Shown here: in pieces, positions 1-64,000 of the stretch | How the letters are laid out: each line of letters starts with the position of its first letter | How positions within the stretch are numbered: the first letter of the stretch is position 1 | From: Deroplatys truncata | Taxonomy: Eukaryota > Arthropoda > Insecta > Mantodea > Mantidae | Direction: 5' to 3' | DNA: 64,000 bases | Assembly (NCBI GenBank): GCA_030765065.1 | Contig: CM060988.1 | Location: forward strand, 178,167,065-178,231,064 | Translations under genes and position numbers: made by a program | Notes under the pieces: generated by a model | Databases searched by the model: none | What the model was told of the DNA's origin: nothing | The model's input: the letters and a program-made list of their open reading frames with translations, nothing else

Positions 1-81
1 TTCATTGTACTCTTGTACAGAGCCATTCAGAATTTTCATTGTTATTTACGTTGATGTAAGAACAATTGCAAAGTGATTTAT

Positions 82-1015
82 ACAAATGTGCTACCCACAT
101 GACTTTCTCTACTCTTGTACAAACTATTTTTACAATCTGTTATTCTCCATCTATTTCATATTAATCGAGATAAACATTTGCAGAAACGATCTTTTGACAT
201 GCAAAGAGAATTACATTTTACACATAGCGAGCAGTTCTAAAAATATTTGACTATCGCTTAAGGCGTACTATGTTCCCCTTGTTTTGTATTTGCAAGAGCA
301 AATTTAGAAATACAGCAGCCTTTAAGCATATACATATCTCTTAATAGATGGTTGCTAGGTGCAGCACCATTCTCTTTGCCACAGATTAATACTCTTTGCA
401 TATCCAAGACAAAATTAATAACGAATTCCCATTTGAGACAAGTATTGAAAAATTTAAGGGATAGCAAGCAATATCTCTAAAATGGTTCACTCAACAAAAC
501 ATGTATATGACATAAATTGTGTATTTTAACACGATCTACATTTTTTGTGTAGTAAAATTTTGTCTATCTCTTATGGTTTACCAGTTATGCAAAAGTCGTT
601 CACAATGAAGAATACTTTTGGAGACATACCCAGAAAATTCGAGACATACATTTCATTTGTCATGAAAATATCTTAAACATATGATATTTTAATCACAATC
701 GTTAGTTATTTTTGAGAAAATTAAAATTTTCGAAAAATGTTCCATGTAAAGGGTAATCTGGGGTTAGGGGATTTTCTTGAAAACCTTCGTGTCGCATCTC
801 TGGAAGATACTGAACCTAAATACCAAGTTTGGTGTTCGTTTCTGAGTTATGATGTTCACAGACACACACATACACACGCGCGGACATGTTTCCAAAAATG
901 CTTTTTATTATTCAGGGGGTCTCAAAACATATATTTCCGGTGAAATCTCGGTATTGAATTTTTGGGTGGAATACACTACTTCCCCTACTTAGTATACATA
1001 GTAGAGAAAGTAAAA
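82..1015 (-). repeat. HINE-A copy, near full length
   Basis: Reads right to left from the GTAGAGAAAGTAAAAA terminus at 1001-1015 to the stem-loop end near 84-100. The microsatellite core is at about 862-880. The stem-loop end is worn but the subterminal ACTTTCTCTACT at about 102 is intact. It carries the recurrent antisense reading frame (737-943). Confidence 0.8.
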
Positions 1016-2263
1016 ATTAAATTGAGCCTCATCCAAATAAAACACGACTAATGGCATTTACTTTCCCCCATGATATCAAACAACTTTTATTAAAGACATG
1101 TCTTTCTACAACGTTTAGTTGTGGAGATATTGTAGTCTCAACTTACATGGCCCATTCTTATATAATAAATATATTATATCGGGTGAGTATTCTCAGCCTC
1201 CGGATTAAGAAGTTATGCAGTCCCGGCGCTGTACGCGCTAAGGCGTAATCACTGTCCACTGCATCGTGTCGTATCAATCTCGGCCGAAATGACTGCTTTG
1301 CTCCGCTATCCGTGCAGTAGCTTGCGCTCGTAGCGCAACAGTGCGCGCGATGGGCTTTTAGTGGTGAAGATACTGTTCAAATACTGTTACTTGAAGGTAC
1401 TTTTTATGTTTAGTAAATTTAATGAGAACTGATAGTTTGGCATGGAAGTGTCGATTCAGTTTCATACATAAATGCAAGAAATGAATAAAAAAACTCATTT
1501 ATTCGCAGGCGTAATTTGAAATTCCGGCCTTCACCATTTACTTTCCAGCATGCTAACCATTGCGCTACTACAGCACGTTAACAGCGAGCTGGTGAATGCG
1601 GTGTCAGCAGCTACATTTCGCATCCTTCTAAAAGAGTTGCCTAGTTACCAATCCACAGGATGAGAAGACTCACGCGGTATATGCTGGTGAACGCAGACGA
1701 CCAGAGAAAGGATCACTCCAGGTAGTTGAAGACAAAAGCTTGTGAGTGTCAAAGGGCAAGCCAGCTAAGTAAGATGAGCCATACCGGGAAATACCAGAAC
1801 GGTAAAACTTAGCCAAGCGCACAGACGCTAGAGAGACGTACTTTCTAAATAACATTAACCAATAATTTATTGAAGAAACCAGGAACAGAATCAAAAATCA
1901 TGTGACTAGAGTAAGGGTATGACGAAAATGAAACTGAGCGTAAACTGGAATCTTGTGAGCTCAATTTCAGACGTGCATAACATCGATACTTCGTGTCAAA
2001 ACGTGGTAGGTCAGGTGACAGCTCCGTGTCAGAAAGTGTCGGCGTTGTAACAAAGAATGTTTAAGTGTTGACTATTATTACTGATTGAAATTAAGTATGA
2101 GAGAACGCTGTAAGGAAATGGAAATGAGGAATAACAAGTTTAATTAATCGTGGGGTCGCGTATGGCTTGTGACAGGAACTAGGAAAGGATAATTATTTTA
2201 CAAATAGTGTGGAATTTCACATAAACGGGCCAAAGAAGGAGCAATGGAGTCTTATCGTTATCT
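1016..2263. other. Unassigned interval
   Basis: No coding signal or family resemblance recognised, apart from a tRNA-like segment at 1507-1576. A GC-richer patch at about 1220-1350 is not explained. Confidence 0.4.
1507..1576 (-). repeat. Degenerate tRNA-like segment (SINE head or tRNA pseudogene)
   Basis: On the minus strand an A-box-like TAGCGCAATGG (1557-1567) is followed about 35 nt later by a weak B-box-like TTTCAAATTAC (1511-1521). The spacing suits a RNA polymerase III tRNA promoter, but the T-arm pairing is poor. It is probably a decayed tRNA-derived retroposon head. Confidence 0.35.
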
Positions 2264-2358
2264 CCTATCCACACTTTCGTAAGAATAATTTGTATACCCA
2301 CTTATAAATGATCGAGTGTAGAGAAAGTTATGTGAATGTGACACATCAGATTTTTTTT
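2264..2358 (+). repeat. HINE 3'-end fragment
   Basis: Contains GTAGAGAAAG, the stem-loop region TGTGAATGTGACACA and the terminal T-run. It is truncated on the left. It lies just upstream of the mariner insertion. Confidence 0.7.
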
Positions 2359-2388
2359 AGATTCAACTGTATAAACTTCGGCATTAAA

Positions 2389-3668
2389 TACGAGTGCTGT
2401 CCGAACTAACAAAGAAAACACAAGAATTTGGGGAAAAAACATCTTTATTTCCTTACATAGGCTCCTTTCAGCGCCATACACTTCTCCCAGTGATGTTCAA
2501 TAGCTTCGACGCCCTGTTTATAGTGAGAACCGTCGAGTTCTGCAAAATAGCCAACTGCAAACTCCAGCTCTTCACTGTTTGCAAATCTTTTACCACCAAA
2601 CCATTCCTTCAACTTTGGAAAAAGAAAATAATCAAAGGGAGCTAAGTCTGGCGAATAGGGTGCATGAGGAAGCAATTGGAACTTTAACTCATTGATTTTG
2701 GCCATAGCGATAATGGATGTGTGAACTGGTGCATTGTCTTGATGAAACAGAACTTTCTTTTTCGCTAAATGCGGCCGTTTTTGCTTGATTTCATCACTCA
2801 AACGCTGCAATAAGTTTGCATAATACTCGCTATTGCCTTTCCTTTTTGAAGATAATAAATGATAATTATCCCACGCGCATCCCAAAAACCTGACGCCATA
2901 ACCTTGCCTGCAAATGGAACTGTCTTACCTTCTTTGGAGCTGATTCTCTCCTTTCAATCCACTGTTTTGAGTGTTCCTTCGTCTCAGGTGTGAAGTGATG
3001 GACCCATGTTTCATCCATGATTATGAATTGACACAAAAACTCCGCTTTGTTGCAGCGAAACATCGCCAAACACTCGACTGAAACATCCTCACGATGCTGC
3101 TTTTGTCCCATTTTGAGTAAACGTGGCACCCATCTTGCACACAGTTTTCCCATGTCTAAATTTTCATTTATTGTGCTATGTACAGCACTTTTTGAAATGC
3201 TTACGATTGTCTACCAGCTCGCGCACTTTCAGTCGACGGTCATCCAATACCATTTTGTGGATTTTCTTCACAATTTCTGGCGTGGTCACCTCATTTGGTC
3301 GACCACAGCGATGTTCGTCTTCGCAGCTCGTACGGCATCACTTAAACTTTGCCACCCAATATTTTGCTGTTGTAAACGAGGGAGCAGACTCCCCCAGAGC
3401 GGAATCTAGCTCAGGTTTAATATTAGTTGGACTAAGACCTTTCAAATCAAAGTATTGCATCACATAACGATGGCCAGTTTTATCCATGTTTAAAAATTTG
3501 CTGAAAGCGTTCACTATTAATGGCTGTGAAACAATTAGTAAATAACGTAGTATCATCAAACTTCTAACTTAAGCTTTATAAGGGTGGTACTTTTTAACAT
3601 ACTTATTTGTTTGAAACAACAGCCGCTATGTATACGTTAGGTTGGGTACTTCTGGGACTGCCCTCGTA
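2389..3668 (-). mobile_element. Full-length, decayed mariner (IS630/Tc1/mariner, DD34D)
   Basis: About 1.28 kb, the usual mariner size. It is bounded by TA on both sides and by decayed terminal inverted repeats: TACGAGTGCTGTCC at 2389 and, reversed, TACGAGGGCAGTCC ending at 3668. The transposase lies on the minus strand and is split over several frames, so the copy is dead. It sits about 30 bp right of a HINE 3' end. Confidence 0.9.
2445..3559 (-). pseudogene. mariner transposase, frameshifted
   Basis: The cut-and-paste transposase of the 2389-3668 element, readable in three blocks. The N-terminal helix-turn-helix region is 3559-3338 (YFDLKGLSPTNI, LGESAPSFTTAKYW). The middle block is 3153-2866 with first catalytic Asp in IMDETWVHHF. 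The C-terminal block is 2885-2445 with HQDNAPVH and PYSPDLAPFDYFLFP, ending YVRK-stop. Exactly 34 residues separate the last two Asp, so it is DD34D. All three catalytic Asp remain, but the blocks are out of frame and at least one in-frame stop lies between 3338 and 3153. A functional protein is not expected. Confidence 0.9.
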
Positions 3669-4188
3669 CTGTGGTATTGCGACCAAGAGCAACAAATACG
3701 TCGCAGTTTGGTGTTTCCCTATGCATCCCAGTCCCTAATCCATATCCGTTTTAGAGCCATCCGTACACTCTTAGATTACTACATTATTAGCCTATCATAA
3801 TTTTCTTTTAATAGATTCTTTGCGGTTAACGCTTAAACGCTCCTTTACATTCTTCTGTCATGACATAATTTAATTCTCCCTTTCGCGTGGCGAAACTTTC
3901 CCTTCTCGGAAACATTTTTAATGAATCCCTTCCTGGAGGGAGATTAAAAGAATTTACAACCTAAATCCAGCAGATAAGCCGTTCTTTCTGTCATAGGAAA
4001 ACTCGACCTAAAGCCTGAATAAATTTCAGACGCCGCCGAGACGTGTAAATATCTTAATCCTGTGCTAGTGTATGCAACGCGCGTGCCTGGAGTTACGCAA
4101 TCTTTTGCAGTCTCATTTCAAACACGTTCTTCGTGTTCGACTGTGGTCTCCATACGGTATCCGAAAAAACAGCCGGCATTTTCAATCA
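3669..4188. other. Unassigned interval
   Basis: Nothing recognised: no ORF with family resemblance and no repeat shared with the rest of the window. Confidence 0.4.
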
Positions 4189-4763
4189 TTTTTAGTTTTT
4201 CTGGTACGTATAGTAAGTGAAGTACTGAATTCCACCCAAAAATTTTATACAGTGATTTCACCGAAAACACATGTTTTGAGGCCCCCTGAATCCAAATAAA
4301 GTATTTTTGGAAACATGCCCATGTGTGTATGTGTATCTGTCAACACCGTAACTCAAAAACAAAAAGGTGTATAAACACCAAACTTGGTATATAGGTTCAA
4401 CATCTTCCAAAGATGTAACACGAAGATTATCAACAAAACCACCACATCAAACTATCCTTTCCACGGAACATCTTTGAAATTTTTTATTTTGTAAAACATG
4501 GCTCTATTTACGTGACAAATAAAACTTATATCTTGAATTTTCAACGAATAACCTATGAAGTCCTCTTTATTCGGAAGGAATTTTGAATAATCTTGTAAAC
4601 GTTAAGCGATAAACAAAATGTACTACACAAAAAATATAGATATTTAAAATGTTTTTTGTGGCATAAACCGTTTCTGTGATATCCGTTATTAAAGGTTCGA
4701 ATTGTTCATTACTTGGTCTTTCTCTTACTCTTGTCAACACTCAGTTGTTTCTCGCCATGTCAT
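4189..4763 (+). repeat. HINE-B copy, 3'-truncated
   Basis: Begins in T's with a worn subterminal repeat and GTATAGTAAG. The GT core is at about 4322-4345. It stops inside the body at CTCGCCATGTCATG, where an oppositely oriented copy starts. The two form a large imperfect inverted repeat. Confidence 0.75.
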
Positions 4764-5475
4764 GTCATTCTCCACCCTCTATCATTTATTAAAGGGTATA
4801 CAAGCTATTCTTACAAAAACTTATTTTTCTATCTATCACATTTCAATCGAGATACACTTTTTCAGAAATTGCTACATTACACATTTTGTTAAAGATACAA
4901 AGAGAACAGCGATAGTCAAATGTTTAAGAACTGGACGCTATATGCTGCCTTAAAATTCCATACTGTTTCCATGACATCGCAAGAAACAACTGAATGTTGA
5001 AAGAGCTTTTAACAGAATTATTAAAAAATAAACAATTCAAGTTTGAATAACGGATATCTCAGAAACGGCTCATGCTACAAAAAAAACTCATTTTAAATAA
5101 ATTGTGTTTTAATGATATCTACATTTTTGATGTAGTACGTTTTCGTGTATCGCTTAACGTTTACCAGTTACACAAGATTATACAAAATTACTTCCGAATG
5201 AAGATAACTTCACGGGATATTCCCGGAAAATTCAAGATTTATATATTTTGTCACGTAAATATCTGTAATATATGATATTTTAATAAAAATCGCTGAAGCA
5301 ATTTTTTAGGAAAAAAAATTTCGAAAAATGTTCCATGTAAGGGTAGTCTGGGGTGGGGGATTTTCTTGAAAATCTTCATGTCGCATCTTTGGAAGATGCT
5401 GAACCTAAATACCACGTTTGGTATTTATTCGACTTTTCATTTTTTAGTTACGCTGTTCACACACGCTACATTCAC
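4764..5475 (-). repeat. HINE-B copy, truncated at its 5' end
   Basis: Runs from a worn stem-loop-side end through CTATATGCTGCC and the TTCCATGTAAGGGTAGTC block to the microsatellite region, then breaks off at about 5475. It is the right arm of the inverted pair centred near 4764. Confidence 0.75.
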
Positions 5476-5733
5476 GATAGCCCCAGTAGATCAAGAACTG
5501 CCGCACGGCCGCTGCATATCCCTCTCTATATGATATCATAGGGAGTCCATATGCGTGGCATTGGGTCAGCCTGCCGTTTCTTTCTGATGAATACATTTCC
5601 AATGACCTCACCTCGTATTAGACCTTCCAGCCAAGGAAAATCCCCATGCGTGTTGCGGGAGTCGCATGCGTTCCTAACAAGGCCAACACATCGCTACTTG
5701 TATGCCCATGTAAAGCGTTACAGTGTAAAAAAA

Positions 5734-6522
5734 AATCAAATTTTTTACACTCACATAACTTTCTCTACTCTTGTACAAACTATTTTTACAAACGCTTATT
5801 CTCCATATGCTTTATGTTAATCGAGATGTTAATCTTATTGCTAGTTTTCTTGTAGATGCAAGGGTAATTGCTAGGCTTTAAGCGACAGTCAAATATTTTA
5901 AGAGGTGGTTGCTATGTGGAGTATTCCATTCTCTTTGTATGTACAGGGCATAAAAATGAATAACAAACTCCCATTTGAGAAAAAGTATTGGAAAATTTAA
6001 GGGAATAACAAGCAATATCTCGAAAATGGTTCACTCAACAAAAAGCAATGTATATGACATAAATTGTGTATTTTAATGCGATCTACATCTTTTTTGTAGT
6101 AAAATTTTGTCTATCTCTTATGGTTTACCAGTTATGCAAAAGTCGTTCAGAATGAAGAACACTTTTGGAGACATTCCAAGAAAATTCGAGATATACATTT
6201 CGTTTGTCATGAAAATATCTTAAACATATGATATTTTAATTAAAATCATTAGGGCCATTTTTGAAAAAATTAAAATTTTCGAAAAATGCTCCATGTAAAG
6301 GGTTATTTGGGGTGGGAGGATTTTCTTGAAAACCTTCGTTTAACAGACCGTTCGTTTCTGAGTTATGCTGTTCACAGACACACACACACGGACATGTTTC
6401 CAAAAATGCTTTTTTTGGAATCAGGGGGTCTCAAAACATGTATTTCCGGTAAAATCTCGGTATCGAATTTTTGGGTGGAATACAATACTTCCCCTACTTA
6501 CTATACGCAGTAGAGAAAGTAA
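5734..6522 (-). repeat. HINE-A copy, near full length
   Basis: Starts with TTTACACTCACATAAC (stem-loop side) and ends with CAGTAGAGAAAGTAA. The TACTACGTATAGTA palindrome survives as CTATACGCAGTAG. A CA microsatellite is at about 6378-6390. Confidence 0.8.
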
Positions 6523-6925
6523 TTATCCTCAGAACCCCAAGCGTTTTATTCTCCAGAAATAATTGCACTGGAATATTCAATTAATTGGTATATAGAGGTG
6601 TGTGAGCGGAGTTTAGTCGCCTACTAATGGATGTTACGAATATTGGAATTGTGTCTTTGAATACAATGCAGTTCCAAGATACCGACCACCAGCCAGTTAC
6701 ATTTCTTAGTATGGGGCATGGACAAATAAAGAGATAATAACTGTGGCTTTCACCTATAGTTTATCATACAATTGCAGCACCTGCATGAATTAAACTTTAA
6801 AATAAACTAAAGGTGTGCCTAGATTCGCGGAACACACGCTGTTAGTTGTTGCAACGAAATAGTCGGAGAATCTGTACGTATGTTACATTAACATTTATAA
6901 ATACTACCACAAATATTCAGTATAA
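6523..6925. other. Unassigned interval
   Basis: AT-rich spacer between a HINE and the LINE tail. Nothing recognised. Confidence 0.4.
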
Positions 6926-8347
6926 CTATGTATGTATGTATTTGTATTTTATTTCCATAATGCTATACAAAATTCTTACAATTTTTAATACATTACTTTG
7001 AGTTGCTATTTTTGTTTAGTCCATCATGCATTTTAGCATTGTGGTTATTTATGCATGGTGGGTCATAACAAATTCATATTGCTTTACTTTTCTAAACCAT
7101 TTTTCTTTTACTCTCCCCATATATTCTCCTATTCATTTTATATCTCTCTCCTTTTGTATTTTCATTATCCTAACTTTTAGTACTTCTTTGTTAACATTTT
7201 CCCATTCTTTAGGTAAAAACTGACTTCTTCACAACTTAGTTTCTTCACATTCAATTATATAATGCAAATCATTATCTGCATCTCCATAAAGAGGACATCT
7301 ATCCAAATTCGCTCCCTTCCTATCTCCCATTAGCCTATATGCACTTAATCTAGACCACGCCCACACTTCTCTCACTAACCTATTACCTACATCCACATAC
7401 TTCTCCCTTCCTCAGTCCACCTTTAATTGTCTATGTAGTTCCAAACTTTTCTTTCCTTCCAGATTTAAATAATTCTTGTATCTCTATATCTTCTACTGTG
7501 TTCCTCACTTCTTTACAGAAACCTTTAACTAACCCCTCCCTCTCCTCCCATAAGTTACCCATTCCTGTAAAATTCTCCTTATTCCTTGAGCCCAGTTCAT
7601 CCCATCATTGGATTTTTCTTGTATTATTAAACATTGCCTCAAGAAATTATGCTCGTCCAATGATTTCAATCTTTGCCAATATTTAAGTATCCTTTCTGCT
7701 ATCATGCCCTTGCTATCTACTCTTCCCAACTCCAACATTGCTGCTCCATTAGGTGATGAAATAGATAAACCTAACATACATTTACAGAACGATATATGTA
7801 CTTTATCAATCATCTCCCATCCTTTGTCATTTCCCCAAATCTCTGCTCCATAGACCATTTTTGCTTCAACTACAGCTTTGTAAACCCTTTTCAACCATTT
7901 AATTTGCATATCTGGTATTTTCTTTAAGCATATTCTTATAGCAGTCATTGCTAATCTTCCCTTTGCTAAGACACTTATCTGTGATCATTCCATCTCCCAT
8001 TACTACTTATTCTCACTCCGAAATAATCAAACTTGTTTACTATTTGCAGCTCTACCTCTTTAATTTATATCTCTTTTTAAATACTATTATCTTTGATTTT
8101 TTTAAACTTATTCTTAAACCCCATTTCTTACAAAATGAATATATGATATGCAACACTTTTGTTAGACCTCCTACTGAAATAGAACCTACCACTAAATCAT
8201 CTGCAAAAAGTAATCCTGGAATTTCTCTATTATTTACTGTGGGTAAATATAAGTTATCCTTTTTCAACTCTTCATAGATATCGTCAATAAATAAGTTAAA
8301 CAGTATAGGGCTAAGTTTGCAACCTTGTCTTAACCCCATACACAGTG
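6926..8347 (-). mobile_element. 5'-truncated LINE (non-LTR retrotransposon)
   Basis: The minus strand encodes the end of a reverse-transcriptase ORF followed by a 3' UTR and a short (CATA)n-type tail at about 6926-6944, a usual 3' end for some LINE clades. The 5' side is cut at about 8347, inside the RT domain, where an old HINE begins. The truncated-5'/intact-3' form is typical of target-primed reverse transcription. The clade cannot be assigned from this fragment. Confidence 0.85.
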
Positions 8348-8375
8348 TGATGTTCACATGACATTCTTTAAACAA
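7529..8375 (-). pseudogene. LINE reverse transcriptase, C-terminal part, broken
   Basis: Block 8375-8052 holds RT motifs GLRQGCKLSPILFNLFIDDI and the catalytic box LLFADDLVV. Block 7948-7529 is the thumb and C-terminal region (VYGAEIWG, then a leucine-rich stretch ending ILQEWVTYGRR). Between them, about 8051-7949 encodes KFDYFGVRISSNGRW, a typical LINE 'FxYLG' motif, in a shifted frame with stops. A CPLYG...HYIIEC finger-like motif lies further downstream near 7270-7310. Frameshifts and the missing endonuclease make it non-functional. The first ~10 codons of the 8375 block may already be HINE sequence. Confidence 0.85.
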
Positions 8376-9007
8376 AATCCTTTATTTTACATAGATTTTA
8401 AACCTACTCTTGCGAAAGGTTATTCTTCTATCTTCTTCAGATTAAGCGAGATAAACCTTTACAGAGATAACTATTACATATTTCTCTGTTGACACTAGGG
8501 GGATAGAGGAAACAAATAGATATCCAAAAAAACGGATATATCCCAAATGACTAATGATACAAAAATGTTAACATAATTTGTGTGTTTTATGCAGTAAGCT
8601 TTGCCTATTTATTGTTTAACCCTTACATCAAAATTGTAAAAATTATGTCCAAATGAGGAAGACTTTGCAATTTACTCCCAGAAAATTCAAGATATACACT
8701 TTATTTGCGATTTAAATTTATAGTATTTTAAACTTAAAATCGGCAGAGCCAATTTTTATAAAATTAAAAATATTGTGGCGCATTTTTCCATATAAAGTTT
8801 CATTTTGGTATTTTTCTGAATTTTCTTTTCAAAATTACGTCGTTCTTCACGCTCTCTCTATATCTCATAACATAAAACGCACATGCATACATTTTTCTGT
8901 ATGCTTTGGGAATCAGAGGGTCTCAAAACATGAATTTCCGATTAAATTTCGGTATCTAACGTTTACTTAAATACCATACTTCCTGTGCTTAAATGATAGA
9001 AGTAAAC
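8346..9007 (-). repeat. Old HINE copy (C type)
   Basis: Starts GATGTTCACATGAC and follows the HINE order of blocks (AAATTCAAGATATAC, GGGTCTCAAAACATG, AATTTCGGTATC) to a worn AGAAGTAAAC end. Much more diverged than A or B copies. Confidence 0.6.
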
Positions 9008-9017
9008 ATTATAAAAA

Positions 9018-9290
9018 TCCAGTCGAATAGGGATGCCTTCACAGGCTGCTTATAAAGATTTCAGAATATACATACATTTTATTTTTATGTCAGTGTTTCA
9101 AACGTATAATACGTTAATCAATATAAATATAATGGTTTTTGAGAAAGTGATAAATATGAAACTATTTTATATGTAAAAGATGGCTTAATGTGGGAGAAAT
9201 TTTATGAAAATCTTCTTAAATACGTAGTTTGGTGTCTTAAGGGATCTCAAACCGTACCTTAGCGGTGAAATATATAACCAAAATTGTATA
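9018..9290 (-). repeat. Old HINE fragment
   Basis: Matches the order CTTCACAGGCT ... GATATACAT ... GTAAAAGATGGC ... GATCTCAAA ... GGTGAAAT seen in other minus-oriented copies, with heavy divergence. Both ends are missing. Confidence 0.5.
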
Positions 9291-9510
9291 TATTTAGACA
9301 ATGTTCAAATTTGTAAAATACCAATATTGATTCCTGAAACCAACAGAGATCACGTTTAGAACGCATTTTTGAAACAAGATAAATTTCGCTAAAAAAACAA
9401 TATGTCAGATGCTTTAATGTTTTGTTGTACGCGAGCAGTCGTTTTCAGTGAAATTATTTTCAACATGTTTTTTACCTTACACCAGGCAATGAAGCTATTA
9501 AATGCCATAT

Positions 9511-10050
9511 TGTGGCGTATTGATAATTTGGGGTTTCATTGTCATTACTAGACATATTGTAGTTCTGCATTGTCATTACCAAACATATTGTTGTTTTAGT
9601 CTCTCGTTTCCGCCTGCTGGCACCCCTTACTCCTGGACACTGATCACGCCAGCATCAAGGCACTTTAATGTTGACTGGGATGACGTCACTCCTGGCTGGT
9701 AGTTTTTACTAGCCACGAGTGGTGGGGGATATAGCATCTCTCTTACTGAGTATTCCGTGAGGAGCGGATTGCGCGTGCAAGCTGGCCTTTAGGTCGGTGA
9801 ACATCTCCCTTCACCTTTCATTTTTAATAATTTAGAAGCCCCAAACGGTCCAGAAATAAATCTAGGAATGTGTAAGTAGATTTGTTTTATGGTTTTGTAC
9901 AGTGAAAACCCACGCCTTCCTCTTAACCTCCACACCACGTTTCGGTCCTCCGCAGCCAAGTCAGTATACGCCCCCCAATGTACGTGTTGGGTACTAAAAC
10001 TTAATTTAATTTTTCATTTGAATTTTTAGGCCTCTACCTAGCATGTGACA
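9511..10050 (+). mobile_element. Solo LTR, family C (fossil)
   Basis: About 540 bp, starting TGTGGCGTATTG and ending AGCATGTGACA. It is flanked by a 4-bp duplication (ATAT on the left, GTAT on the right). It shares long blocks with 13668-14107 (GCTAGCCACGAGT, CCACACCACGTTTCGGTCC). It has a polyadenylation-like AATAAA at 9855. No internal region accompanies it. A 4-bp duplication fits Ty3/gypsy or BEL/Pao; the superfamily is not settled by an LTR alone. Confidence 0.7.
9681..9688. promoter_or_regulatory. CRE-like palindrome TGACGTCA in LTR
   Basis: A perfect CREB/ATF consensus palindrome in the LTR-C copy. The same octamer occurs in both LTR-B copies, so it may be a retained promoter element. 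Function is inferred only. Confidence 0.45.
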
Positions 10051-10929
10051 GTATCATATTGCTTTCTGGATTTTTTGAGCAAGTGTTTCTGGTGTTATTA
10101 TTTCTGCTGCTTCTGTAATTTCACTTCCATTTCAGTTTCTTCTGAATTCATAATTTCCACCATTTAACCTTCATGTAAGATAGATAAATGAGTAAGATCA
10201 AAGAAAGCTGCCCTGTATAGTTTAACTCTACAACGAATTGAGATAAATTGAAGTATGACGATTTGTATTGTGAAAAGATAAGCCGAGCGCCATGAGAAAT
10301 TAATCGTGTAAAAAGACATAACGAAAAGTAAAACCTAATCAAACCAAGTCGAGTTATTAAGCATGTGCAAATATAAAGGTTGATTACCATGTGATTGGAT
10401 TTGAAACCAAATTTAGTGTGATAATCTACAACTTTTAGCTCATATGCCCTGTGTTTAAAGTTCCATTTTTAAGCCATGTTGTTTAAAAAAATATTTTGTC
10501 GCCTGTTGTATACAAACATAAAGTAAAAAAGTAAAGTTTTGTCCAAAAGTAGGCAATGTTTCAATTATCAGGTTCCTAATTTCAGCATTTTGTGCTCTCT
10601 TCAAGAAAACGGAAATAAATTTATTAACTAGAGGTGTCAAAATACTGATGACCTGGTCCCTTTAAATGGAAATATCTATTTCTAGTAAGCCAAACTGTAT
10701 TCAATATAGGTGTGAGAAACCGAAGCTATCGGTCTATGCAAATTTAAGCATTAAATCATTACAGAGTATCAGAACAACTGCCAACGTTTATGTATGTCTC
10801 TTTCTAAAATATAATATTACTGCAGTCAAAAACATATATATAGGCTTGAACTGTGCAAGATTTACACGTCACATAGCTTTGTTTTAATGGTTCATCAATG
10901 AAACGGTGTGGCATTGGACCAATACATCA
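10051..10929. other. Unassigned AT-rich interval
   Basis: No repeat shared with other parts of the window and no convincing coding sequence. A 61-codon minus-strand ORF (10455-10640) has no recognisable domain. Confidence 0.4.
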
Positions 10930-11165
10930 CGCAATCTCCGCCACTAATGGCGGGGGAAGGGGGCATAGTGGTCAAACCGCTGGCTGTATCCCAAGAGAAA
11001 ATCGCTCCGGTGCTAATTTCTCTCACGGGCATCAAACCGCGAAAACCATGTGCCAAAACGGAAGGTTTAAACTGCCGGAAAATTCTAACAATACCACGGG
11101 AATCGAACTCGAAACCTGTCCCTTTGTAGGTTATTACTTCGTTAAACGAACCGAAGCGATCGTTT
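10930..11165 (-). repeat. Possible tRNA-related SINE remnant
   Basis: The minus strand contains a good B-box, GAGTTCGATTCCC (11110-11098). The A-box is weak and no second copy was found. The segment is GC-richer than its flanks. Confidence 0.3.
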
Positions 11166-11231
11166 TCCGCAATAAAAAGGCTCATTCACACGTGGCGTGT
11201 GATAAGTGGATAAAACTCTTAATTTCTTTAC

Positions 11232-11325
11232 CACTTAGCTATAGTTGGTAAAAGTGCAATTTTATTTCACACAAAAATTTGACACAGAGATTTCACCAGA
11301 ATTACATATTTGGAGTAAAGATATG
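11232..11325 (+). repeat. HINE 5'-end fragment
   Basis: Matches the first ~90 bp of a plus copy: TATAGTTGGTAAAAGTGC, CACACAAAAATTTGACA, GAGATTTCACC, ending near GGAGTAAAG. Confidence 0.55.
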
Positions 11326-11462
11326 GAAAAAATAACCTAACCGGAATATTCCGAAAGGATTCCATAAAATGTTGAAATATTGGCACCTGTGGGGAACTTT
11401 GGCCTGACAGGGGGAACAGGGTGAGTTCTATTTAATCACAAAGATTCCTGATGCAGAGAGCG

Positions 11463-12317
11463 ATAAAAAAAATCTGATGTGTTACACTCACATGAGTTTC
11501 TCTACTATTGTACAAACTATTTTTACAAACGCTTATTCACCATATGCTTCATGTTAATCGAGATGTTAATCTTATTGCTAATTTTCTTGTAGATGCAAGG
11601 GGAATATGGTAAGTTTTAAGCGATAGTCAAATATTTTAAGCGCTGGTTGCTATGTGGAGTATTCCATTCTCTTTGCATGTCCAGGGCATAAAAAAATGAA
11701 TAACGAATTTGAGAAAAGTAAAAGTATTGGAAAATTTAAGGGAATAACAAGCAATATCTCGAAAACGGTTCACTCAACAAAAAAAAATGTATATGACATA
11801 AATTGTGTATTTTAACGTGATCTACATTTTTTGTGCAGTAACATTTTGTCTATCTCTTATGGTTTACCAGTTATGCAAAAGTCGTTCAGAATGAAGAGCA
11901 CTTTTGGAGAGATTCCCAGAAAATTCGAGATATACATTTCATTTATCATGAAAATACCTTAAACATATGATATTTTAATCAAAATCGTTAGAGCCAGTTT
12001 TGAGAAAATTAAAATTTTCGAAAAATGTTCCATGTAAAGGGTACTCTGGGGTGGGAGGATTTTCTTGAAAACCTTCCTGTCGCATCTCTGAAAGATACTG
12101 AACCAAAGTACCAAGTTTGGTGTTTATCCGACTGTTCGTTTCTGAGTTATGCTGTTCAAAGACACACACACACACACACACGGACATGTTTCCAAAAATG
12201 CTTTTTTTGGATTCAGGGAGTCTCAAAACATGTATTTCCGGTGAAATCTCGGTATTGAATTTTTGGGTGGAATACAATACTTCCCCTACTTACTATACGT
12301 AGTAGAGAAAGTAAAAA
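11463..12317 (-). repeat. HINE-A copy, full length
   Basis: Both termini are present: AAAATCTGATGTGTTACAC at the left and CGTAGTAGAGAAAGTAAAAA at the right. A (CA)9 core lies at about 12163-12181. The antisense frame 12025-12258 is open. Confidence 0.85.
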
Positions 12318-13202
12318 CATTGGTCGCTCGTTGCCTCGTGGAGATGCTAAAGAAATGAGAGGTCAGAAGAAATTAGGCAAAAAGAAACGAACTAGAAACA
12401 TTTTTCCAGCAGTTATAGCACTTTCTTCAAGAGTCTCAAGCTTACCGGTGGCCGTAAGAAGAACGATAAATGCATTGTGTTCATGTGATTGAATCAGACA
12501 GGGTTCAGCGTGTAAAATGTCTCTTACAACGACAATGCTTCTTTATCCACTTCCTGTTCATGCTAGTATACATGTTAAGTCGAAATTTCCGCACATTTTG
12601 CATCTTTACCACACATGTTAATAAAATATATTTAATCTAACTATTAATATGTGTAAATTTATTGTTGCGCACGTACAATATAATATTTGATAGTTGAATT
12701 TTACAGTTTAAATCCTACTATGTTTGCTTCCAATTATTAAACATTCAATTACTATTTAATTCATGCCACATTTAAATATAATTATTTCGGCACAGAGCCA
12801 CGTCACCTACACCTGTTGGCTGGTTTGGTCAATACTACCAGTCGATCAGCAGTTCACAGAAGCTACCGCGGTAGACCTTGATACTGCTTTTGAACAGCTG
12901 AGAGGAATTAATATTATTTTAACATAAGTATTTCTATTACTCGCTATCGTCGGAGGTGCGCTTTTCAGGACGAGAGAAGTCTACCTCGAAATACTTTATA
13001 TATTGGTTAAATATTGTACTGCGTATTATGTTGGTCATGGACACAGTCATATGTTTCATATGCTCATTGAGAGCCAATTTATTCATATATTGGTGTTGTA
13101 GTACGGAAAATAACTGGATGAGAAAGTTCAATTTCACGTACAAGTTTGAAGACAGCAAAAACGAAATTATAGATAGTATGAAGCAAAACAGAATGCAACG
13201 CA
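12318..13202. other. Unassigned interval
   Basis: No recognised element. ORFs of about 100-150 codons at 12937-13411 run partly into the adjacent HINE and look accidental. Confidence 0.4.
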
Positions 13203-13667
13203 GATGCATAACGAATTCCCATTTGAGAAATAGTATAGTTATTGGAAAATTCAAACAAATAACAAGGAATTACTCGGAAATGCTTCACTCGACAAAAAAT
13301 ACATGTAACATAAATTGTGGTAAAATAATCTCTTACGGTTTACCAGTTATGCAAAACTCGTTCAGAATTAAGAGGGCTTCTGAGGATATTCCCATGAAAT
13401 TGAAGATATAGATTTCATTTGCCATAAAAATAGCTTAAGCATGTGATATTTTAATCAAAATCGTTAATGCCATTTTTAAGAAAATAAAAGTTTTCGAAAA
13501 ATGTGCCATGTAGAGGGTAGCCTGGGTTAGGGGATTTTCTAAAATCTTCGTGTAACATCCTTGGAAGCCAAAAAACCAAAACACCAAGTTTGGTATTTAT
13601 CAGACTTTTCGTTTTGGAGTTATGCTGTTCAGGCCCTTTTGGATTATGGAGGCCTCAAAACGTATAT

Positions 13668-14107
13668 TGTCCAGGATTAATAATTTGGGGGAGTTACATT
13701 ATTGCTCTACATTGATATTACCAGACACCTTGTTGTTTAAGTCACTCTTGGCTGGCAGCTTTTGCTAGCCACGAGTAGTGGGGGATGTAGCATCTGTTTC
13801 AAAATTCCGTGAGGAACGGACCGCGTGTGTAAGCCGGGGTTTGAATTGGCGGACATTTCCTCCCGCCTTCCATTTTTAATAACGTAGGAACCCCAAATGG
13901 TTGGGAAATAAACCTAGGAATGTGTCAGTAGATTTGTGTTATGGATTTTGTACAGTGAAAAACCCACGCCTTCCTCTAAACCTCCACACCACGTTTCGGT
14001 CCTCCGCAGCCAAGTAAGTAGACGTCCGCTCAATGTGCGTGCTGGGTATTATAAATTAATTTAATTTTTCATGTGAACTTTTTAGGCCATCTACACAGCA
14101 TGAAACA
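13668..14107 (+). mobile_element. Solo LTR, family C, inside a HINE (fossil)
   Basis: Starts TGTCCAGG and ends ATGAAACA. It is flanked by a perfect 4-bp duplication ATAT (13664-13667 and 14108-14111). It is homologous to 9511-10050 over most of its length, about 100 bp shorter, and shares the AATAAA signal (13907). The empty site is predictable from other HINE copies. No internal region is present. Confidence 0.8.
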
Positions 14108-14174
14108 ATATTTATGTTGAAATCTCGTATGGAATTTTTGGGTGGAATGCAATAACTTGTCTACTATGTACATG

Positions 14175-16166
14175 TGCAGGGGTTTAATTGTTGATGTTGC
14201 ACCACGTATGGATGTCATTCTTGAAGCTGTTTTAGACCACGCACGTAATGCCAATTTGCCGGAGATATGTTTCTATGAGTGTTCGCCCCACATACGGTAC
14301 AAACTTTCCGGTGGCCTTCGCCCCACGTTTAAAAATCAACTTTTTATTTTAATGTTTATTTAAATATTATATATGAATACCTCGGCTGCGTCATTTTGTA
14401 ATTTATAGAGCACGATCTCTTAGCAGGGCTGGTACGGTAATGAACAAGGCTTACACAATTTATAATTGTATTGTACTTTTTTTTATTAATCCTTCACACG
14501 ATTAAATAACACTTCACTGATATATCCTACTGTAGAGCTGTGAGAATATTGTTATTTGCACTTTTAAACACGTAAACTTTATATTATTCTCTCCGCAATA
14601 AATGTTCATGTCTCACATTGAACCCATACCATACCGAACTACTTGGGTACGCTTTCTTGTAGTGTCTACCGCCTGAATTTGTACATTTTCCCTATTTTAA
14701 GTCTCTGATTGTCTAATCCTACTACAATAGAATACCTTTATTTAACTTTTAGCTTTTTTAGTTTTTGATTGGCTATTTATAAAGTGTTTTAAATATTACA
14801 TTATTATTGTTCCAAGAACTATTAGTAGCCTCTTCAAACTTTCTAATTTATTGTTGACTGAAGGTTACGTTATTCTTGGCAACTTTCGGCTTCTACTTGA
14901 GAAGAGCTTCTACTTCGGCTTCTATTTTGTTGTATTGCTATTTTTGCCACGTTATTTGCCCCACGTTTTGGGAGCCAATTTGAAGAAGTTTGTTATTGCT
15001 ACGTATGGAAAGCCGATTTGAAGTAGGAGTTGTATTGTAGTTCAACTGTTGGGGAGCCGAACTTGAAGTAGTTGCAACAGCACGTATGGTAAAAAGTTTC
15101 CAGTAACCTTCGCCCTAAATGTACTTTCAGGTGGCCTTTGCCCCAAACGTTTAAAAAAATATTAACCTTGTAATTTTGACTGTTTCTTTAAATATCATAT
15201 ATTTATGTTTGCCACGTCTGCGTCAATATTTATTTTAGAGACATGAATGGCTTAACAAGGTGTAGTCCGGCTGAAGAATGTAGGGTTACACAGATTATAT
15301 TTTTTCTTCACTCCATTTATTAATGCTTGCCACGATTTAAATAACACTTCACTGATATAGAGAGCTGTGAGATATTAATTACTTGCACATTTTAACACGT
15401 AAACTACTTTTGTCTCACACTGAATACGTATTATACTTCTTGAGGACGCATCTAAAGTCCGGTTAGGAGCGCTGTCTACAAGCAACTGAACTCTGAATTT
15501 GTACATTTTGCTCCATTTTAGCTTCTGATTGGCTAATCCTAGTCCGATAGAATACCTTCATTTAACTAAAGCTTTTTCTGGTTGTTGATAGACTCTTTTA
15601 TAAACTGTCACAAAAATTACATTATTGCTTCCAAGAATAACAAGTAGCATTAAACTTTCAAATTCATTATTACCTCAAGGTTACCTCATTATTAGCAACT
15701 TTTAACCTATTATTCTCACAGCTCCTACATTATTAAATTACGCAATGCATTCACATGACATTATTACACATGTATACAATAATATAAACATATACAATGA
15801 CCAATATACACTTTTTATATATTGTTACATACACATATTGCTTTAAGGCGGGCTGTTATTGAATTTATATATTATATAATCAGACTGAAATCATTTAAGC
15901 GTTAAAAATACTGTCTCATACTTAGTAATTCTGTTTGCTACGGAAATAAGCTTGCTTCTATTCTCACAGCTCCTACATTGTCAAACTACGTAATAGATTC
16001 ATATAACATTTTTATACATGTACATAATAATATAAACATAATACAATGACTGTAATATACACTTTATATATTATATTATACACATACTGCTTGAAGGCGG
16101 GTTGTTATTATATTTTATATTATATAATTAGACTGATATCATTTAAGTGTTAAAAATACTGCCTCA
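14175..16166 (+). mobile_element. Solo LTR, family A (outer copy, fossil)
   Basis: Starts TGCAGGGG and ends ATACTGCCTCA, with a perfect 4-bp duplication CATG (14171-14174, 16167-16170). Without the LTR nested inside it, it is about 967 bp, the same as other family A copies. It carries blocks shared by the family: CTCGGCTGCGTCA, AAATAACACTTCACTGATATA, and a direct plus CCAAT-like region. It sits near the terminus of a HINE. Confidence 0.85.
14898..15918 (+). mobile_element. Solo LTR, family A, nested inside another family A LTR (fossil)
   Basis: Starts TGAGAAGAGC and ends ATACTGTCTCA. It is flanked by a perfect 4-bp duplication TACT (14894-14897, 15919-15922) within the outer LTR. Length is about 1.02 kb and orientation matches its host LTR. 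It must be younger than the outer copy. Confidence 0.85.
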
Positions 16167-16186
16167 CATGCTGGAGAAAGTAATAA

Positions 16187-16787
16187 ATGATAATGTATAG
16201 ATACATTCATGTGAATGGAACACATCAGCTGTTATTAAGTTTGTTTCTAATCCTGAAGCAAACTTTCCGTATTAAGTGAAGTTCTGAGTCAGCCTGTAGA
16301 GTAATTTCGTAGTTTAAACTTGGTAGTTTTTTTTCAAGTAAATCTATATTCCTCGAGTGTACCAACTCTTAATCCCAGCGGCATGGCAAGCGGTAAATCC
16401 GCAAGAGTTATGATATGCCGAGACCAAACAGAATACGCCCGTCCGCTGATAACCTCGCTGCAGTACCTTGCCAATAATTTGAGGAAGAGCAAGTGATTAA
16501 AATGAACGAGGTTTCCTTACAAGGCACGTTTCGCACATTTGTGGAAAACGTTCAGTTTTATTGCAAGTGTTCTGGGGGTCGTCTGTCCGCTACGTGTTAG
16601 TCAGAATAGTGCCGCCTATCTCACAGGAGAGCGAGGATATGGGGAGGAAAAATATCAAGAAACGGAGCAGCTGCAATTAAATTCTTCTTTTTCCTTTCCT
16701 TCCCTGTAATAGAAATGTTCAGACCTTTATAGCATACCTAACCTTTTAGGGATGGATTAACATTGCTAAATTCCAACACAAGATTCC
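16187..16787. other. Unassigned interval
   Basis: Apart from a HINE stem-loop scrap near 16205-16240, nothing is recognised. Confidence 0.4.
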
Positions 16788-17584
16788 ACTTCTAGTAGGA
16801 GTATTGCATTCCAACTAAAAATACTACATCGGGATTTCACCGGAAATGAATGTTTTAAGGTGCCCTGAACCCAAATAAGCATTTTTAGAAAAAGGTCCGT
16901 GTGTGTCTGTGAACAGAGCAACTCAAAACGATAACTTCGATGTTCAGTAACTTTCAAAGATGCGATTCGAAGATTTTCAAGAAAATCCCCCCCCGACCCA
17001 GACTACCCTTTACATGCAACATCTTTCAAAATTTTCAGGTTTCTCAAAATTGGCTATAATGATTTTTATTAAAATATCATATGTTTAAAACACTTATGGC
17101 AAATGAAATGTATTTCATGAATTTTCTGGGAATGTCCCCAGAAGCCCTCTTCATTCTGAATGGCTTTTGCATAACTTTAAACCGTAAGAGATGGATACAA
17201 TTTTTCTACAAAAAATGTAGATCTCGCTAAAAAACACAATTTATATCATACACATTTTTTTTGTAGAGTGAACCATTTCCGAGATATTCCTTGTTATTTT
17301 TTTTTTGAACTTTTGAATACTTATACTTTTTCTCAAATAGGAATTCGTTATTCGTTTTTTTAGTCCTGGGCAGGCAAAGAGAATGGAATGCGCCACATAG
17401 CAACCAGCTCTTAAAACATTTGACTATCGCTTAAAGCCTACCATATTCCCCTTGCACCTACAAGAAAATTAGCAATAAGATAGTTTCTGCAAATGTTTAT
17501 CTCTATTAACATGAAGTAGATGGAGAATAAGTGTTTGTAAAAATAGTTTGTATAAGAGTAGAGAAAGTTATGTGAGTGTAACAC
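16788..17584 (+). repeat. HINE-A copy, near full length
   Basis: 5' end worn (CTAGTAGGAGTATTGC). GT core near 16890-16905, body complete, 3' end GTAGAGAAAGTTATGTGAGTG. It is cut within the stem-loop at ACAC. Confidence 0.75.
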
Positions 17585-18065
17585 TCAACGAAGCATTGCT
17601 AAAGCTGTACTCCGTTGGTGACAACACGGTTGTAATGTTACTCTTAGACAGTTCGACCATATTTTGGAGGAGGTCAAGTCATAATTATGCTAGAGGAATA
17701 GAGGAAGTTACGCTGGCATAGGGTGGGGCTAAGTTTGTGAGTATTAACATAAACAGCGGCGTTCCATTATGAGCCACCTTTTAGACCTCTGCAGATAGGG
17801 TAGAGAACGATGGGGCACACCTCGCGCACTGCAACCTATGGGAGATCGTTTACAGCTTCCAACACCCAGGAGGAAGAAATGAAGTTAAGGAACCACAGGA
17901 AGCTACGGAGACGCGCGGAGGTCACTAAAATTTCCTATTGGTGCTGCCTAGATAGAGCGATGGACGATCCGTTCAACCAAACAGCCCTCTAATGTGCACA
18001 GGAAGCACTCTTTACTTTGAACAAGCAACCGCAACATCAGTATCAACCTACGCCACAAAACCTAG
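17585..18065. other. Unassigned interval with a faint shared segment
   Basis: About 17810-17890 resembles 19785-19860 (both contain CACCTCGCGC followed by similar spacing and CCCAG-AGGAAG). It may be an undescribed repeat. No coding signal. Confidence 0.35.
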
Positions 18066-18225
18066 AACATAAGAAGGAAATGAGGTAAAGAAAATCGTGC
18101 ATTTGCCTACCGACCAGGGAAAACCACGAAAAATCCAAGATCAGAGTGGACAGTCGACGGGAACTAACCGTGAAGGTATCTCGCAAGGTGCACATCAGTA
18201 TAGCTACAACGAAATGTGTAACAGA
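18066..18225 (-). repeat. SINE-B remnant (tRNA-derived)
   Basis: The minus strand reads GATTTTTCGTGGTTTTCCCTGG, the conserved post-tRNA block also seen at 50210. A degraded tRNA head lies to its right. Confidence 0.55.
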
Positions 18226-18898
18226 GCCTTTTGTTTGGCTCAAACACCATTCCTTAGATAACAGAAGAGAAAGTAAAAAGCTGTTTTCGTATCTTTAGAC
18301 GGCTTCTGTAACTTCTCGGGTTTTGGTCCAGGTTAACTTCACATTAATAGCTGGGTATATAGTAGCACGTGTGATACCAACTTTGGAAAGTTAACCCCCC
18401 CACTGCTGTCACGCGAATTTGTGACGACCCCGCTCACATCTGGGGCGAGCAGGACGTGATCCAGGCTTCTGTACGTGTTTTTCTTTCTGCTTAACCGTCC
18501 CGAAAAAGATGATTTAAAATTCAGGTCAGTTCATAGTACACCAAGGAGAACATGGGTTTCAAATTGCGAACAGTGCTACCCCCCTCCTTCTAAAAAAAAA
18601 AGATTTTATTGCTCCGTCTACGGACGTGCCCGCTCGGACAAGCTCGAAATCAGCTTGTGCTCCTACTTTTTTATTTTTATCGCTATGGTACAGATATTTG
18701 TTGAGGTTCTTTTTTTTGTGCTGATGTTTCATAGCTCTGACGGAAATAAACAACTAACACAGGATTTCCAGCGTTTCCTTTCCGGGGTTTAACTCTCAGT
18801 TAGTTCAAGATCACTGCGTTATGAAATACAGAACATAAAACAATCTTATATTTAAAACAGAAATAAAGAGTCAGTAATTTTTAGGTGGAAATAATAAC
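18226..18898. other. Unassigned interval
   Basis: Nothing recognised. A 105-codon plus ORF (18475-18792) spans an A-rich run and has no domain signature. Confidence 0.4.
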
Positions 18899-19557
18899 AA
18901 AAAGTGTTACACTCACATGACTTTCTCTACTCTTGTACAAACTATTTTTACAAACGCTTATTCTCCATATGCTTCATGTTAATCGAGATGTTAATCTTAT
19001 TGCTCATTTTCTTGTAGGTGCAAGGGGAAAATTTAAGGGAATAACAAGCAATATCTCGAAAATGGTTCACTCAACAAAAAAAACGTATATAACATAAATT
19101 ATGTATTTTAACGCGATCTGCATTTTTTCTGTAGTAAAATTTTGTCTATCTCTTATGGTTTACCAGTTATGCAAAAGTCGTTCACAATGAAGAATACTTT
19201 TGGAGACATTCCCAGAAAATACGAGATATACATTTTATTTGTAATGAAAATAGCTTAAACATATGATATTTTAAACAAAATCGTTAGAGCCATTTATGAG
19301 AAAATTAAAATTTTCGAAAAATGTTGCATGTAAAGGGTAATATGGGGTACGGGGATTTTTTTTGAAAACCTTCGTGTCGCATCTCTGGAAGATACTGAAT
19401 CTAAATACAGACACACAGACGGACATGTTTCCAAAAATGCTTTTTTTTTATTCAGGGGGCCTCAAAACATATATTTCCGGTGAAATCTCGGTATCGAATT
19501 TTTGGGTGGAATACAATAATTCCCCTACTTACTATACGTAGTAGAGAAAGTAAAAAA
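18899..19557 (-). repeat. HINE-A copy, internally deleted
   Basis: Both termini are intact (GTGTTACACTCACATGAC; CGTAGTAGAGAAAGTAAAAAA). Bases between TGCAAGGGG and AAATTTAAGGG are missing, joining two blocks normally about 130 bp apart. The CA core is also short. Confidence 0.8.
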
Positions 19558-19561
19558 TAGG

Positions 19562-19766
19562 AAACATTTTCCACATAATATATTTCATGTGGAGGGGATT
19601 TGCTTGAACATTTTTGCCTCAATTTTTGGAGGATACTAAACTTATACAAGAACGCTTTTATTTGTTTTGAAATCATGGAGCTCAAAACATGTGTTTGAAA
19701 CAAAATCTCGGTATTCATTTTTGGGTGGTATATATTTTCTTGTGAAAGCTTATTGCAGAAGTAAAG
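19562..19766 (-). repeat. Old HINE fragment
   Basis: Holds TTTCATGTGGAGGGGATTT, CTCAAAACATGTGTTTG and AAAATCTCGGTATTC in minus order. Both ends decayed. Confidence 0.55.
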
Positions 19767-20046
19767 GTGTTTCAACAGAGGGTGACACCTCGCGCGCTAC
19801 GACCTGCATGGATCTACTGTGGCTACACCTCCCAGAAGGAAGGAACGCATGCAAATCTCTAACATTACTCGCAAAGTCGCCCCACTGCTCAAAGAGGGCG
19901 ATCAACTACCCACCAATCAAGCAGCTCTCCGGTGTACACGACAATACTCTTTCCATTGAGCATGCATCCTCGCCGTCTATCCGGCATCGCCTTATGCCAC
20001 GAAACCTGGAAGCACACCTTAAGAAAGAAGGATTCGTACTGTGCGA

Positions 20047-20308
20047 ACTAGGGGTACCAGGCTAGCCTCTAGTTCCCGAAGTCGCGATTGAAATCCGGTT
20101 GAGGCTCTATGATTTTTTCTGGTGTAAAAATCCTTAGCATAGATTCCTTCGGAAGGGAAGTAAAGCCGATGGTGTCGTAGATTTACGGCACGTAAAAGAA
20201 CCTCAAGCCTGATAAAGAGGCCTCTAAGCAAAATTACTGGTCTTTCACGCCCAGTGTAGATGGGACGCTAAGAACCACAGAGTTAAAGAGCGTCCATAAA
20301 TAAAAGAA
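20047..20308 (+). repeat. SINE-A copy, head truncated
   Basis: A tRNA-derived head remnant (CTAGCCTCTAGTTCCCG) is followed by the family body: GTGTAAAAATCCTTAGC, GTCGTAGATTTACGGCACG, CCTCAAGCCTGATAAAG, and CTAAGAACCACAG. It ends CCATAAATAAAAG. The A-box is lost. Confidence 0.75.
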
Positions 20309-20309
20309 A

Positions 20310-20497
20310 CAGAATGAAAGGGAAATTACGGAAAGGAAATCGTGGTAGAGAAGGAACCACCTCAGCATTTTCCTGCCGACCCTGGGGAAATCACGATAAA
20401 CCCACGAGTTGGAGTGGGTGGTCGCCGGGGATCGAACTCAGTATCTCCCGAACGCTAGTCACACATATCACCTCGGTGAAAGCTCAGTATAGCGAGA
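20310..20497 (-). repeat. SINE-B copy
   Basis: The minus strand carries a B-box in GAGTTCGATCCCCGG (near 20420-20435) and the block GTGATTTCCCCAGGGTCG. The tRNA-like head lies to the right. It abuts the tail of a SINE-A copy in opposite orientation. Confidence 0.6.
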
Positions 20498-20545
20498 TAG
20501 GAAGAGGTTTCCTTCCTGTTTCCCTGGGATTAAAACCACTTCCTG

Positions 20546-20747
20546 TCAATTGCTCTTTGCCTTGACTTCTTGTCGTATCCTTTTATCCTTAGAGATCTTA
20601 AAGCACTCCTCGACTGTCTCAAACAGCAACCAATTATCATCTCCTTGAGGAGGACTCTTCATAATTAAAACTTTTCTCCGCCATGTTGCCAACCTCAAGA
20701 TGCGGAAACTTGTCAACACAGTTCTGATATTGTTTCTAGATTTTAAT
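20546..20747 (-). other. Short open frame, unknown
   Basis: About 62 codons open on the minus strand, with lysine/arginine-rich text such as WRRKVLIMKSPPQGDDNWLL, ending in TGA at 20548-20546. It begins after an in-frame TAA, with CTAG and TCAG (possible acceptor sites) near its start. No family recognised. It may be an exon-like remnant or chance. Confidence 0.2.
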
Positions 20748-21015
20748 TAATTCCCTCAGTCCATGCTGAAAGCATCTATTTTTAATTTGGAGGTTTCCTT
20801 TCGGATGCCAGACAAAAGAATTGGTTTACATAAATTAAACAGGAATGAATGCGAAGGCTGGAAAAGAGGTCACGAAGAGAGCAACCCTGCTAACTTATTA
20901 GGGAAGTTAATGGGGTGGAAAAGGTGTGAAGAATTTCGTGATAATGTCTTCTAAGGCAACAATGTTACGTGTTTTGGAAATTCTGATCCTATGTTCATAT
21001 TTTTACGCAGAATAT

Positions 21016-21987
21016 TGAAGAAGTTATTTTGTTGTATTGTTATTTGCCCCACGTTTTGGGAGCCAATTTGAAGTACGAGTTGTATTTTAGTTCAACTGTT
21101 GGGGAGCCGAACTTGAAGTAGTTGCAACCGCACGTACGGTAAAAAGTTTCCGGTACTCTTCGCCCCAAATATTTAAAAAATATTAACTTCGTAATTTTTT
21201 ACTGTTTCTTTAAATACTATATATTTATGTTTGCCTCGGCTGCGTCAGTATTATTGTTAGAGACATGGATTTCTTTGCAAGGCGTGGTGCGGCTGAGGAA
21301 TGTAGGCTCACACAGATTATAATTTTTAATTCACCCCTTTTTATTAATTTTTAACACGATTTAAATAACACTTCACTGATATAGTGAACTGTGAGATTCT
21401 TTTATTAATTCCTTGCACTTTTTAAACACGTAAAGTATTTTCGTCGCACACGAATACGTATTAAACTTCTCGAAGACACATCTCGCGTCCGGTTGAAAAC
21501 ACTGTCTACAAGCTACGCGTCCAGTTATGAGCGCTGTCTATAAGCAACTGAACTCTAAATTTGTAAATTTTTCTATATTTCAGTTTCTGATTGGCTAATC
21601 CTAATCCAATAGAATACCTTCACTTAACCAAAGCTTTTTGTGGTTGTTGATTGGCTATTTATACAGTATCTCAAAATTTACATTATTGTTGCTCCAATAA
21701 TGACTAGTAGCATTATTAAACTTTCTTACTCATTATTGCCTCAAGGTTACCTCATTGTTAGCAACTTTTAACCTATTATTCTCAGAGCTCCTGCATTATT
21801 AAATTACGTTATACATTCACATAACATTATTGAACATGTATACAATAATATAAACATATATAATGACTGTAATATACACTTTTTATATATTGTTACGTAC
21901 ACACATTGCTTTAAGGTGGGCTGTTATTGAAATTATATATTATATAATTCGACTGAAATAATTTAAGTGTTAAAAAATACTGCCTCA
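21016..21987 (+). mobile_element. Solo LTR, family A (fossil)
   Basis: Starts TGAAGAAGTTATT and ends ATACTGCCTCA, 972 bp. It contains CCCCACGTTTTGGGAGCC, CTCGGCTGCGTCA and GATTGGCTAATCC. The 4 bp on each side do not match, so it may be a recombinant or have an eroded flank. No internal region is present. Confidence 0.75.
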
Positions 21988-22002
21988 GCATACTGGTGAT
22001 CC

Positions 22003-22453
22003 TACCAAAGTTTATTTTCCTATCTAATTCATTTTAATTGTGATAAACCTTTCCGGAAATAACTGCATTACAATTTCGTTACAGATACAAAACGAACAGC
22101 GACAGTCATGTTTAACAACCGACCGCTATACTCTGGCTTTAAAATTCCACTCTTTTTCCCTGACATCCCGAGATACAAGTGAAAATCGACACGACTTCAA
22201 AGGAATGGTCTATTGAGCAATTCGAACCATTAATAACGGTTATCTCGGAAACACTGATGCCAAAATTTTTTTTATTTAAAATAAATTGTGTGTTTTAAAG
22301 AGATCCACACTTTTGGTGTAGTACGCCTTCGCCTATCGCTTACCCCTTTACCAGCTGAACAAGAGTCCTTCCGAATTAAAAGCACTTCAGAGGCTATTGC
22401 CACAAATTTCAAGATATACACTTTTATTTGTCGTGTAAACATCTATAATATAA
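22003..22453 (-). repeat. HINE-B, left part of a split copy
   Basis: Follows HINE-B order from the stem-loop-side body (CGACAGTCATGTTTAAC, CTATACTCTGGC) to CATCTATAATATAAAG, where a mariner end begins at a TA. The rest of the same copy resumes at 26533. Confidence 0.75.
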
Positions 22454-22649
22454 AGTACGAGGGTTATTCAAAAGGTTTTTCGACTAGTCTATCCATTGTT
22501 GGATAACAATGGTCACAAAATTATAGCTTATACGTCTGGCAACAATTGGCCTTAAGCTATCAAGTGCATAAGTGGGAGTTTAAACTTTAATATTCATATT
22601 CGTACAGTCTTTGTGTTCGGTCCTGGTGCAAACTCTGGATACCTCTAAA

Positions 22650-22760
22650 GAGAGCATTAGATCCTACAAGCAGGTGAAGGACCAATCCATGAAAACTTGT
22701 TAGTTGTTTATGGTGATCAAGTGTGTCCATTGCTGGATGGGTTTGTAGCGTGAAATCGTC
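22650..22760 (+). pseudogene. mariner transposase N-terminal remnant
   Basis: The plus strand reads SKESIRSYKQ, then (shifted) EGPIHENLLVVYGDQV, then SIAGWVCSVK. These resemble the mariner DNA-binding region (I-R-Y-IK, P-IHE-L--VYGD, V--W). At least two frameshifts. The rest of the protein resumes at about 25570. Confidence 0.55.
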
Positions 22761-22855
22761 GGTCCTTCGGTTGATGCTATCTGCTGCAGCGTTCTTCCTC
22801 GGCTATGGATGCATGTCGGCTGTTGAGTTTTTCATTCCTAGCTTTTCCCTATATA

Positions 22856-23289
22856 CAATATATGATCAAACGTATCCGGACACCTGGTTGAAAATGACGT
22901 ATAAGTTCGTGGTGCCCTCCATCGGTAATGCTGAAAGTCAATATGCTGCTAGCCAACCCTTAGCCTTGATGACAGCATTCACTCTCGCAGGCGTACTTTC
23001 AATCAGGTGCTGGAAGGTTTCTCGGGGAATGAGAGCCCATTCTTCACGGAGTGCGGAACTGAGGAGAGGTATCGATGTAGGTCGGTGAGGCCTGGCACGC
23101 AGTCGGTGTTCCAAAACATCCCAAAGGTGTTCTATAGGATTCACGGAGCGTCCCATTCTGCTGTTTCACGATGTCTAATACTACTGAGGCCAGGGATAAT
23201 GAGTACCAGGCAGTAGGTGGCAGCACAATGCACCTAAGATGAAAAATGTATGTTTGTGGGGGTGTCCGGATACTTTCGATCACATAGTG
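22856..23289 (-). mobile_element. Internally deleted Tc1-like element with transposase C-terminus
   Basis: 434 bp, bounded by TA (22854-22855 and 23290-23291) and ~29-bp inverted ends sharing GTATCCGGACACC. The minus strand (23156-22938) encodes 72 residues including SVNPIEHLWDVLEHRLRARP, which holds the final catalytic Glu of a DDE Tc1 transposase, then a stop. The catalytic Asp residues and the DNA-binding domain are deleted, so this is a non-autonomous derivative. Confidence 0.85.
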
Positions 23290-23546
23290 TATATCTAACT
23301 CTTGGTTCTCAGGGGTGAAGCAAATTAAAAATATACTTCATTTCCCATTCTAAGTGTAGTATATTAACAATTTAAATATTTATGGGCAGCTAGCTTTTCC
23401 TTATTCTAATCCCAGCACTTTAAATAAGTCAGGAGCCTATCTGGACACGCACTCCCACCCGTTTGCACACATGTGCATCTGTCCCTAAGAGCGTAACACT
23501 TCGTACCGACGTAATTCTAGAAGAGAAGAGAGAGAGTGGGTTCTGT

Positions 23547-25225
23547 TTTTTTTTTTTCGAGTGGAGGAGAAAATGATTTAATCACTTACCCCAGCCTCGA
23601 TGGGAGTCGAGACTGAGAGTGTGGGACTCACCAATAGTCGGCATACCCACTAAAAACTCCTCCACCGGAATGGAAATAAGGAAGAAGGAAGAAAGAGGAA
23701 TTCTGTGTGATAATGCGGCCGTACCGCTGTTGCACCGGCGTATTCAGGGTAAGGATATATTGGCTGGCCACTAGGGCTTAGCCAGGTGAAGGAGAGGCGC
23801 CAGGACGCAAGCATGACCAAGGCCCTACTTGCGCCCTTGGGAATTCAGGGTGAGAGGTAAAGGAAAGTAAGGAGAGACAGTGTGTTGGCTGGCAAGTTCC
23901 CAGGATGCCGCCGCTGTAGTTGAGTGCGATGCTGTTCAGTAACATCTGGGGTGCCTAACGCGACCTCTGGGAGATGCGTCAGGCCAGTCCTGTGGATCGG
24001 CGTCTTCTTGCTGAAGCTTCCTAAAGAAGCGGAGTTCATCTTTGACGATGTTTCGTATAGTCACGGTGAGAGTGAGCATGTGTCCATGGAATTCCCGTTT
24101 CGACAGGGCGTCCTGAGAATCTGGTTTGGAGTAGTGGTTGGCTGCTGTCTGGAGCTCTCGAAGCCCAGCTATTGAAGCCTGAATGGCTCCAAGTCGCGTG
24201 GGTCGGTCGTCGCTTCCATACTCGGCGTCGTCATCCGGTTCGACGAGATGTTCCTCGATACGTTCCAGCTTACGGTGGGCCGATGCGAGCATCCCGTCGT
24301 CTTGATGTAGTTGCGTGATCTGCCTTGAGAGGGCGCTGGTCGCTCTGGTCGAGGTCCGCTGCTTGGCCTCCACGGCCGCAAGGCGCGTGTAGGTTGCACG
24401 GCGTAACTCAGCCAGGCGAGTGGTGATGTCCTGTAGTGTTGCCTGCATGGCAGACAACGTGTCTTGAAGTTCTGGATGTGTTCCTACATGTTTTGCCCTT
24501 ACACAGGGCGTCGTCGGCGAGGGCTGTTCGGTGGTCGTCCGTAATGTAGTAGTCTCAGTCGGTTGGCTGCTCCGGGGGTACAGGGGGCACTGGGCCTGCC
24601 CTGTGAAGTGCGTATGCCCGGAGCAGGTGGCGCAGAATCGGCGACGTCGGCGAAGGTCGTGGGCGGTGCAGTTCGCTGTGAGGCAAGCTGCCCCGCAGTA
24701 ATGGCACCGAGGTGCAGCGACGCATGCCTCCGCTGTGTGCCCGAAGACACAACAGCGTCGGCAGGGTACCGGGCGTTGGGTCCTGCTGGCCTCGATGCGC
24801 AAGCGCTGCCCCAGCAGAGGCAGGCTTGACCCCAAGGCCGCCTGAACGTCCGAGGCGGAACCCAGGTGGAGGCGAACCAGCGGTGTTGGCCCTCGTTTTG
24901 AGGAAATTCGGGATGCCCGAATTGCCGAGCACCAGTGGTGTCTTGCGGCATCCAGCACGAAGTGTACTGGCAGGTCCCTCGGTACTCCACAGATGACCAC
25001 ACTGTGGCGGCCATCTGCCGGAGGGTGCGTCGGCGGTGTCCTCGGGCTCACCAAGGGTGGTAAGCCGGCGGTAGTCGGTGGCGTCGTGCAGCCCTGGGAA
25101 ACAGAGCCGGAGGCAACAGGTTCCGGCGTTGCAATGCTGCGACCGGGCGAAGCAGCAGCAGAAGCGTGGCTGCGCCCGGTCAGCGGGGTTCTGGGGCTTT
25201 GTTTGCCCTTATATACCTGAGCCTA
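23547..25225 (-). mobile_element. ORF1-only LINE derivative (GC-rich, polyA-tailed)
   Basis: A minus-strand retroposon of about 1.7 kb: an open gag-like ORF1 (25222-23936), about 375 bp of 3' UTR, and a poly(A) of about 12 (T-run at 23548-23560 on the plus strand). No endonuclease or reverse transcriptase lies between ORF1 and the tail, so it is internally deleted, like HAL1-type half-LINEs. The 3' UTR block GGTGAGTCCCACACTC recalls R1/jockey-group LINEs from memory only. The block is far more GC-rich than its surroundings. Confidence 0.75.
23936..25222 (-). CDS. LINE ORF1 (gag-like, three CCHC zinc knuckles)
   Basis: An uninterrupted frame of 428 codons. It is open upstream to a TAG at 25225-25223 with no ATG; the first usable near-cognate start is TTG at 25054. 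Residues are Pro/Ser/Ala-rich at the N-terminus, then an RRM-like stretch (SVVICGVPRDLPVHF). Three knuckles follow: CRRCCVFGHTAEAC (perfect C-x2-C-x4-H-x4-C), CHYCGAACLTANCTAH and CATCSGHTHFTGQAQC. The C-terminal half is helical and acidic/basic (LAAVEAKQRTSTRATSALSR, LERIEEHLVEPDDDAEYGSD). ORF1 proteins of the R1/jockey/I groups bind element RNA. The lack of stops over 1.29 kb suggests a fairly recent copy, but ORF2 is absent, so movement would need help in trans. Confidence 0.75.
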   Translation of the reverse strand, partial: AQVYKGKQSPRTPLTGRSHASAAASPGRSIATPEPVASGSVSQGCTTPPTTAGLPPLVSPRTPPTHPPADGRHSVVICGVPRDLPVHFVLDAARHHWCSAIRASRISSKRGPTPLVRLHLGSASDVQAALGSSLPLLGQRLRIEASRTQRPVPCRRCCVFGHTAEACVAAPRCHYCGAACLTANCTAHDLRRRRRFCATCSGHTHFTGQAQCPLYPRSSQPTETTTLRTTTEQPSPTTPCVRAKHVGTHPELQDTLSAMQATLQDITTRLAELRRATYTRLAAVEAKQRTSTRATSALSRQITQLHQDDGMLASAHRKLERIEEHLVEPDDDAEYGSDDRPTRLGAIQASIAGLRELQTAANHYSKPDSQDALSKREFHGHMLTLTVTIRNIVKDELRFFRKLQQEDADPQDWPDASPRGRVRHPRCY

Positions 25226-25229
25226 TTGA

Positions 25230-25569
25230 CGCTCACCTCTGCGTTTCAAAATGTAACGAGGTTTCTAATAGGTCCTCAGACCGCGTTACCTTAACATGCA
25301 TGAGAATATGTTACTCCAAACCCTGGCGCGTTGTGAAGCAGGTTCCATATCTCCGTTTCTTTGTATTTCTCCTGGCCGTTACAGGTTCCCTGCTCTTTGG
25401 CTTGATGAAAGGTATGCTCTACTTAGAATTTTGTTTTTCCTGGAATTTGCTAGCTCGCCCGTTTCTTACAATTTGCTCTGTATAAATTTTAGATGTTGAA
25501 TATCTTAACATGTTTCTTGGTGAATTATATTATTACTGTACAATTCTTATATATGTATGGTATATCCCC
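25230..25569. other. Unassigned segment within the mariner block
   Basis: Lies between the LINE 5' end and the resumption of mariner coding. It ends in a pyrimidine-rich CCCCTTTCAG directly before mariner text, which looks like a splice acceptor but is probably chance. Confidence 0.3.
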
Positions 25570-26460
25570 TTTCAGACTCGATCATTTGAAGAAGGGCGGG
25601 AGACTTTGAAAGACAACCCACGTTCTGGCCGGCCTCGGGAAGCTGTGAACGAAAAAAAAAGTTGAAATAGGAACTTGGTGGTGGAAAATCGACATATTAC
25701 TGTTGAAATGCTAAGTATAGAAGTTGCTATCAGTGTTGGCATTATTGACTGTATACTCCATGAACATTTAAGCTGCGAAACATCTACGCAAAATGAGTTC
25801 CGCATTCTCTAATCAATGAAGAGAAGGGAACTGATAAGCATGTTTCCACCTAATGGCCCTAAACATATGGCAGATGTATGCACTGGTGATGAAAGTTGGT
25901 TTTATTATTATACCACACCAAATAAAGCTCAGAATTGTGTCTGGGTAAATGAGAGTGATCCAACAACAGTCGTTCTTCAACAAGATTTTCGTTCTTAGAA
26001 GCAAATCTTCACGTGTTCTTCAACTATGAAGGACCACTAGTGGTTGATTGCATGCCAGAAGGAATAACAATGAATGGAGACTACTATGCCTCTTATGTTT
26101 TGAATCCTTTATTTGAAGGGCTGAGGCGGCGGCGTCCAAAGACAGGAATTTCAAGGCTGTTGCTTTTGCATGACAATACGTCTCCTCACGGAACAGCGGC
26201 AAAATTGAGGACACTGGAATTCGCTAAAGTCGAGTTGCTCGACCTCCACCCTACAGTCCTGATCTTGCAATGTGTGACTTCTGGCTGTTTCCTCGAGTGA
26301 AATCTTGCATTGCTGTAAAGCTTTTAAATGAGTGCAGGACCTTGCTCAGGCTATAAATTCAGCTCTGTTGACAATACCTCGTAGTGCTTTTGACAAGTGG
26401 TTGCACCGTCTATAACTGTGTGTGGGGAGACATGGAGACTACTTTGAAGGATTGTGAGGG
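25570..26460 (+). pseudogene. mariner transposase, main part, frameshifted
   Basis: Begins TRSFEEGRETLKDNPRSGRPRE, the mariner linker. First catalytic Asp in CTGDESWFYYY (25816-25998 frame), second in LLLHDNTSPHG (26013-26300 frame), third in PPYSPDLAMCDFWLFPRV after a further shift. The spacing is the mariner DD34D pattern. Several stops and shifts make it dead. Its sequence is clearly different from the 2.4-3.7 kb and 35.5 kb mariners. Confidence 0.85.
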
Positions 26461-26532
26461 TAGATTTTTGAATTCCATCCTTAAATTTGACTTTAACATG
26501 ACACTTGCAAAACTTTTTGTATGCCTCTCATA

Positions 26533-26697
26533 TTTTAATCAAAATCGTAAATGCCGTTTTCGAAAAAATAAAAAAATTGAAAAATGTTCCATCTAAAGAG
26601 TAGTTTAGGGTAGAGGCATTTTCTTGAAAATTGTCGTGTCGCATCTTTGGAAGTCACTGAAACTAAATACCAATTTTTGTGTTTTGTGAGGGCGGTA
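26533..26697 (-). repeat. HINE-B, right part of a split copy
   Basis: Resumes at TTTTAATCAAAATCG exactly where the piece ending at 22453 stopped, then runs TTCCATCTAAAGAGTAGT and GTCGCATCTTTGGAAG before breaking off at GTTTTGTG. Confidence 0.75.
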
Positions 26698-27020
26698 ATG
26701 ACCACAGCACTTGTGCGTCCTGAACCACCACTACTTCTGTGATTATATTAAAAAGCACAAACAGTAGCATCGTTTTCGTATTGCCATTATGTTACGGAAT
26801 CCTCTCTTGCTTATAATTCTTCTTAGGTAATTTAATTGAACTCTCATACACGTGCCTGTGGAGTGTGAAAGTGTAAATTACCGACACGTATCAGCATCCA
26901 TGGTATTATGTAAGATTAACTTCGGATTTGGATACCTCAACTTGGTGTTCAAATCAGGATATAAAATATACAGATGCAACCTAATTACTTCTCCCAGGTG
27001 TGAGGGATCAAGAGACAAGA
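26698..27020. other. Unassigned interval
   Basis: Nothing recognised. Confidence 0.4.
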
Positions 27021-27870
27021 AAAAAATCTGATGTGTTACACTCACATGACTTTCTCTACTCTTGTACAAACTATTTTTACAAACGCTTATTCTCTATATA
27101 CTTCATGTTAATCGAGATGTTAATCTTATTGCTAATTTTCTTGTAGATGCAAGGGTAATTGGTAGGCTTTAAGCGATAGTCAAATGTTTTAACACCTGGT
27201 TGCTATGTGGAGTATTCCATTCTCTTTGTATTACCACGACAAAAAAAATGAATAATGAATTTGAGAAAAAGTATAAATATTGAAAAATTTAATGGAATAA
27301 CAAGTAATTCTCGTAAATGGTTCACTCAACAAAAAAAATGTATATGACATAAATTGCGTATTTTAACGCGATCTACAATTTTTGTGTAGTAAACATTTGT
27401 CTATCTCTTATGGTTTACCAGCCATGCAAAAGTCGTTCACAACGAAGAATACTTTTGGAGATATTCCCAGAAAATTCGAGATATACATTTTATTTTTCAT
27501 GAAAGTATCTTAAATATATGATATTTTAATCAAAATCGATAGAGCCATTTTTGAGAAAATTAAAATTTTCGAAAAATGTTCCATGTAAAGGGTAATCTGG
27601 GGTGGAGGATTTTCTTGAAAACCTTCGTGTCGCATCTCTGGAAGATACTGAACCTAAATACCAAGTTTGGTGTTTTTCCGACAGTTCGTTTCTGAGTTAT
27701 GCTGTTCACACACACGCACACACACACACACACACACGGACATGTTTCCAAAAGTGCTTTTTTTGGAGTCAGGGGGTCTGAAAACATATATTTCCGGTGA
27801 AATCTCGGTATCGAATTTTTGGGTGGAATACAATACTTCCCCTACTTACTATACGTAGTAGAGAAAGTAA
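27021..27870 (-). repeat. HINE-A copy, full length
   Basis: Termini AAAAAATCTGATGTG and CGTAGTAGAGAAAGTAA. A long CA core of about 30 bp at 27708-27737. Confidence 0.85.
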
Positions 27871-28130
27871 TATGTTATTTTAATCTAAATCATTAGAACC
27901 ATTTTTACAAACTTTTGGCTGGGAGGGGAATTTCCTAAAAATCTTCTGTCGCATTTTTGTAAGATACTGAAGTTAAGTACCAAGTTTGGTATTTATCGAA
28001 CATTTTATACTATCCACACACACACGAAACTTGTTCTAACAATAGTTCTGCATTTGAATTCAGGGAGCCTCATAAAGCGCAGTGGAATACAATACTTCCC
28101 CTACTTATTAGGCACGTGGTAGAGAGGATA
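27871..28130 (-). repeat. HINE-B fragment, directly behind a HINE-A
   Basis: Begins inside the body at TGTTATTTTAATC and runs through a CACACACACG core to CACGTGGTAGAGAGGATAG. It abuts the previous copy with no spacer, as if the HINE-A had landed in it. Confidence 0.7.
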
Positions 28131-28697
28131 GAATATAAGCTACCAAAAAAATACCGCTTTTGGTTACTTGCCATGACGTTTAAAAAACCACAAGGTCAAC
28201 CTTCAAGTGATGGAAATTTTCAGGGAATATTCATTTATAAAACAAATGCCGCCGCCGGGGCTTGCTTTGTTCGCGGTTATTTTGTATGACGAATGGAAAG
28301 TACAACATAGAATCACGTCCCGAAATGTTTTGATGTACCGCTCCAGGTGGATAACTGTTGCCAACTTTCACAGCACAACCTCCCTGGAGCATTCGTTCAG
28401 CTGCGCAGTTCCCAGGATCGACCTTGGTCATCTCGCATTTCCTATTGCCTCCTGTATTCACAAATGTAAATATTTACTGCTGAGAAATCACTGATTCATC
28501 TGTGCGCCTCTATGTCGTTAAATAATGTTGTAAAGCAGACGTATAAAACTATTGGCCCGTTTAACTTAAGCTGCCAAAAATCGCACCTATAAATTGCTAG
28601 TGATTCGTTAGCTGAAATGTTACTTCACCGTGTTACGTCACCCAAGTGATTTCAGCAATATTCTCTTTAGATGTTATTAAATCCACTACAGTTTAAT
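28131..28697. other. Unassigned interval, GC-richer centre
   Basis: Around 28230-28470 the base composition rises and both strands are open for 76-95 codons (minus: GNRKCEMTKVDPGNCAAER). No domain is recognised. It could be an exon-like remnant or an unknown element. Confidence 0.25.
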
Positions 28698-29352
28698 ACT
28701 TTCTTTTTCACGAACATAGCAGATAGAGAAGGTATTGCATTCTACCCAAAAAAATTATATTGAGATTTTACCATAAATACACGTTTTGAGTCTCCCGAAT
28801 CCAAAATAGCGTTTTTAGAAAAACGCGTGTCTGTGTCTGTGAACAGCATAAGGAGCGACATGAAGATTTTCAAAAAAAAAAATCCCAGTCACAAACTACC
28901 CTGTTTTCGAAACTTTAGATTTTCTAAATAAATGGTTAACGATTTTGATTATATTTACATGACGAAACGTATATCTTGAATTTTCTGAGAATAGCCTATG
29001 AAGTTCTCCTTCCTAAATCGAAAGCAATTTTGTGACGAAAACGACTACACAAAAGCATAGATCTCTTTAAAACACATAATTTACTTCAAATAACCCTTTT
29101 TGTAGCAGAAGCCGTTTCCGAAGTATCCGTTATTAATGTTTTGAATTGGGAATATTTCAGTCATTCTTTTAAAGTCCTGTCGATTTTCAGTTGTTTCTCG
29201 CGATTGCAGAGAAGCCGTATAAAGTTTTAAGGCCAGCATATTGAGTTTAGTTCTTAAATATAAACATAGGAAAATAAACTTTGGTAACAATAATTTGCGT
29301 ACCGACTAATAAGCGAGACAGAATGGAGAAAGTCATGTGAATGTAACACATC
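28698..29352 (+). repeat. HINE-B copy
   Basis: 5' end worn (ATAGCAGATAGAGAAGG), GTGTCTGTGTCTGTGAACAGC core at about 28828. The 3' end GGAGAAAGTCATGTGAATG plus stem-loop ends at 29352, where a minus copy starts. Confidence 0.75.
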
Positions 29353-29713
29353 CGTTATTGCTTTTACATATATTCCATAAAATATCATTTCAAAGCTTAT
29401 TTTTATATCTACTTTATGTTTATCAAGATGAACGTTAGCAGAATGCTGTTATTACACATTTCGTTGAAGGAGGCTGAAGCGATCGTTAGATGCTTAAAAA
29501 GCGGTTCGTTGGCTTTACAATTCCACTCTTTGCAAACATATCAGTAACAAAATAATTGGGAACTGGCTGTTTCGTATTAAAGTATTTGAAATTTCAAGAT
29601 TTTGCAAAATATCTCGGAAATGGTTAATGCTACACAAAATTTTACACACACTGTGTTTTATCGAGATCTACATTTTTTCGAGAACTAGGTTGTTACATTG
29701 CACAAAATTCTAT
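29353..29713 (-). repeat. HINE-B/C fragment facing the previous copy
   Basis: Minus-order blocks (TCGTTGAAGGAGGCTGAAGC, CGAGATCTACATTTTTTCG) end at TCTATC where a HINE-A begins. Together with 28698-29352 it forms an inverted pair. Confidence 0.65.
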
Positions 29714-30527
29714 CAAAAAATCTGATGTGTTACACTCAGATGACTTTCTCTACTCTTGTACAAACTATTTTTGCAAACGGTTATTCTCCATATGCTTCAT
29801 GTTAATCCAGATGTTAATCTTATTGCTAATTTTCTTGTAGATGCAAGGGGAATTGGTAGGTTAGTAGGATAGTCAAATATTTTAAGAGCTGATTGCTATG
29901 TGGAGTATTCCATTCTCTTTGCATTACCAGGACAAAAAAAATTACACCGAATTTGAGAAAAAGTATAAGTATTGGAAAATTTAAGGGAATAACAAGCAAT
30001 ATCTTGAAATTGGTTCACTTAAAAAAAATTATATGATATAAATTGTGTATTTTAACGCGATCTACATTTTTTCTGTAGTAAAATTTTGTGTATCTCTTAT
30101 GGTTTACCAGTTATGAAGAGGACATTTTGGAGATATTCCCAGTAAATTCGAGATATAAATTCATTTACCATAAAAATGTCGTAAACATATGATACCTTAA
30201 TCAAAATTGTTAGAGCCATTTTTCAGAAAATTAAAATTTTCGAAAAATGTTCCATGTAAAGGGTAATCTGGGATGGAAGGATTTTCTTGAAAACCTTCGT
30301 GTCGCATCTCTGTAAGATACTGAACCTAAATACCAAGTTTGGTGTTTATCCGACTGTTCGTTTCTGAGTTATGCTCTTCACAGACACACACGGACATGTT
30401 TCCAAAAATGCTTTTATTGGATTCAGGGGGTCTCAAAACATGTATTTCCGGTGAAATCTCGGTATCGAATTTTTGGGTGGAATACAATACTTCCCCTACT
30501 TACTATACGTAGTAGAGAAAGTAAAAA
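29714..30527 (-). repeat. HINE-A copy, full length
   Basis: AAAAAATCTGATGTG at the left, CGTAGTAGAGAAAGTAAAAA at the right. CA core short. Confidence 0.85.
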
Positions 30528-30869
30528 GGAGCCGCTGACAGTTGATAAAAGTGCCGCTTGAGGGCGAATAAATTAAGATATCGCATACCTGTTACCTTCT
30601 TTTTCGCTCGTTTCTTTTAGAATTAACTATTATTATATGTGCAAACATTTATTTTGTTGCAACAATCAATCTTATCATCTTCAACCCTAACAGAGTATGC
30701 TAGTCATCGTTTAAGTTGTCGGACAATGTTCTCTGTGCTCTGTCACATGGTCGTGAAAATATGACAGTATTTCTGCCGCGAATGGCGGAAGGATACATTA
30801 CAACGGTGCACTGGTCACCTGGGTTTTGTTTTGGTGCGGATCAACCTAAGAGTGAATACAGAGTAGATC
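30528..30869. other. Unassigned interval
   Basis: Nothing recognised. Confidence 0.4.
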
Positions 30870-30937
30870 TAAGAATAACCTTTTGTATACTTTGTAGAAG
30901 AGTGAGTAGAGAAAGTCATGAAAATGTAACACAAGAT
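30870..30937 (+). repeat. HINE 3'-end fragment (C type)
   Basis: AGAATAACCTTTTGTA, GTAGAAGAGTGAGTAGAGAAAG and a partial stem-loop. Closest to the pieces at 59996-60165. Confidence 0.6.
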
Positions 30938-31377
30938 CCCCTATCTACGTGCCTAGAACAATAGGCAGAAATAAATATACAATTTGAAAAGAATAAAACA
31001 CTGAGCAGTACCAGGGCAGTTTTAGAGCTGTCCAGGGCTACCAAAGTAAGAAACATTTAGTGGCAGAGTATATTGGCCTTTTCCCGTGACCCAGTAGAGC
31101 GGTAAATCCGTTGTTGGTGTTCATTAACAGCCTTGGGGGCGCGAGGACTCCCGAGAGAGAGTGTCTGCCTGCCTTGTTTTGGTCCAACACCCGCTCATTA
31201 GCGCCACGAATCTGAGAACGCTGCATCGATCCAAACTTCTCCCCTTTAATGACGACAAAAATTAATTATAATGAATATTCAAAATATTCAGTACAATTGC
31301 AAGCACATTTTTAATGTTACTTTCACTCTGTTTCACTATGTATTATTGCACTCGAGACATAAATTCCATATCCAATC
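30938..31377. other. Unassigned interval
   Basis: Nothing recognised. A GC-richer patch at 31070-31240 has no repeat partner here. Confidence 0.4.
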
Positions 31378-32954
31378 CTAAAAAATATCTGATGTGATAC
31401 ATTCACATGAATTTCTCCACTCCTATTGCTTAATATTGGGGGACACATATTAGTCTTAATACAGCTTATTTTTCTATATACTAAGTTTTAACCAAAATAA
31501 ATCTTTGCAAAAACAGCTACATTACACACTTCGTTATAGATAAAAAGAGAACAGCGATAGTCAAATGTTTAACAACTGGACGCTATATGCTGGCCTTAAA
31601 ATTCCATACTGTTTCCATGACATCGCGAAAAACAACCGAGTATCGACAAAACCTAAGAGAACGACCAAAAAATGTATAATTCGAACTATTGTTAACGGAT
31701 ATCTCAGAAATTGCTAATTTCACAACAAACTTATTTGAAACAAAGATTGTGTTTTGAAGATATCTAGATTTTTTTTACGTAGTACGTTTTTGTCTATCAC
31801 TTATACAAGCTTATACAAGATTCCTTACGAATGAAGAAGACTTCACAGGATATTTCCAGGAGATTCAAGATATACGTTTTATTTGCGATATAAATATCTT
31901 TAATATACGGTATGTTAATCAAAATCATTACAGACATTTCTTAGAAAATAAAATATTTCGAAAATTTTTCCATGTAAAGAGTAGTTATCGATGGGAGGAT
32001 TTTCTTAAAAACCTTCATGTCCCATCTTTGGAAGGTACTGAGCTTAAATACCCAGTTAGGAATTTAACCTCAACATTCGACATCGGATTTCACCGGAAAT
32101 ACATGTTTTGAGGCCTCCTGAATCCAAAACACATTTTTAGAAAAGGTTCAGCATGTGTTTGTGTGCATGTGAATGCATAACTCAAAAACGAAAAGTCGAT
32201 AAATACCAAAGTTGGTATTTAGGTTCAGTATCTTTCAGAGATGCAACACGAAGATTTGCAAGAAAATCTCCCCACCCCAGGTTGTTTTTTACATGGGACT
32301 TCTTTCGACATTTTTTCCTCAAAAATGACTATAAAGACTTTGATTAAAATAGCATATGTTTAAGATACCTTCATGGCAAATGAAATGTATATCTTGAATT
32401 CTTTGGGAATGTCCCCTCTTCATTGTGAATCAATTTTGCATAAATGGTAAACCGTAAGCGATAAACAAAATGTTAATACACTAAAAATGTAGATCTTGTT
32501 AAAATACACAATTTATGTCCTATACATTTTTTGACACGTGAGACATTTCCTAGATATTCCTTGTTATTTGTTTAAATTTTGCAATACTTATAGTTATTCT
32601 CACAACCAGCTCTTAAAATATTTGACTATATCTTAAAGCCTAGCAATTCCCCTTGCACCTACAAGAAAATTAACAATAAGATTAACATCTCGATTAACAT
32701 GAAGCATATGGAGAATAAGCGTTTGTAAAAATAGTTTGTACAAGAGTAGAGAAAGTCATGTGAGTGTAACGCATCAGATTTTTTAGTTATACTGTTTACA
32801 GACACACACACACACACGGACTGTTTCCAAGATGCTTTATTTGGATTTAGAGGTCCTCAAAACATGCATTTCCGGTGAAATATCGGAATATAATTTTTGT
32901 GTGGAATGTAATACCATCTCTACCTACTATATACGTGGTAGAGAAAGTAAAAAA
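31378..32954 (-). repeat. HINE-B copy split by a HINE-A insertion
   Basis: Pieces 31378-32080 and 32785-32954. The left terminus GATGTGATACATTCACATG keeps a perfect 5-bp stem (ATGTG/CACAT) with a loop different from HINE-A. The copy breaks in the TTCG...TTTTGAGTTATG region and resumes at AGTTATACTG, then CA core and ACGTGGTAGAGAAAGTAAAAAA. Confidence 0.75.
32081..32784 (+). repeat. HINE-A copy inserted in a HINE-B, 5'-truncated
   Basis: Starts at CATCGGATTTCACCGG, lacking the first ~60 bp, and ends with a full subterminal repeat, stem-loop and T-run at 32784. It lies in the opposite orientation to its host, so the locus is an interrupted palindrome. Confidence 0.75.
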
Positions 32955-32961
32955 TGAAAAC

Positions 32962-33134
32962 TTTAAGTTACACTCAAATCTACTATTTTTTTTCTACTAT
33001 ATGAGATAAACGTTCAATTCACAATTTCACATTTCGTTATAGGATACTGTGGATAAAGCAATGGTCAGATTTTTAAGGTACATGTCGCTATTTGATGGAA
33101 CTTCCATGCTCTTTGCATGACCACGAGAAAAAAA
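32962..33134 (-). repeat. Old HINE fragment (C type)
   Basis: GTTACACTCAAATC, TTCGTTATAGGATAC, GCATGACCACGAGAAAAAAA. A near repeat of the left end of the next copy. Confidence 0.55.
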
Positions 33135-33176
33135 GAAGAAAAAAAGGAGATTAGTGACTTACCTCTTTAGAACGTC

Positions 33177-33812
33177 TAATACATTACATTCACATGACTT
33201 TCTCTTCCCATTCTTAAACAGTTATTAAAAATGATTATCCTAACATTTGCAGAAATGGTTTTACTGCGTTTCTCCTTATAGGTACAACGGGATTAGGTGA
33301 AGCGATAGTCAGATTTTCAAAAAATGAGTGGCTGTTTGAAATTCAGTTCTATTTGCATGACCACGAGAAAAAAAAAATAGAATAGCAATTTTCGTCTTGA
33401 GAAAAGTATAATTATTTGAAAATTTAAACAAACAAGGAAGAATAGCTCGGAAATGTTTAACGCCACAAAAAATTTATTTAGCATAAATTATGCACTCCAA
33501 CGAGATCTTCATATTTTCTGTAATAAGATTTTGTTTCTCTTTTAGGGTTTACCAGTTATACAAAACTCACTGGGAATAAAGAGAAGTTTACAGATTATTC
33601 CCAGAAAACTGAAGATACCTACACATTTTAGTTATGGAGATATCTTAATCATAGAACACTTAATCAAAAATTGTTATAAACGTATGGGAAAATTTAAAGT
33701 TACAACAGGTTTTACATGTAAAGATAATTTGGGTTGGGGGAGTTATCTTGAAAGTCTTGTGTGGCATTCTTGGAAAATATTAGAAATAAATACCAAGTTT
33801 GGTAATGAACTG
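33177..33812 (-). repeat. Old HINE copy (C type), 5' side missing
   Basis: Left end CATTACATTCACATGACTTTC. GCATGACCACGAG defines subtype C. The body runs to TACCAAGTTTGGTAATGA and stops. Confidence 0.6.
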
Positions 33813-34003
33813 AAGTGAGTCGTTACGTATTAATTCACGTCACAGTGGCACCTGGTATTAACTGAGAAGCGCTTTGGAGTGACGTGTTTCATCTTCAGCT
33901 CTGGCCGACTGAAGTCTCATTCACTCCCCTGACCCCCAAGAAGTAATTCAGTAATAATTCTTCTGCCCTTTGCTGGGAAAAATTTGGAATTTAACTGACT
34001 TGC

Positions 34004-34102
34004 TGTTGAGAGAGAGAGAGACACACACACACACGCACGCACGCACGCACGCGCACACACACACACACACACGAACGTTTTTATAAAAATGTGTTGTTTT
34101 TT
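34004..34102. repeat. Compound microsatellite at a HINE core
   Basis: (GA)6, (AC)7, (GCAC)4-5 and (CA)10 at 34009-34072, then ACGTTTTTATAAAAATG, which corresponds to the HINE block after its CA core. It is an expanded core of a minus-oriented copy whose flanks are mostly lost. Confidence 0.75.
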
Positions 34103-34950
34103 TTTTACCTTCTCTACCATGTCCAAAGTAGGTAGAGAAAGTATTGCCTTCCACCAAAAAATCAATTCCGAGAATTCACCCGAAATACATGTTTTGAGGT
34201 CCCTGAATACAAATAAAACACTTTTATAAACATATCCGCGCGGGCGCGCGCGTTTATGAACAGCATAACTCAAAAACGAAGCTTGAGATGAACGCCAAAC
34301 TTGGTATTTGAGTTCAGTATCTTCCAAAGATGCGACAAGAAGATTTTCAAAAAAGTCAGCTAAACCCACCTACCATTTACATGCAGCATTTTTAAAAAAT
34401 TTTGATTTTCTAAAACACTGCTGTAATGATTTTGATTAAAATACCATATATGAAAAATATTTACATGACAAATAAGATGTATATCTTCAATTTTCTGGAA
34501 CAGCCTTTGAAGTCCTCTTCATTCGGAAGGAATTTTCTATTATCTTTTATAACTTGTAGACGAAAACGTACTACACAAAAAATGTATATCTCTATAAAAC
34601 ACACAATTTATTTCAAACAAGTCTTCTTGTGGCATAAGCTGTTTTTGAGATATCCGTTATTAAAGCTTCGAATTGTTAAATACTTATTCTTTTTAAGTCC
34701 CATAGATTTTCAATTGTTTGCGATGTCATGGAAACAGCATGGAATTTTAAGGCCAGCATATAGTGTCCAGCTCTTAAACATTTGACTATCGCTGTTCTCT
34801 TTGCATCTATAACGAAATGTGTAATGTAGCTATTTCTGTAAAGATTTATTAGGACTAAAATTTAGCAGATAGAAAAATAAGCTTTAGTAAGAATAGTTTG
34901 TACATCCACTAATAGAGTCGGTCATGCACATGTATCACATCAGTTTTTTT
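34103..34950 (+). repeat. HINE-B copy, full length
   Basis: TTTTACCTTCTCTACC start; the core is a CG-rich run (CGCGCGGGCGCGCGCG) instead of GT repeats. The body has CCAGCATATAGTG, and the 3' stem-loop is worn (CATGCACATGTATCACATC). Confidence 0.75.
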
Positions 34951-35195
34951 TGGGGGGGGGATTCGGGGGACCTCTACACTTGTAGGATCTATTCGCAGTA
35001 AAATAAATTTCAGTGTGGAAGTTTTTGAATGTACGCCTGTGCTTTATCTTTCGAAAGCGTTATCAACTGTCTAAGAGTCCCTTTAGGGAAAGTAAACCTT
35101 TTACTCCAAAGCGGCTTAGTTTGAAAGCTTTATGTTTTAGAGCGTGTAGTGGAATAGTTTTAACCCGACTAAATTAATGCATGATGTTCAAATCC

Positions 35196-35294
35196 ATTTT
35201 TGCTTTCTCTACCACTTATCATAATAAGCAGGGGAAGTATAGGAATCTAAAAATAGCATTTTTAGAACAAAATCTTTGTGTGTTGAACAGCATT
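35196..35294 (+). repeat. HINE 5'-end fragment
   Basis: TTTTTGCTTTCTCTACC, GCAGGGGAAGTAT, then a short deletion to the GTGTGTTGAACAGC core. Confidence 0.6.
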
Positions 35295-35475
35295 GGTCGT
35301 CACTTTTTAAAGCCGTGCCTTTAGCTTCAACATTTGCTGTTGAATTCTTCTGCCGGCTGCTATAATGGTGATTGACTGAGAAATGTAATGTAATCTAATA
35401 CTTGAACTACTTAAGCAAGTTGCCGACCGTTTGAAGATAAAGAATGAAACTGCTTATAAATCGTAGCATGGATAT

Positions 35476-36582
35476 TACGAGGGCGGATCGAAAAGTAACG
35501 CACAATAATTTTTTCTGCCTTGATATTGCAGCTGGAATGTTGCAATTTCACATAGATATAGTTTGAAGTTTTCACTACAGAGGGCATTTTTTGTTTTATG
35601 TGCAGCTCTAGCGAGAGAAGCGTGAACTACGCAACAAAATGGTGCGCATGATACTGTCGTCCACGAGTGAAGAGCAGAGAGGTGTGGTTCGATATTTATG
35701 GACCAAGGGCATAAATTGAGTGATATTCACAGGGACATGCGTGGCGTGTATGGGGATGACTGTGTGGACTGTAGCAATGTCTCCAGATGGTGTGTATTCT
35801 TCCTATAGGGCCGTGTGAACCTTAGTGATTTGCCACGCTCCGGGAGGCCGATAACAGTTGCAACCCCGCAGAAAGTCAGGGCATTGAAAGGGCAATTTTG
35901 AACGATCGGCGTGTGCAACTGCGAACCTTATTGCAACAGTTCAACATTTCCTATGATGCAGTGTACGATATTGTTCATGGCACGTTGAAATTTCGTCAAG
36001 TTAGTGCTTGCTGGGTGCCTAAGAACCTGACAGACAACCACAAGGGCCAGCGAATGATGACGAGCTTGGGTCACCTAACGCGGTACACTGCAGAAGGACA
36101 TGACTTTCTGAAAGGAATCGTCACTGGCGATGAGTCTTGGGCATACCACTACAAACCCGAAACTAAGCAGGCAAGTACGGAAACATGCTGGTTCACTAGT
36201 GAATAAAAAATTCAAAGTGAATCGATCTGCTAGGAATGTGCATCTAGAAAGAGGTGCTCTAGCACGCACATACTGTCCGGACCTTGCACCGTCGTACTTT
36301 CATCTTTTTGGTCCCATGAAGAAATTCCTGGCAGGCCAACGCTTTGCGACAGGTGCGGAAGTGAAATCAGCAGTCCGCAGATGGCCATACTCCAAGGAAA
36401 CGGACTTCTACGAACAGGGCATATTATAACTGGTATTACATTGGCAGAAATGTGTTGAGAAGCTTGGTGACTATGTCGAAAAGTAGGTAAAAGGTGTAGG
36501 TTCATTTGTGTTTTTTTTGTTTTAATTATTAAACTTTTTTGTAAAAAGATTACTGTGCGTTACTCTTCGATCCGCCCTCGTA
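35476..36582 (+). mobile_element. mariner with near-perfect inverted ends, internally deleted
   Basis: About 1.1 kb. Both ends read CGAGGGCGGATCGAA inward for ~28 bp with one mismatch, flanked by TA (35476-35477, 36581-36582). The well-kept ends suggest this is the youngest mariner here. Shorter than a complete element (~1.3 kb) because part of the transposase is gone. Confidence 0.9.
35639..36429 (+). pseudogene. mariner transposase, deleted and frameshifted
   Basis: Starts at ATG 35639-35641 (MVRMILSSTSEEQRGVVRYL). DNA-binding text continues in shifted frames (VYGDDCVD, LPRSGRPITVATPQKVRAL). Frame 35898-36206 carries DRRVQLRTLLQQFNISYDAV and first Asp in IVTGDESWAYHY. Frame 36130-36429 resumes with PDLAPSYFHLFGPMKKFLAG. 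The segment with the second Asp (HDN) is deleted and the third Asp is replaced by Tyr (PSYF), so no catalysis is possible. Confidence 0.9.
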
Positions 36583-36767
36583 TAACAATTGAATTTTTAT
36601 ACCTGCTAACTTGTGCAGTGTCAATTTTAAGTTTTAATCACTGTTTTCGCAATAAAGGAAACTAAAAGCGTAAATTGCCCTGAGTCCCAAAAATGCTTAC
36701 CGGCAAACCCCTCGCGTTTACCGCTACTCTTAGACGCTATGAACTGCCGATCACCGTGATGTCGACA

Positions 36768-37528
36768 TTTCAAGATGTCAAATGAAATTTATATTTTGAA
36801 CTTTCTGGGTATGTCTCCAAAAGTCATTTTCATTTTGAATGGCTTTCACATAACTGCTAAACCGCAAGAGAAAGACAAAAGTTTACTACACGAACAATGT
36901 AGATCTCGTTAACACACACAATTTATGCCATATACTTTATTTTTGTCATCCCCCATGGTGTAGTGGTTACCTTGCTAGCCTCCAGTTTCGGAGGTCGCGG
37001 GTTCAAGCCCGGCGGAAGTCACTGGATTTTTTCGGGCGTAAAAATCCTTACCATAGCTTCCTTCGGGAAAGAACCTCAAGTTGATAAAGAGGCTTCGGAG
37101 AAAAATTTCCGGTATTTCACGCCCGATATAGAATGAGACGCTAAGGGCCGCAGCAGTTACAGGGCTCCATAAATTAAAAAAACTGATATACATTTTTTTT
37201 GAGTAAACCATTTCCGCGATATTACATATTTGTTTGAATTTTCCAATACTCATACTTTTTCTGAAATGGGAATTCGTTATTCGTTTTATTTTTGTTCCTG
37301 GACATACAAGGAGAATGAAATGCGCCACATAGCAACCAGCTCTTAAAATATTTGACTATCGCTTAAAACCTACCATATTCATCTTGTACTTACAAGAGAA
37401 TTAGCAATAAGATAGTTTCTGCAAACGTTTTTCTCGATTAATATAAAGTAAATGGAGAATAAGCGTTTGTAAAAATAGTTTATACAAAGTAGAGAAAGAC
37501 ATTAGAGTGCAACACATTAGATTTTTTT
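36768..37528 (+). repeat. HINE copy (5' half missing) split by a SINE-A
   Basis: Runs from TTTCAAGATGTCAAATG to GTAGAGAAAGACATTAGAGTG and a worn stem-loop. Interrupted at 36945-37185. Confidence 0.75.
36945..37185 (+). repeat. SINE-A, full length, with target duplication
   Basis: tRNA-like head with A-box-like TGGTGTAGTGG and B-box GGTTCAAGCCC, then GGGCGTAAAAATCCTTACC, TCAAGTTGATAAAGAGGC, TTTCACGCCCGATATAG, and an A-rich end (CCATAAATTAAAAAAAC). The target duplication is ATATACTTTATTTTT (36930-36944) versus ATATACATTTTTTTT (37186-37200), inside a HINE. This is the cleanest SINE-A in the window. Confidence 0.85.
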
Positions 37529-38168
37529 AAAGCCGTTGTTTAATGCCAATGGTCCTAGGCCATTAAGTGTTTAGTTTACATCGTGCCACACAAGCATTGT
37601 ATGCAAGAGAATGTTTGCTGCTAATTTTGGAACATAAAGGTGTTACCAAATCGTTTTCCTTGCAGTATTCAAGGAAATAAAAGGTGAACCTTCTCTCATG
37701 CAGCAGGCCAGCCTTCGACTTCCGTAAACAGGAAAATTACTCGTCATTCACATATATAGCGGCAGTGATGACCTCAGCAGTGGGTCATGCAGACAAGGTC
37801 CTTAATCAGAGGCCCTGTACACTCCTTGACCACAAGTGATTGAAGCCAATTGCTACGCTGAGGTGTATTACAAACCAAGAGATACGAATCTTCAACTTCC
37901 TGCTGCGAGGCCGAAGGTATGAAAGGCTAAACCGACTTTTGTTTGACGTGTTAGACTTTAACGAAGTCAGTAAATCAAGCTGAATTTTCGGTTTATCAAT
38001 TCAGCGCCGGCGGTATTACACCACAAGTACGATAGCGTCTAAAATATGGACAAGTGAAGAATCTTGAGCAAAATTGCGGAAGGGGTCCGTTTGCATTTGA
38101 TTTGTTCCTTGTTTGTGGTTGAGGAATAAAGTTATATATTGAATTTACGCCGACATTCTGTTCAAATA
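37529..38168. other. Unassigned interval
   Basis: Nothing recognised. Confidence 0.4.
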
Positions 38169-38774
38169 TTTTTACTTTCTCTACCAGGTATAGTAAGTAG
38201 GGGAAGTACTGTATTCCACCCAAAACTTCTATGTGGACATTTTACCGGAAATATATGTTTTGAGACCCCTGAACCCCCAAAAAATTGTAGTTCAAAAAGA
38301 ATCCCCCCACCCCACTATCCTTTACATGGAACATTTTTGGAAAATTTTGATTTTCTAAAAAAATTCTCTAACGATTTTGATTAAACTACCACATATTAAA
38401 GATGCTTACATGAAAAATATATATTATCTTCAATTTTCTGGGAATAGCCTGCGAAGTCCTCTTCATTCGGAAGGAACGTTTATAACCTAATATAACTGGT
38501 AAACGTTAAACCATAGACGAAAAAGCAGCATACAAAAATAGGTCTCTTTAAAACACTTAATTTATTTCAAGTAACTTTTTTTTTGGCAGAAGCCACTTCT
38601 AAGATATCATTTATTAAAGTTTGGAAGTGTTCGTTTCTTGGTCACTCTTGAAGTCCTGTCAACATTCAGTTGTTTCTCGCGATGTCATGGAAACAAACAT
38701 TTGACTATCGGTATTTATACCCAATAATACATGTACAGGGTAGAGAAAGTCGTGTGAATGTTACACATTGGATT
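38169..38774 (+). repeat. HINE-B copy, internally shortened
   Basis: TTTTTACTTTCTCTACC start. The GT core is deleted (TTGTAGTTCAAAAAG joins directly to the CCCCACCCC block). The 3' stem-loop (GTGTGAATGTTACACAT) is present. Confidence 0.75.
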
Positions 38775-38973
38775 GTTTTTACTTTCTCTGCAAGAATTTT
38801 ATTGCATTTCACTCAAACAGTCCATATCGATATTTCAGCGAAAATACACGTTTTGAGGCTCCTTGAATTCAAAAGAAGCAGTTAAAGAAAGCGCCTGTGT
38901 CTGTATGTATGTGAACAACATAACTCAACAAACGAAAATACCAATTTATATTTAAGTTCAGCATCTTTCATAT
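38775..38973 (+). repeat. HINE 5' part in tandem with the previous copy
   Basis: Starts TTTTTACTTTCTCTGC immediately after the 3' stem-loop of 38169-38774, same orientation. It breaks off after the GTGTCTGTATGTATGTG core at TCAGCATCTTTCAT. Confidence 0.7.
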
Positions 38974-39610
38974 TGGATCTTACGATATTGTGATTACTGC
39001 CAGTGAAATGAGGTTGATGTGCCGAAGCTACACTAAATGGGGCCATCAACGAAATGAAGACATCCTACAACAACTGGGAATGGAGCCTGTCATGCAACAT
39101 ATTCATCAATATCAAGAAAATTAGTTCCATCACGTCAAACCCATGCCCAGAAGCATGATCGCCGAGCGTTCTTGAGCCACAGACTATCAGGAAAAGATCA
39201 CTGGGTCGCCCTGTGAAGATATTTTGAATTAGAGATTTTTTATTTATGGACGCTCTTTAACTACTATGGTTCTTAGCGTCCCGCTCTATATTGGGCGGTA
39301 ATTTTGCTTAGAGGCCTCTATCAGGCTTGAGGTTCTTTTACGTGCCGTAAATCTACGACCACTGGCTTTACTTTCCTTCTGAAGGAAGTCATGCTAAGTA
39401 GTTTTACGCCCGAAATGTAACCCACGGTCTCGGGAACCAGACCACGGAGAACGACTGAAGAGATGTTGGGAGAATTTTATGTAGACCTTAACAGTCCTAT
39501 CGTGATTGGTAGCCCATACCTTATCGCCTAGTGCAGGACACGCCTTTGTAAGGGTTAAAAGCTAAGCGGAAAACTTGATGAGCGCCCAGGTTAGCGAAAC
39601 GTAGAATGTG
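38974..39610 (+). mobile_element. LINE C-terminal remnant, split by a SINE-A
   Basis: Plus text RNEDILQQLGMEPVMQHIHQ, followed by a basic stretch and RSLGRPVK, resembles the end of LINE ORF2 proteins (N-EI---LG-EP---I----L-W-GH--RM ... RGRP-K-W). After the SINE (39234-39417) similar text may continue (RPWRTTEEMLGEF). Frameshifted and decayed; clade unknown. Confidence 0.5.
39234..39417 (-). repeat. SINE-A, head missing
   Basis: The minus strand reads CATTTCGGGCGTAAAACTAC, GTCGTAGATTTACGGCACG, AGCCTGATAGAGGCC and CTAAGAACCATAGTAG. 5'-truncated before the tRNA head. Confidence 0.75.
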
Positions 39611-39901
39611 CAGTGTGAGAATATTTTCAGGGGGTGCAAATTAAAGCTTGAATGGTATTCATTAAATACATAGCAAGGCAGCACTTTATAACAAAAAATA
39701 AACAGAGCTATATTCTCACAGTGATATCAATGCTTGCTGCTGCACATAACTAGATAATAAATAAATATGCTTTCCCTCTAATTCAAACTATAATTGGTTA
39801 ATATACCTTTACTAACATATTGCTGATCATAGGAATACAACAGGATTATAAACAAAAATATAAAGAAATTGTATTACCATAATATATATGTCATATTCGG
39901 T

Positions 39902-40823
39902 TGAAGTCGAATATTTTTTTGTAGTTGGAAGATGCTTCATGTTTATCTGCACAACGTATGGGAGCCAATTTGTTGCCGTCACTTCGTGTTATCTATTGTT
40001 GGGTACCTGTTATTGTATTAATAGTTTGAATGTTGGGTTCTTTGTCCTCCGGCTAGCTATTATTACTACTCAGTCGAGCATATCTCTTGAACAGGGTGTG
40101 TAAACGGAAAGGATTTGTTACTGAAAGATAACACTTATAAAAGAATTTGTTTTTACACTTTTATTACCGTCACAATTAGTTAATTTCACATACTGACTCT
40201 TGATACACGCCAGACTGAAACTGTTATATTTTCTAATACCACTATAATCACTTATTTATTGCACGTTATTAATTCGCGTATTTCACATTTATAACTAAAT
40301 TTACAACGCAAGAGATTTTGTAGAATTGCGCGACGTATAACGCGTGAACGATTCTCTTAAACTGTGCGACGTATAACCTTTGTATGATTCTATTGGACTG
40401 AGCGACGTTTACCTCGTGAATTATTCTGTCAAACTTCGCGTTACCGTCTCTGGCACGGAATTTATACTCCCACACCCCAATATGCCTAAACATTATAACA
40501 GAACTGTTATTGGTTAATAAAGCGCGCCAACATTAGCGTCTATTTTTATATCCAATCAAAATTACGAACACAAATGCTCTGGGGAAGAAATTCCCTCCAT
40601 TTCTACAGAAAAGCGCGCTAATCTGACGTCATTTGCTTGCCTCTTCTAATTAATAAACAACTCACCCCCTCGCTCATTGTTGTCAGTTTCAGTGAGGTCG
40701 TGTAAACTTATTTCCAAACAATGCTTATAATTAACAAACATCTCAAATCATTGTCATACAATAATGCTAATTTACACTACAATCACTCTGGCATTTAATG
40801 TTGTGATATAAAATACTGCGTCA
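39902..40823 (+). mobile_element. Solo LTR, family B (fossil)
   Basis: 922 bp, TGAAGTCG...ATACTGCGTCA, with a perfect 4-bp duplication CGGT (39898-39901, 40824-40827). It shares GGGAGCCAATTTG near its start and the ATACTG-GTCA end with family A, so A and B are sister families. No internal region is present. Confidence 0.8.
40624..40631. promoter_or_regulatory. CRE-like palindrome in LTR-B
   Basis: TGACGTCA, about 190 bp before the LTR end, at the same place as in the second LTR-B copy. Confidence 0.45.
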
Positions 40824-42639
40824 CGGTAAACCATATAAATATACATATTTATCTCTAGTTTCTAAACATGATCAGACAATTATAACAAAAGAGTAATTTG
40901 CATTTAGTAAATGAATATAATCATCTGGGGATGCTTTACGTGGAGTGCCCAATTTCTGACGAGAACGTAGATCGTCTTCCCCACTTTCCTGGAGTATTTT
41001 TATCCAGTAATTTACTATAAAACACTTTTATGTACAGCCATTGTAATTGCTGTAATAGTGCGACCAGTCTCCCAATACCCACCATACGTCAGCTAGTATG
41101 CGGCATAACTGGTGCTGAGACAACAAAAATGTTTTGGTTTCAATAACACCAGAAGTAGAAAAGGCCCTCAACCTCCCCTCATTTCCCCCTTATTGCTATG
41201 TTATCAAGCCACACGCTCTGTGATAGGTAAAGTAATGGACACCCTCAACAGACCCCAGAACACGTTACAAAATTCGCCGGAGATCTTTGACGTTCTTTGT
41301 ACTATACGTACGCTCGTAAAATTGGCACCTATTTGCGGTCGATCTACCAATTTAATGTCATATTGTGAATCATACATCACCAAATAGAGAAATTCTGCAC
41401 TGCTATTTAAGGTAATTGTAAGGCATTTTTCACCTGCACTTTATGCCGTCTCTTTGTATTTTTAGTACTTTAAAATGCGTTTTTAGAAGAATAAAAATCA
41501 AATTATCAAAGAACTATGGAAATATAAAATATTAAAAGCTATAATTTGGTAATTAGTAGCGTATCATTACTATATATCCTTGAGAAAATCACATTCAACT
41601 TGGGCAGAATCTTTATAAACAGCAAATAATAAACGATGCACCACTCTTCGCATTTCACTATTCCATTATATTGCGTTAAACTAACGTGTTTTTGTTTCCC
41701 CCTTCCGTTTTTGCTTTCTCTTGGATAATTCCTTAGAGATCCTTTCATTCCTTCCTCCTTCCCTCCCTCATACACTACTGTTTAACACCCGGGTAGCCTT
41801 AGCTGTTTCTTTTACTGCCTTACTAACGCTCGTTTTACTTGAATAATAATCTAACACATTCATTACTACTTTGCATTTCATCTTATTTGCCAACATTTCG
41901 TCTCTTCCTAGCTCCTCCCTCCATAACCATAAATATTTACGTAAAACGTTAAACAAATAACCTACATAACACTTCACATTGTTCCACTCGCTATAAATGT
42001 AGACACTTCCTTACAACTGATATTAATCTATACTGCCTTCTGCTTCGCGCCTGGCCTGTTAGCTCAACATATGGATGACTTTTGCTCCTCATATATAATG
42101 AATGCAATATGTTATAGGATTCCGGTTTCTTTTAAAAACTGTCTCCAACCCTCCTCAACAGGTTCTTTTGCTTGGTCCCCGTTGTAAACCCCAAAACAAA
42201 AAAGTTTCTGGCTTAGTAACTTTTCTACAACATAGGTATAGAAGTTTCCGAAAAGATTCAATTTGAAAATTATAACGCTCGTCTTATTAAAGGTAGAGGA
42301 TTCAATCTGGGCAGGTATCAGCACATTAGTTTAGTCTAGCTAAGTAAAGTGTTGCGTTCTATCCTTTGGCTTATTAGTTACTGCATAATAAGTATAGAGG
42401 CTTTAGAAACTTTTGGCCACAGAAACCTATAAAGGTTCTAAAAATGGCATAATCTTATAGAGAAAAATATTCTGCATGTATTAAAAGTTGAAATTTATAA
42501 CAATTGAATATTTATACTGTTTTTACTAATTAAAAACTTGGCGACAGCGTGAGAATAGAAAAGGACGGAGCTAATGACAACATGTATGCGTTCGATAAAG
42601 ACAGAGATATCTCATTTACCATCATACTGTCTTTTAAGG
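40824..42639. other. Unassigned interval with possible coding remnant
   Basis: On the minus strand 41977-41539 two overlapping frames (KYLWLWREELGRDEMLANKM; GGKEEGMKGSLRNYPRESK) are lysine-rich like an AT-rich LINE ORF, but no diagnostic motif is seen. The rest has no recognisable feature. Confidence 0.3.
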
Positions 42640-42716
42640 CTGAAACAAGCTATAGAAAAATAAGCTTTTATAACAATCGTTTGGGTAAGTCATGAAAATG
42701 CAAAACATCGGATTTT
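42640..42716 (+). repeat. HINE 3'-end fragment
   Basis: AAATAAGCTTTTATAACAATCG, GGTAAGTCATGAAAATG and CATCGGATTTT. Cut by the LTR that follows. Confidence 0.5.
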
Positions 42717-42724
42717 CGGGGGGG

Positions 42725-43550
42725 TTGTCGCAGTAATCTGTTCGTGTTATCTTATTTGCTGAGCGCCTGTTATTGTTTTATTATTTTTTTTAAAATTTGG
42801 GTTTTTTGTCCTCTGGCTAGCTATTATTACTCAGTCGAGCAAATATCTCTGAGCAGGGTGTGTAAACGGAAAGGAGTTGTTACTAAAAGATAACACCGAT
42901 AAAAGAATTTATTTTTACACTTTTATTGCCGTCACACTTAATTAATTTCACATCTGTAATCTTTATACACGCCTGAATGAAACTGTTATATTTCCAAATG
43001 TAATTACTGTCGTATTAGTTGCTGCGTACTTCACATTTTGTAACTAACTTTACGACGCAAGAGATTCTTCCAAACTGTATGACATTCACCTCACGAGAGA
43101 TTCCTGAAGACTGCGCGACGTGTATCTCGTGCATGATTCTGTAGAACTGTGCGATACTTGTTTTTGGCTCAAGAATTTATACTCCTCCCCGAAATGCCTA
43201 AACATTATAATAGAGTGCTATTGGTTACAAAATCGCGCCAACATTAGCGTCTGTTTTGTCAGCCAATCATAATTACTAACACATATGCTCTAGGGAAGAT
43301 ATTCCCTCTATTTCTAAAGAAAAGGCACGCTACCCTGACGTCATTTGTTTGTCTCTTCTTAGTGATAAACAACTAACCCCCTCGCTTCATTGTTACCCGC
43401 TCTATTGTCAGTTTCAGTGAGGCCGTGTAAACTTATTTCCTAACAATGCTTATGGCTAACAAGCATCTAAAATCTTTGTCATACAATAATTTTAGTTTAC
43501 ACTACAATCACTCTGGCATTCACAGTGTTGTGATATAAAATACTGCCTCA
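42725..43550 (+). mobile_element. Solo LTR, family B, shorter at the 5' side (fossil)
   Basis: Aligns with 39902-40823 from GTTCGTGTTATCT to the end ATACTGCCTCA. The first ~100 bp are lacking and no matching flank duplication was found. Confidence 0.7.
43336..43343. promoter_or_regulatory. CRE-like palindrome in LTR-B
   Basis: TGACGTCA conserved at the same LTR position as 40624. Confidence 0.45.
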
Positions 43551-44043
43551 AGGTTCAACCCAATGCCGCCGTGGACTTAAAGGTAGCGTACAGAAGTGAG
43601 AGAGGCGGAAAGGAGTGTTTTCCCCGAATTCTACGCTATGAACATCAGCTCAGCTATCACAGTAGATGAGTTCTTCAGCAGATGTCACTACATTCGCTTG
43701 TGATGAAAGAAGTCTCACCATAAAAAGCGCTACAGAGATACCGCCTGATTGCTCACTGCTACCAACTTAACGAACTTATCTGAGGAAAGTCTAGCATTCA
43801 TCAGCGAGAGTAAACATCGCCTCACCTGGTTAGTTGGCTCTTTGACACGTCATCAGCTGATGAGGTTTGTTCCCCCTCACCGTCCCTCATATTCCTCCCA
43901 GGGAGAAGAGATGCCTGCTTCATTTGGAATTCTGTGTATGTCACAGAAACTGTATTAAACACTTACAGCAGGCTAATGCGACACGTGTGCGAGGCTTGCA
44001 TTAACAGTATTGGAATCAATCATTATCAATGCAATCATCTTAG
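43551..44043. other. Unassigned interval
   Basis: Nothing recognised. Confidence 0.4.
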
Positions 44044-44115
44044 AAGAAAAACTACATTCCATACAAACATTCGATGTAGACATTTCAATAGAAATATATG
44101 TTTTGAGGCCCTCTG
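44044..44115 (+). repeat. HINE 5'-end fragment
   Basis: CTACATTCCATACAAACATTCG, GACATTTCAATAGAAATA and GTTTTGAGGCCC, then the minus copy starts. Confidence 0.55.
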
Positions 44116-44769
44116 AAAAAGTTCTGATGATACATTCACATGATTTTCTCTTCCCCCACATTTCGTTATACATACAGGGAACAGTGATAGTCAAATGTTT
44201 AAGACCTGGACGCTATATGCTGACCTTAAAATTCCATACCGTTTCCATGACATCGCGAGAAACAACTGAATGTTGACAGTACTTTAAAACAATGATCAAG
44301 TAATGAACAACTAGAAACATTAATAACGTATATCTCAGAAATGGCTTATGCAACAAAAACGTTATTTGAAATAATTTGTGTTTTAAAGAGATCTACATTT
44401 CTTGTGAGTATTTTTCTTCTATCGCTTAACAGTTGTACAAGATTATACAAAACTCCTTTGAATTTGTCATGTAAATATCATTAATATATGATATATTAAA
44501 CAAAATCTTTATAGCCATTTTTAGGAAATCAAAATTTTCGAAAAATATTCCATGTGAAGGGTAGTTTGGAGTGGGAGGATTTCTTGAAAATCCTCGCATC
44601 TTTGATAAACACTGAACGTAGATACCATGTTTGGTATTTATCCAAGACTTTGAGTTATGCTGTGCACAGAAACACACACACACACACATGAAACTATTAG
44701 GCCTCCTGAAACTAAAACTGGAACGCAATACCTTCTCTACCTATACAAACGTGGTAGAGAAAGTAAAAA
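44116..44769 (-). repeat. HINE-B copy
   Basis: Left GTTCTGATGATACATTCACATG, body CTATATGCTGACC, (CA)10 core at about 44670-44689, right ACGTGGTAGAGAAAGTAAAAA. Confidence 0.8.
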
Positions 44770-44770
44770 C

Positions 44771-45287
44771 TCTTGTGTTACACTCACATGACTTTTTCTA
44801 CTCTTGTACAAACGCTTATTCTCTATCTACTTCATGTTAATCGAGATAAACATTTGAAGACTTATTGCTAATTTTCTAGTAGATGCAAGGGGAATTGGTA
44901 GACTTTAAGCGATAGTCAAATCTTTTAAGAGCTGGTTGCTATGTGGCGCAGTCCATTCTCTTTGCATGTCCAGGACAAAAAAACGAATAAGGAATTCCCA
45001 TTTGAGAAAAAATATATGTATTACAAAATTCAAACAAATACCAAAATGGTTTTGACTCAAAAAAGTGTATTAAATAAACTGTGTGTTTTAACGAGATCTA
45101 CATTTTTGTGTAGTAAAATTTTGTTTATCTCTTACGGTTTACCAGTTATGCAAAACTCATTCAAATGAAGGGGTCTTTTGGAGACATGAAAATTCAATAT
45201 ATACATTTCATTTGTCATAAAAGTGCCTTAAACATATGATATTTAAATCGTTAGCCGTTTTTGAGAATATCAAAATTTTGGAAAATG
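44771..45287 (-). repeat. HINE-A copy, 5' side truncated
   Basis: Starts GTGTTACACTCACATGAC directly after the previous copy and stops at TTTTGGAAAATG, before the core. Confidence 0.75.
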
Positions 45288-45388
45288 ATTATGTCGATTA
45301 ACATGAAGTAGATGGAGAATAAGCGTTTGTAAAAATAGTTTGTACAAGAGTAGAAAACGTCGTGTGAGTGCAACACATCAGATTTTTA
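45288..45388 (+). repeat. HINE-A 3'-end fragment
   Basis: CGATTAACATGAAGTAG, GTACAAGAGTAGAAAACG, stem-loop and T-run. It faces the preceding copy. Confidence 0.7.
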
Positions 45389-46009
45389 TTTCTATCATAT
45401 GAATTTAGTCTTTCAAATTATAAAAATGGCTGTTCTTCATTGTCTATTTTCCTTAACAAAGGGCCGAACTGCAAAGTTACCATGGAAACATCAACTGCTG
45501 GCGAAGGATGGCTTTGTGACCTCAGATTCGGTGTGACACCCCTGATTTACATAAAGACCTTTGGGATACGGGAGGGGATGCCTGTTTGTATATACAGTAG
45601 CGGCTTGAAACTTGAGCATTAAGGGATGCAGGAGGTTGCGCATGGCGGGGGTGGAAGACCCAGGATCTTACCGTATGGTAATAGAGCTCGGGATTCCCAG
45701 AGAAATGTAATTAAAGTTTCAAATATGCACAGATACTCCTGCCAATCTTATTACCTTATATCCTGTATACGAGCGAGCAATATTGCGTCGAGCGTTATCC
45801 TGTTTTCATCTGTATATACGCTTTTAGCGGTGTAATGTTCGAACCTCTTTATCTCGTGCGTGTCATAGTATAGTGATTATATACGCTGGCGTGTGCTGAC
45901 GTAACGTAAGCAGGGATTTTCTTAACGTGTGGGATACCATTACAGTGCCAGTGTTCTCATGTGTCTTAATATAGGAAAATTTGGCACTTCTTAAAATGTA
46001 CAAGGTTTT
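45389..46009. other. Unassigned interval
   Basis: Nothing recognised. Slightly GC-richer at 45440-45700 with short ORFs lacking domains. Confidence 0.35.
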
Positions 46010-46415
46010 GTTTTAACTTTTCCTGCAACGTACTTACAGTAAGTGTAGGAATTACTTTATTTCATCCAAAAGTGCGATACCGAGGTTTTGCAGGAAGTAC
46101 CCGTTTTGAGGCCCCTTAAACTAATAAAATAGTCAATTTTAAAAAAGGTTCTCGTGCACTTGTGTATGTCTGTGAACGAAAAGTAGATTAACTACGAAAC
46201 AAGGATATGACCCTAAACTATCCTTTACATAGAATAGTTTTCGTTATTTTGGTTTACTCAAAAATGGCTCTAGGGATTTTGATTAAAATATATGTTTAAG
46301 TTACTTTCATGACATATAAAATGTACCTTTTGCATTTTTCTTGGAATACCCTGTAAAGCACTATTTATTCTGAATGTATAACTGGTAAACCTTAAGAGAT
46401 GAACTCAGTATCGAT
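46010..46415 (+). repeat. Old HINE copy, 3' truncated
   Basis: CTTTTCCTGCAACGTAC, AAAGTGCGATACCGAGG, GTGTATGTCTGTGAACG core, ending near AACCTTAAGAGATGAAC. Confidence 0.6.
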
Positions 46416-46426
46416 ATGCGAAAACT

Positions 46427-47864
46427 TTGATGTAATAAATTCACATAACTTTCTGTACCCTCTATCTTTATTAGTGGGTATACAAATTATTCCTAAACCA
46501 TATTATTCTACCAAACTAAATCTAATCCAAATAACCCTCTGCAAAAATAGCTACTATCCACATTTCGTTATAGATACTAAGCGAACAGTGATAGTAAAAT
46601 GTTTAAGAACTGGACGCTATATGCTGGCCTTAAAACTCTATACTGTTTCCATGACATCGCGAGAAACAACTGAAAACCGATGGGACTTCAAGAATAAGTA
46701 TTGAAAAATTCGAACCCTTAATAACGGATATCTCTGAAACGGCTTATGCCACAAAAAACTTATCTTAAGTAAATTGTTTATTTTAAAGAGATCTACATTT
46801 GTTGTGTGGTACGTTTTCATCTATCACTTAACGTTTACAAGTTATACAAGATTATATAAAATTCCTTCCGAATAAAAGGACTTCATAGGTTATTTCCAGA
46901 AAATTCAAGATATGCGTTTTATTTGCCATGTAAATGTCATTAATTTATGTTATTTTAATCAAAGTTGTTAGAGCCACTATTTAGAAAATCAGAATTTTCG
47001 AAAAAAATTCTATGCAAAGGGTGGTTTGGGTGTAAAGGAGAATTTTCTTGAAAAATCTTCTTGTCGCATCCTTGGAAGATACTAAACTCATATACCAGGT
47101 TTGGTATTGATCCAACTTTTGTTTTTGAGTTATGCTGTTCTCAGAAACACAGACAGCCCACCCCCACACACACACACACGGAACATGTTTCCAAAACTGC
47201 CTTATTGGATTCAGGGTGCCTCAAAACATGTATTTCCGGTGAAATCTCGGTATCGATTTTTTTGGTAGAGTGCAATACTGTGGCGTATTAGTGGGTATTA
47301 GTAGTTATTGTCATACCAGACACATTATTGCGTCGCATTAGCAGTAGCATTGTTGGGGTAATTTCTTTTGGCTTTGTGTTTGAATTTCGTCTGACATGAC
47401 AACTCCCAGCTCTAGCTAGCGAGCCTAGCTAGGGGTGGGAAGAGAGAGAGGGGGAATAATTTTAGCATTACTTTTCTTTATGTGTTGAGCGTCAGTCTGA
47501 TTTGAGTGTCTGGTCTAGGAGTTTGTGTGTGTTCGAGTGTAGACGTAGAGCGTGTGTGAGGCATCTCCCCTCAATTCTTTCTTTATGTCTTTTTGTGTGA
47601 TGATGTACGAATATCATTTATTTTATTGAATGAACCACAGGTAATGTGAATAATGTGAACTATGAGTTTTTTTTTAAAAAAAATTCCCAAGCCTGCACCG
47701 TAATGTGAATAACAAGGTCCTGGTCCTCTCGCTGTTTCTGTAGCTACGCTTCCCTATGTGCATGTTAAGGTGATACAAATTTAGTATTTTTGCTAGAAAC
47801 CTCTAGGCTCTCACCTCAGCTTGTAGCAATGCTTTCCCTACTTACTATCCGGTGGAGAAAATAA
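46427..47864 (-). repeat. HINE-B copy split by a solo LTR
   Basis: Pieces 46427-47278 and 47829-47864. CTATATGCTGGCC present, CA core at about 47160-47179, right end CTTACTATCCGGTGGAGAAA. Confidence 0.75.
47279..47828 (+). mobile_element. Solo LTR related to family C, inside a HINE (fossil)
   Basis: About 550 bp, TGTGGCGTATTAG...CTTGTAGCA. Candidate 4-bp duplication ATAC (left) and ATGC (right). The first ~60 bp resemble 9511 onwards, the rest little, so it is a related family rather than the same one. The empty HINE site is clear from other copies. Confidence 0.65.
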
Positions 47865-47958
47865 ATATTTAGGCTTCTTTTAAGCACACAATTCATTTAA
47901 AATAACCGTTTTTATGGCATTAGCTATTTCCGGGAAAGCGTTATTAATGGTTCGAATT

Positions 47959-48227
47959 GCCGTTCTCCGTGGTCTAGAGGCACTATGTTAGTCTCTAGTT
48001 TCCAAGGTCCCGGGTTCAAAACCTGCGGGAGCCGAAGTTTTTTTTTTCGAGCGTAAAAACCCTTAGCAAGTAAAGTCGGCGGTCCCATGTCGTAGATTTA
48101 CGGCACGTACCTCAAACTGGTTAAAGAGTCCTCTGAGAAAAACTTCCCGTCTTTCACGCCTAATATAGAATGGGACGTTAAGAACTATAGCAGTTAAAGT
48201 AAGTCAGTAAATAAAACTAAAATTAAT
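47959..48227 (+). repeat. SINE-A, full length, perfect target duplication
   Basis: A-box-like TGGTCTAGAGG, B-box GGTTCAAAACC, then GAGCGTAAAAACCCTTAGC and GTCGTAGATTTACGGCACG. Flanked by the perfect 15-bp duplication TTAATGGTTCGAATT (47944-47958, 48228-48242), proving insertion into the HINE. Confidence 0.85.
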
Positions 48228-48346
48228 TTAATGGTTCGAATTATTCAACATATAGGCATTCCTTTAAGGTCCTTCGATTTTCAGTTGTTTCTCGCGATGT
48301 CATGGAAACGAATCAGTTGGATAATTTAATGTCATACCGGCATGTT

Positions 48347-48410
48347 GCCATGGTAGCTCAGTGGTTAGAGCATCCGGGCGGAGATCCGTGGTTCAAATCC
48401 CGGCTATGGC
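48347..48410 (+). repeat. tRNA-like sequence, 64 nt
   Basis: Perfect A-box TAGCTCAGTGG and B-box GGTTCAAATCC, with a 7-bp acceptor-like pairing (GCCATGG/CTATGGC). It is about 8 nt too short and lacks a proper anticodon stem, and the T-stem is mismatched. It is a decayed tRNA or a third SINE head, inserted in a HINE. Confidence 0.6.
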
Positions 48411-48604
48411 ATTGAACTCTTCAGTCGTCTGATTCTACCTTACGTAAGAATAATTTGAATACAAACTAATAAGCGATAGGGTAGAGAAAATCATGTGAAT
48501 ATAACATCCCAGAGTATTAGGATAGTTTGCCAAAATACGCACTACGCAAAACAGAATACTTTGTAAACGTATCTGAAACTTAACATTAAGCGTGGTCTTA
48601 GATA

Positions 48605-49356
48605 GTTTTTACTTTCTCTATTACGTATAGTAAGCAGGGGAAGTATTGTATTCCACCCAAAAATTCGATACTAGGTGTCACCGGAAATACATGTTTCGAG
48701 ACCCCCTGAATCCAAAACAAAGCATTTTTGGAAACCTGACCGTGTGTGTGTCTGTGAACAGTATAACTCAGAAACGAACAGTCGGATAAACACCAAACTT
48801 GATATTTAGGTTCAGTATCTTCCAGAGATGCGACACGAAGGTTTTCAAGAAAAAACCCTTTACATGGAACATTTTTCGAAAATTTTAATTTTCTCAAAAC
48901 TGGCTCGAACGATTTTGATTAAAATATCATATGTTTAAGATATTTTCATGACAAATGAAATGTATATCTCGAATTTTCTGGGAAGTCTCCAAAAGTATTG
49001 TTCATTGTGAACGACTTTTGCATAACTGGTAAACCATAAGAGATAGACAAAATTTTACTACACGAAAAATGTAGATCGCGTTAAAATACGCCATTTATGT
49101 CCTATACATTTTTTTGTTGAGTGAACCATTTTGGAGATATTGCTTGTTATTCCCTTAAATTTTCCAATACTCTTAAACCAGCTCTTAAAATATTTGACTG
49201 TCGCTTAAAGCCTAGCAATTCCCCTTGCATCTACAAGAAAATTAGCAATAAGATTAACATCTCGATTAACATGAAGCATATGGAGAATAAGCGTTTGTAA
49301 AAATAGTTTCTACAAGAGTAGAGAAAGTCATGTGAATGTAACACATCAGATTTTTT
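48605..49356 (+). repeat. HINE-A copy, full length
   Basis: TTTTTACTTTCTCTATTACG at the start; stem-loop ATGTGAATGTAACACAT and T-run at the end. About 75 bp are deleted after the CAATACT block of the body. Confidence 0.85.
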
Positions 49357-49732
49357 GCTACTATAATGTCTCTGGATACGAGCAAACTGTAAATATTGGC
49401 AGTACTTGACACACAGGGAACCTAGCGGTGTGGGATGAAGCGAGCTTCACAGCCACTCTGAGAGTGACAGCAAATGTACCACTCAGTGCATTACATAGTA
49501 GCTTACGGCAGCTATCATAGAACTTCTAGGAAATCTCTTGCTGAAAGTTTGTTTTTCCTTTGACTCCTATCTTAACACGAAATCTCTTGATGTGAAGCGT
49601 TCAAACTCAATGCTCTATCTCGCTTTCTATTGATTTTAGACGTGCACAGGATATTCGAGAGAAGTGCTTTTTATTTCTGTAATGTTTAAACTCTGCTTCA
49701 GTGACTTCACTATCCACTTTCGTTTATTTTTA
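49357..49732. other. Unassigned interval
   Basis: Nothing recognised. Confidence 0.4.
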
Positions 49733-50020
49733 TACGCTTCTACAAACTTCTCTTAAGAAAGCCTGTTTTTCTATGTACTTCACGTTAATCGAGGTAAACC
49801 TTCGCTACACCTTTGCTGGCAGCTACAAGGGGGGGTAGAGGAAACGAATACATAGTCACATTGTTTCAAAGTGGTCCCTATGTGCTAAGCTTGATATTCC
49901 GTACTCTTTGCTTGATATCGCGAGGAATAACTGAGTAGCGACAGCACTTTAAAAATGACAAAAATATTGAACATTTCAAACCAATTGGAACTGGTTATGC
50001 CACAAAAATATTCGTATGTT
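49733..50020 (-). repeat. Old HINE fragment
   Basis: TACTTCACGTTAATCGAGG, TGGTCCCTATGTGC and CGCGAGGAATAACTGAG in minus order. Both ends missing. Confidence 0.55.
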
Positions 50021-50118
50021 TTAAATGAAAATAATTAAGTAAGCTACGGACGTCGCTTAAGCAAGGCTTTCACGACAGGGCAAACAGGTTCGGCTTTACT
50101 GAGTTAAATTCCACGGAA

Positions 50119-50315
50119 CCGAGCGGGATGGCTCAAGCTGTGAAGTCTGTGTTCCGCATTCGGGAGCTCCCGGGTTCAAATCCCGTGTGCCGACCAATCT
50201 GTCTCAGATTTTTTCGTGGTTTTCCTCAGTCGCCTAGATATATACTGGATTGGATATTTAACACCACGACCCAAAGTTCCACCTTAAGTCTAAAACAGTA
50301 AAATGGAAAATAAGT
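50119..50315 (+). repeat. SINE-B copy, best preserved
   Basis: A-box TGGCTCAAGCTG (50129) and perfect B-box GGTTCAAATCC (50173-50183), then the body block TTTTTTCGTGGTTTTCCTC, GTCGCCTAG and CACCACGACCC. A tRNA-derived, polymerase III-type retroposon. Confidence 0.75.
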
Positions 50316-50439
50316 GGTAATAGCGAATGCTATGCCATCTACAGACAATGTAAGCAGCTAGTCTGCACGACACGAAGTAGGAGATCCGGCTGCCAGGCGC
50401 TGGGGGTCTCTGAGGGCACGCGACGAAGCAAGATGGCAT

Positions 50440-51046
50440 TTCCAGAGATGAGATCTAGAAGGCTGTCAGCTTTTCTGTGTGAAGGCGGCGGTTGGACTGG
50501 ACGGCACCCTAATACCATGTGCACGGCATGAAGCAGGTGGTTACAGGGATGAGACCTAGAAGGCTAACTGTCCGCCTTTCTGTGTGAGGGTGGTAGTTTG
50601 ACTGGACCGCACCCTAATACCATGTGCACGGCATGAAGCAGGTGGTTACAGAGATGAGACTTAGAAGCTAAATGTCCGCCTTTCTGTGTGGGGTCGGCGG
50701 TTAGACTGGACGGCATCCTAATGCCATATGCAGGGCATGAAGTAGTTCGTTACAGGGATGAGACCTAGAAGGCTAACTGTCCGCCTTTCGTGTGACGGCG
50801 GCGGTTAGACTGGACGGCACCCTAAGGCCATGTTCACGACATGAAGCAGGTGGTTACAGAGATGAGACCTAGAAGGCTAACTGTCCGCATTTGTATGGGA
50901 GTGGCGGTTGGACTCAACGGCACCCTAATGCCATCTACACGGAATGAAGCAGGTGGTTACAGAGATGAGACCTAGAAGGCTAACTGTCCTCCTTTGTATG
51001 GGGGCGGCAGTTGGACTGAACGGTAGCCTAATGCCTGTCACCACGT
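50440..51046. repeat. Tandem repeat, six units of ~104 bp
   Basis: The phrase GAGACCTAGAAGG (with variants) recurs at 50450, 50551, 50656, 50760, 50864 and 50967, giving periods 101, 105, 104, 104 and 103. Each unit also holds GGCACCCTAATGCCAT and GAAGCAGGTGGTTACAG. Units differ by roughly 10% by eye. A partial unit may extend left to about 50340. The period is not a multiple of three, so it is not a coding repeat. Confidence 0.9.
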
Positions 51047-51304
51047 CGCAGAATGGTGTTTCTAGTTTGCGGCCGGTAGAGAAAACGTCACCGACGAGGA
51101 TCGCTGTGGCCGATCCAGCACGGCATCAACAGATATGAACACAACTCGCGCGGATGAGCTGATATAGAACAACAGGAGGATCACGTTACGGCCAGTGTTC
51201 ATAAGGATGCTGCACTGTAAATTATTTTTGTTCCATATATAGTTGCAAGTCAACTACGGCAGAATTAGGATAGTCGTTTGGAAGCGTTCATCACATTGTT
51301 CACC

Positions 51305-51973
51305 ATAATCTACAGTACCGGAAAGTTTGTTCCCGATGGGTTACAAAAATCTGTCCAACCAATACAAGGAGAAGAGCATGGGGGCAAGTTTGCAACTTTT
51401 GCAACGGTTCTTCACGGGAGGCAACAGCTTCTTTCACCACATTGTTACGTACGACGAAACACCACTACACCCCAGCAGTAAGCAATGGAGTGGAAACACC
51501 CCACTTCTCCGAATACAAAAAAAGTTTAAGATGAACGTCACAGTGTTTTGTGAGAGCGTGGGTGTCAAACTGGTGGAGATTTTAGAAAGAGAGCACGCAG
51601 TGACTGCTGACCGACACTGCGAGACCTCGTCGACACGACTGCACGAAGTAATCAAGAAGAAACGGCCGGGACTTCTCACCGAGGACGTCAGCTTCCTTCA
51701 CGACAACGCGCATCCTCATACAGCACAGAACACTACTACCGTGTTGAAACAGTTTCACTGGGACATCACCGACCGTCCTCCCTATAGCCCTGACCTCACT
51801 CCAAGCGACTTTCACCTTTATCTTCACTTGAAGGAGCATCTAGGAGGCTGACAATTCGCTTCAGACGAGGAAATGAAACACTTCGCGACAACGTGGCTGA
51901 GGGAATTTTTACCAGGAGGGAATATTCAAACTCATCCCACGAAGCGACAAGTGCCTAAACCGATATGGAGACT
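51305..51973 (+). pseudogene. mariner transposase fragment (D,D34D part)
   Basis: Frame 51327-51851 encodes ~174 residues: first Asp in IVTYDETPLHP, second in FLHDNAHPHTA, third in PPYSPDLTPSDFHLYLHLKE, with exactly 34 residues between the last two. A shifted frame then gives the C-terminus, ending YGDYVEK-like at 51973, where a HINE starts. The N-terminal third and both inverted ends are missing. Confidence 0.9.
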
Positions 51974-52892
51974 ATGTCGAAAAATCTGATGTGTTACAAT
52001 CACATGACCTTCTCTACTCTTGTACAAACTGTTTTTACAAACGCTTATTCTCCATCTACTTCATGTTAATCGAGATAAACATTTGCAGACTATCTTATTG
52101 CTAATTTTCTTGTAGATGTAAGGGGAATGTATATTTACAAGTGCGTATCGAAATACAGTAGCCTTTAAGCACATACATATCTCTTAATAGCTGGTTGCTA
52201 TGTGCAGCACCATTCCCTTTCCCACAGATTGATACTCTTTGCATATCCAAGACAAAAAAATGAATAACGAATTCCCATTTGAGAAAATAAGTATTGAAAA
52301 AATTAAGAGAATAACAAGATATATCTCGAAAATGATTCACTCAACAACAAAATTTATATGACATAAATTGTGTATTTTAACGCGATCTACATCTTTTGTG
52401 TATTAAAATTTTGTCTATCTCTTATGGTTTACCACTTTACCAAAAGTCGTTCACAATGAAGAGTACTTTTGGAAACATTCCCAGAAAATTCAAGATATAC
52501 ATTTTATTTGTCATGAAAATATATTAAACATATGATATTTTAATCAAAATCGTTAGAGCCATTTTTAAGAAAATTAAAATTTTCGAAAAATGTTCCATGT
52601 AAAGGGTACTCTAGGGTGGGGGGATTTTCTTGAAAACCTTCGTGTCTCTTCCTTGGAAGATACTGAACCTAAATACCAAGTTTGGTGTTTATCCGACTGT
52701 TCGTTTCTGAGTTTTGCTGTTCACAGACAGACAGACACACAGACGCACAGACACACGGACATGTTTCCAAAAATGCTTTTTTTGGATTCAGGGGGTCTCA
52801 AAACATGTATTTCCGGTGAAATCTCGGTATCGAATTTTTGGGTGGAATGCAATACTTCCTCTACTTACTATACGTAGTAGAGAAAGTAAAAA
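51974..52892 (-). repeat. HINE-A copy, full length, young looking
   Basis: Both termini intact; extended core of CAGA/CACA repeats at 52725-52755. Carries the longest clean version of the recurrent antisense frame (52590-52877, 95 codons). Confidence 0.85.
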
Positions 52893-53194
52893 TAACGCAA
52901 TGTACGTACCATCACTTGGCTGTATTGTTTGTATGAAATAAACTGTACACGTTTCATTGCAGGCTTTGTAACCTTAGTTTCTGATCACCGCTTCTAGAAT
53001 GGTGGGAAACAATTTTGATACCTCTGAATGCTCTAAGCTTTGAGATGCCAGTAAAATTTCCAGCTGCAATTAGCATGCTTCCACTTGCATGTAACCTTGT
53101 TAAGAGAAGCATTATTTCTGAAGAGAGAGTTTGTTACTGAAATATAAACAAATATGTTACCCGTAGATGTGGCGGCGATGAGTGCGACAATGTA
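52893..53194. other. Unassigned interval
   Basis: Nothing recognised. Confidence 0.4.
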
Positions 53195-54885
53195 TTTTCA
53201 CTTTCCAAATACATAGAGTAAGTAGGGGAAATATTGCACTCAATCCAAATAAAGCATTTTTGGAAACATGTCCGTGCGTGTGTCTGTCTGTGAACAGCAT
53301 AACTCAAAAATGAAAAGTCGTATAAACACCAAAATTGATATTTGTATTTAGTATCTTCCAAGGATGCTACACGAACATTTTCAAGAAAATCCTCCCCCAG
53401 ACCACCCCTTACATATTCACTTTCTTAAAAATGGCTCTCACGATTTTGGTTAAAATATCATATGCTTAAGATATTTTCATTATGAGGCAGTATTTTTAAC
53501 ACTTGAATGATTTCAGACTAATTATATCATATATAAATTCAATAACAGCCCGTCTTGAAGCAATATGTGTATGTAATAATTTGTAAAATGTATGTAACAG
53601 TCATTGCATGTGCTTATATTATTGTAAACATGTTTAATAACGTTATGTGAATATATTAGGTAATTTAATAATGTAGGAGCTGTGAGAATAATAAGTTAAA
53701 AGTTGCTAACAATGAGGCAACAATGAGGTAATCTTGAGGCAACAATGAATTTGAAAGTTTAAATGCTACTAATCATTATTGGAGCAACAATAATGTAATT
53801 TTTGTGACAGTTTATAAAATAGCCATTCAACAGCCAGAAAAAGCTTTAGTTAAATGAAGGTATTCTATTGGAGTAGGATTAGCAAATCAGAAACCGAAAA
53901 GGAGAAAATTTTACAAATTTAGAGTTCAGTTGCCTGCAGATAGCGTTACTAACCAGACGCAAAAAGTGTCCTCAAGAAATATAATATGAATTCGTGTGAG
54001 ACGAAAAATAAGTTTACGTGTTAAAAAGTGTAATTAAATAATAAAAAGAATCTCAAAGCTCTCTATATCAATGAAGAGTTATTTAAACCGTGTCAAGCAT
54101 TCATAAAAGGAGCGAAATAAAATTATAATCTGTGTAACCTACATTCTTGTCGCATCACAACCCTGCCAAGATATCCATGAGTCTAAAATAAATACTGACG
54201 CAGCCGAGGCAAACATAAATATTAAATATTTAAAGAAACAGTTTAATTACAAAGTTAATATTTTTTTAAACTTGGGGCAAACACCACCTGAAAACACATT
54301 TGGGGCGAAGGCTATCGGAAACTGTTTACCCTACGTGCGGTTGCAACTACTACAATTTCGGCTCCCCAACAGTTGAAATACGATACAACTCCTTCAATAC
54401 AAACTACTTCAAATTGACGCCCAAAGCGTGGTGCAAACAACGTAACGACAATATCTACTTCAATTACAAATGAAATGTATATCGTGAATTTTATGGGAAT
54501 GTCCCCATAAGTCCTCTTCTTTGTGAATGGCTTTCCCATATTCTAAGATCTAGACAAAATTCTTCTACACAAAAAATGTAGATCTTGTTAAAACACACAA
54601 TTTATTCATATACATTTTTTGTGGTCTCAATCATTTCCAAAAACATTCCTTGTTATTTGTTTTAATTTTCCAATACTTACACTTTTCTCAAATGGGAATT
54701 CGTTATTCGTTTTTTTATGCCCTGGACATACAAAGAGAATGGAATACTCCACATAGCAACCAGCTCTTAAAACATTTGACTATCGCTTAAAGTCTACCAA
54801 TTCCCCTTGCATCTACAAGAAAATTAGCAATAAGATTAACATAACAAGAGTAGAGAAAATCTGTGTGTACAACTCATCAGTTTTA
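53195..54885 (+). repeat. HINE-A copy split by a solo LTR
   Basis: Pieces 53195-53482 and 54464-54885. The LTR lies in ATATTTTCAT-ACAAATGAAATG. The 3' end is worn (ATCTGTGTGTACAACTCATC). Confidence 0.75.
53483..54463 (-). mobile_element. Solo LTR, family A, reverse orientation (fossil)
   Basis: 981 bp, TGAGGCAGTAT...CTACTTCA on the plus strand, with perfect 4-bp duplication ATTA (53479-53482, 54464-54467). Reverse complement of the 14-16 kb and 21 kb copies. No internal region is present. Confidence 0.85.
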
Positions 54886-54889
54886 TTTA

Positions 54890-55524
54890 CTATCTACTAC
54901 ATTTAATTCAAATAAACCTTTGCATAAAAGCTCTTGTACAAACTATTTTTACAAACCCTTATTTCCCATCTAATTCATGTTAATCGAGATAAACATTTGT
55001 AAAAACTTAAAGCTTAAAAAACATAGTACATAAAAAACTGTGTGGTATAACGAAATCTACATTTTTTATAGTAGAATTTTGTCTATCTCTTATGCGAAAG
55101 TCATCCAGAATGAAGAGGACTTTTGGGAAAATTCCCAGAAAATTCAAGATTTGTCATGAAATTATCTTAAACATATGATAGTTTAATCAAAACCATTAGA
55201 ACCATTTTTGAGAAAATCAATATTTCGAAAAAATGTTCCATGGAAAGAGTAGTCTGGGGTGGGGGATTTTCTTGAAAATCTTCGTGTCGCATCTTGGAAA
55301 CTATTTAACTCTAATACCATGTTTGGTATTTATACAAATCTCACTTTTTAAGTTATTCTGCTTACAGACTGACAGAGGCACACACGTACAGACATTTTCC
55401 AAAAATGCTTTATTTGTATTTAGGGTACCTCAAAACATATATTTCTGGTGAAATCTCGGTATCGAATTTTTGGGTGGAATACAATACTTCCCCTACTTAC
55501 TCTACGTAGTAGAGAAAGTAAAAA
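54890..55524 (-). repeat. HINE-A copy (with a HINE-B scrap at its left)
   Basis: 54890-54931 matches HINE-B; from CTCTTGTACAAAC on it is HINE-A, ending TCTACGTAGTAGAGAAAGTA. The body is shortened. Confidence 0.7.
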
Positions 55525-55530
55525 TGTTTC

Positions 55531-56370
55531 CTTTTTACTTTCTGTACTACGTACATAGTAAGTAGATAAGGTGTTGTATTCCACCCAAATTTCGATACCG
55601 AGATTTCACCAGAAATACCTATTTTCAGGTCCCTTGAATAAAAAAAAACATTTTTAAAAAGTGTTTCCTGTATGCGTGCATGTGAGAGGGAGAGACAGAC
55701 AGCATCATAATTCAAAAGTAAAAGTCAGATATATACTAAACTTGGTTTTAGGTTCACTACCTTCTAAAGAAGCGACATGAAGATTTTAAAAATTTCTCCT
55801 CACCCCAAACAAACGTTTACATGCGAGAATTTTAAAAATTTTGGCTTTATAAGATAGGATACTTTTAAATTTTTTAAAAATATTTACATGAAAAATAAAA
55901 TGCATATCTTGAGTTTTCTGGGAATAGCCTTTGGGTACTCTACATTCGAAAGGATTTTTGAATACTCATGTATAACTAGTAATCGTTAAGTGGTAGACGA
56001 AAAAATACTACACAATAGCATGCATCTCTTTAAAATACACAATTTATTTCAAATAAGGTTTTTTGTAGCATCAGCCATTTCCGAGATATCCGTTATTAAT
56101 TGTTCGAATCGTTCAATACATAGCCTTTCTTTTAAATCTCATCATATTTTCAGTTGTTTCTCGCGATGTCATGGAAACAATGGAATTTTAAGGCAGCGTA
56201 TAGCACATTTGACTATCGCTATTCCCATAGTATCTATAACTAAATGTATAATGCAGCTATTTTCAGAAAGGTTTATCTCGTTTAAAATGAAGTAGATAGG
56301 AAAATAAACTTTCGTAAGAATAACTTGTGCACCCACTGATAAGCGATACAGGGTAGAGAAAGTCGTGTAT
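55531..56370 (+). repeat. HINE-B copy, 5' end against the previous copy
   Basis: CTTTTTACTTTCTGTACTACG start, GAGAGGGAGAGACAGACAGC core, TTTCTCGCGATGTCATGG, then GTAGAGAAAGTCGTGT. The stem-loop is lost. Confidence 0.75.
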
Positions 56371-56460
56371 GCTCAAGGAGTCTCAAGATGCATGTTTCTG
56401 GAGAAATCTCGGTATCGAATTTTTGGGTATAGTGCAATTCCTTGACTTGCTACAGGATAG
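56371..56460 (-). repeat. HINE 5'-end fragment
   Basis: GAGTCTCAAGATGCATG, GAAATCTCGGTATCG and TAGTGCAATTCCTTGACTTGC. Confidence 0.55.
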
Positions 56461-57293
56461 TAGGGAACTTCAAACGCGTATTTTTGTCGAATATTGAAAT
56501 CGAGTTTTGTTTCGATACAATAAATGTTCTATATGGACGTCTAGGAACGTATTTAAACATTCCTGTGAAATTGTTCGCAGACTGTAACCAGTTGTGCTAT
56601 AACTCCCGTGAAAGTGCAAAAAGTTTGGCCATTCTTCAGAGCACAGTGTAACATTTTGATGAAATTCCCATGTTAACGTTAATAGTAACAGTAAATTGTT
56701 GGAGAGAGCCGTTAGAATGATAGAGAAACGCATGAAGTTTAACACCCGGGTGCGTTTTTATTGTTGCTGATACAAGCCGCCGCTGATGATGCTGTCTATA
56801 ATTAAACAGTACCGTTAATTAAAACTCACAACGAGGCCGACACACACACACGGGTACCAACTTCACGCGTTAATTTCTTTGCTAATGAACTGTGTTTGTT
56901 GTTTAGTTATTTCATCAAGAGGGGCAAGCTCGTCCCCCTATCATGGCTGGTCTGTATGAAGTTGGCAATCATGTCGATTCTTTTCGTAAAGAAGAAATCC
57001 AATTCACTTAGCCAACGCCTGACCCAACGCCTTCTTCTGCGATGCTTTAATATTCAGAGCTTTAGGCCAAAGGTGTTTTAATCAAATTTCACAGAACCCT
57101 TCCCTGCTGTTCCTGGGGGGTCCTTCACTTCTGATTACTTTCGTACCGCAATAACATAGGTCCCAGTGGCGGCTGGTGCATTCCCTCAAAATGCAGGGAG
57201 CATCCTCCCTCCTGCCTTTGTTTACAAGGCAATGGAAACAGTATTGTTGTATTTTCCCTCCCTTGTATATGTGGTTGTCCCTTTCTCTTTATT
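56461..57293. other. Unassigned interval
   Basis: No convincing coding region or known repeat. Confidence 0.4.
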
Positions 57294-57350
57294 GAGCGAG
57301 GCGGCTCCGCGGTAATATGCGAGGCTAGCATTCGGGAGGTCCAAGGTTCT
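57294..57350 (+). repeat. SINE-B head fragment
   Basis: GAGCGAGGCGGCTCCGCGG ... CATTCGGGAGGTCCAAGGTTC matches the tRNA head at 50119, cut inside the B-box by the following HINE. Confidence 0.5.
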
Positions 57351-58251
57351 TCTTTTTACTTTCTCTACTACGTATAGTAAGTAGGGGAAGTATTGTATTC
57401 CACCCAAAAATTCGATACCGAGATTTCACCGGAAATATATGTTTTGAGAACCCCTGAATCCAAAAAATGCATTTTTGGAAACATGTCCGTGTGTGTGTCT
57501 GTCTGTGAACAGCATAACTCAGAAACGAACAGTCGGATAAACACCAAACTTGGTTTTAGGCTCAGTATCTTCCAGAGATGCGACACGAAGGTTTTCAAGA
57601 AAATCCCCCACCCCAGATTACCCTTTACATGGAAGATTTTTCGAAAATTTTAATTTTCTCAAAAATGGCTCTAACGATTTTGATTAAAATATTATATGTT
57701 TAAGATATTTTTATGACAAATAAAATTTATATCTTGAATTTCCTGGGAATGTCTCCAAAAGTATTCTTCGTTGTGAACGACTTTTGCATAACTGGTAAAC
57801 CATAAGAGATAGACAAAATTTTACTACACAAAAAATTTGGATCGCGTTAAAATACACAATTTATGTCTTATATATTTTTTTGTACAGTGAACCATTTTCG
57901 AGATATTGCTTGTTATTCCCTTAAATTTTTTAATACTTATTTCCTCAAATGGGAATTCGTTATTCATTTTTTTGTCTTGGGTATGCAAAGAGTTATAATC
58001 TGTGGCAAAGGGAATGGTGCTGCACCTAGCAACCAGCTATTAAGAGATATGTATGTGCTTAAAGGCTACTGTTTTTCTATATTGCCCTTGTAAATATATT
58101 TTCCCCTTACATCTACAAGAAAATTAGCAATAAGATAGAGTCTGCAAATGTTTATCTCGATTAACATGAAGTAGATGGAGAATAAGCGTTTGTAAAAATA
58201 GTTTGTACAAAAGTAGAGAAAGTCATGTGAGTGTAACATATCAGATTTTTT
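57351..58251 (+). repeat. HINE-A copy, full length (reference copy)
   Basis: TTTTTACTTTCTCTACTACG, palindrome TACTACGTATAGTA, GTGTGTGTCTGTCTGTG core at 57490-57510, complete body, AGTAGAGAAAGTCATGTGAG, stem-loop and T-run. The best plus-strand example. Confidence 0.9.
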
Positions 58252-58292
58252 ATGTACGATCTTTAACTGCTGTGGTCCGTAGTGTCCCACTT
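58252..58292 (-). repeat. SINE-A tail scrap
   Basis: GATCTTTAACTGCTGTGG and GTAGTGTCCCAC match the reversed 3' part of SINE-A. Confidence 0.45.
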
Positions 58293-58297
58293 TTCTC

Positions 58298-58350
58298 TGA
58301 GGCAGTATCTTTAACACTTAAATAATTTCACTCTAATTATATTATCCAAT
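58298..58350 (-). mobile_element. LTR family A end fragment (fossil)
   Basis: TGAGGCAGTATCTTTAACAC and TAATTTCACTCTAATTATAT match the first ~50 bp of 53483-54463. Confidence 0.65.
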
Positions 58351-58351
58351 A

Positions 58352-58756
58352 TAAACACGTTAGTACGGTCATAATTGGATGGGGTGATTGATGGTCGACG
58401 ATTATGCAGCGTGTTCTACAATCCCTGTCTTCCCTCTCTGAAGGCTTTTCACCATTCGAACACTCGAGTTCTCGAGAGACATGCTTCTCTAAAGTGTTTT
58501 TCGAGCCTCTAGGGAATTTCCGATGATTGGACCTCTTCCGCAGTAAGAAATTTGATGATAATTCGTTGTTCCACACTAACCGACACTTTCTCTTCACTCA
58601 TCTCTCTTGTAGAGCTTAGACAAGACTGAACACGCTCACAACTGCCTGAGTGGGAGGGGAGGGAAGCAACTTCCACCTCCAGGTCAGCAACGTGCAGATT
58701 GGGGTTTTACGCTCGTAAAAAAACATCAGTCTCGTTCATTTTTAATCACCTTGTAT
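58352..58756 (-). mobile_element. mariner 5' part (end and transposase N-terminus)
   Basis: The minus strand starts at a mariner-like end (CAAGGTGATTAAAAATGAAC, about 58754) and has ATG at 58601. It reads MSEEKVSVSVEQRIIIKFLT, a stop, then LEKHFREACLSRTRVFEWCK and FREGRQ, the helix-turn-helix region of a mariner. Truncated at about 58352 beside the LTR scrap. Confidence 0.75.
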
Positions 58757-58990
58757 GTAAGATTCGTATGTGCTAACGCAGTCAGTTCGCCAAGTGCAAA
58801 TACACTTTGCAGAACGATTCCCGGCTGTAAAGGCTTCAGGCCACATTTAGTGTTCGGATTTGACTTCATCATCGGTGTTAAAAAGTGCTTACCTTTGAGT
58901 TGAAGGAACATGTGAAAATCACTTGGGGCAAGCTCCGGTGAATACGAGAAAACCTCTAAGTTGAATCTTGACCAGGCGGAGATCAGAAGA
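58757..58990 (-). pseudogene. mariner transposase C-terminal fragment
   Basis: FNLEVFSYSPELAPSDFHMF, then LKGKHFLTPMMKSNP: the third-Asp region and C-terminus. It lies directly upstream of the 58756 mariner end on the same strand. Confidence 0.75.
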
Positions 58991-59221
58991 TTCAACTGGG
59001 AAGTTTCGTCGCATCCTCCATATTCACCAGATCTTTTCCCAAGTGATTTTCAGTTCCCCTGACTCAAAGGTCATCTTGGAGGTAGCACTTCAACACCGTG
59101 ACGAAGATCAATCAGAAGTGAACAGCTGGTTGGGAGCACAGGACCCGACCTGGTACAACATTGGCGTGGAAAAAGTTGTGTCACGTCCACAAAAATGCTT
59201 TAAAAAAGATGTTGACTATGT
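58985..59221 (+). pseudogene. mariner transposase C-terminal fragment, opposite strand
   Basis: FNWEVSSHPPYSPDLFPSDF, a stop, HLGG, then NSWLGAQDPTWYNIGVEKVV and KCFKKDVDYVKN, where a HINE begins. It mirrors the fragment at 58757-58990; both start with TTCAACT within 30 bp of each other. Confidence 0.8.
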
Positions 59222-59910
59222 AAAAAATCTGATGTGTTACACTCACATGACTTTCTCTACTCTTGTACAATCTATTTTTACAAACGCCTATTCTCCATAT
59301 GCTTTATGTTAATCGAGATATCGAGATGTCAATCTTATTGCTAATTTTCTTGTAGATGCAAGGGGAATATGGTAGCTTTTAAGCGATAGTCAAATATTTT
59401 AACGCTGGTTGCTATGTGGCGCATTCCATTCTCTTTGCAAGTCCAGGACATAAAAAAATGAATAACGAATTTGAGAAAAAGTATAAGTATTGGAAAATTT
59501 AAGGGAATAACAAGCAATATCTCGAAAACGGTTCACTCAACAAAAGAAATGTATATGACATAAGTTGTGTATTGTAACGAGATCTACATTTTTTGTGTAG
59601 TAAAATTTTGTCTATCTCTTATGGTTTACCAGTTATGCAAAAGTCGTTCACAATGAAGAATACTTTTGGAGACATTCCCAGAAAATTCGAGATATACATT
59701 TCATTTCTCATGACATTATCTTAAACATATGATATTTTAATCAAAATCGTTAGAGCCATTTTTGAGAAAATTAAAATTTTCGAAAAATGTTCCATATAAA
59801 GGGTAGTCTGGGGTGGGGGGATTTTCTTGAAAACCTTCGTGTCGCATCTCTGAAAGATACTGAACCTAAATACCAAGTTTGGTGTTTATCCGACTGTTCG
59901 TTTTTGAGTA
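59222..59910 (-). repeat. HINE-A copy, 5' side truncated
   Basis: AAAAAATCTGATGTG at the left; stops at the TTCGTTTTTGAGT block before the core. Confidence 0.8.
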
Positions 59911-59995
59911 ATATAAACAAAACTAATTGAACATGATAAATGCTGCATAACGTTTTTTATAAAATAGGGTCACGAAACTACTACTGCAAACTTTG

Positions 59996-60165
59996 TCTCA
60001 ATCAAAAAAGAAGTGAATAGAAGGATAAGCTTTTGTAGAAGAGCGAGTAGAGAAGGTCACGTGAATGTGACACATTAAGTTTATGTCTAAAACGAAGTGG
60101 ATGGAAGAGTAAGGTTTTGTAAGTATAGTTGTAAAAGCGTGGGTAGAGAGAGAAGTTTTCAATTA
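59996..60165 (+). repeat. Two HINE 3'-end fragments in tandem (C type)
   Basis: Piece 1 (to ~60080): AAGCTTTTGTAGAAGAGC, GAGTAGAGAAGGTCACGTG and GTGACACATTAAG. Piece 2: AAGTGGATGGAAGAGTAAGG and GGGTAGAGAGAGAAG. The same direction. Confidence 0.55.
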
Positions 60166-60707
60166 CACCCTTTATCCGCCAATGAAGAGGTAATTTACGT
60201 CCGTCAGATTGGCATCACTTGGTTCCCGTCCAAGATGACGGGCTGGCGCGTGGAAGTGCATAGCAACTGGAGTGCAGATGAATTATGCACCGCGCCGCAT
60301 AACGCATGGGGTATTTAATTTGGGTATTGCTGCCTGTAGGACTTTTAATTTCCCCGGAGATCACGCGGAGGGGAGCATATTTAAATCCCTAGGGCTTTGT
60401 CCCTCTTGGAACAGCCACCAGATTCACTGAAACGAATGCTTCAAGCACCTCGTCAAGGCAGTAACGCGAAATTCCCTCTAATATCATCTAATTTCCCTAC
60501 CATCTCCCGAAACTGCATTAATTATGCGTTCTTGGCAGGTAGTGGCACCCACCACCCACTTAAATATTTCCCGACGATACATTTTCTTAATGGCAAATGA
60601 ATACGAAAGGATCAACCAATGTACCATTGACACATTTTTACTTTCCCTACTACCTCACTGTAACCCGTACAAAGAAAATGCAAACTTTTATGTCAATTTA
60701 ATAATAA
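60166..60707. other. Unassigned interval
   Basis: Nothing recognised. Confidence 0.4.
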
Positions 60708-61457
60708 AAAAAGCTTATGTGATACACTCAAATGACTTTCTTACCCTCTAGCGTATATTAGTGGGCATACAAATTATTCTTCACAAGCTTATTTTTCTAA
60801 CTACTACATTTTAATCCAAATAAATCTTAACGGAAATAGCTACATTACACATTGCGTTATAGATACAAAGAGAACAGTGATAGTCAAATGTTTAACAACT
60901 GGAACGCTATATGCTGGCCTTAAAATTCCATACTGTTTCCATGACATCGCGAGAAACAACTGAATGTTGACAGGCCTAAGAGAATGACCAAGAAATGAAC
61001 AATCCTAACCTATAAATGCTGTTATTTCAGGAATGTCCTATGCCACAAAAAATTACTTGAAATAAATTGTGTATTTTGAAGAGATCTTCATTTCAAGTAT
61101 AGTACATTTTCGTGTATCGTTTAACGTTTATCAATTATACAAGATGATATAAAATTCCTTTCGAATGAAGAGGACTTCACAGTCTATTCCCAGAAAATGT
61201 ATATTCAGGATATACATTTTATTTGTCCTGTAAATATGTATAATATGTGGTATTTTAATAAAAATCTTTCGTTCATTTTTTATAAAATGATAACTTTCGA
61301 AAAATGTTTCATGTGAACTGTGCGGGGGACTTTCTTCAAAATCTTCGTGTCGCATCCTTGGACAATACTGAACTTGCATACAAAGTTTGGTATTTATCCG
61401 ACTTTTCGTTTCAGAGTAGTGCCGTTGACAGACACACAGACACGGACCTTTTTCTAA
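60708..61457 (-). repeat. HINE-B copy, 5' end missing
   Basis: Left TATGTGATACACTCAAATGAC, CTATATGCTGGCC, ends inside CACGGACCTTTTTCTAAA. Followed by two more minus copies. Confidence 0.8.
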
Positions 61458-61680
61458 ACATCTGGTGTGTTGCAGTCACATGACTTTCTCTACTCTTGTA
61501 CAAACTATTTTTTACAAACGCTTATTCTCCATATGCTTCATGTTAATCGAGATGTTAATCTTATTGCTAATTTTCCTGTAGGTACAAGGGGAATATGGTA
61601 GGCTTTAAGCGATAGTCAAACATTTTAAGAGCTGGTTGCTATGTTGCGCATTCCATTCTCTTTGCATGTCCAGGACTTGA
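61458..61680 (-). repeat. HINE-A, stem-loop-side fragment
   Basis: TCTGGTGTGTTGCAGTCACATG through GCTGGTTGCTATGTTGCG to GTCCAGGACTTG, where a complete copy begins. Confidence 0.8.
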
Positions 61681-62510
61681 AAAAAAAAATCTGATGTGTT
61701 ACACTCACATGACTTTCTCTACTCTTGTACAAACTATTTTTACAAACGCTTGTTCTCCATATGCTTCATGTTAATCGAGATGTTAATCTTATTACTAATT
61801 TTCTTGTAGGTACAAGGGGAATATGGCAGACTTTAAGCGATAGTCAAGTCTTTTAAGAGCTGGTTGCTATATGGAGTATTCTATTCTCTTTGTATGTCCA
61901 GGACATAAAAAATGAATAACGAATTCCCATTTGAGAAAAAGTATTGGAAAATTTAAGGGAGTAACAAGCAATATCTGGAAAATCGTTCACTCAACAAAAC
62001 AAATGTATATGAAAAATTGTGTATTTTAACGCGATCTACATTTTTTGTGTAGTAACATTTTGTCCATCTCTTATGGTTTACCAGTTATGCAAAAGTCGTT
62101 CACAATGAAGAATACTTTTGGAGAAATTCCCAGAAAATTCGAGATATACATTTCATTTGTCATGAAAATATCTTAAACTAATGATATTTTAATAAAATTC
62201 GTTAGCTATTTTAAGAAAATGAAAACTTACTAAAATGTACTTTGTAAGGGATAGAGGGGAATTTAATTTAATATCTTAATGTGACAACCTCGGAAAATAC
62301 TGAATTCAAATATCGGGTTTGATATTTAACTAACTTTTTGAGTTATGCTGTTCACAGTCAGACAGACATGCAGACGGACATGTTTCCAAAAATGCTTTAC
62401 TTGGACTCAGGGCACCTTAAAACATGTATTTCCTGTGATATCTCGGTATCAAATTTTCGGGTGGAATTGAATACTTCCCCTAATTACTATACGTAGAAGG
62501 GGAAGTTAAA
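61681..62510 (-). repeat. HINE-A copy, full length
   Basis: AAAAATCTGATGTG at the left and ACGTAGAAGGGGAAGTTAAAA at the right. The antisense frame is broken here. Confidence 0.8.
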
Positions 62511-63146
62511 ATTCTCGACCACAGAAGCACCGAGGCAATGTCCTACAATATTGATGAATCTAACGTATTCCATTTCTCTTATATTACGTAAATTCACATT
62601 CCCCATTCTTTGCACTTTTCTACCCGCTACTACGTTGGAGACCCGAAATAAAGTAGGCTGAAAATGACATTCCACTTGTAACCACACTGCACAATTCGGT
62701 ATCCAGTCACATGTTACAGACAGGTGAAATTAAATTGTTAGCAGTTGGTATTAGCGACACATGGCATTCCTCAGACACTCGTGAGGGCATGCCGGGCCGT
62801 TACGTAAGTTGCCGGGGATCTCGTCTTGCCAAAGGGCGCTCCTGTATACAAAAGGATAATTACTTAATACAACTACCAAGTGATGATGCCAGTCCCCATA
62901 GCAACGCTGCGTGCGGCGACGCCTCCACCCACACAGGCGGATGTTTTTAACGATTTTATCAGCCCTATCATTTAATGAGAAAACACAAAAATGTTTACAT
63001 AAATGCGCCCTTATTTACAGCTATGCTAAACTGTTTCCAATATTTTGGTTTCCATTCGCGTTAGCGCTAGCGTGACGGAAATAACACGTGTAGCTTTTAC
63101 CTGGTTCAAACCAGCATTCACAGGAGCGCTTTGCAAATCTGTGTGT
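62511..63146. other. Unassigned interval
   Basis: No repeat shared in the window and no recognised coding domain. Slightly GC-richer at 62780-62950. Confidence 0.4.
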
Positions 63147-63216
63147 TACATTCACGCGGATTTTTCTACCCTCTATCTTTATTAGTTGGTATACAAACTA
63201 TTCTTACTAAAGCTCG
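63147..63216 (-). repeat. HINE-B stem-loop-side fragment
   Basis: GTGTGTTACATTCACGCGG and CCCTCTATCTTTATTAGTTGG, cut by the following plus copy. Confidence 0.6.
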
Positions 63217-64000
63217 TTACTTCTCTACTACGTATAGTAAGTAGGGGAAGTATTGTATTCCACCCAAAAATTCGATACCGAGATTTCGCCGGAAATACAT
63301 ATTTTCAGACCCCCTGAATCCAAAAAAAAAAAAAAACATTTTTGGAAACATGTCCGTGTGTGTGTCTGTGTGTCTGTGAACAGCATAACTCAGAAACGAA
63401 CAGTCGGATAAACACCAAACTTGGTATTTAGGTTCAGTATGTTCCAGAGATGCGACACGAAGGTTTTCGAGAAAATCCCCCCACCCCAGATTACCCTTTA
63501 CATGGAACATTTTTCAAAAATTTTAATTTTTTAAAAAATGGCCTTAACGGTTTTGATTAAAATATCATATGTTTCAGATATTTTCATGACAAATGAAATG
63601 TATATCTCCAATTTTCTGGGAATGTCTCCAAAAGTATTCTTTATTCTAAACGACTTTTGCATAACTGGTAAACCATAAGAGATAGACAAAATTGTACTAC
63701 AGAAAAAATGTAGATCGCGTTAAAATACACAATTTATGTCATATAGATTTTTTTTGTTGAGTGAACCATTTTCGAGATATTGCTTGTTATTCCCTTAAGT
63801 TTCCAATACTTATACTTTTTCTCAAATTCGTTAATCATTTTTTTTTTGTCCTGGTAATGCAAAATATTTGACTATCGCTTAAAGCCTACCAATTCCCCTT
63901 GCATCTACAACAAAATTAGCAATAAGATTAACATCTCGATATCTCGATTAACATGAAGCATATGGAGAATAAGCGTTTGTAAAACTAGTTTGTACAAGAG
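63217..64000 (+). repeat. HINE-A copy running off the window
   Basis: ACTTCTCTACTACGTATAG start, GTGTGTGTCTGTGTGTCTGTG core, body to GTACAAGAG at 64000. The subterminal repeat and stem-loop lie just outside. Confidence 0.85.

What the first reader, a model, noticed from the sequence alone, without database searches (positions are those of the whole stretch)
1..64000. A DINE-1/Helentron-like non-autonomous family makes up about 40% of the window
About 55 segments share one architecture: T-run plus subterminal ACTTTCTCTACT, palindrome TACTACGTATAGTA, GT/CT microsatellite core with GTCTGTGAACAGC and AACTCAGAAACGAAC, AT-rich body, inverted AGTAGAGAAAGT, stem-loop ATGTG-7nt-CACAT and terminal T-run. 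Seen: the layout and copy number. Known: Helentrons and their DINE-1-like derivatives have short subterminal inverted repeats, an internal short-tandem-repeat region and a 3' stem-loop, and insert between T's. Inferred: this is such a family. Density this high is unusual.
Basis: partly seen in the sequence, partly recalled or inferred. Interest (0 to 1): 0.8.

Follow-up and report, generated by a model that had tools for sequence, protein, structure and literature searches.

The report
DINE-1-like rolling-circle transposon fossils
A little over two fifths of this DNA window, probably from an arthropod, is made of old, non-coding copies of one "jumping gene" family built like the DINE-1 elements of flies; the find is real and locally dense, but belongs to a known kind of element.

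Summary
A profile started from 32 copies and iterated on the window ends with 69 hits covering 42.2%, and none in the reversed window. BLAST hits chain into 53 copies, 17 nearly full. The anatomy matches published DINE-1/HINE elements (non-autonomous Helentrons): 12-bp subterminal inverted repeats ACTTTCTCTACT/AGTAGAGAAAGT; a partial inverted repeat beside the 5' copy, making a 13-bp hairpin; a GT/CT microsatellite; a short 3' stem-loop; T-runs at both ends; and no target duplication beyond T's in 14 copies examined. No Rep-helicase match appeared in the 28 kb scanned in six frames. The one mariner-type element whose ends I read has different ends, so no DDE partner is indicated. Profile hits are 5-48% diverged from consensus: old, probably several waves. 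One 1.8-kb cluster (62508-60709, minus) fuses a whole copy to the 3' parts of two others, as rolling-circle read-through of a nested donor would leave; deletions are not excluded. No host genome was held, so the autonomous partner, clean empty sites and genome-wide density are untested. Verdict: new member of a known kind.

The parts
57354..58251 (+). full-length reference copy, both ends intact
   Evidence: K2P 9.1% from consensus
57357..57395 (+). 5' end of the reference copy: subTIR ACTTTCTCTACT, palindrome TACTACGTATAGTA and partial inverse repeat AGTAGGGGAAGT, folding as one hairpin
58212..58251 (+). 3' end of the reference copy: subTIR AGTAGAGAAAGT, stem-loop (here ATGTG-N7-CATAT, consensus ATGTG-N7-CACAT), CAGATTTTTT
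11467..12316 (-). full-length copy close to consensus (K2P 6.7%)
27021..27872 (-). full-length copy (K2P 6.6%) whose 5' flank is the 5' part of an older copy (27870-28129, minus)
5730..6524 (-). full-length copy
29715..30526 (-). full-length copy
48607..49356 (+). copy with both ends and an internal gap relative to the consensus
51979..52891 (-). full-length copy
63217..64000 (+). copy cut off by the window's end
18892..19555 (-). copy with an internal gap relative to the consensus; its last bases after the stem differ
34103..34950 (+). old full-length copy (K2P 26%)
31384..32952 (-). old copy split by a younger copy in the opposite orientation (about 32072-32784, plus); about 13 bp of the old copy and roughly the first 35-54 bp of the insert are missing
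60709..62508 (-). composite: whole copy A (62508-61686), 3' part of copy B (61685-61456), 3' part of copy C (61458-60709)
44157..45286 (-). two head-to-tail copies sharing one T-run at 44765
38170..38970 (+). two head-to-tail copies sharing one T-run at 38778
53196..54887 (+). old copy interrupted by an element of about 0.97 kb of another repeat family (53482-54454)
59222..59912 (-). copy lacking its 5' part
2274..2356 (+). isolated 3' end of the older end type

Best explanation
This is a family of non-autonomous rolling-circle transposons of the Helentron group (DINE-1-like / HINE), here in an animal, probably arthropod, genome (host inferred, not established). Inferred mechanism: a Helentron Rep-helicase-endonuclease encoded elsewhere recognises the subTIR/hairpin ends, nicks at the T-rich 5' end, and copies the element as a single strand. 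It stops at the 3' subTIR and stem-loop and joins the copy between T's without a longer target duplication. Shown here: the ends, the pairing of the hairpins, the T-runs, the copy number, copies of very different divergence, and copies inserted in or abutting older ones. Not shown: the enzyme, the intermediate and the replication step.
For: Ends, from 23 BLAST-found 5' ends and 26 3' ends. Motif excess over shuffles. 5' hairpin: 89.8% of 254 cells pair, against 45-63% when slid. 3' stem: 85.4% of 144 cells pair, against 8-58% when slid. The T-run before TACTTTC starts sharply at -4 (83-91% T at -4 to -1, 22-26% at -5 and -6) and is exactly 4 T's in 14 of 23 ends; 11 of 24 3' ends read CAGATTTTT exactly. 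In 14 copies the longest match between flanks outside the T-runs is 1 bp, and the summed match (7) equals that of permuted flanks (7.1). No ORF over 428 aa in the window and none over 162 aa overlapping a profile hit. No Pfam match to Rep, helicase or endonuclease in ten ORFs and 28 kb scanned in six frames, apart from weak DDE transposase matches outside the family. Published DINE-1/HINE elements share these features: 11-15-bp subTIRs placed asymmetrically, a partial IR beside or partly inside the 5' subTIR, GTCY-rich microsatellite, 3' stem-loop, TT (D. yakuba WTTTT) target, no ORF.
Against: No autonomous partner was seen, and the genome could not be searched. No clean paralogous empty site was found: in the one nested case with both halves, about 13 bp of the old copy and the insert's first 35-54 bp are missing. 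The 3' stem is only 5 bp, folds no better than shuffled DNA (z +0.55 and -0.61 in the two ends folded) and shows no compensatory change; Drosophila DINE-1 stems are 7-11 nt. For the 5' hairpin, 63 of 500 shuffles reached the percentage paired. Two of 13 pairs have any change on both sides, and only one has more than a single row (T-A to C-G in 4 of 20 distinct rows); so the pairing support rests mainly on the slid control. [quoted passage not shown]
Confidence: 0.9

Rival explanations
1. A MITE family: short cut-and-paste elements with inverted repeats, moved by a DDE transposase, possibly duplicating TT.
For: The elements are short, non-coding and AT-rich with inverted repeats. DINE-1 was once read as a TIR element with a TT duplication. 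A duplication of T's alone cannot be excluded here. Mariner-type transposase fragments are present.
Against: The inverted repeat is not terminal at the 3' end: about 28 bp with a stem-loop follow it. The mariner-type element at about 2390-3670 has different inverted repeats, read by eye. No duplication beyond T's in 14 copies.
Confidence: 0.06
2. A SINE or LINE-derived family, copied through RNA and ending in a T-rich tail.
For: T-run at the 3' end; a reverse transcriptase fragment lies in the window.
Against: 33 of 53 chains reach into the first 60 consensus bases, and the 5' boundary is sharp. No target duplications beyond T's in 14 copies. A T-run is at both ends. The one tRNA-like hit (48347-48411) lies between pieces of one old copy, not at a family 5' end.
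Confidence: 0.02
3. The density is a local accident (a cluster) and the family is modest genome-wide.
For: One 64-kb window cannot represent a genome. T-rich copies are themselves targets, so insertions cluster (nested and abutting copies).
Against: Copies of very different divergence are all here (K2P 5-48%), so the accumulation was probably long-lasting.
Confidence: 0.6

Closest known systems
Drosophila DINE-1 / INE-1 (PMC2374699: section 6 part 1 and passages read; PMC4067079: abstract, section 6 and passages read)
   Same: 12-13-bp subTIR internal at the 3' end, second inverted repeat partly complementary to the 5' subTIR, microsatellite in the 5' block, 3' stem-loop, T-rich target, no long ORF
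   Different: subTIR sequence unlike those listed for 12 Drosophila species (ACTTTCTCTACT, against ATACCC-, TATACC- or TACCC-type); microsatellite mainly GT with some CT; 5-bp 3' stem rather than 7-11 nt; no central tandem array seen (Tandem Repeats Finder rows in family copies are the microsatellites and the 228-bp repeat of the composite)
HINE-Mo families of the mite Metaseiulus occidentalis (PMC4067079: passages and section 6)
   Different: 3' subTIR nearer the end (about 28 bp, against 38-60 bp); microsatellite in all 8 long copies printed here, only in some copies there
Helitron2_Cv and Helitron3_Cv of Calliphora vicina (PMC3630058: passages read)
   Same: DINE-1-like layout, 41 and 40 copies in one sequenced region
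   Different: all Helitrons together are 5.01% of 600 kb there, against 42% of 64 kb for this one family here
Helitron2-type FoHeli elements of Fusarium oxysporum (PMC5148889: abstract and passages read)
   Same: asymmetric terminal inverted repeats; in FoHeli1/2 end hairpins and a 3' end in ATTTT
   Different: fungal; other end sequences; many carry a Rep-helicase gene

Membership tests
DINE-1-like / HINE (non-autonomous Helentron) | 11-15-bp subterminal inverted repeats, close to the 5' end and internal at the 3' end | tested here: met
   21 of 29 3' ends match the subTIR at 11 or 12 of 12 positions
DINE-1-like / HINE (non-autonomous Helentron) | inverted repeat beside, and partly inside, the 5' subTIR | tested here: met
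   13-bp hairpin, 89.8% of cells paired against 45-63% slid; covariation weak
DINE-1-like / HINE (non-autonomous Helentron) | short stem-loop between the 3' subTIR and the 3' end | tested here: met
   present as sequence; energetically weak and without covariation
DINE-1-like / HINE (non-autonomous Helentron) | insertion between T's without further target-site change | tested here: inconclusive
   T-runs at both ends and no match beyond 1 bp outside them in 14 copies; no clean empty site, the one nested case is damaged
DINE-1-like / HINE (non-autonomous Helentron) | internal microsatellite | tested here: met
   GT/CT tract in 8 of 8 long copies printed
DINE-1-like / HINE (non-autonomous Helentron) | no coding capacity | tested here: met
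   no ORF over 162 aa overlaps a profile hit; no Rep or helicase match in the ten ORFs and 28 kb scanned
DINE-1-like / HINE (non-autonomous Helentron) | shares its ends with an autonomous Helentron encoding Rep, helicase and endonuclease | not testable with these tools
   no genome held for the window; none seen in the 28 kb scanned
Canonical Helitron (Helitron1) | 5'-TC start and CTRR 3' end, insertion between A and T, no inverted repeats | tested here: not met
   ends are (T)nACTTTC and typically CAGATTTTTT, with subTIRs; definition from PMC5148889 and PMC3630058 passages
MITE of a DDE transposon | inverted repeats at both very ends with a fixed target duplication (definition recalled) | tested here: not met
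   3' repeat is internal; no duplication beyond T's, though TT alone cannot be excluded

The most novel reading that the evidence does not exclude
One Helentron lineage has become a dominant component of this genome. Its new copies land in the T-runs of old ones, and the rolling-circle machinery then reads past inner 3' ends, moving whole nests as composite units such as A-B3'-C3' at 62508-60709. The family would build up its own clusters by repeated terminator bypass.
Probability: 0.2. Interest if true: 0.55.

Novelty: new member of a known kind. Interest (0 to 1): 0.3.

Why it matters
It adds a Helentron-type family with its own end sequences and high local density, useful for annotation and for finding its autonomous partner. 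Sequences with these subTIRs could otherwise be masked as unknown or called MITEs. If the composite cluster is a real read-through product, it would be a natural trace in a Helentron-type element of the terminator bypass shown experimentally for the bat Helitron Helraiser (PMC4778049, abstract and passages).

Tried and rejected
MITE and SINE readings: rejected on the asymmetric ends, sharp 5' boundary and lack of duplications beyond T's. Mariner as partner: rejected for the element at about 2390-3670, whose inverted repeats (TACGAG.GC.GTCC) I read by eye; the ends of the other mariner-type fragments were not examined.

Searches for relatives that found nothing: five scans of viral contigs and one of genome contigs. 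By their descriptions these collections are viral, bacterial and archaeal, so this says little. Papers were searched for five end motifs as letters: 4 papers hold ACTTTCTCTACT, judged unrelated from titles and abstract starts in the listing, and none holds the other four. A search for pieces of a recalled insect core motif found 103 papers; the 20 listed look like chance by title. Searches were used as listings only, apart from the papers named as read.

The idea that the core after the microsatellite (AACTCAGAAACGAAC...AAACTTGGTAT) is related to a core in other insect DINE-like repeats rests on recall only. It found no support and is not used.

Covariation of the 3' stem: tested, none. Covariation of the 5' hairpin: weak.

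Mended on checking: the target-duplication test mis-cut the left flank in two of its ten copies. I redid it on 14 rows. There one row (6521/5769) has its 3' T-run cut too early, and read by eye that copy shares at most 1 bp. One of the 14 rows is the outer flanks of the composite, so copy A's left flank is used twice. The conclusion did not change.

Rows dropped. One search used 24 3' ends: relative to the 29 it leaves out 113, 17557, 18931, 30905, 44154, 48480 and 56352, whose end after the stem is damaged or lost, and adds 34910 and 54849; the 3' T-run figures thus describe better-kept ends. Its 23 5' ends are those of alignment A1 less 53199 plus 38780. Alignment A2 (29 rows) leaves out 56352 and includes 54849. 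Six-frame Pfam scans covered about 28 kb of 64 kb. The 60-bp identities are ungapped, so a one-base shift (as at 37488) counts as divergence.
Full report
What was checked. The window is 64,000 bases, 62.7% A+T (base counts), with no genome held for it. Mariner-type transposase fragments, a reverse transcriptase fragment and a gag-like ORF (no Pfam match above cut-off; my reading) suggest an animal, probably an arthropod; that is inference.

Copies. Nine copies gave an 848-bp consensus; 74 BLAST matches to it cover 33.5%. These chain into 53 copies, 17 nearly full by the cut-offs. A profile HMM from 32 copies gives 65 hits and 42.0% in its first round; after two more rounds on its own hits, 69 hits and 42.2%, with none in the reversed window. 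Divergence from consensus for the 55 profile hits of at least 100 bp runs from 5.2 to 48.2% (K2P, median 19.7). Even the least diverged have aged, and several waves are probably superposed. Two types of 3' flank occur. The younger reads ...TTTGTACAAG before AGTAGAGAAAGT. An older one often reads ...CCCACTAATAA...AG before GGTAGAGAAAGT.

Anatomy, in element orientation. 5' end: T-run, ACTTTCTCTACT, ACGTATAGTA, AGTAGGGGAAGT. Then a GT/CT microsatellite, GTCTGTGAACAGC, AACTCAGAAACGAAC and an AT-rich body. 3' end: AGTAGAGAAAGT, CATGTG-N7-CACAT (stem ATGTG/CACAT), CAGATTTTTT. The first repeat pairs with the partial inverse copy downstream as a 13-bp hairpin. It folds better than shuffled DNA in both ends tested (z -2.9 and -4.0), and 89.8% of 254 cells are paired against 45-63% when slid. 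Covariation is thin: two of 13 pairs have any change on both sides, one of them in 4 of 20 distinct rows (T-A to C-G), and 63 of 500 shuffles reach the overall pairing percentage. The 3' stem pairs in 85.4% of 144 cells against 8-58% slid, but shows no compensatory change and folds no better than shuffled DNA in the two ends tested.

Target. Before TACTTTC the T-run starts abruptly at -4, and 14 of 23 ends have exactly 4 T's; 11 of 24 3' ends read CAGATTTTT exactly. In 14 rows, no match longer than 1 bp joins the flanks outside the T-runs; the summed match is 7, against 7.1 for permuted flanks. In D. yakuba, eight of ten DINE-1 insertions fit WTTTT (PMC2374699 section 6 part 1), which resembles the T4 edge seen here.

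Partner. The longest stop-to-stop frame in the window is 428 aa, too short for an intact Rep-helicase (expected size recalled). Ten ORFs and seven stretches totalling about 28 kb in six frames gave one match above its Pfam cut-off, a reverse transcriptase. Matches below their cut-offs were DDE_3, Transposase_1, a Mos1-type HTH, DUF1664, Serine_rich and Geminin. There was no Rep or helicase match, and no endonuclease match other than the DDE type (E up to 0.1). The rest of the window was not scanned in six frames.

Nests and composites. A younger copy (about 32072-32784, plus) sits inside an old one (31384-32952, minus). Joining the flanks restores the old copy except for about 13 bp, and the insert lacks roughly its first 35-54 bp, depending on the aligner. 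Head-to-tail pairs share a T-run at 44765 and 38778. On the minus strand, copy A (62508-61686) runs at its T-run into the 3' part of B (61685-61456), which runs into the 3' part of C (61458-60709). The 400 bp on each outer side gives no profile hit at E up to 1, but there is one 25-bp BLAST match to a family 5' end about 57 bp beyond C, on the opposite strand (letters shown). A plain nest would need the 5' parts of B and C beside A, and they were not found there. One reading is that a nested donor was copied from A's 5' end past two inner 3' ends. Helraiser bypasses its 3' end, with about 11.7% of events capturing flank (PMC4778049, abstract and passages). The rival is a deletion that happens to end at A's 5' boundary. 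The copy at 27021-27872 shows the opposite loss, with old-copy sequence only on its 5' side, so deletions seem to occur here. Divergence (A 14.5%, B 10.4%, C 29.2%) does not decide between them.

Comparison with what is known. The layout is that of DINE-1 and HINEs (PMC4067079: abstract, section 6 and passages; PMC2374699: section 6 part 1 and passages). By the published naming rule (PMC4067079, passage), a family shares at least 11 bp of subTIR: 21 of 29 3' ends match AGTAGAGAAAGT at 11 or 12 positions. A subfamily shares 80% over the last 60 bp: 15 of 29 do against the young type, ungapped. So the window probably holds more than one subfamily. The one published regional density that I read is lower: 5.01% for all Helitrons in 600 kb of Calliphora vicina (PMC3630058 passages). 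I did not find, and cannot exclude, a denser published case; one search aimed at this returned a single paper, seen in the listing only.

Verdict. The finding and its interpretation stand. It is a new member of a known kind, with high local density as its main point of interest and a possible read-through composite as a lead.

Noticed in passing
14949-15919, 21026-21987, 53482-54454 (with relatives at 15959-16177 and 58298-58355): A second repeat of about 0.97 kb with one end reading TGAGGCAGTATTTTTAAC, 77-81% alike between the three long copies; one copy lies inside an old DINE-like copy, possibly with a TA on each side. Not classified.
   Followed up: partly
2390-3670: Degenerate mariner-type element (ORFs on the minus strand) with its own inverted repeats (TACGAG.GC.GTCC, read by eye).
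   Followed up: partly
25959-26300, 35700-36206, 51309-51851: Further weak mariner/Mos1-like transposase matches, below Pfam cut-offs.
   Followed up: no
7529-8354 (minus): Reverse transcriptase fragment (Pfam RVT_1, E 9.6e-16, about 8081-8354), followed by an open frame at 7529-7984.
   Followed up: no
50443-51035: Tandem array of a 104-bp unit, about 5.7 copies, near a mariner-like fragment.
   Followed up: no
48347-48411: Rfam tRNA match (46 bits) not called by ARAGORN, lying between pieces of an old DINE-like copy; perhaps a tRNA-derived SINE or a relic.
   Followed up: partly
93-1015: A copy whose inner segment 194-346 matches the family on the opposite strand, as if locally inverted or invaded by a fragment.
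   Followed up: no
60629-60653: A 25-bp stub like a family 5' end (TACTTTCCCTACT after a T-run, plus strand) just beyond the composite, with no recognised body.
   Followed up: no
39983-40827 and 42741-43554: Another repeated stretch of about 0.85 kb, 76% alike, with no Pfam match above cut-off in six frames.
   Followed up: partly
23936-25222 (minus): 428-aa open frame (stop to stop) with a zinc-knuckle-like cysteine/histidine stretch (my reading of the letters), gag-like, no Pfam match above cut-off.
   Followed up: no
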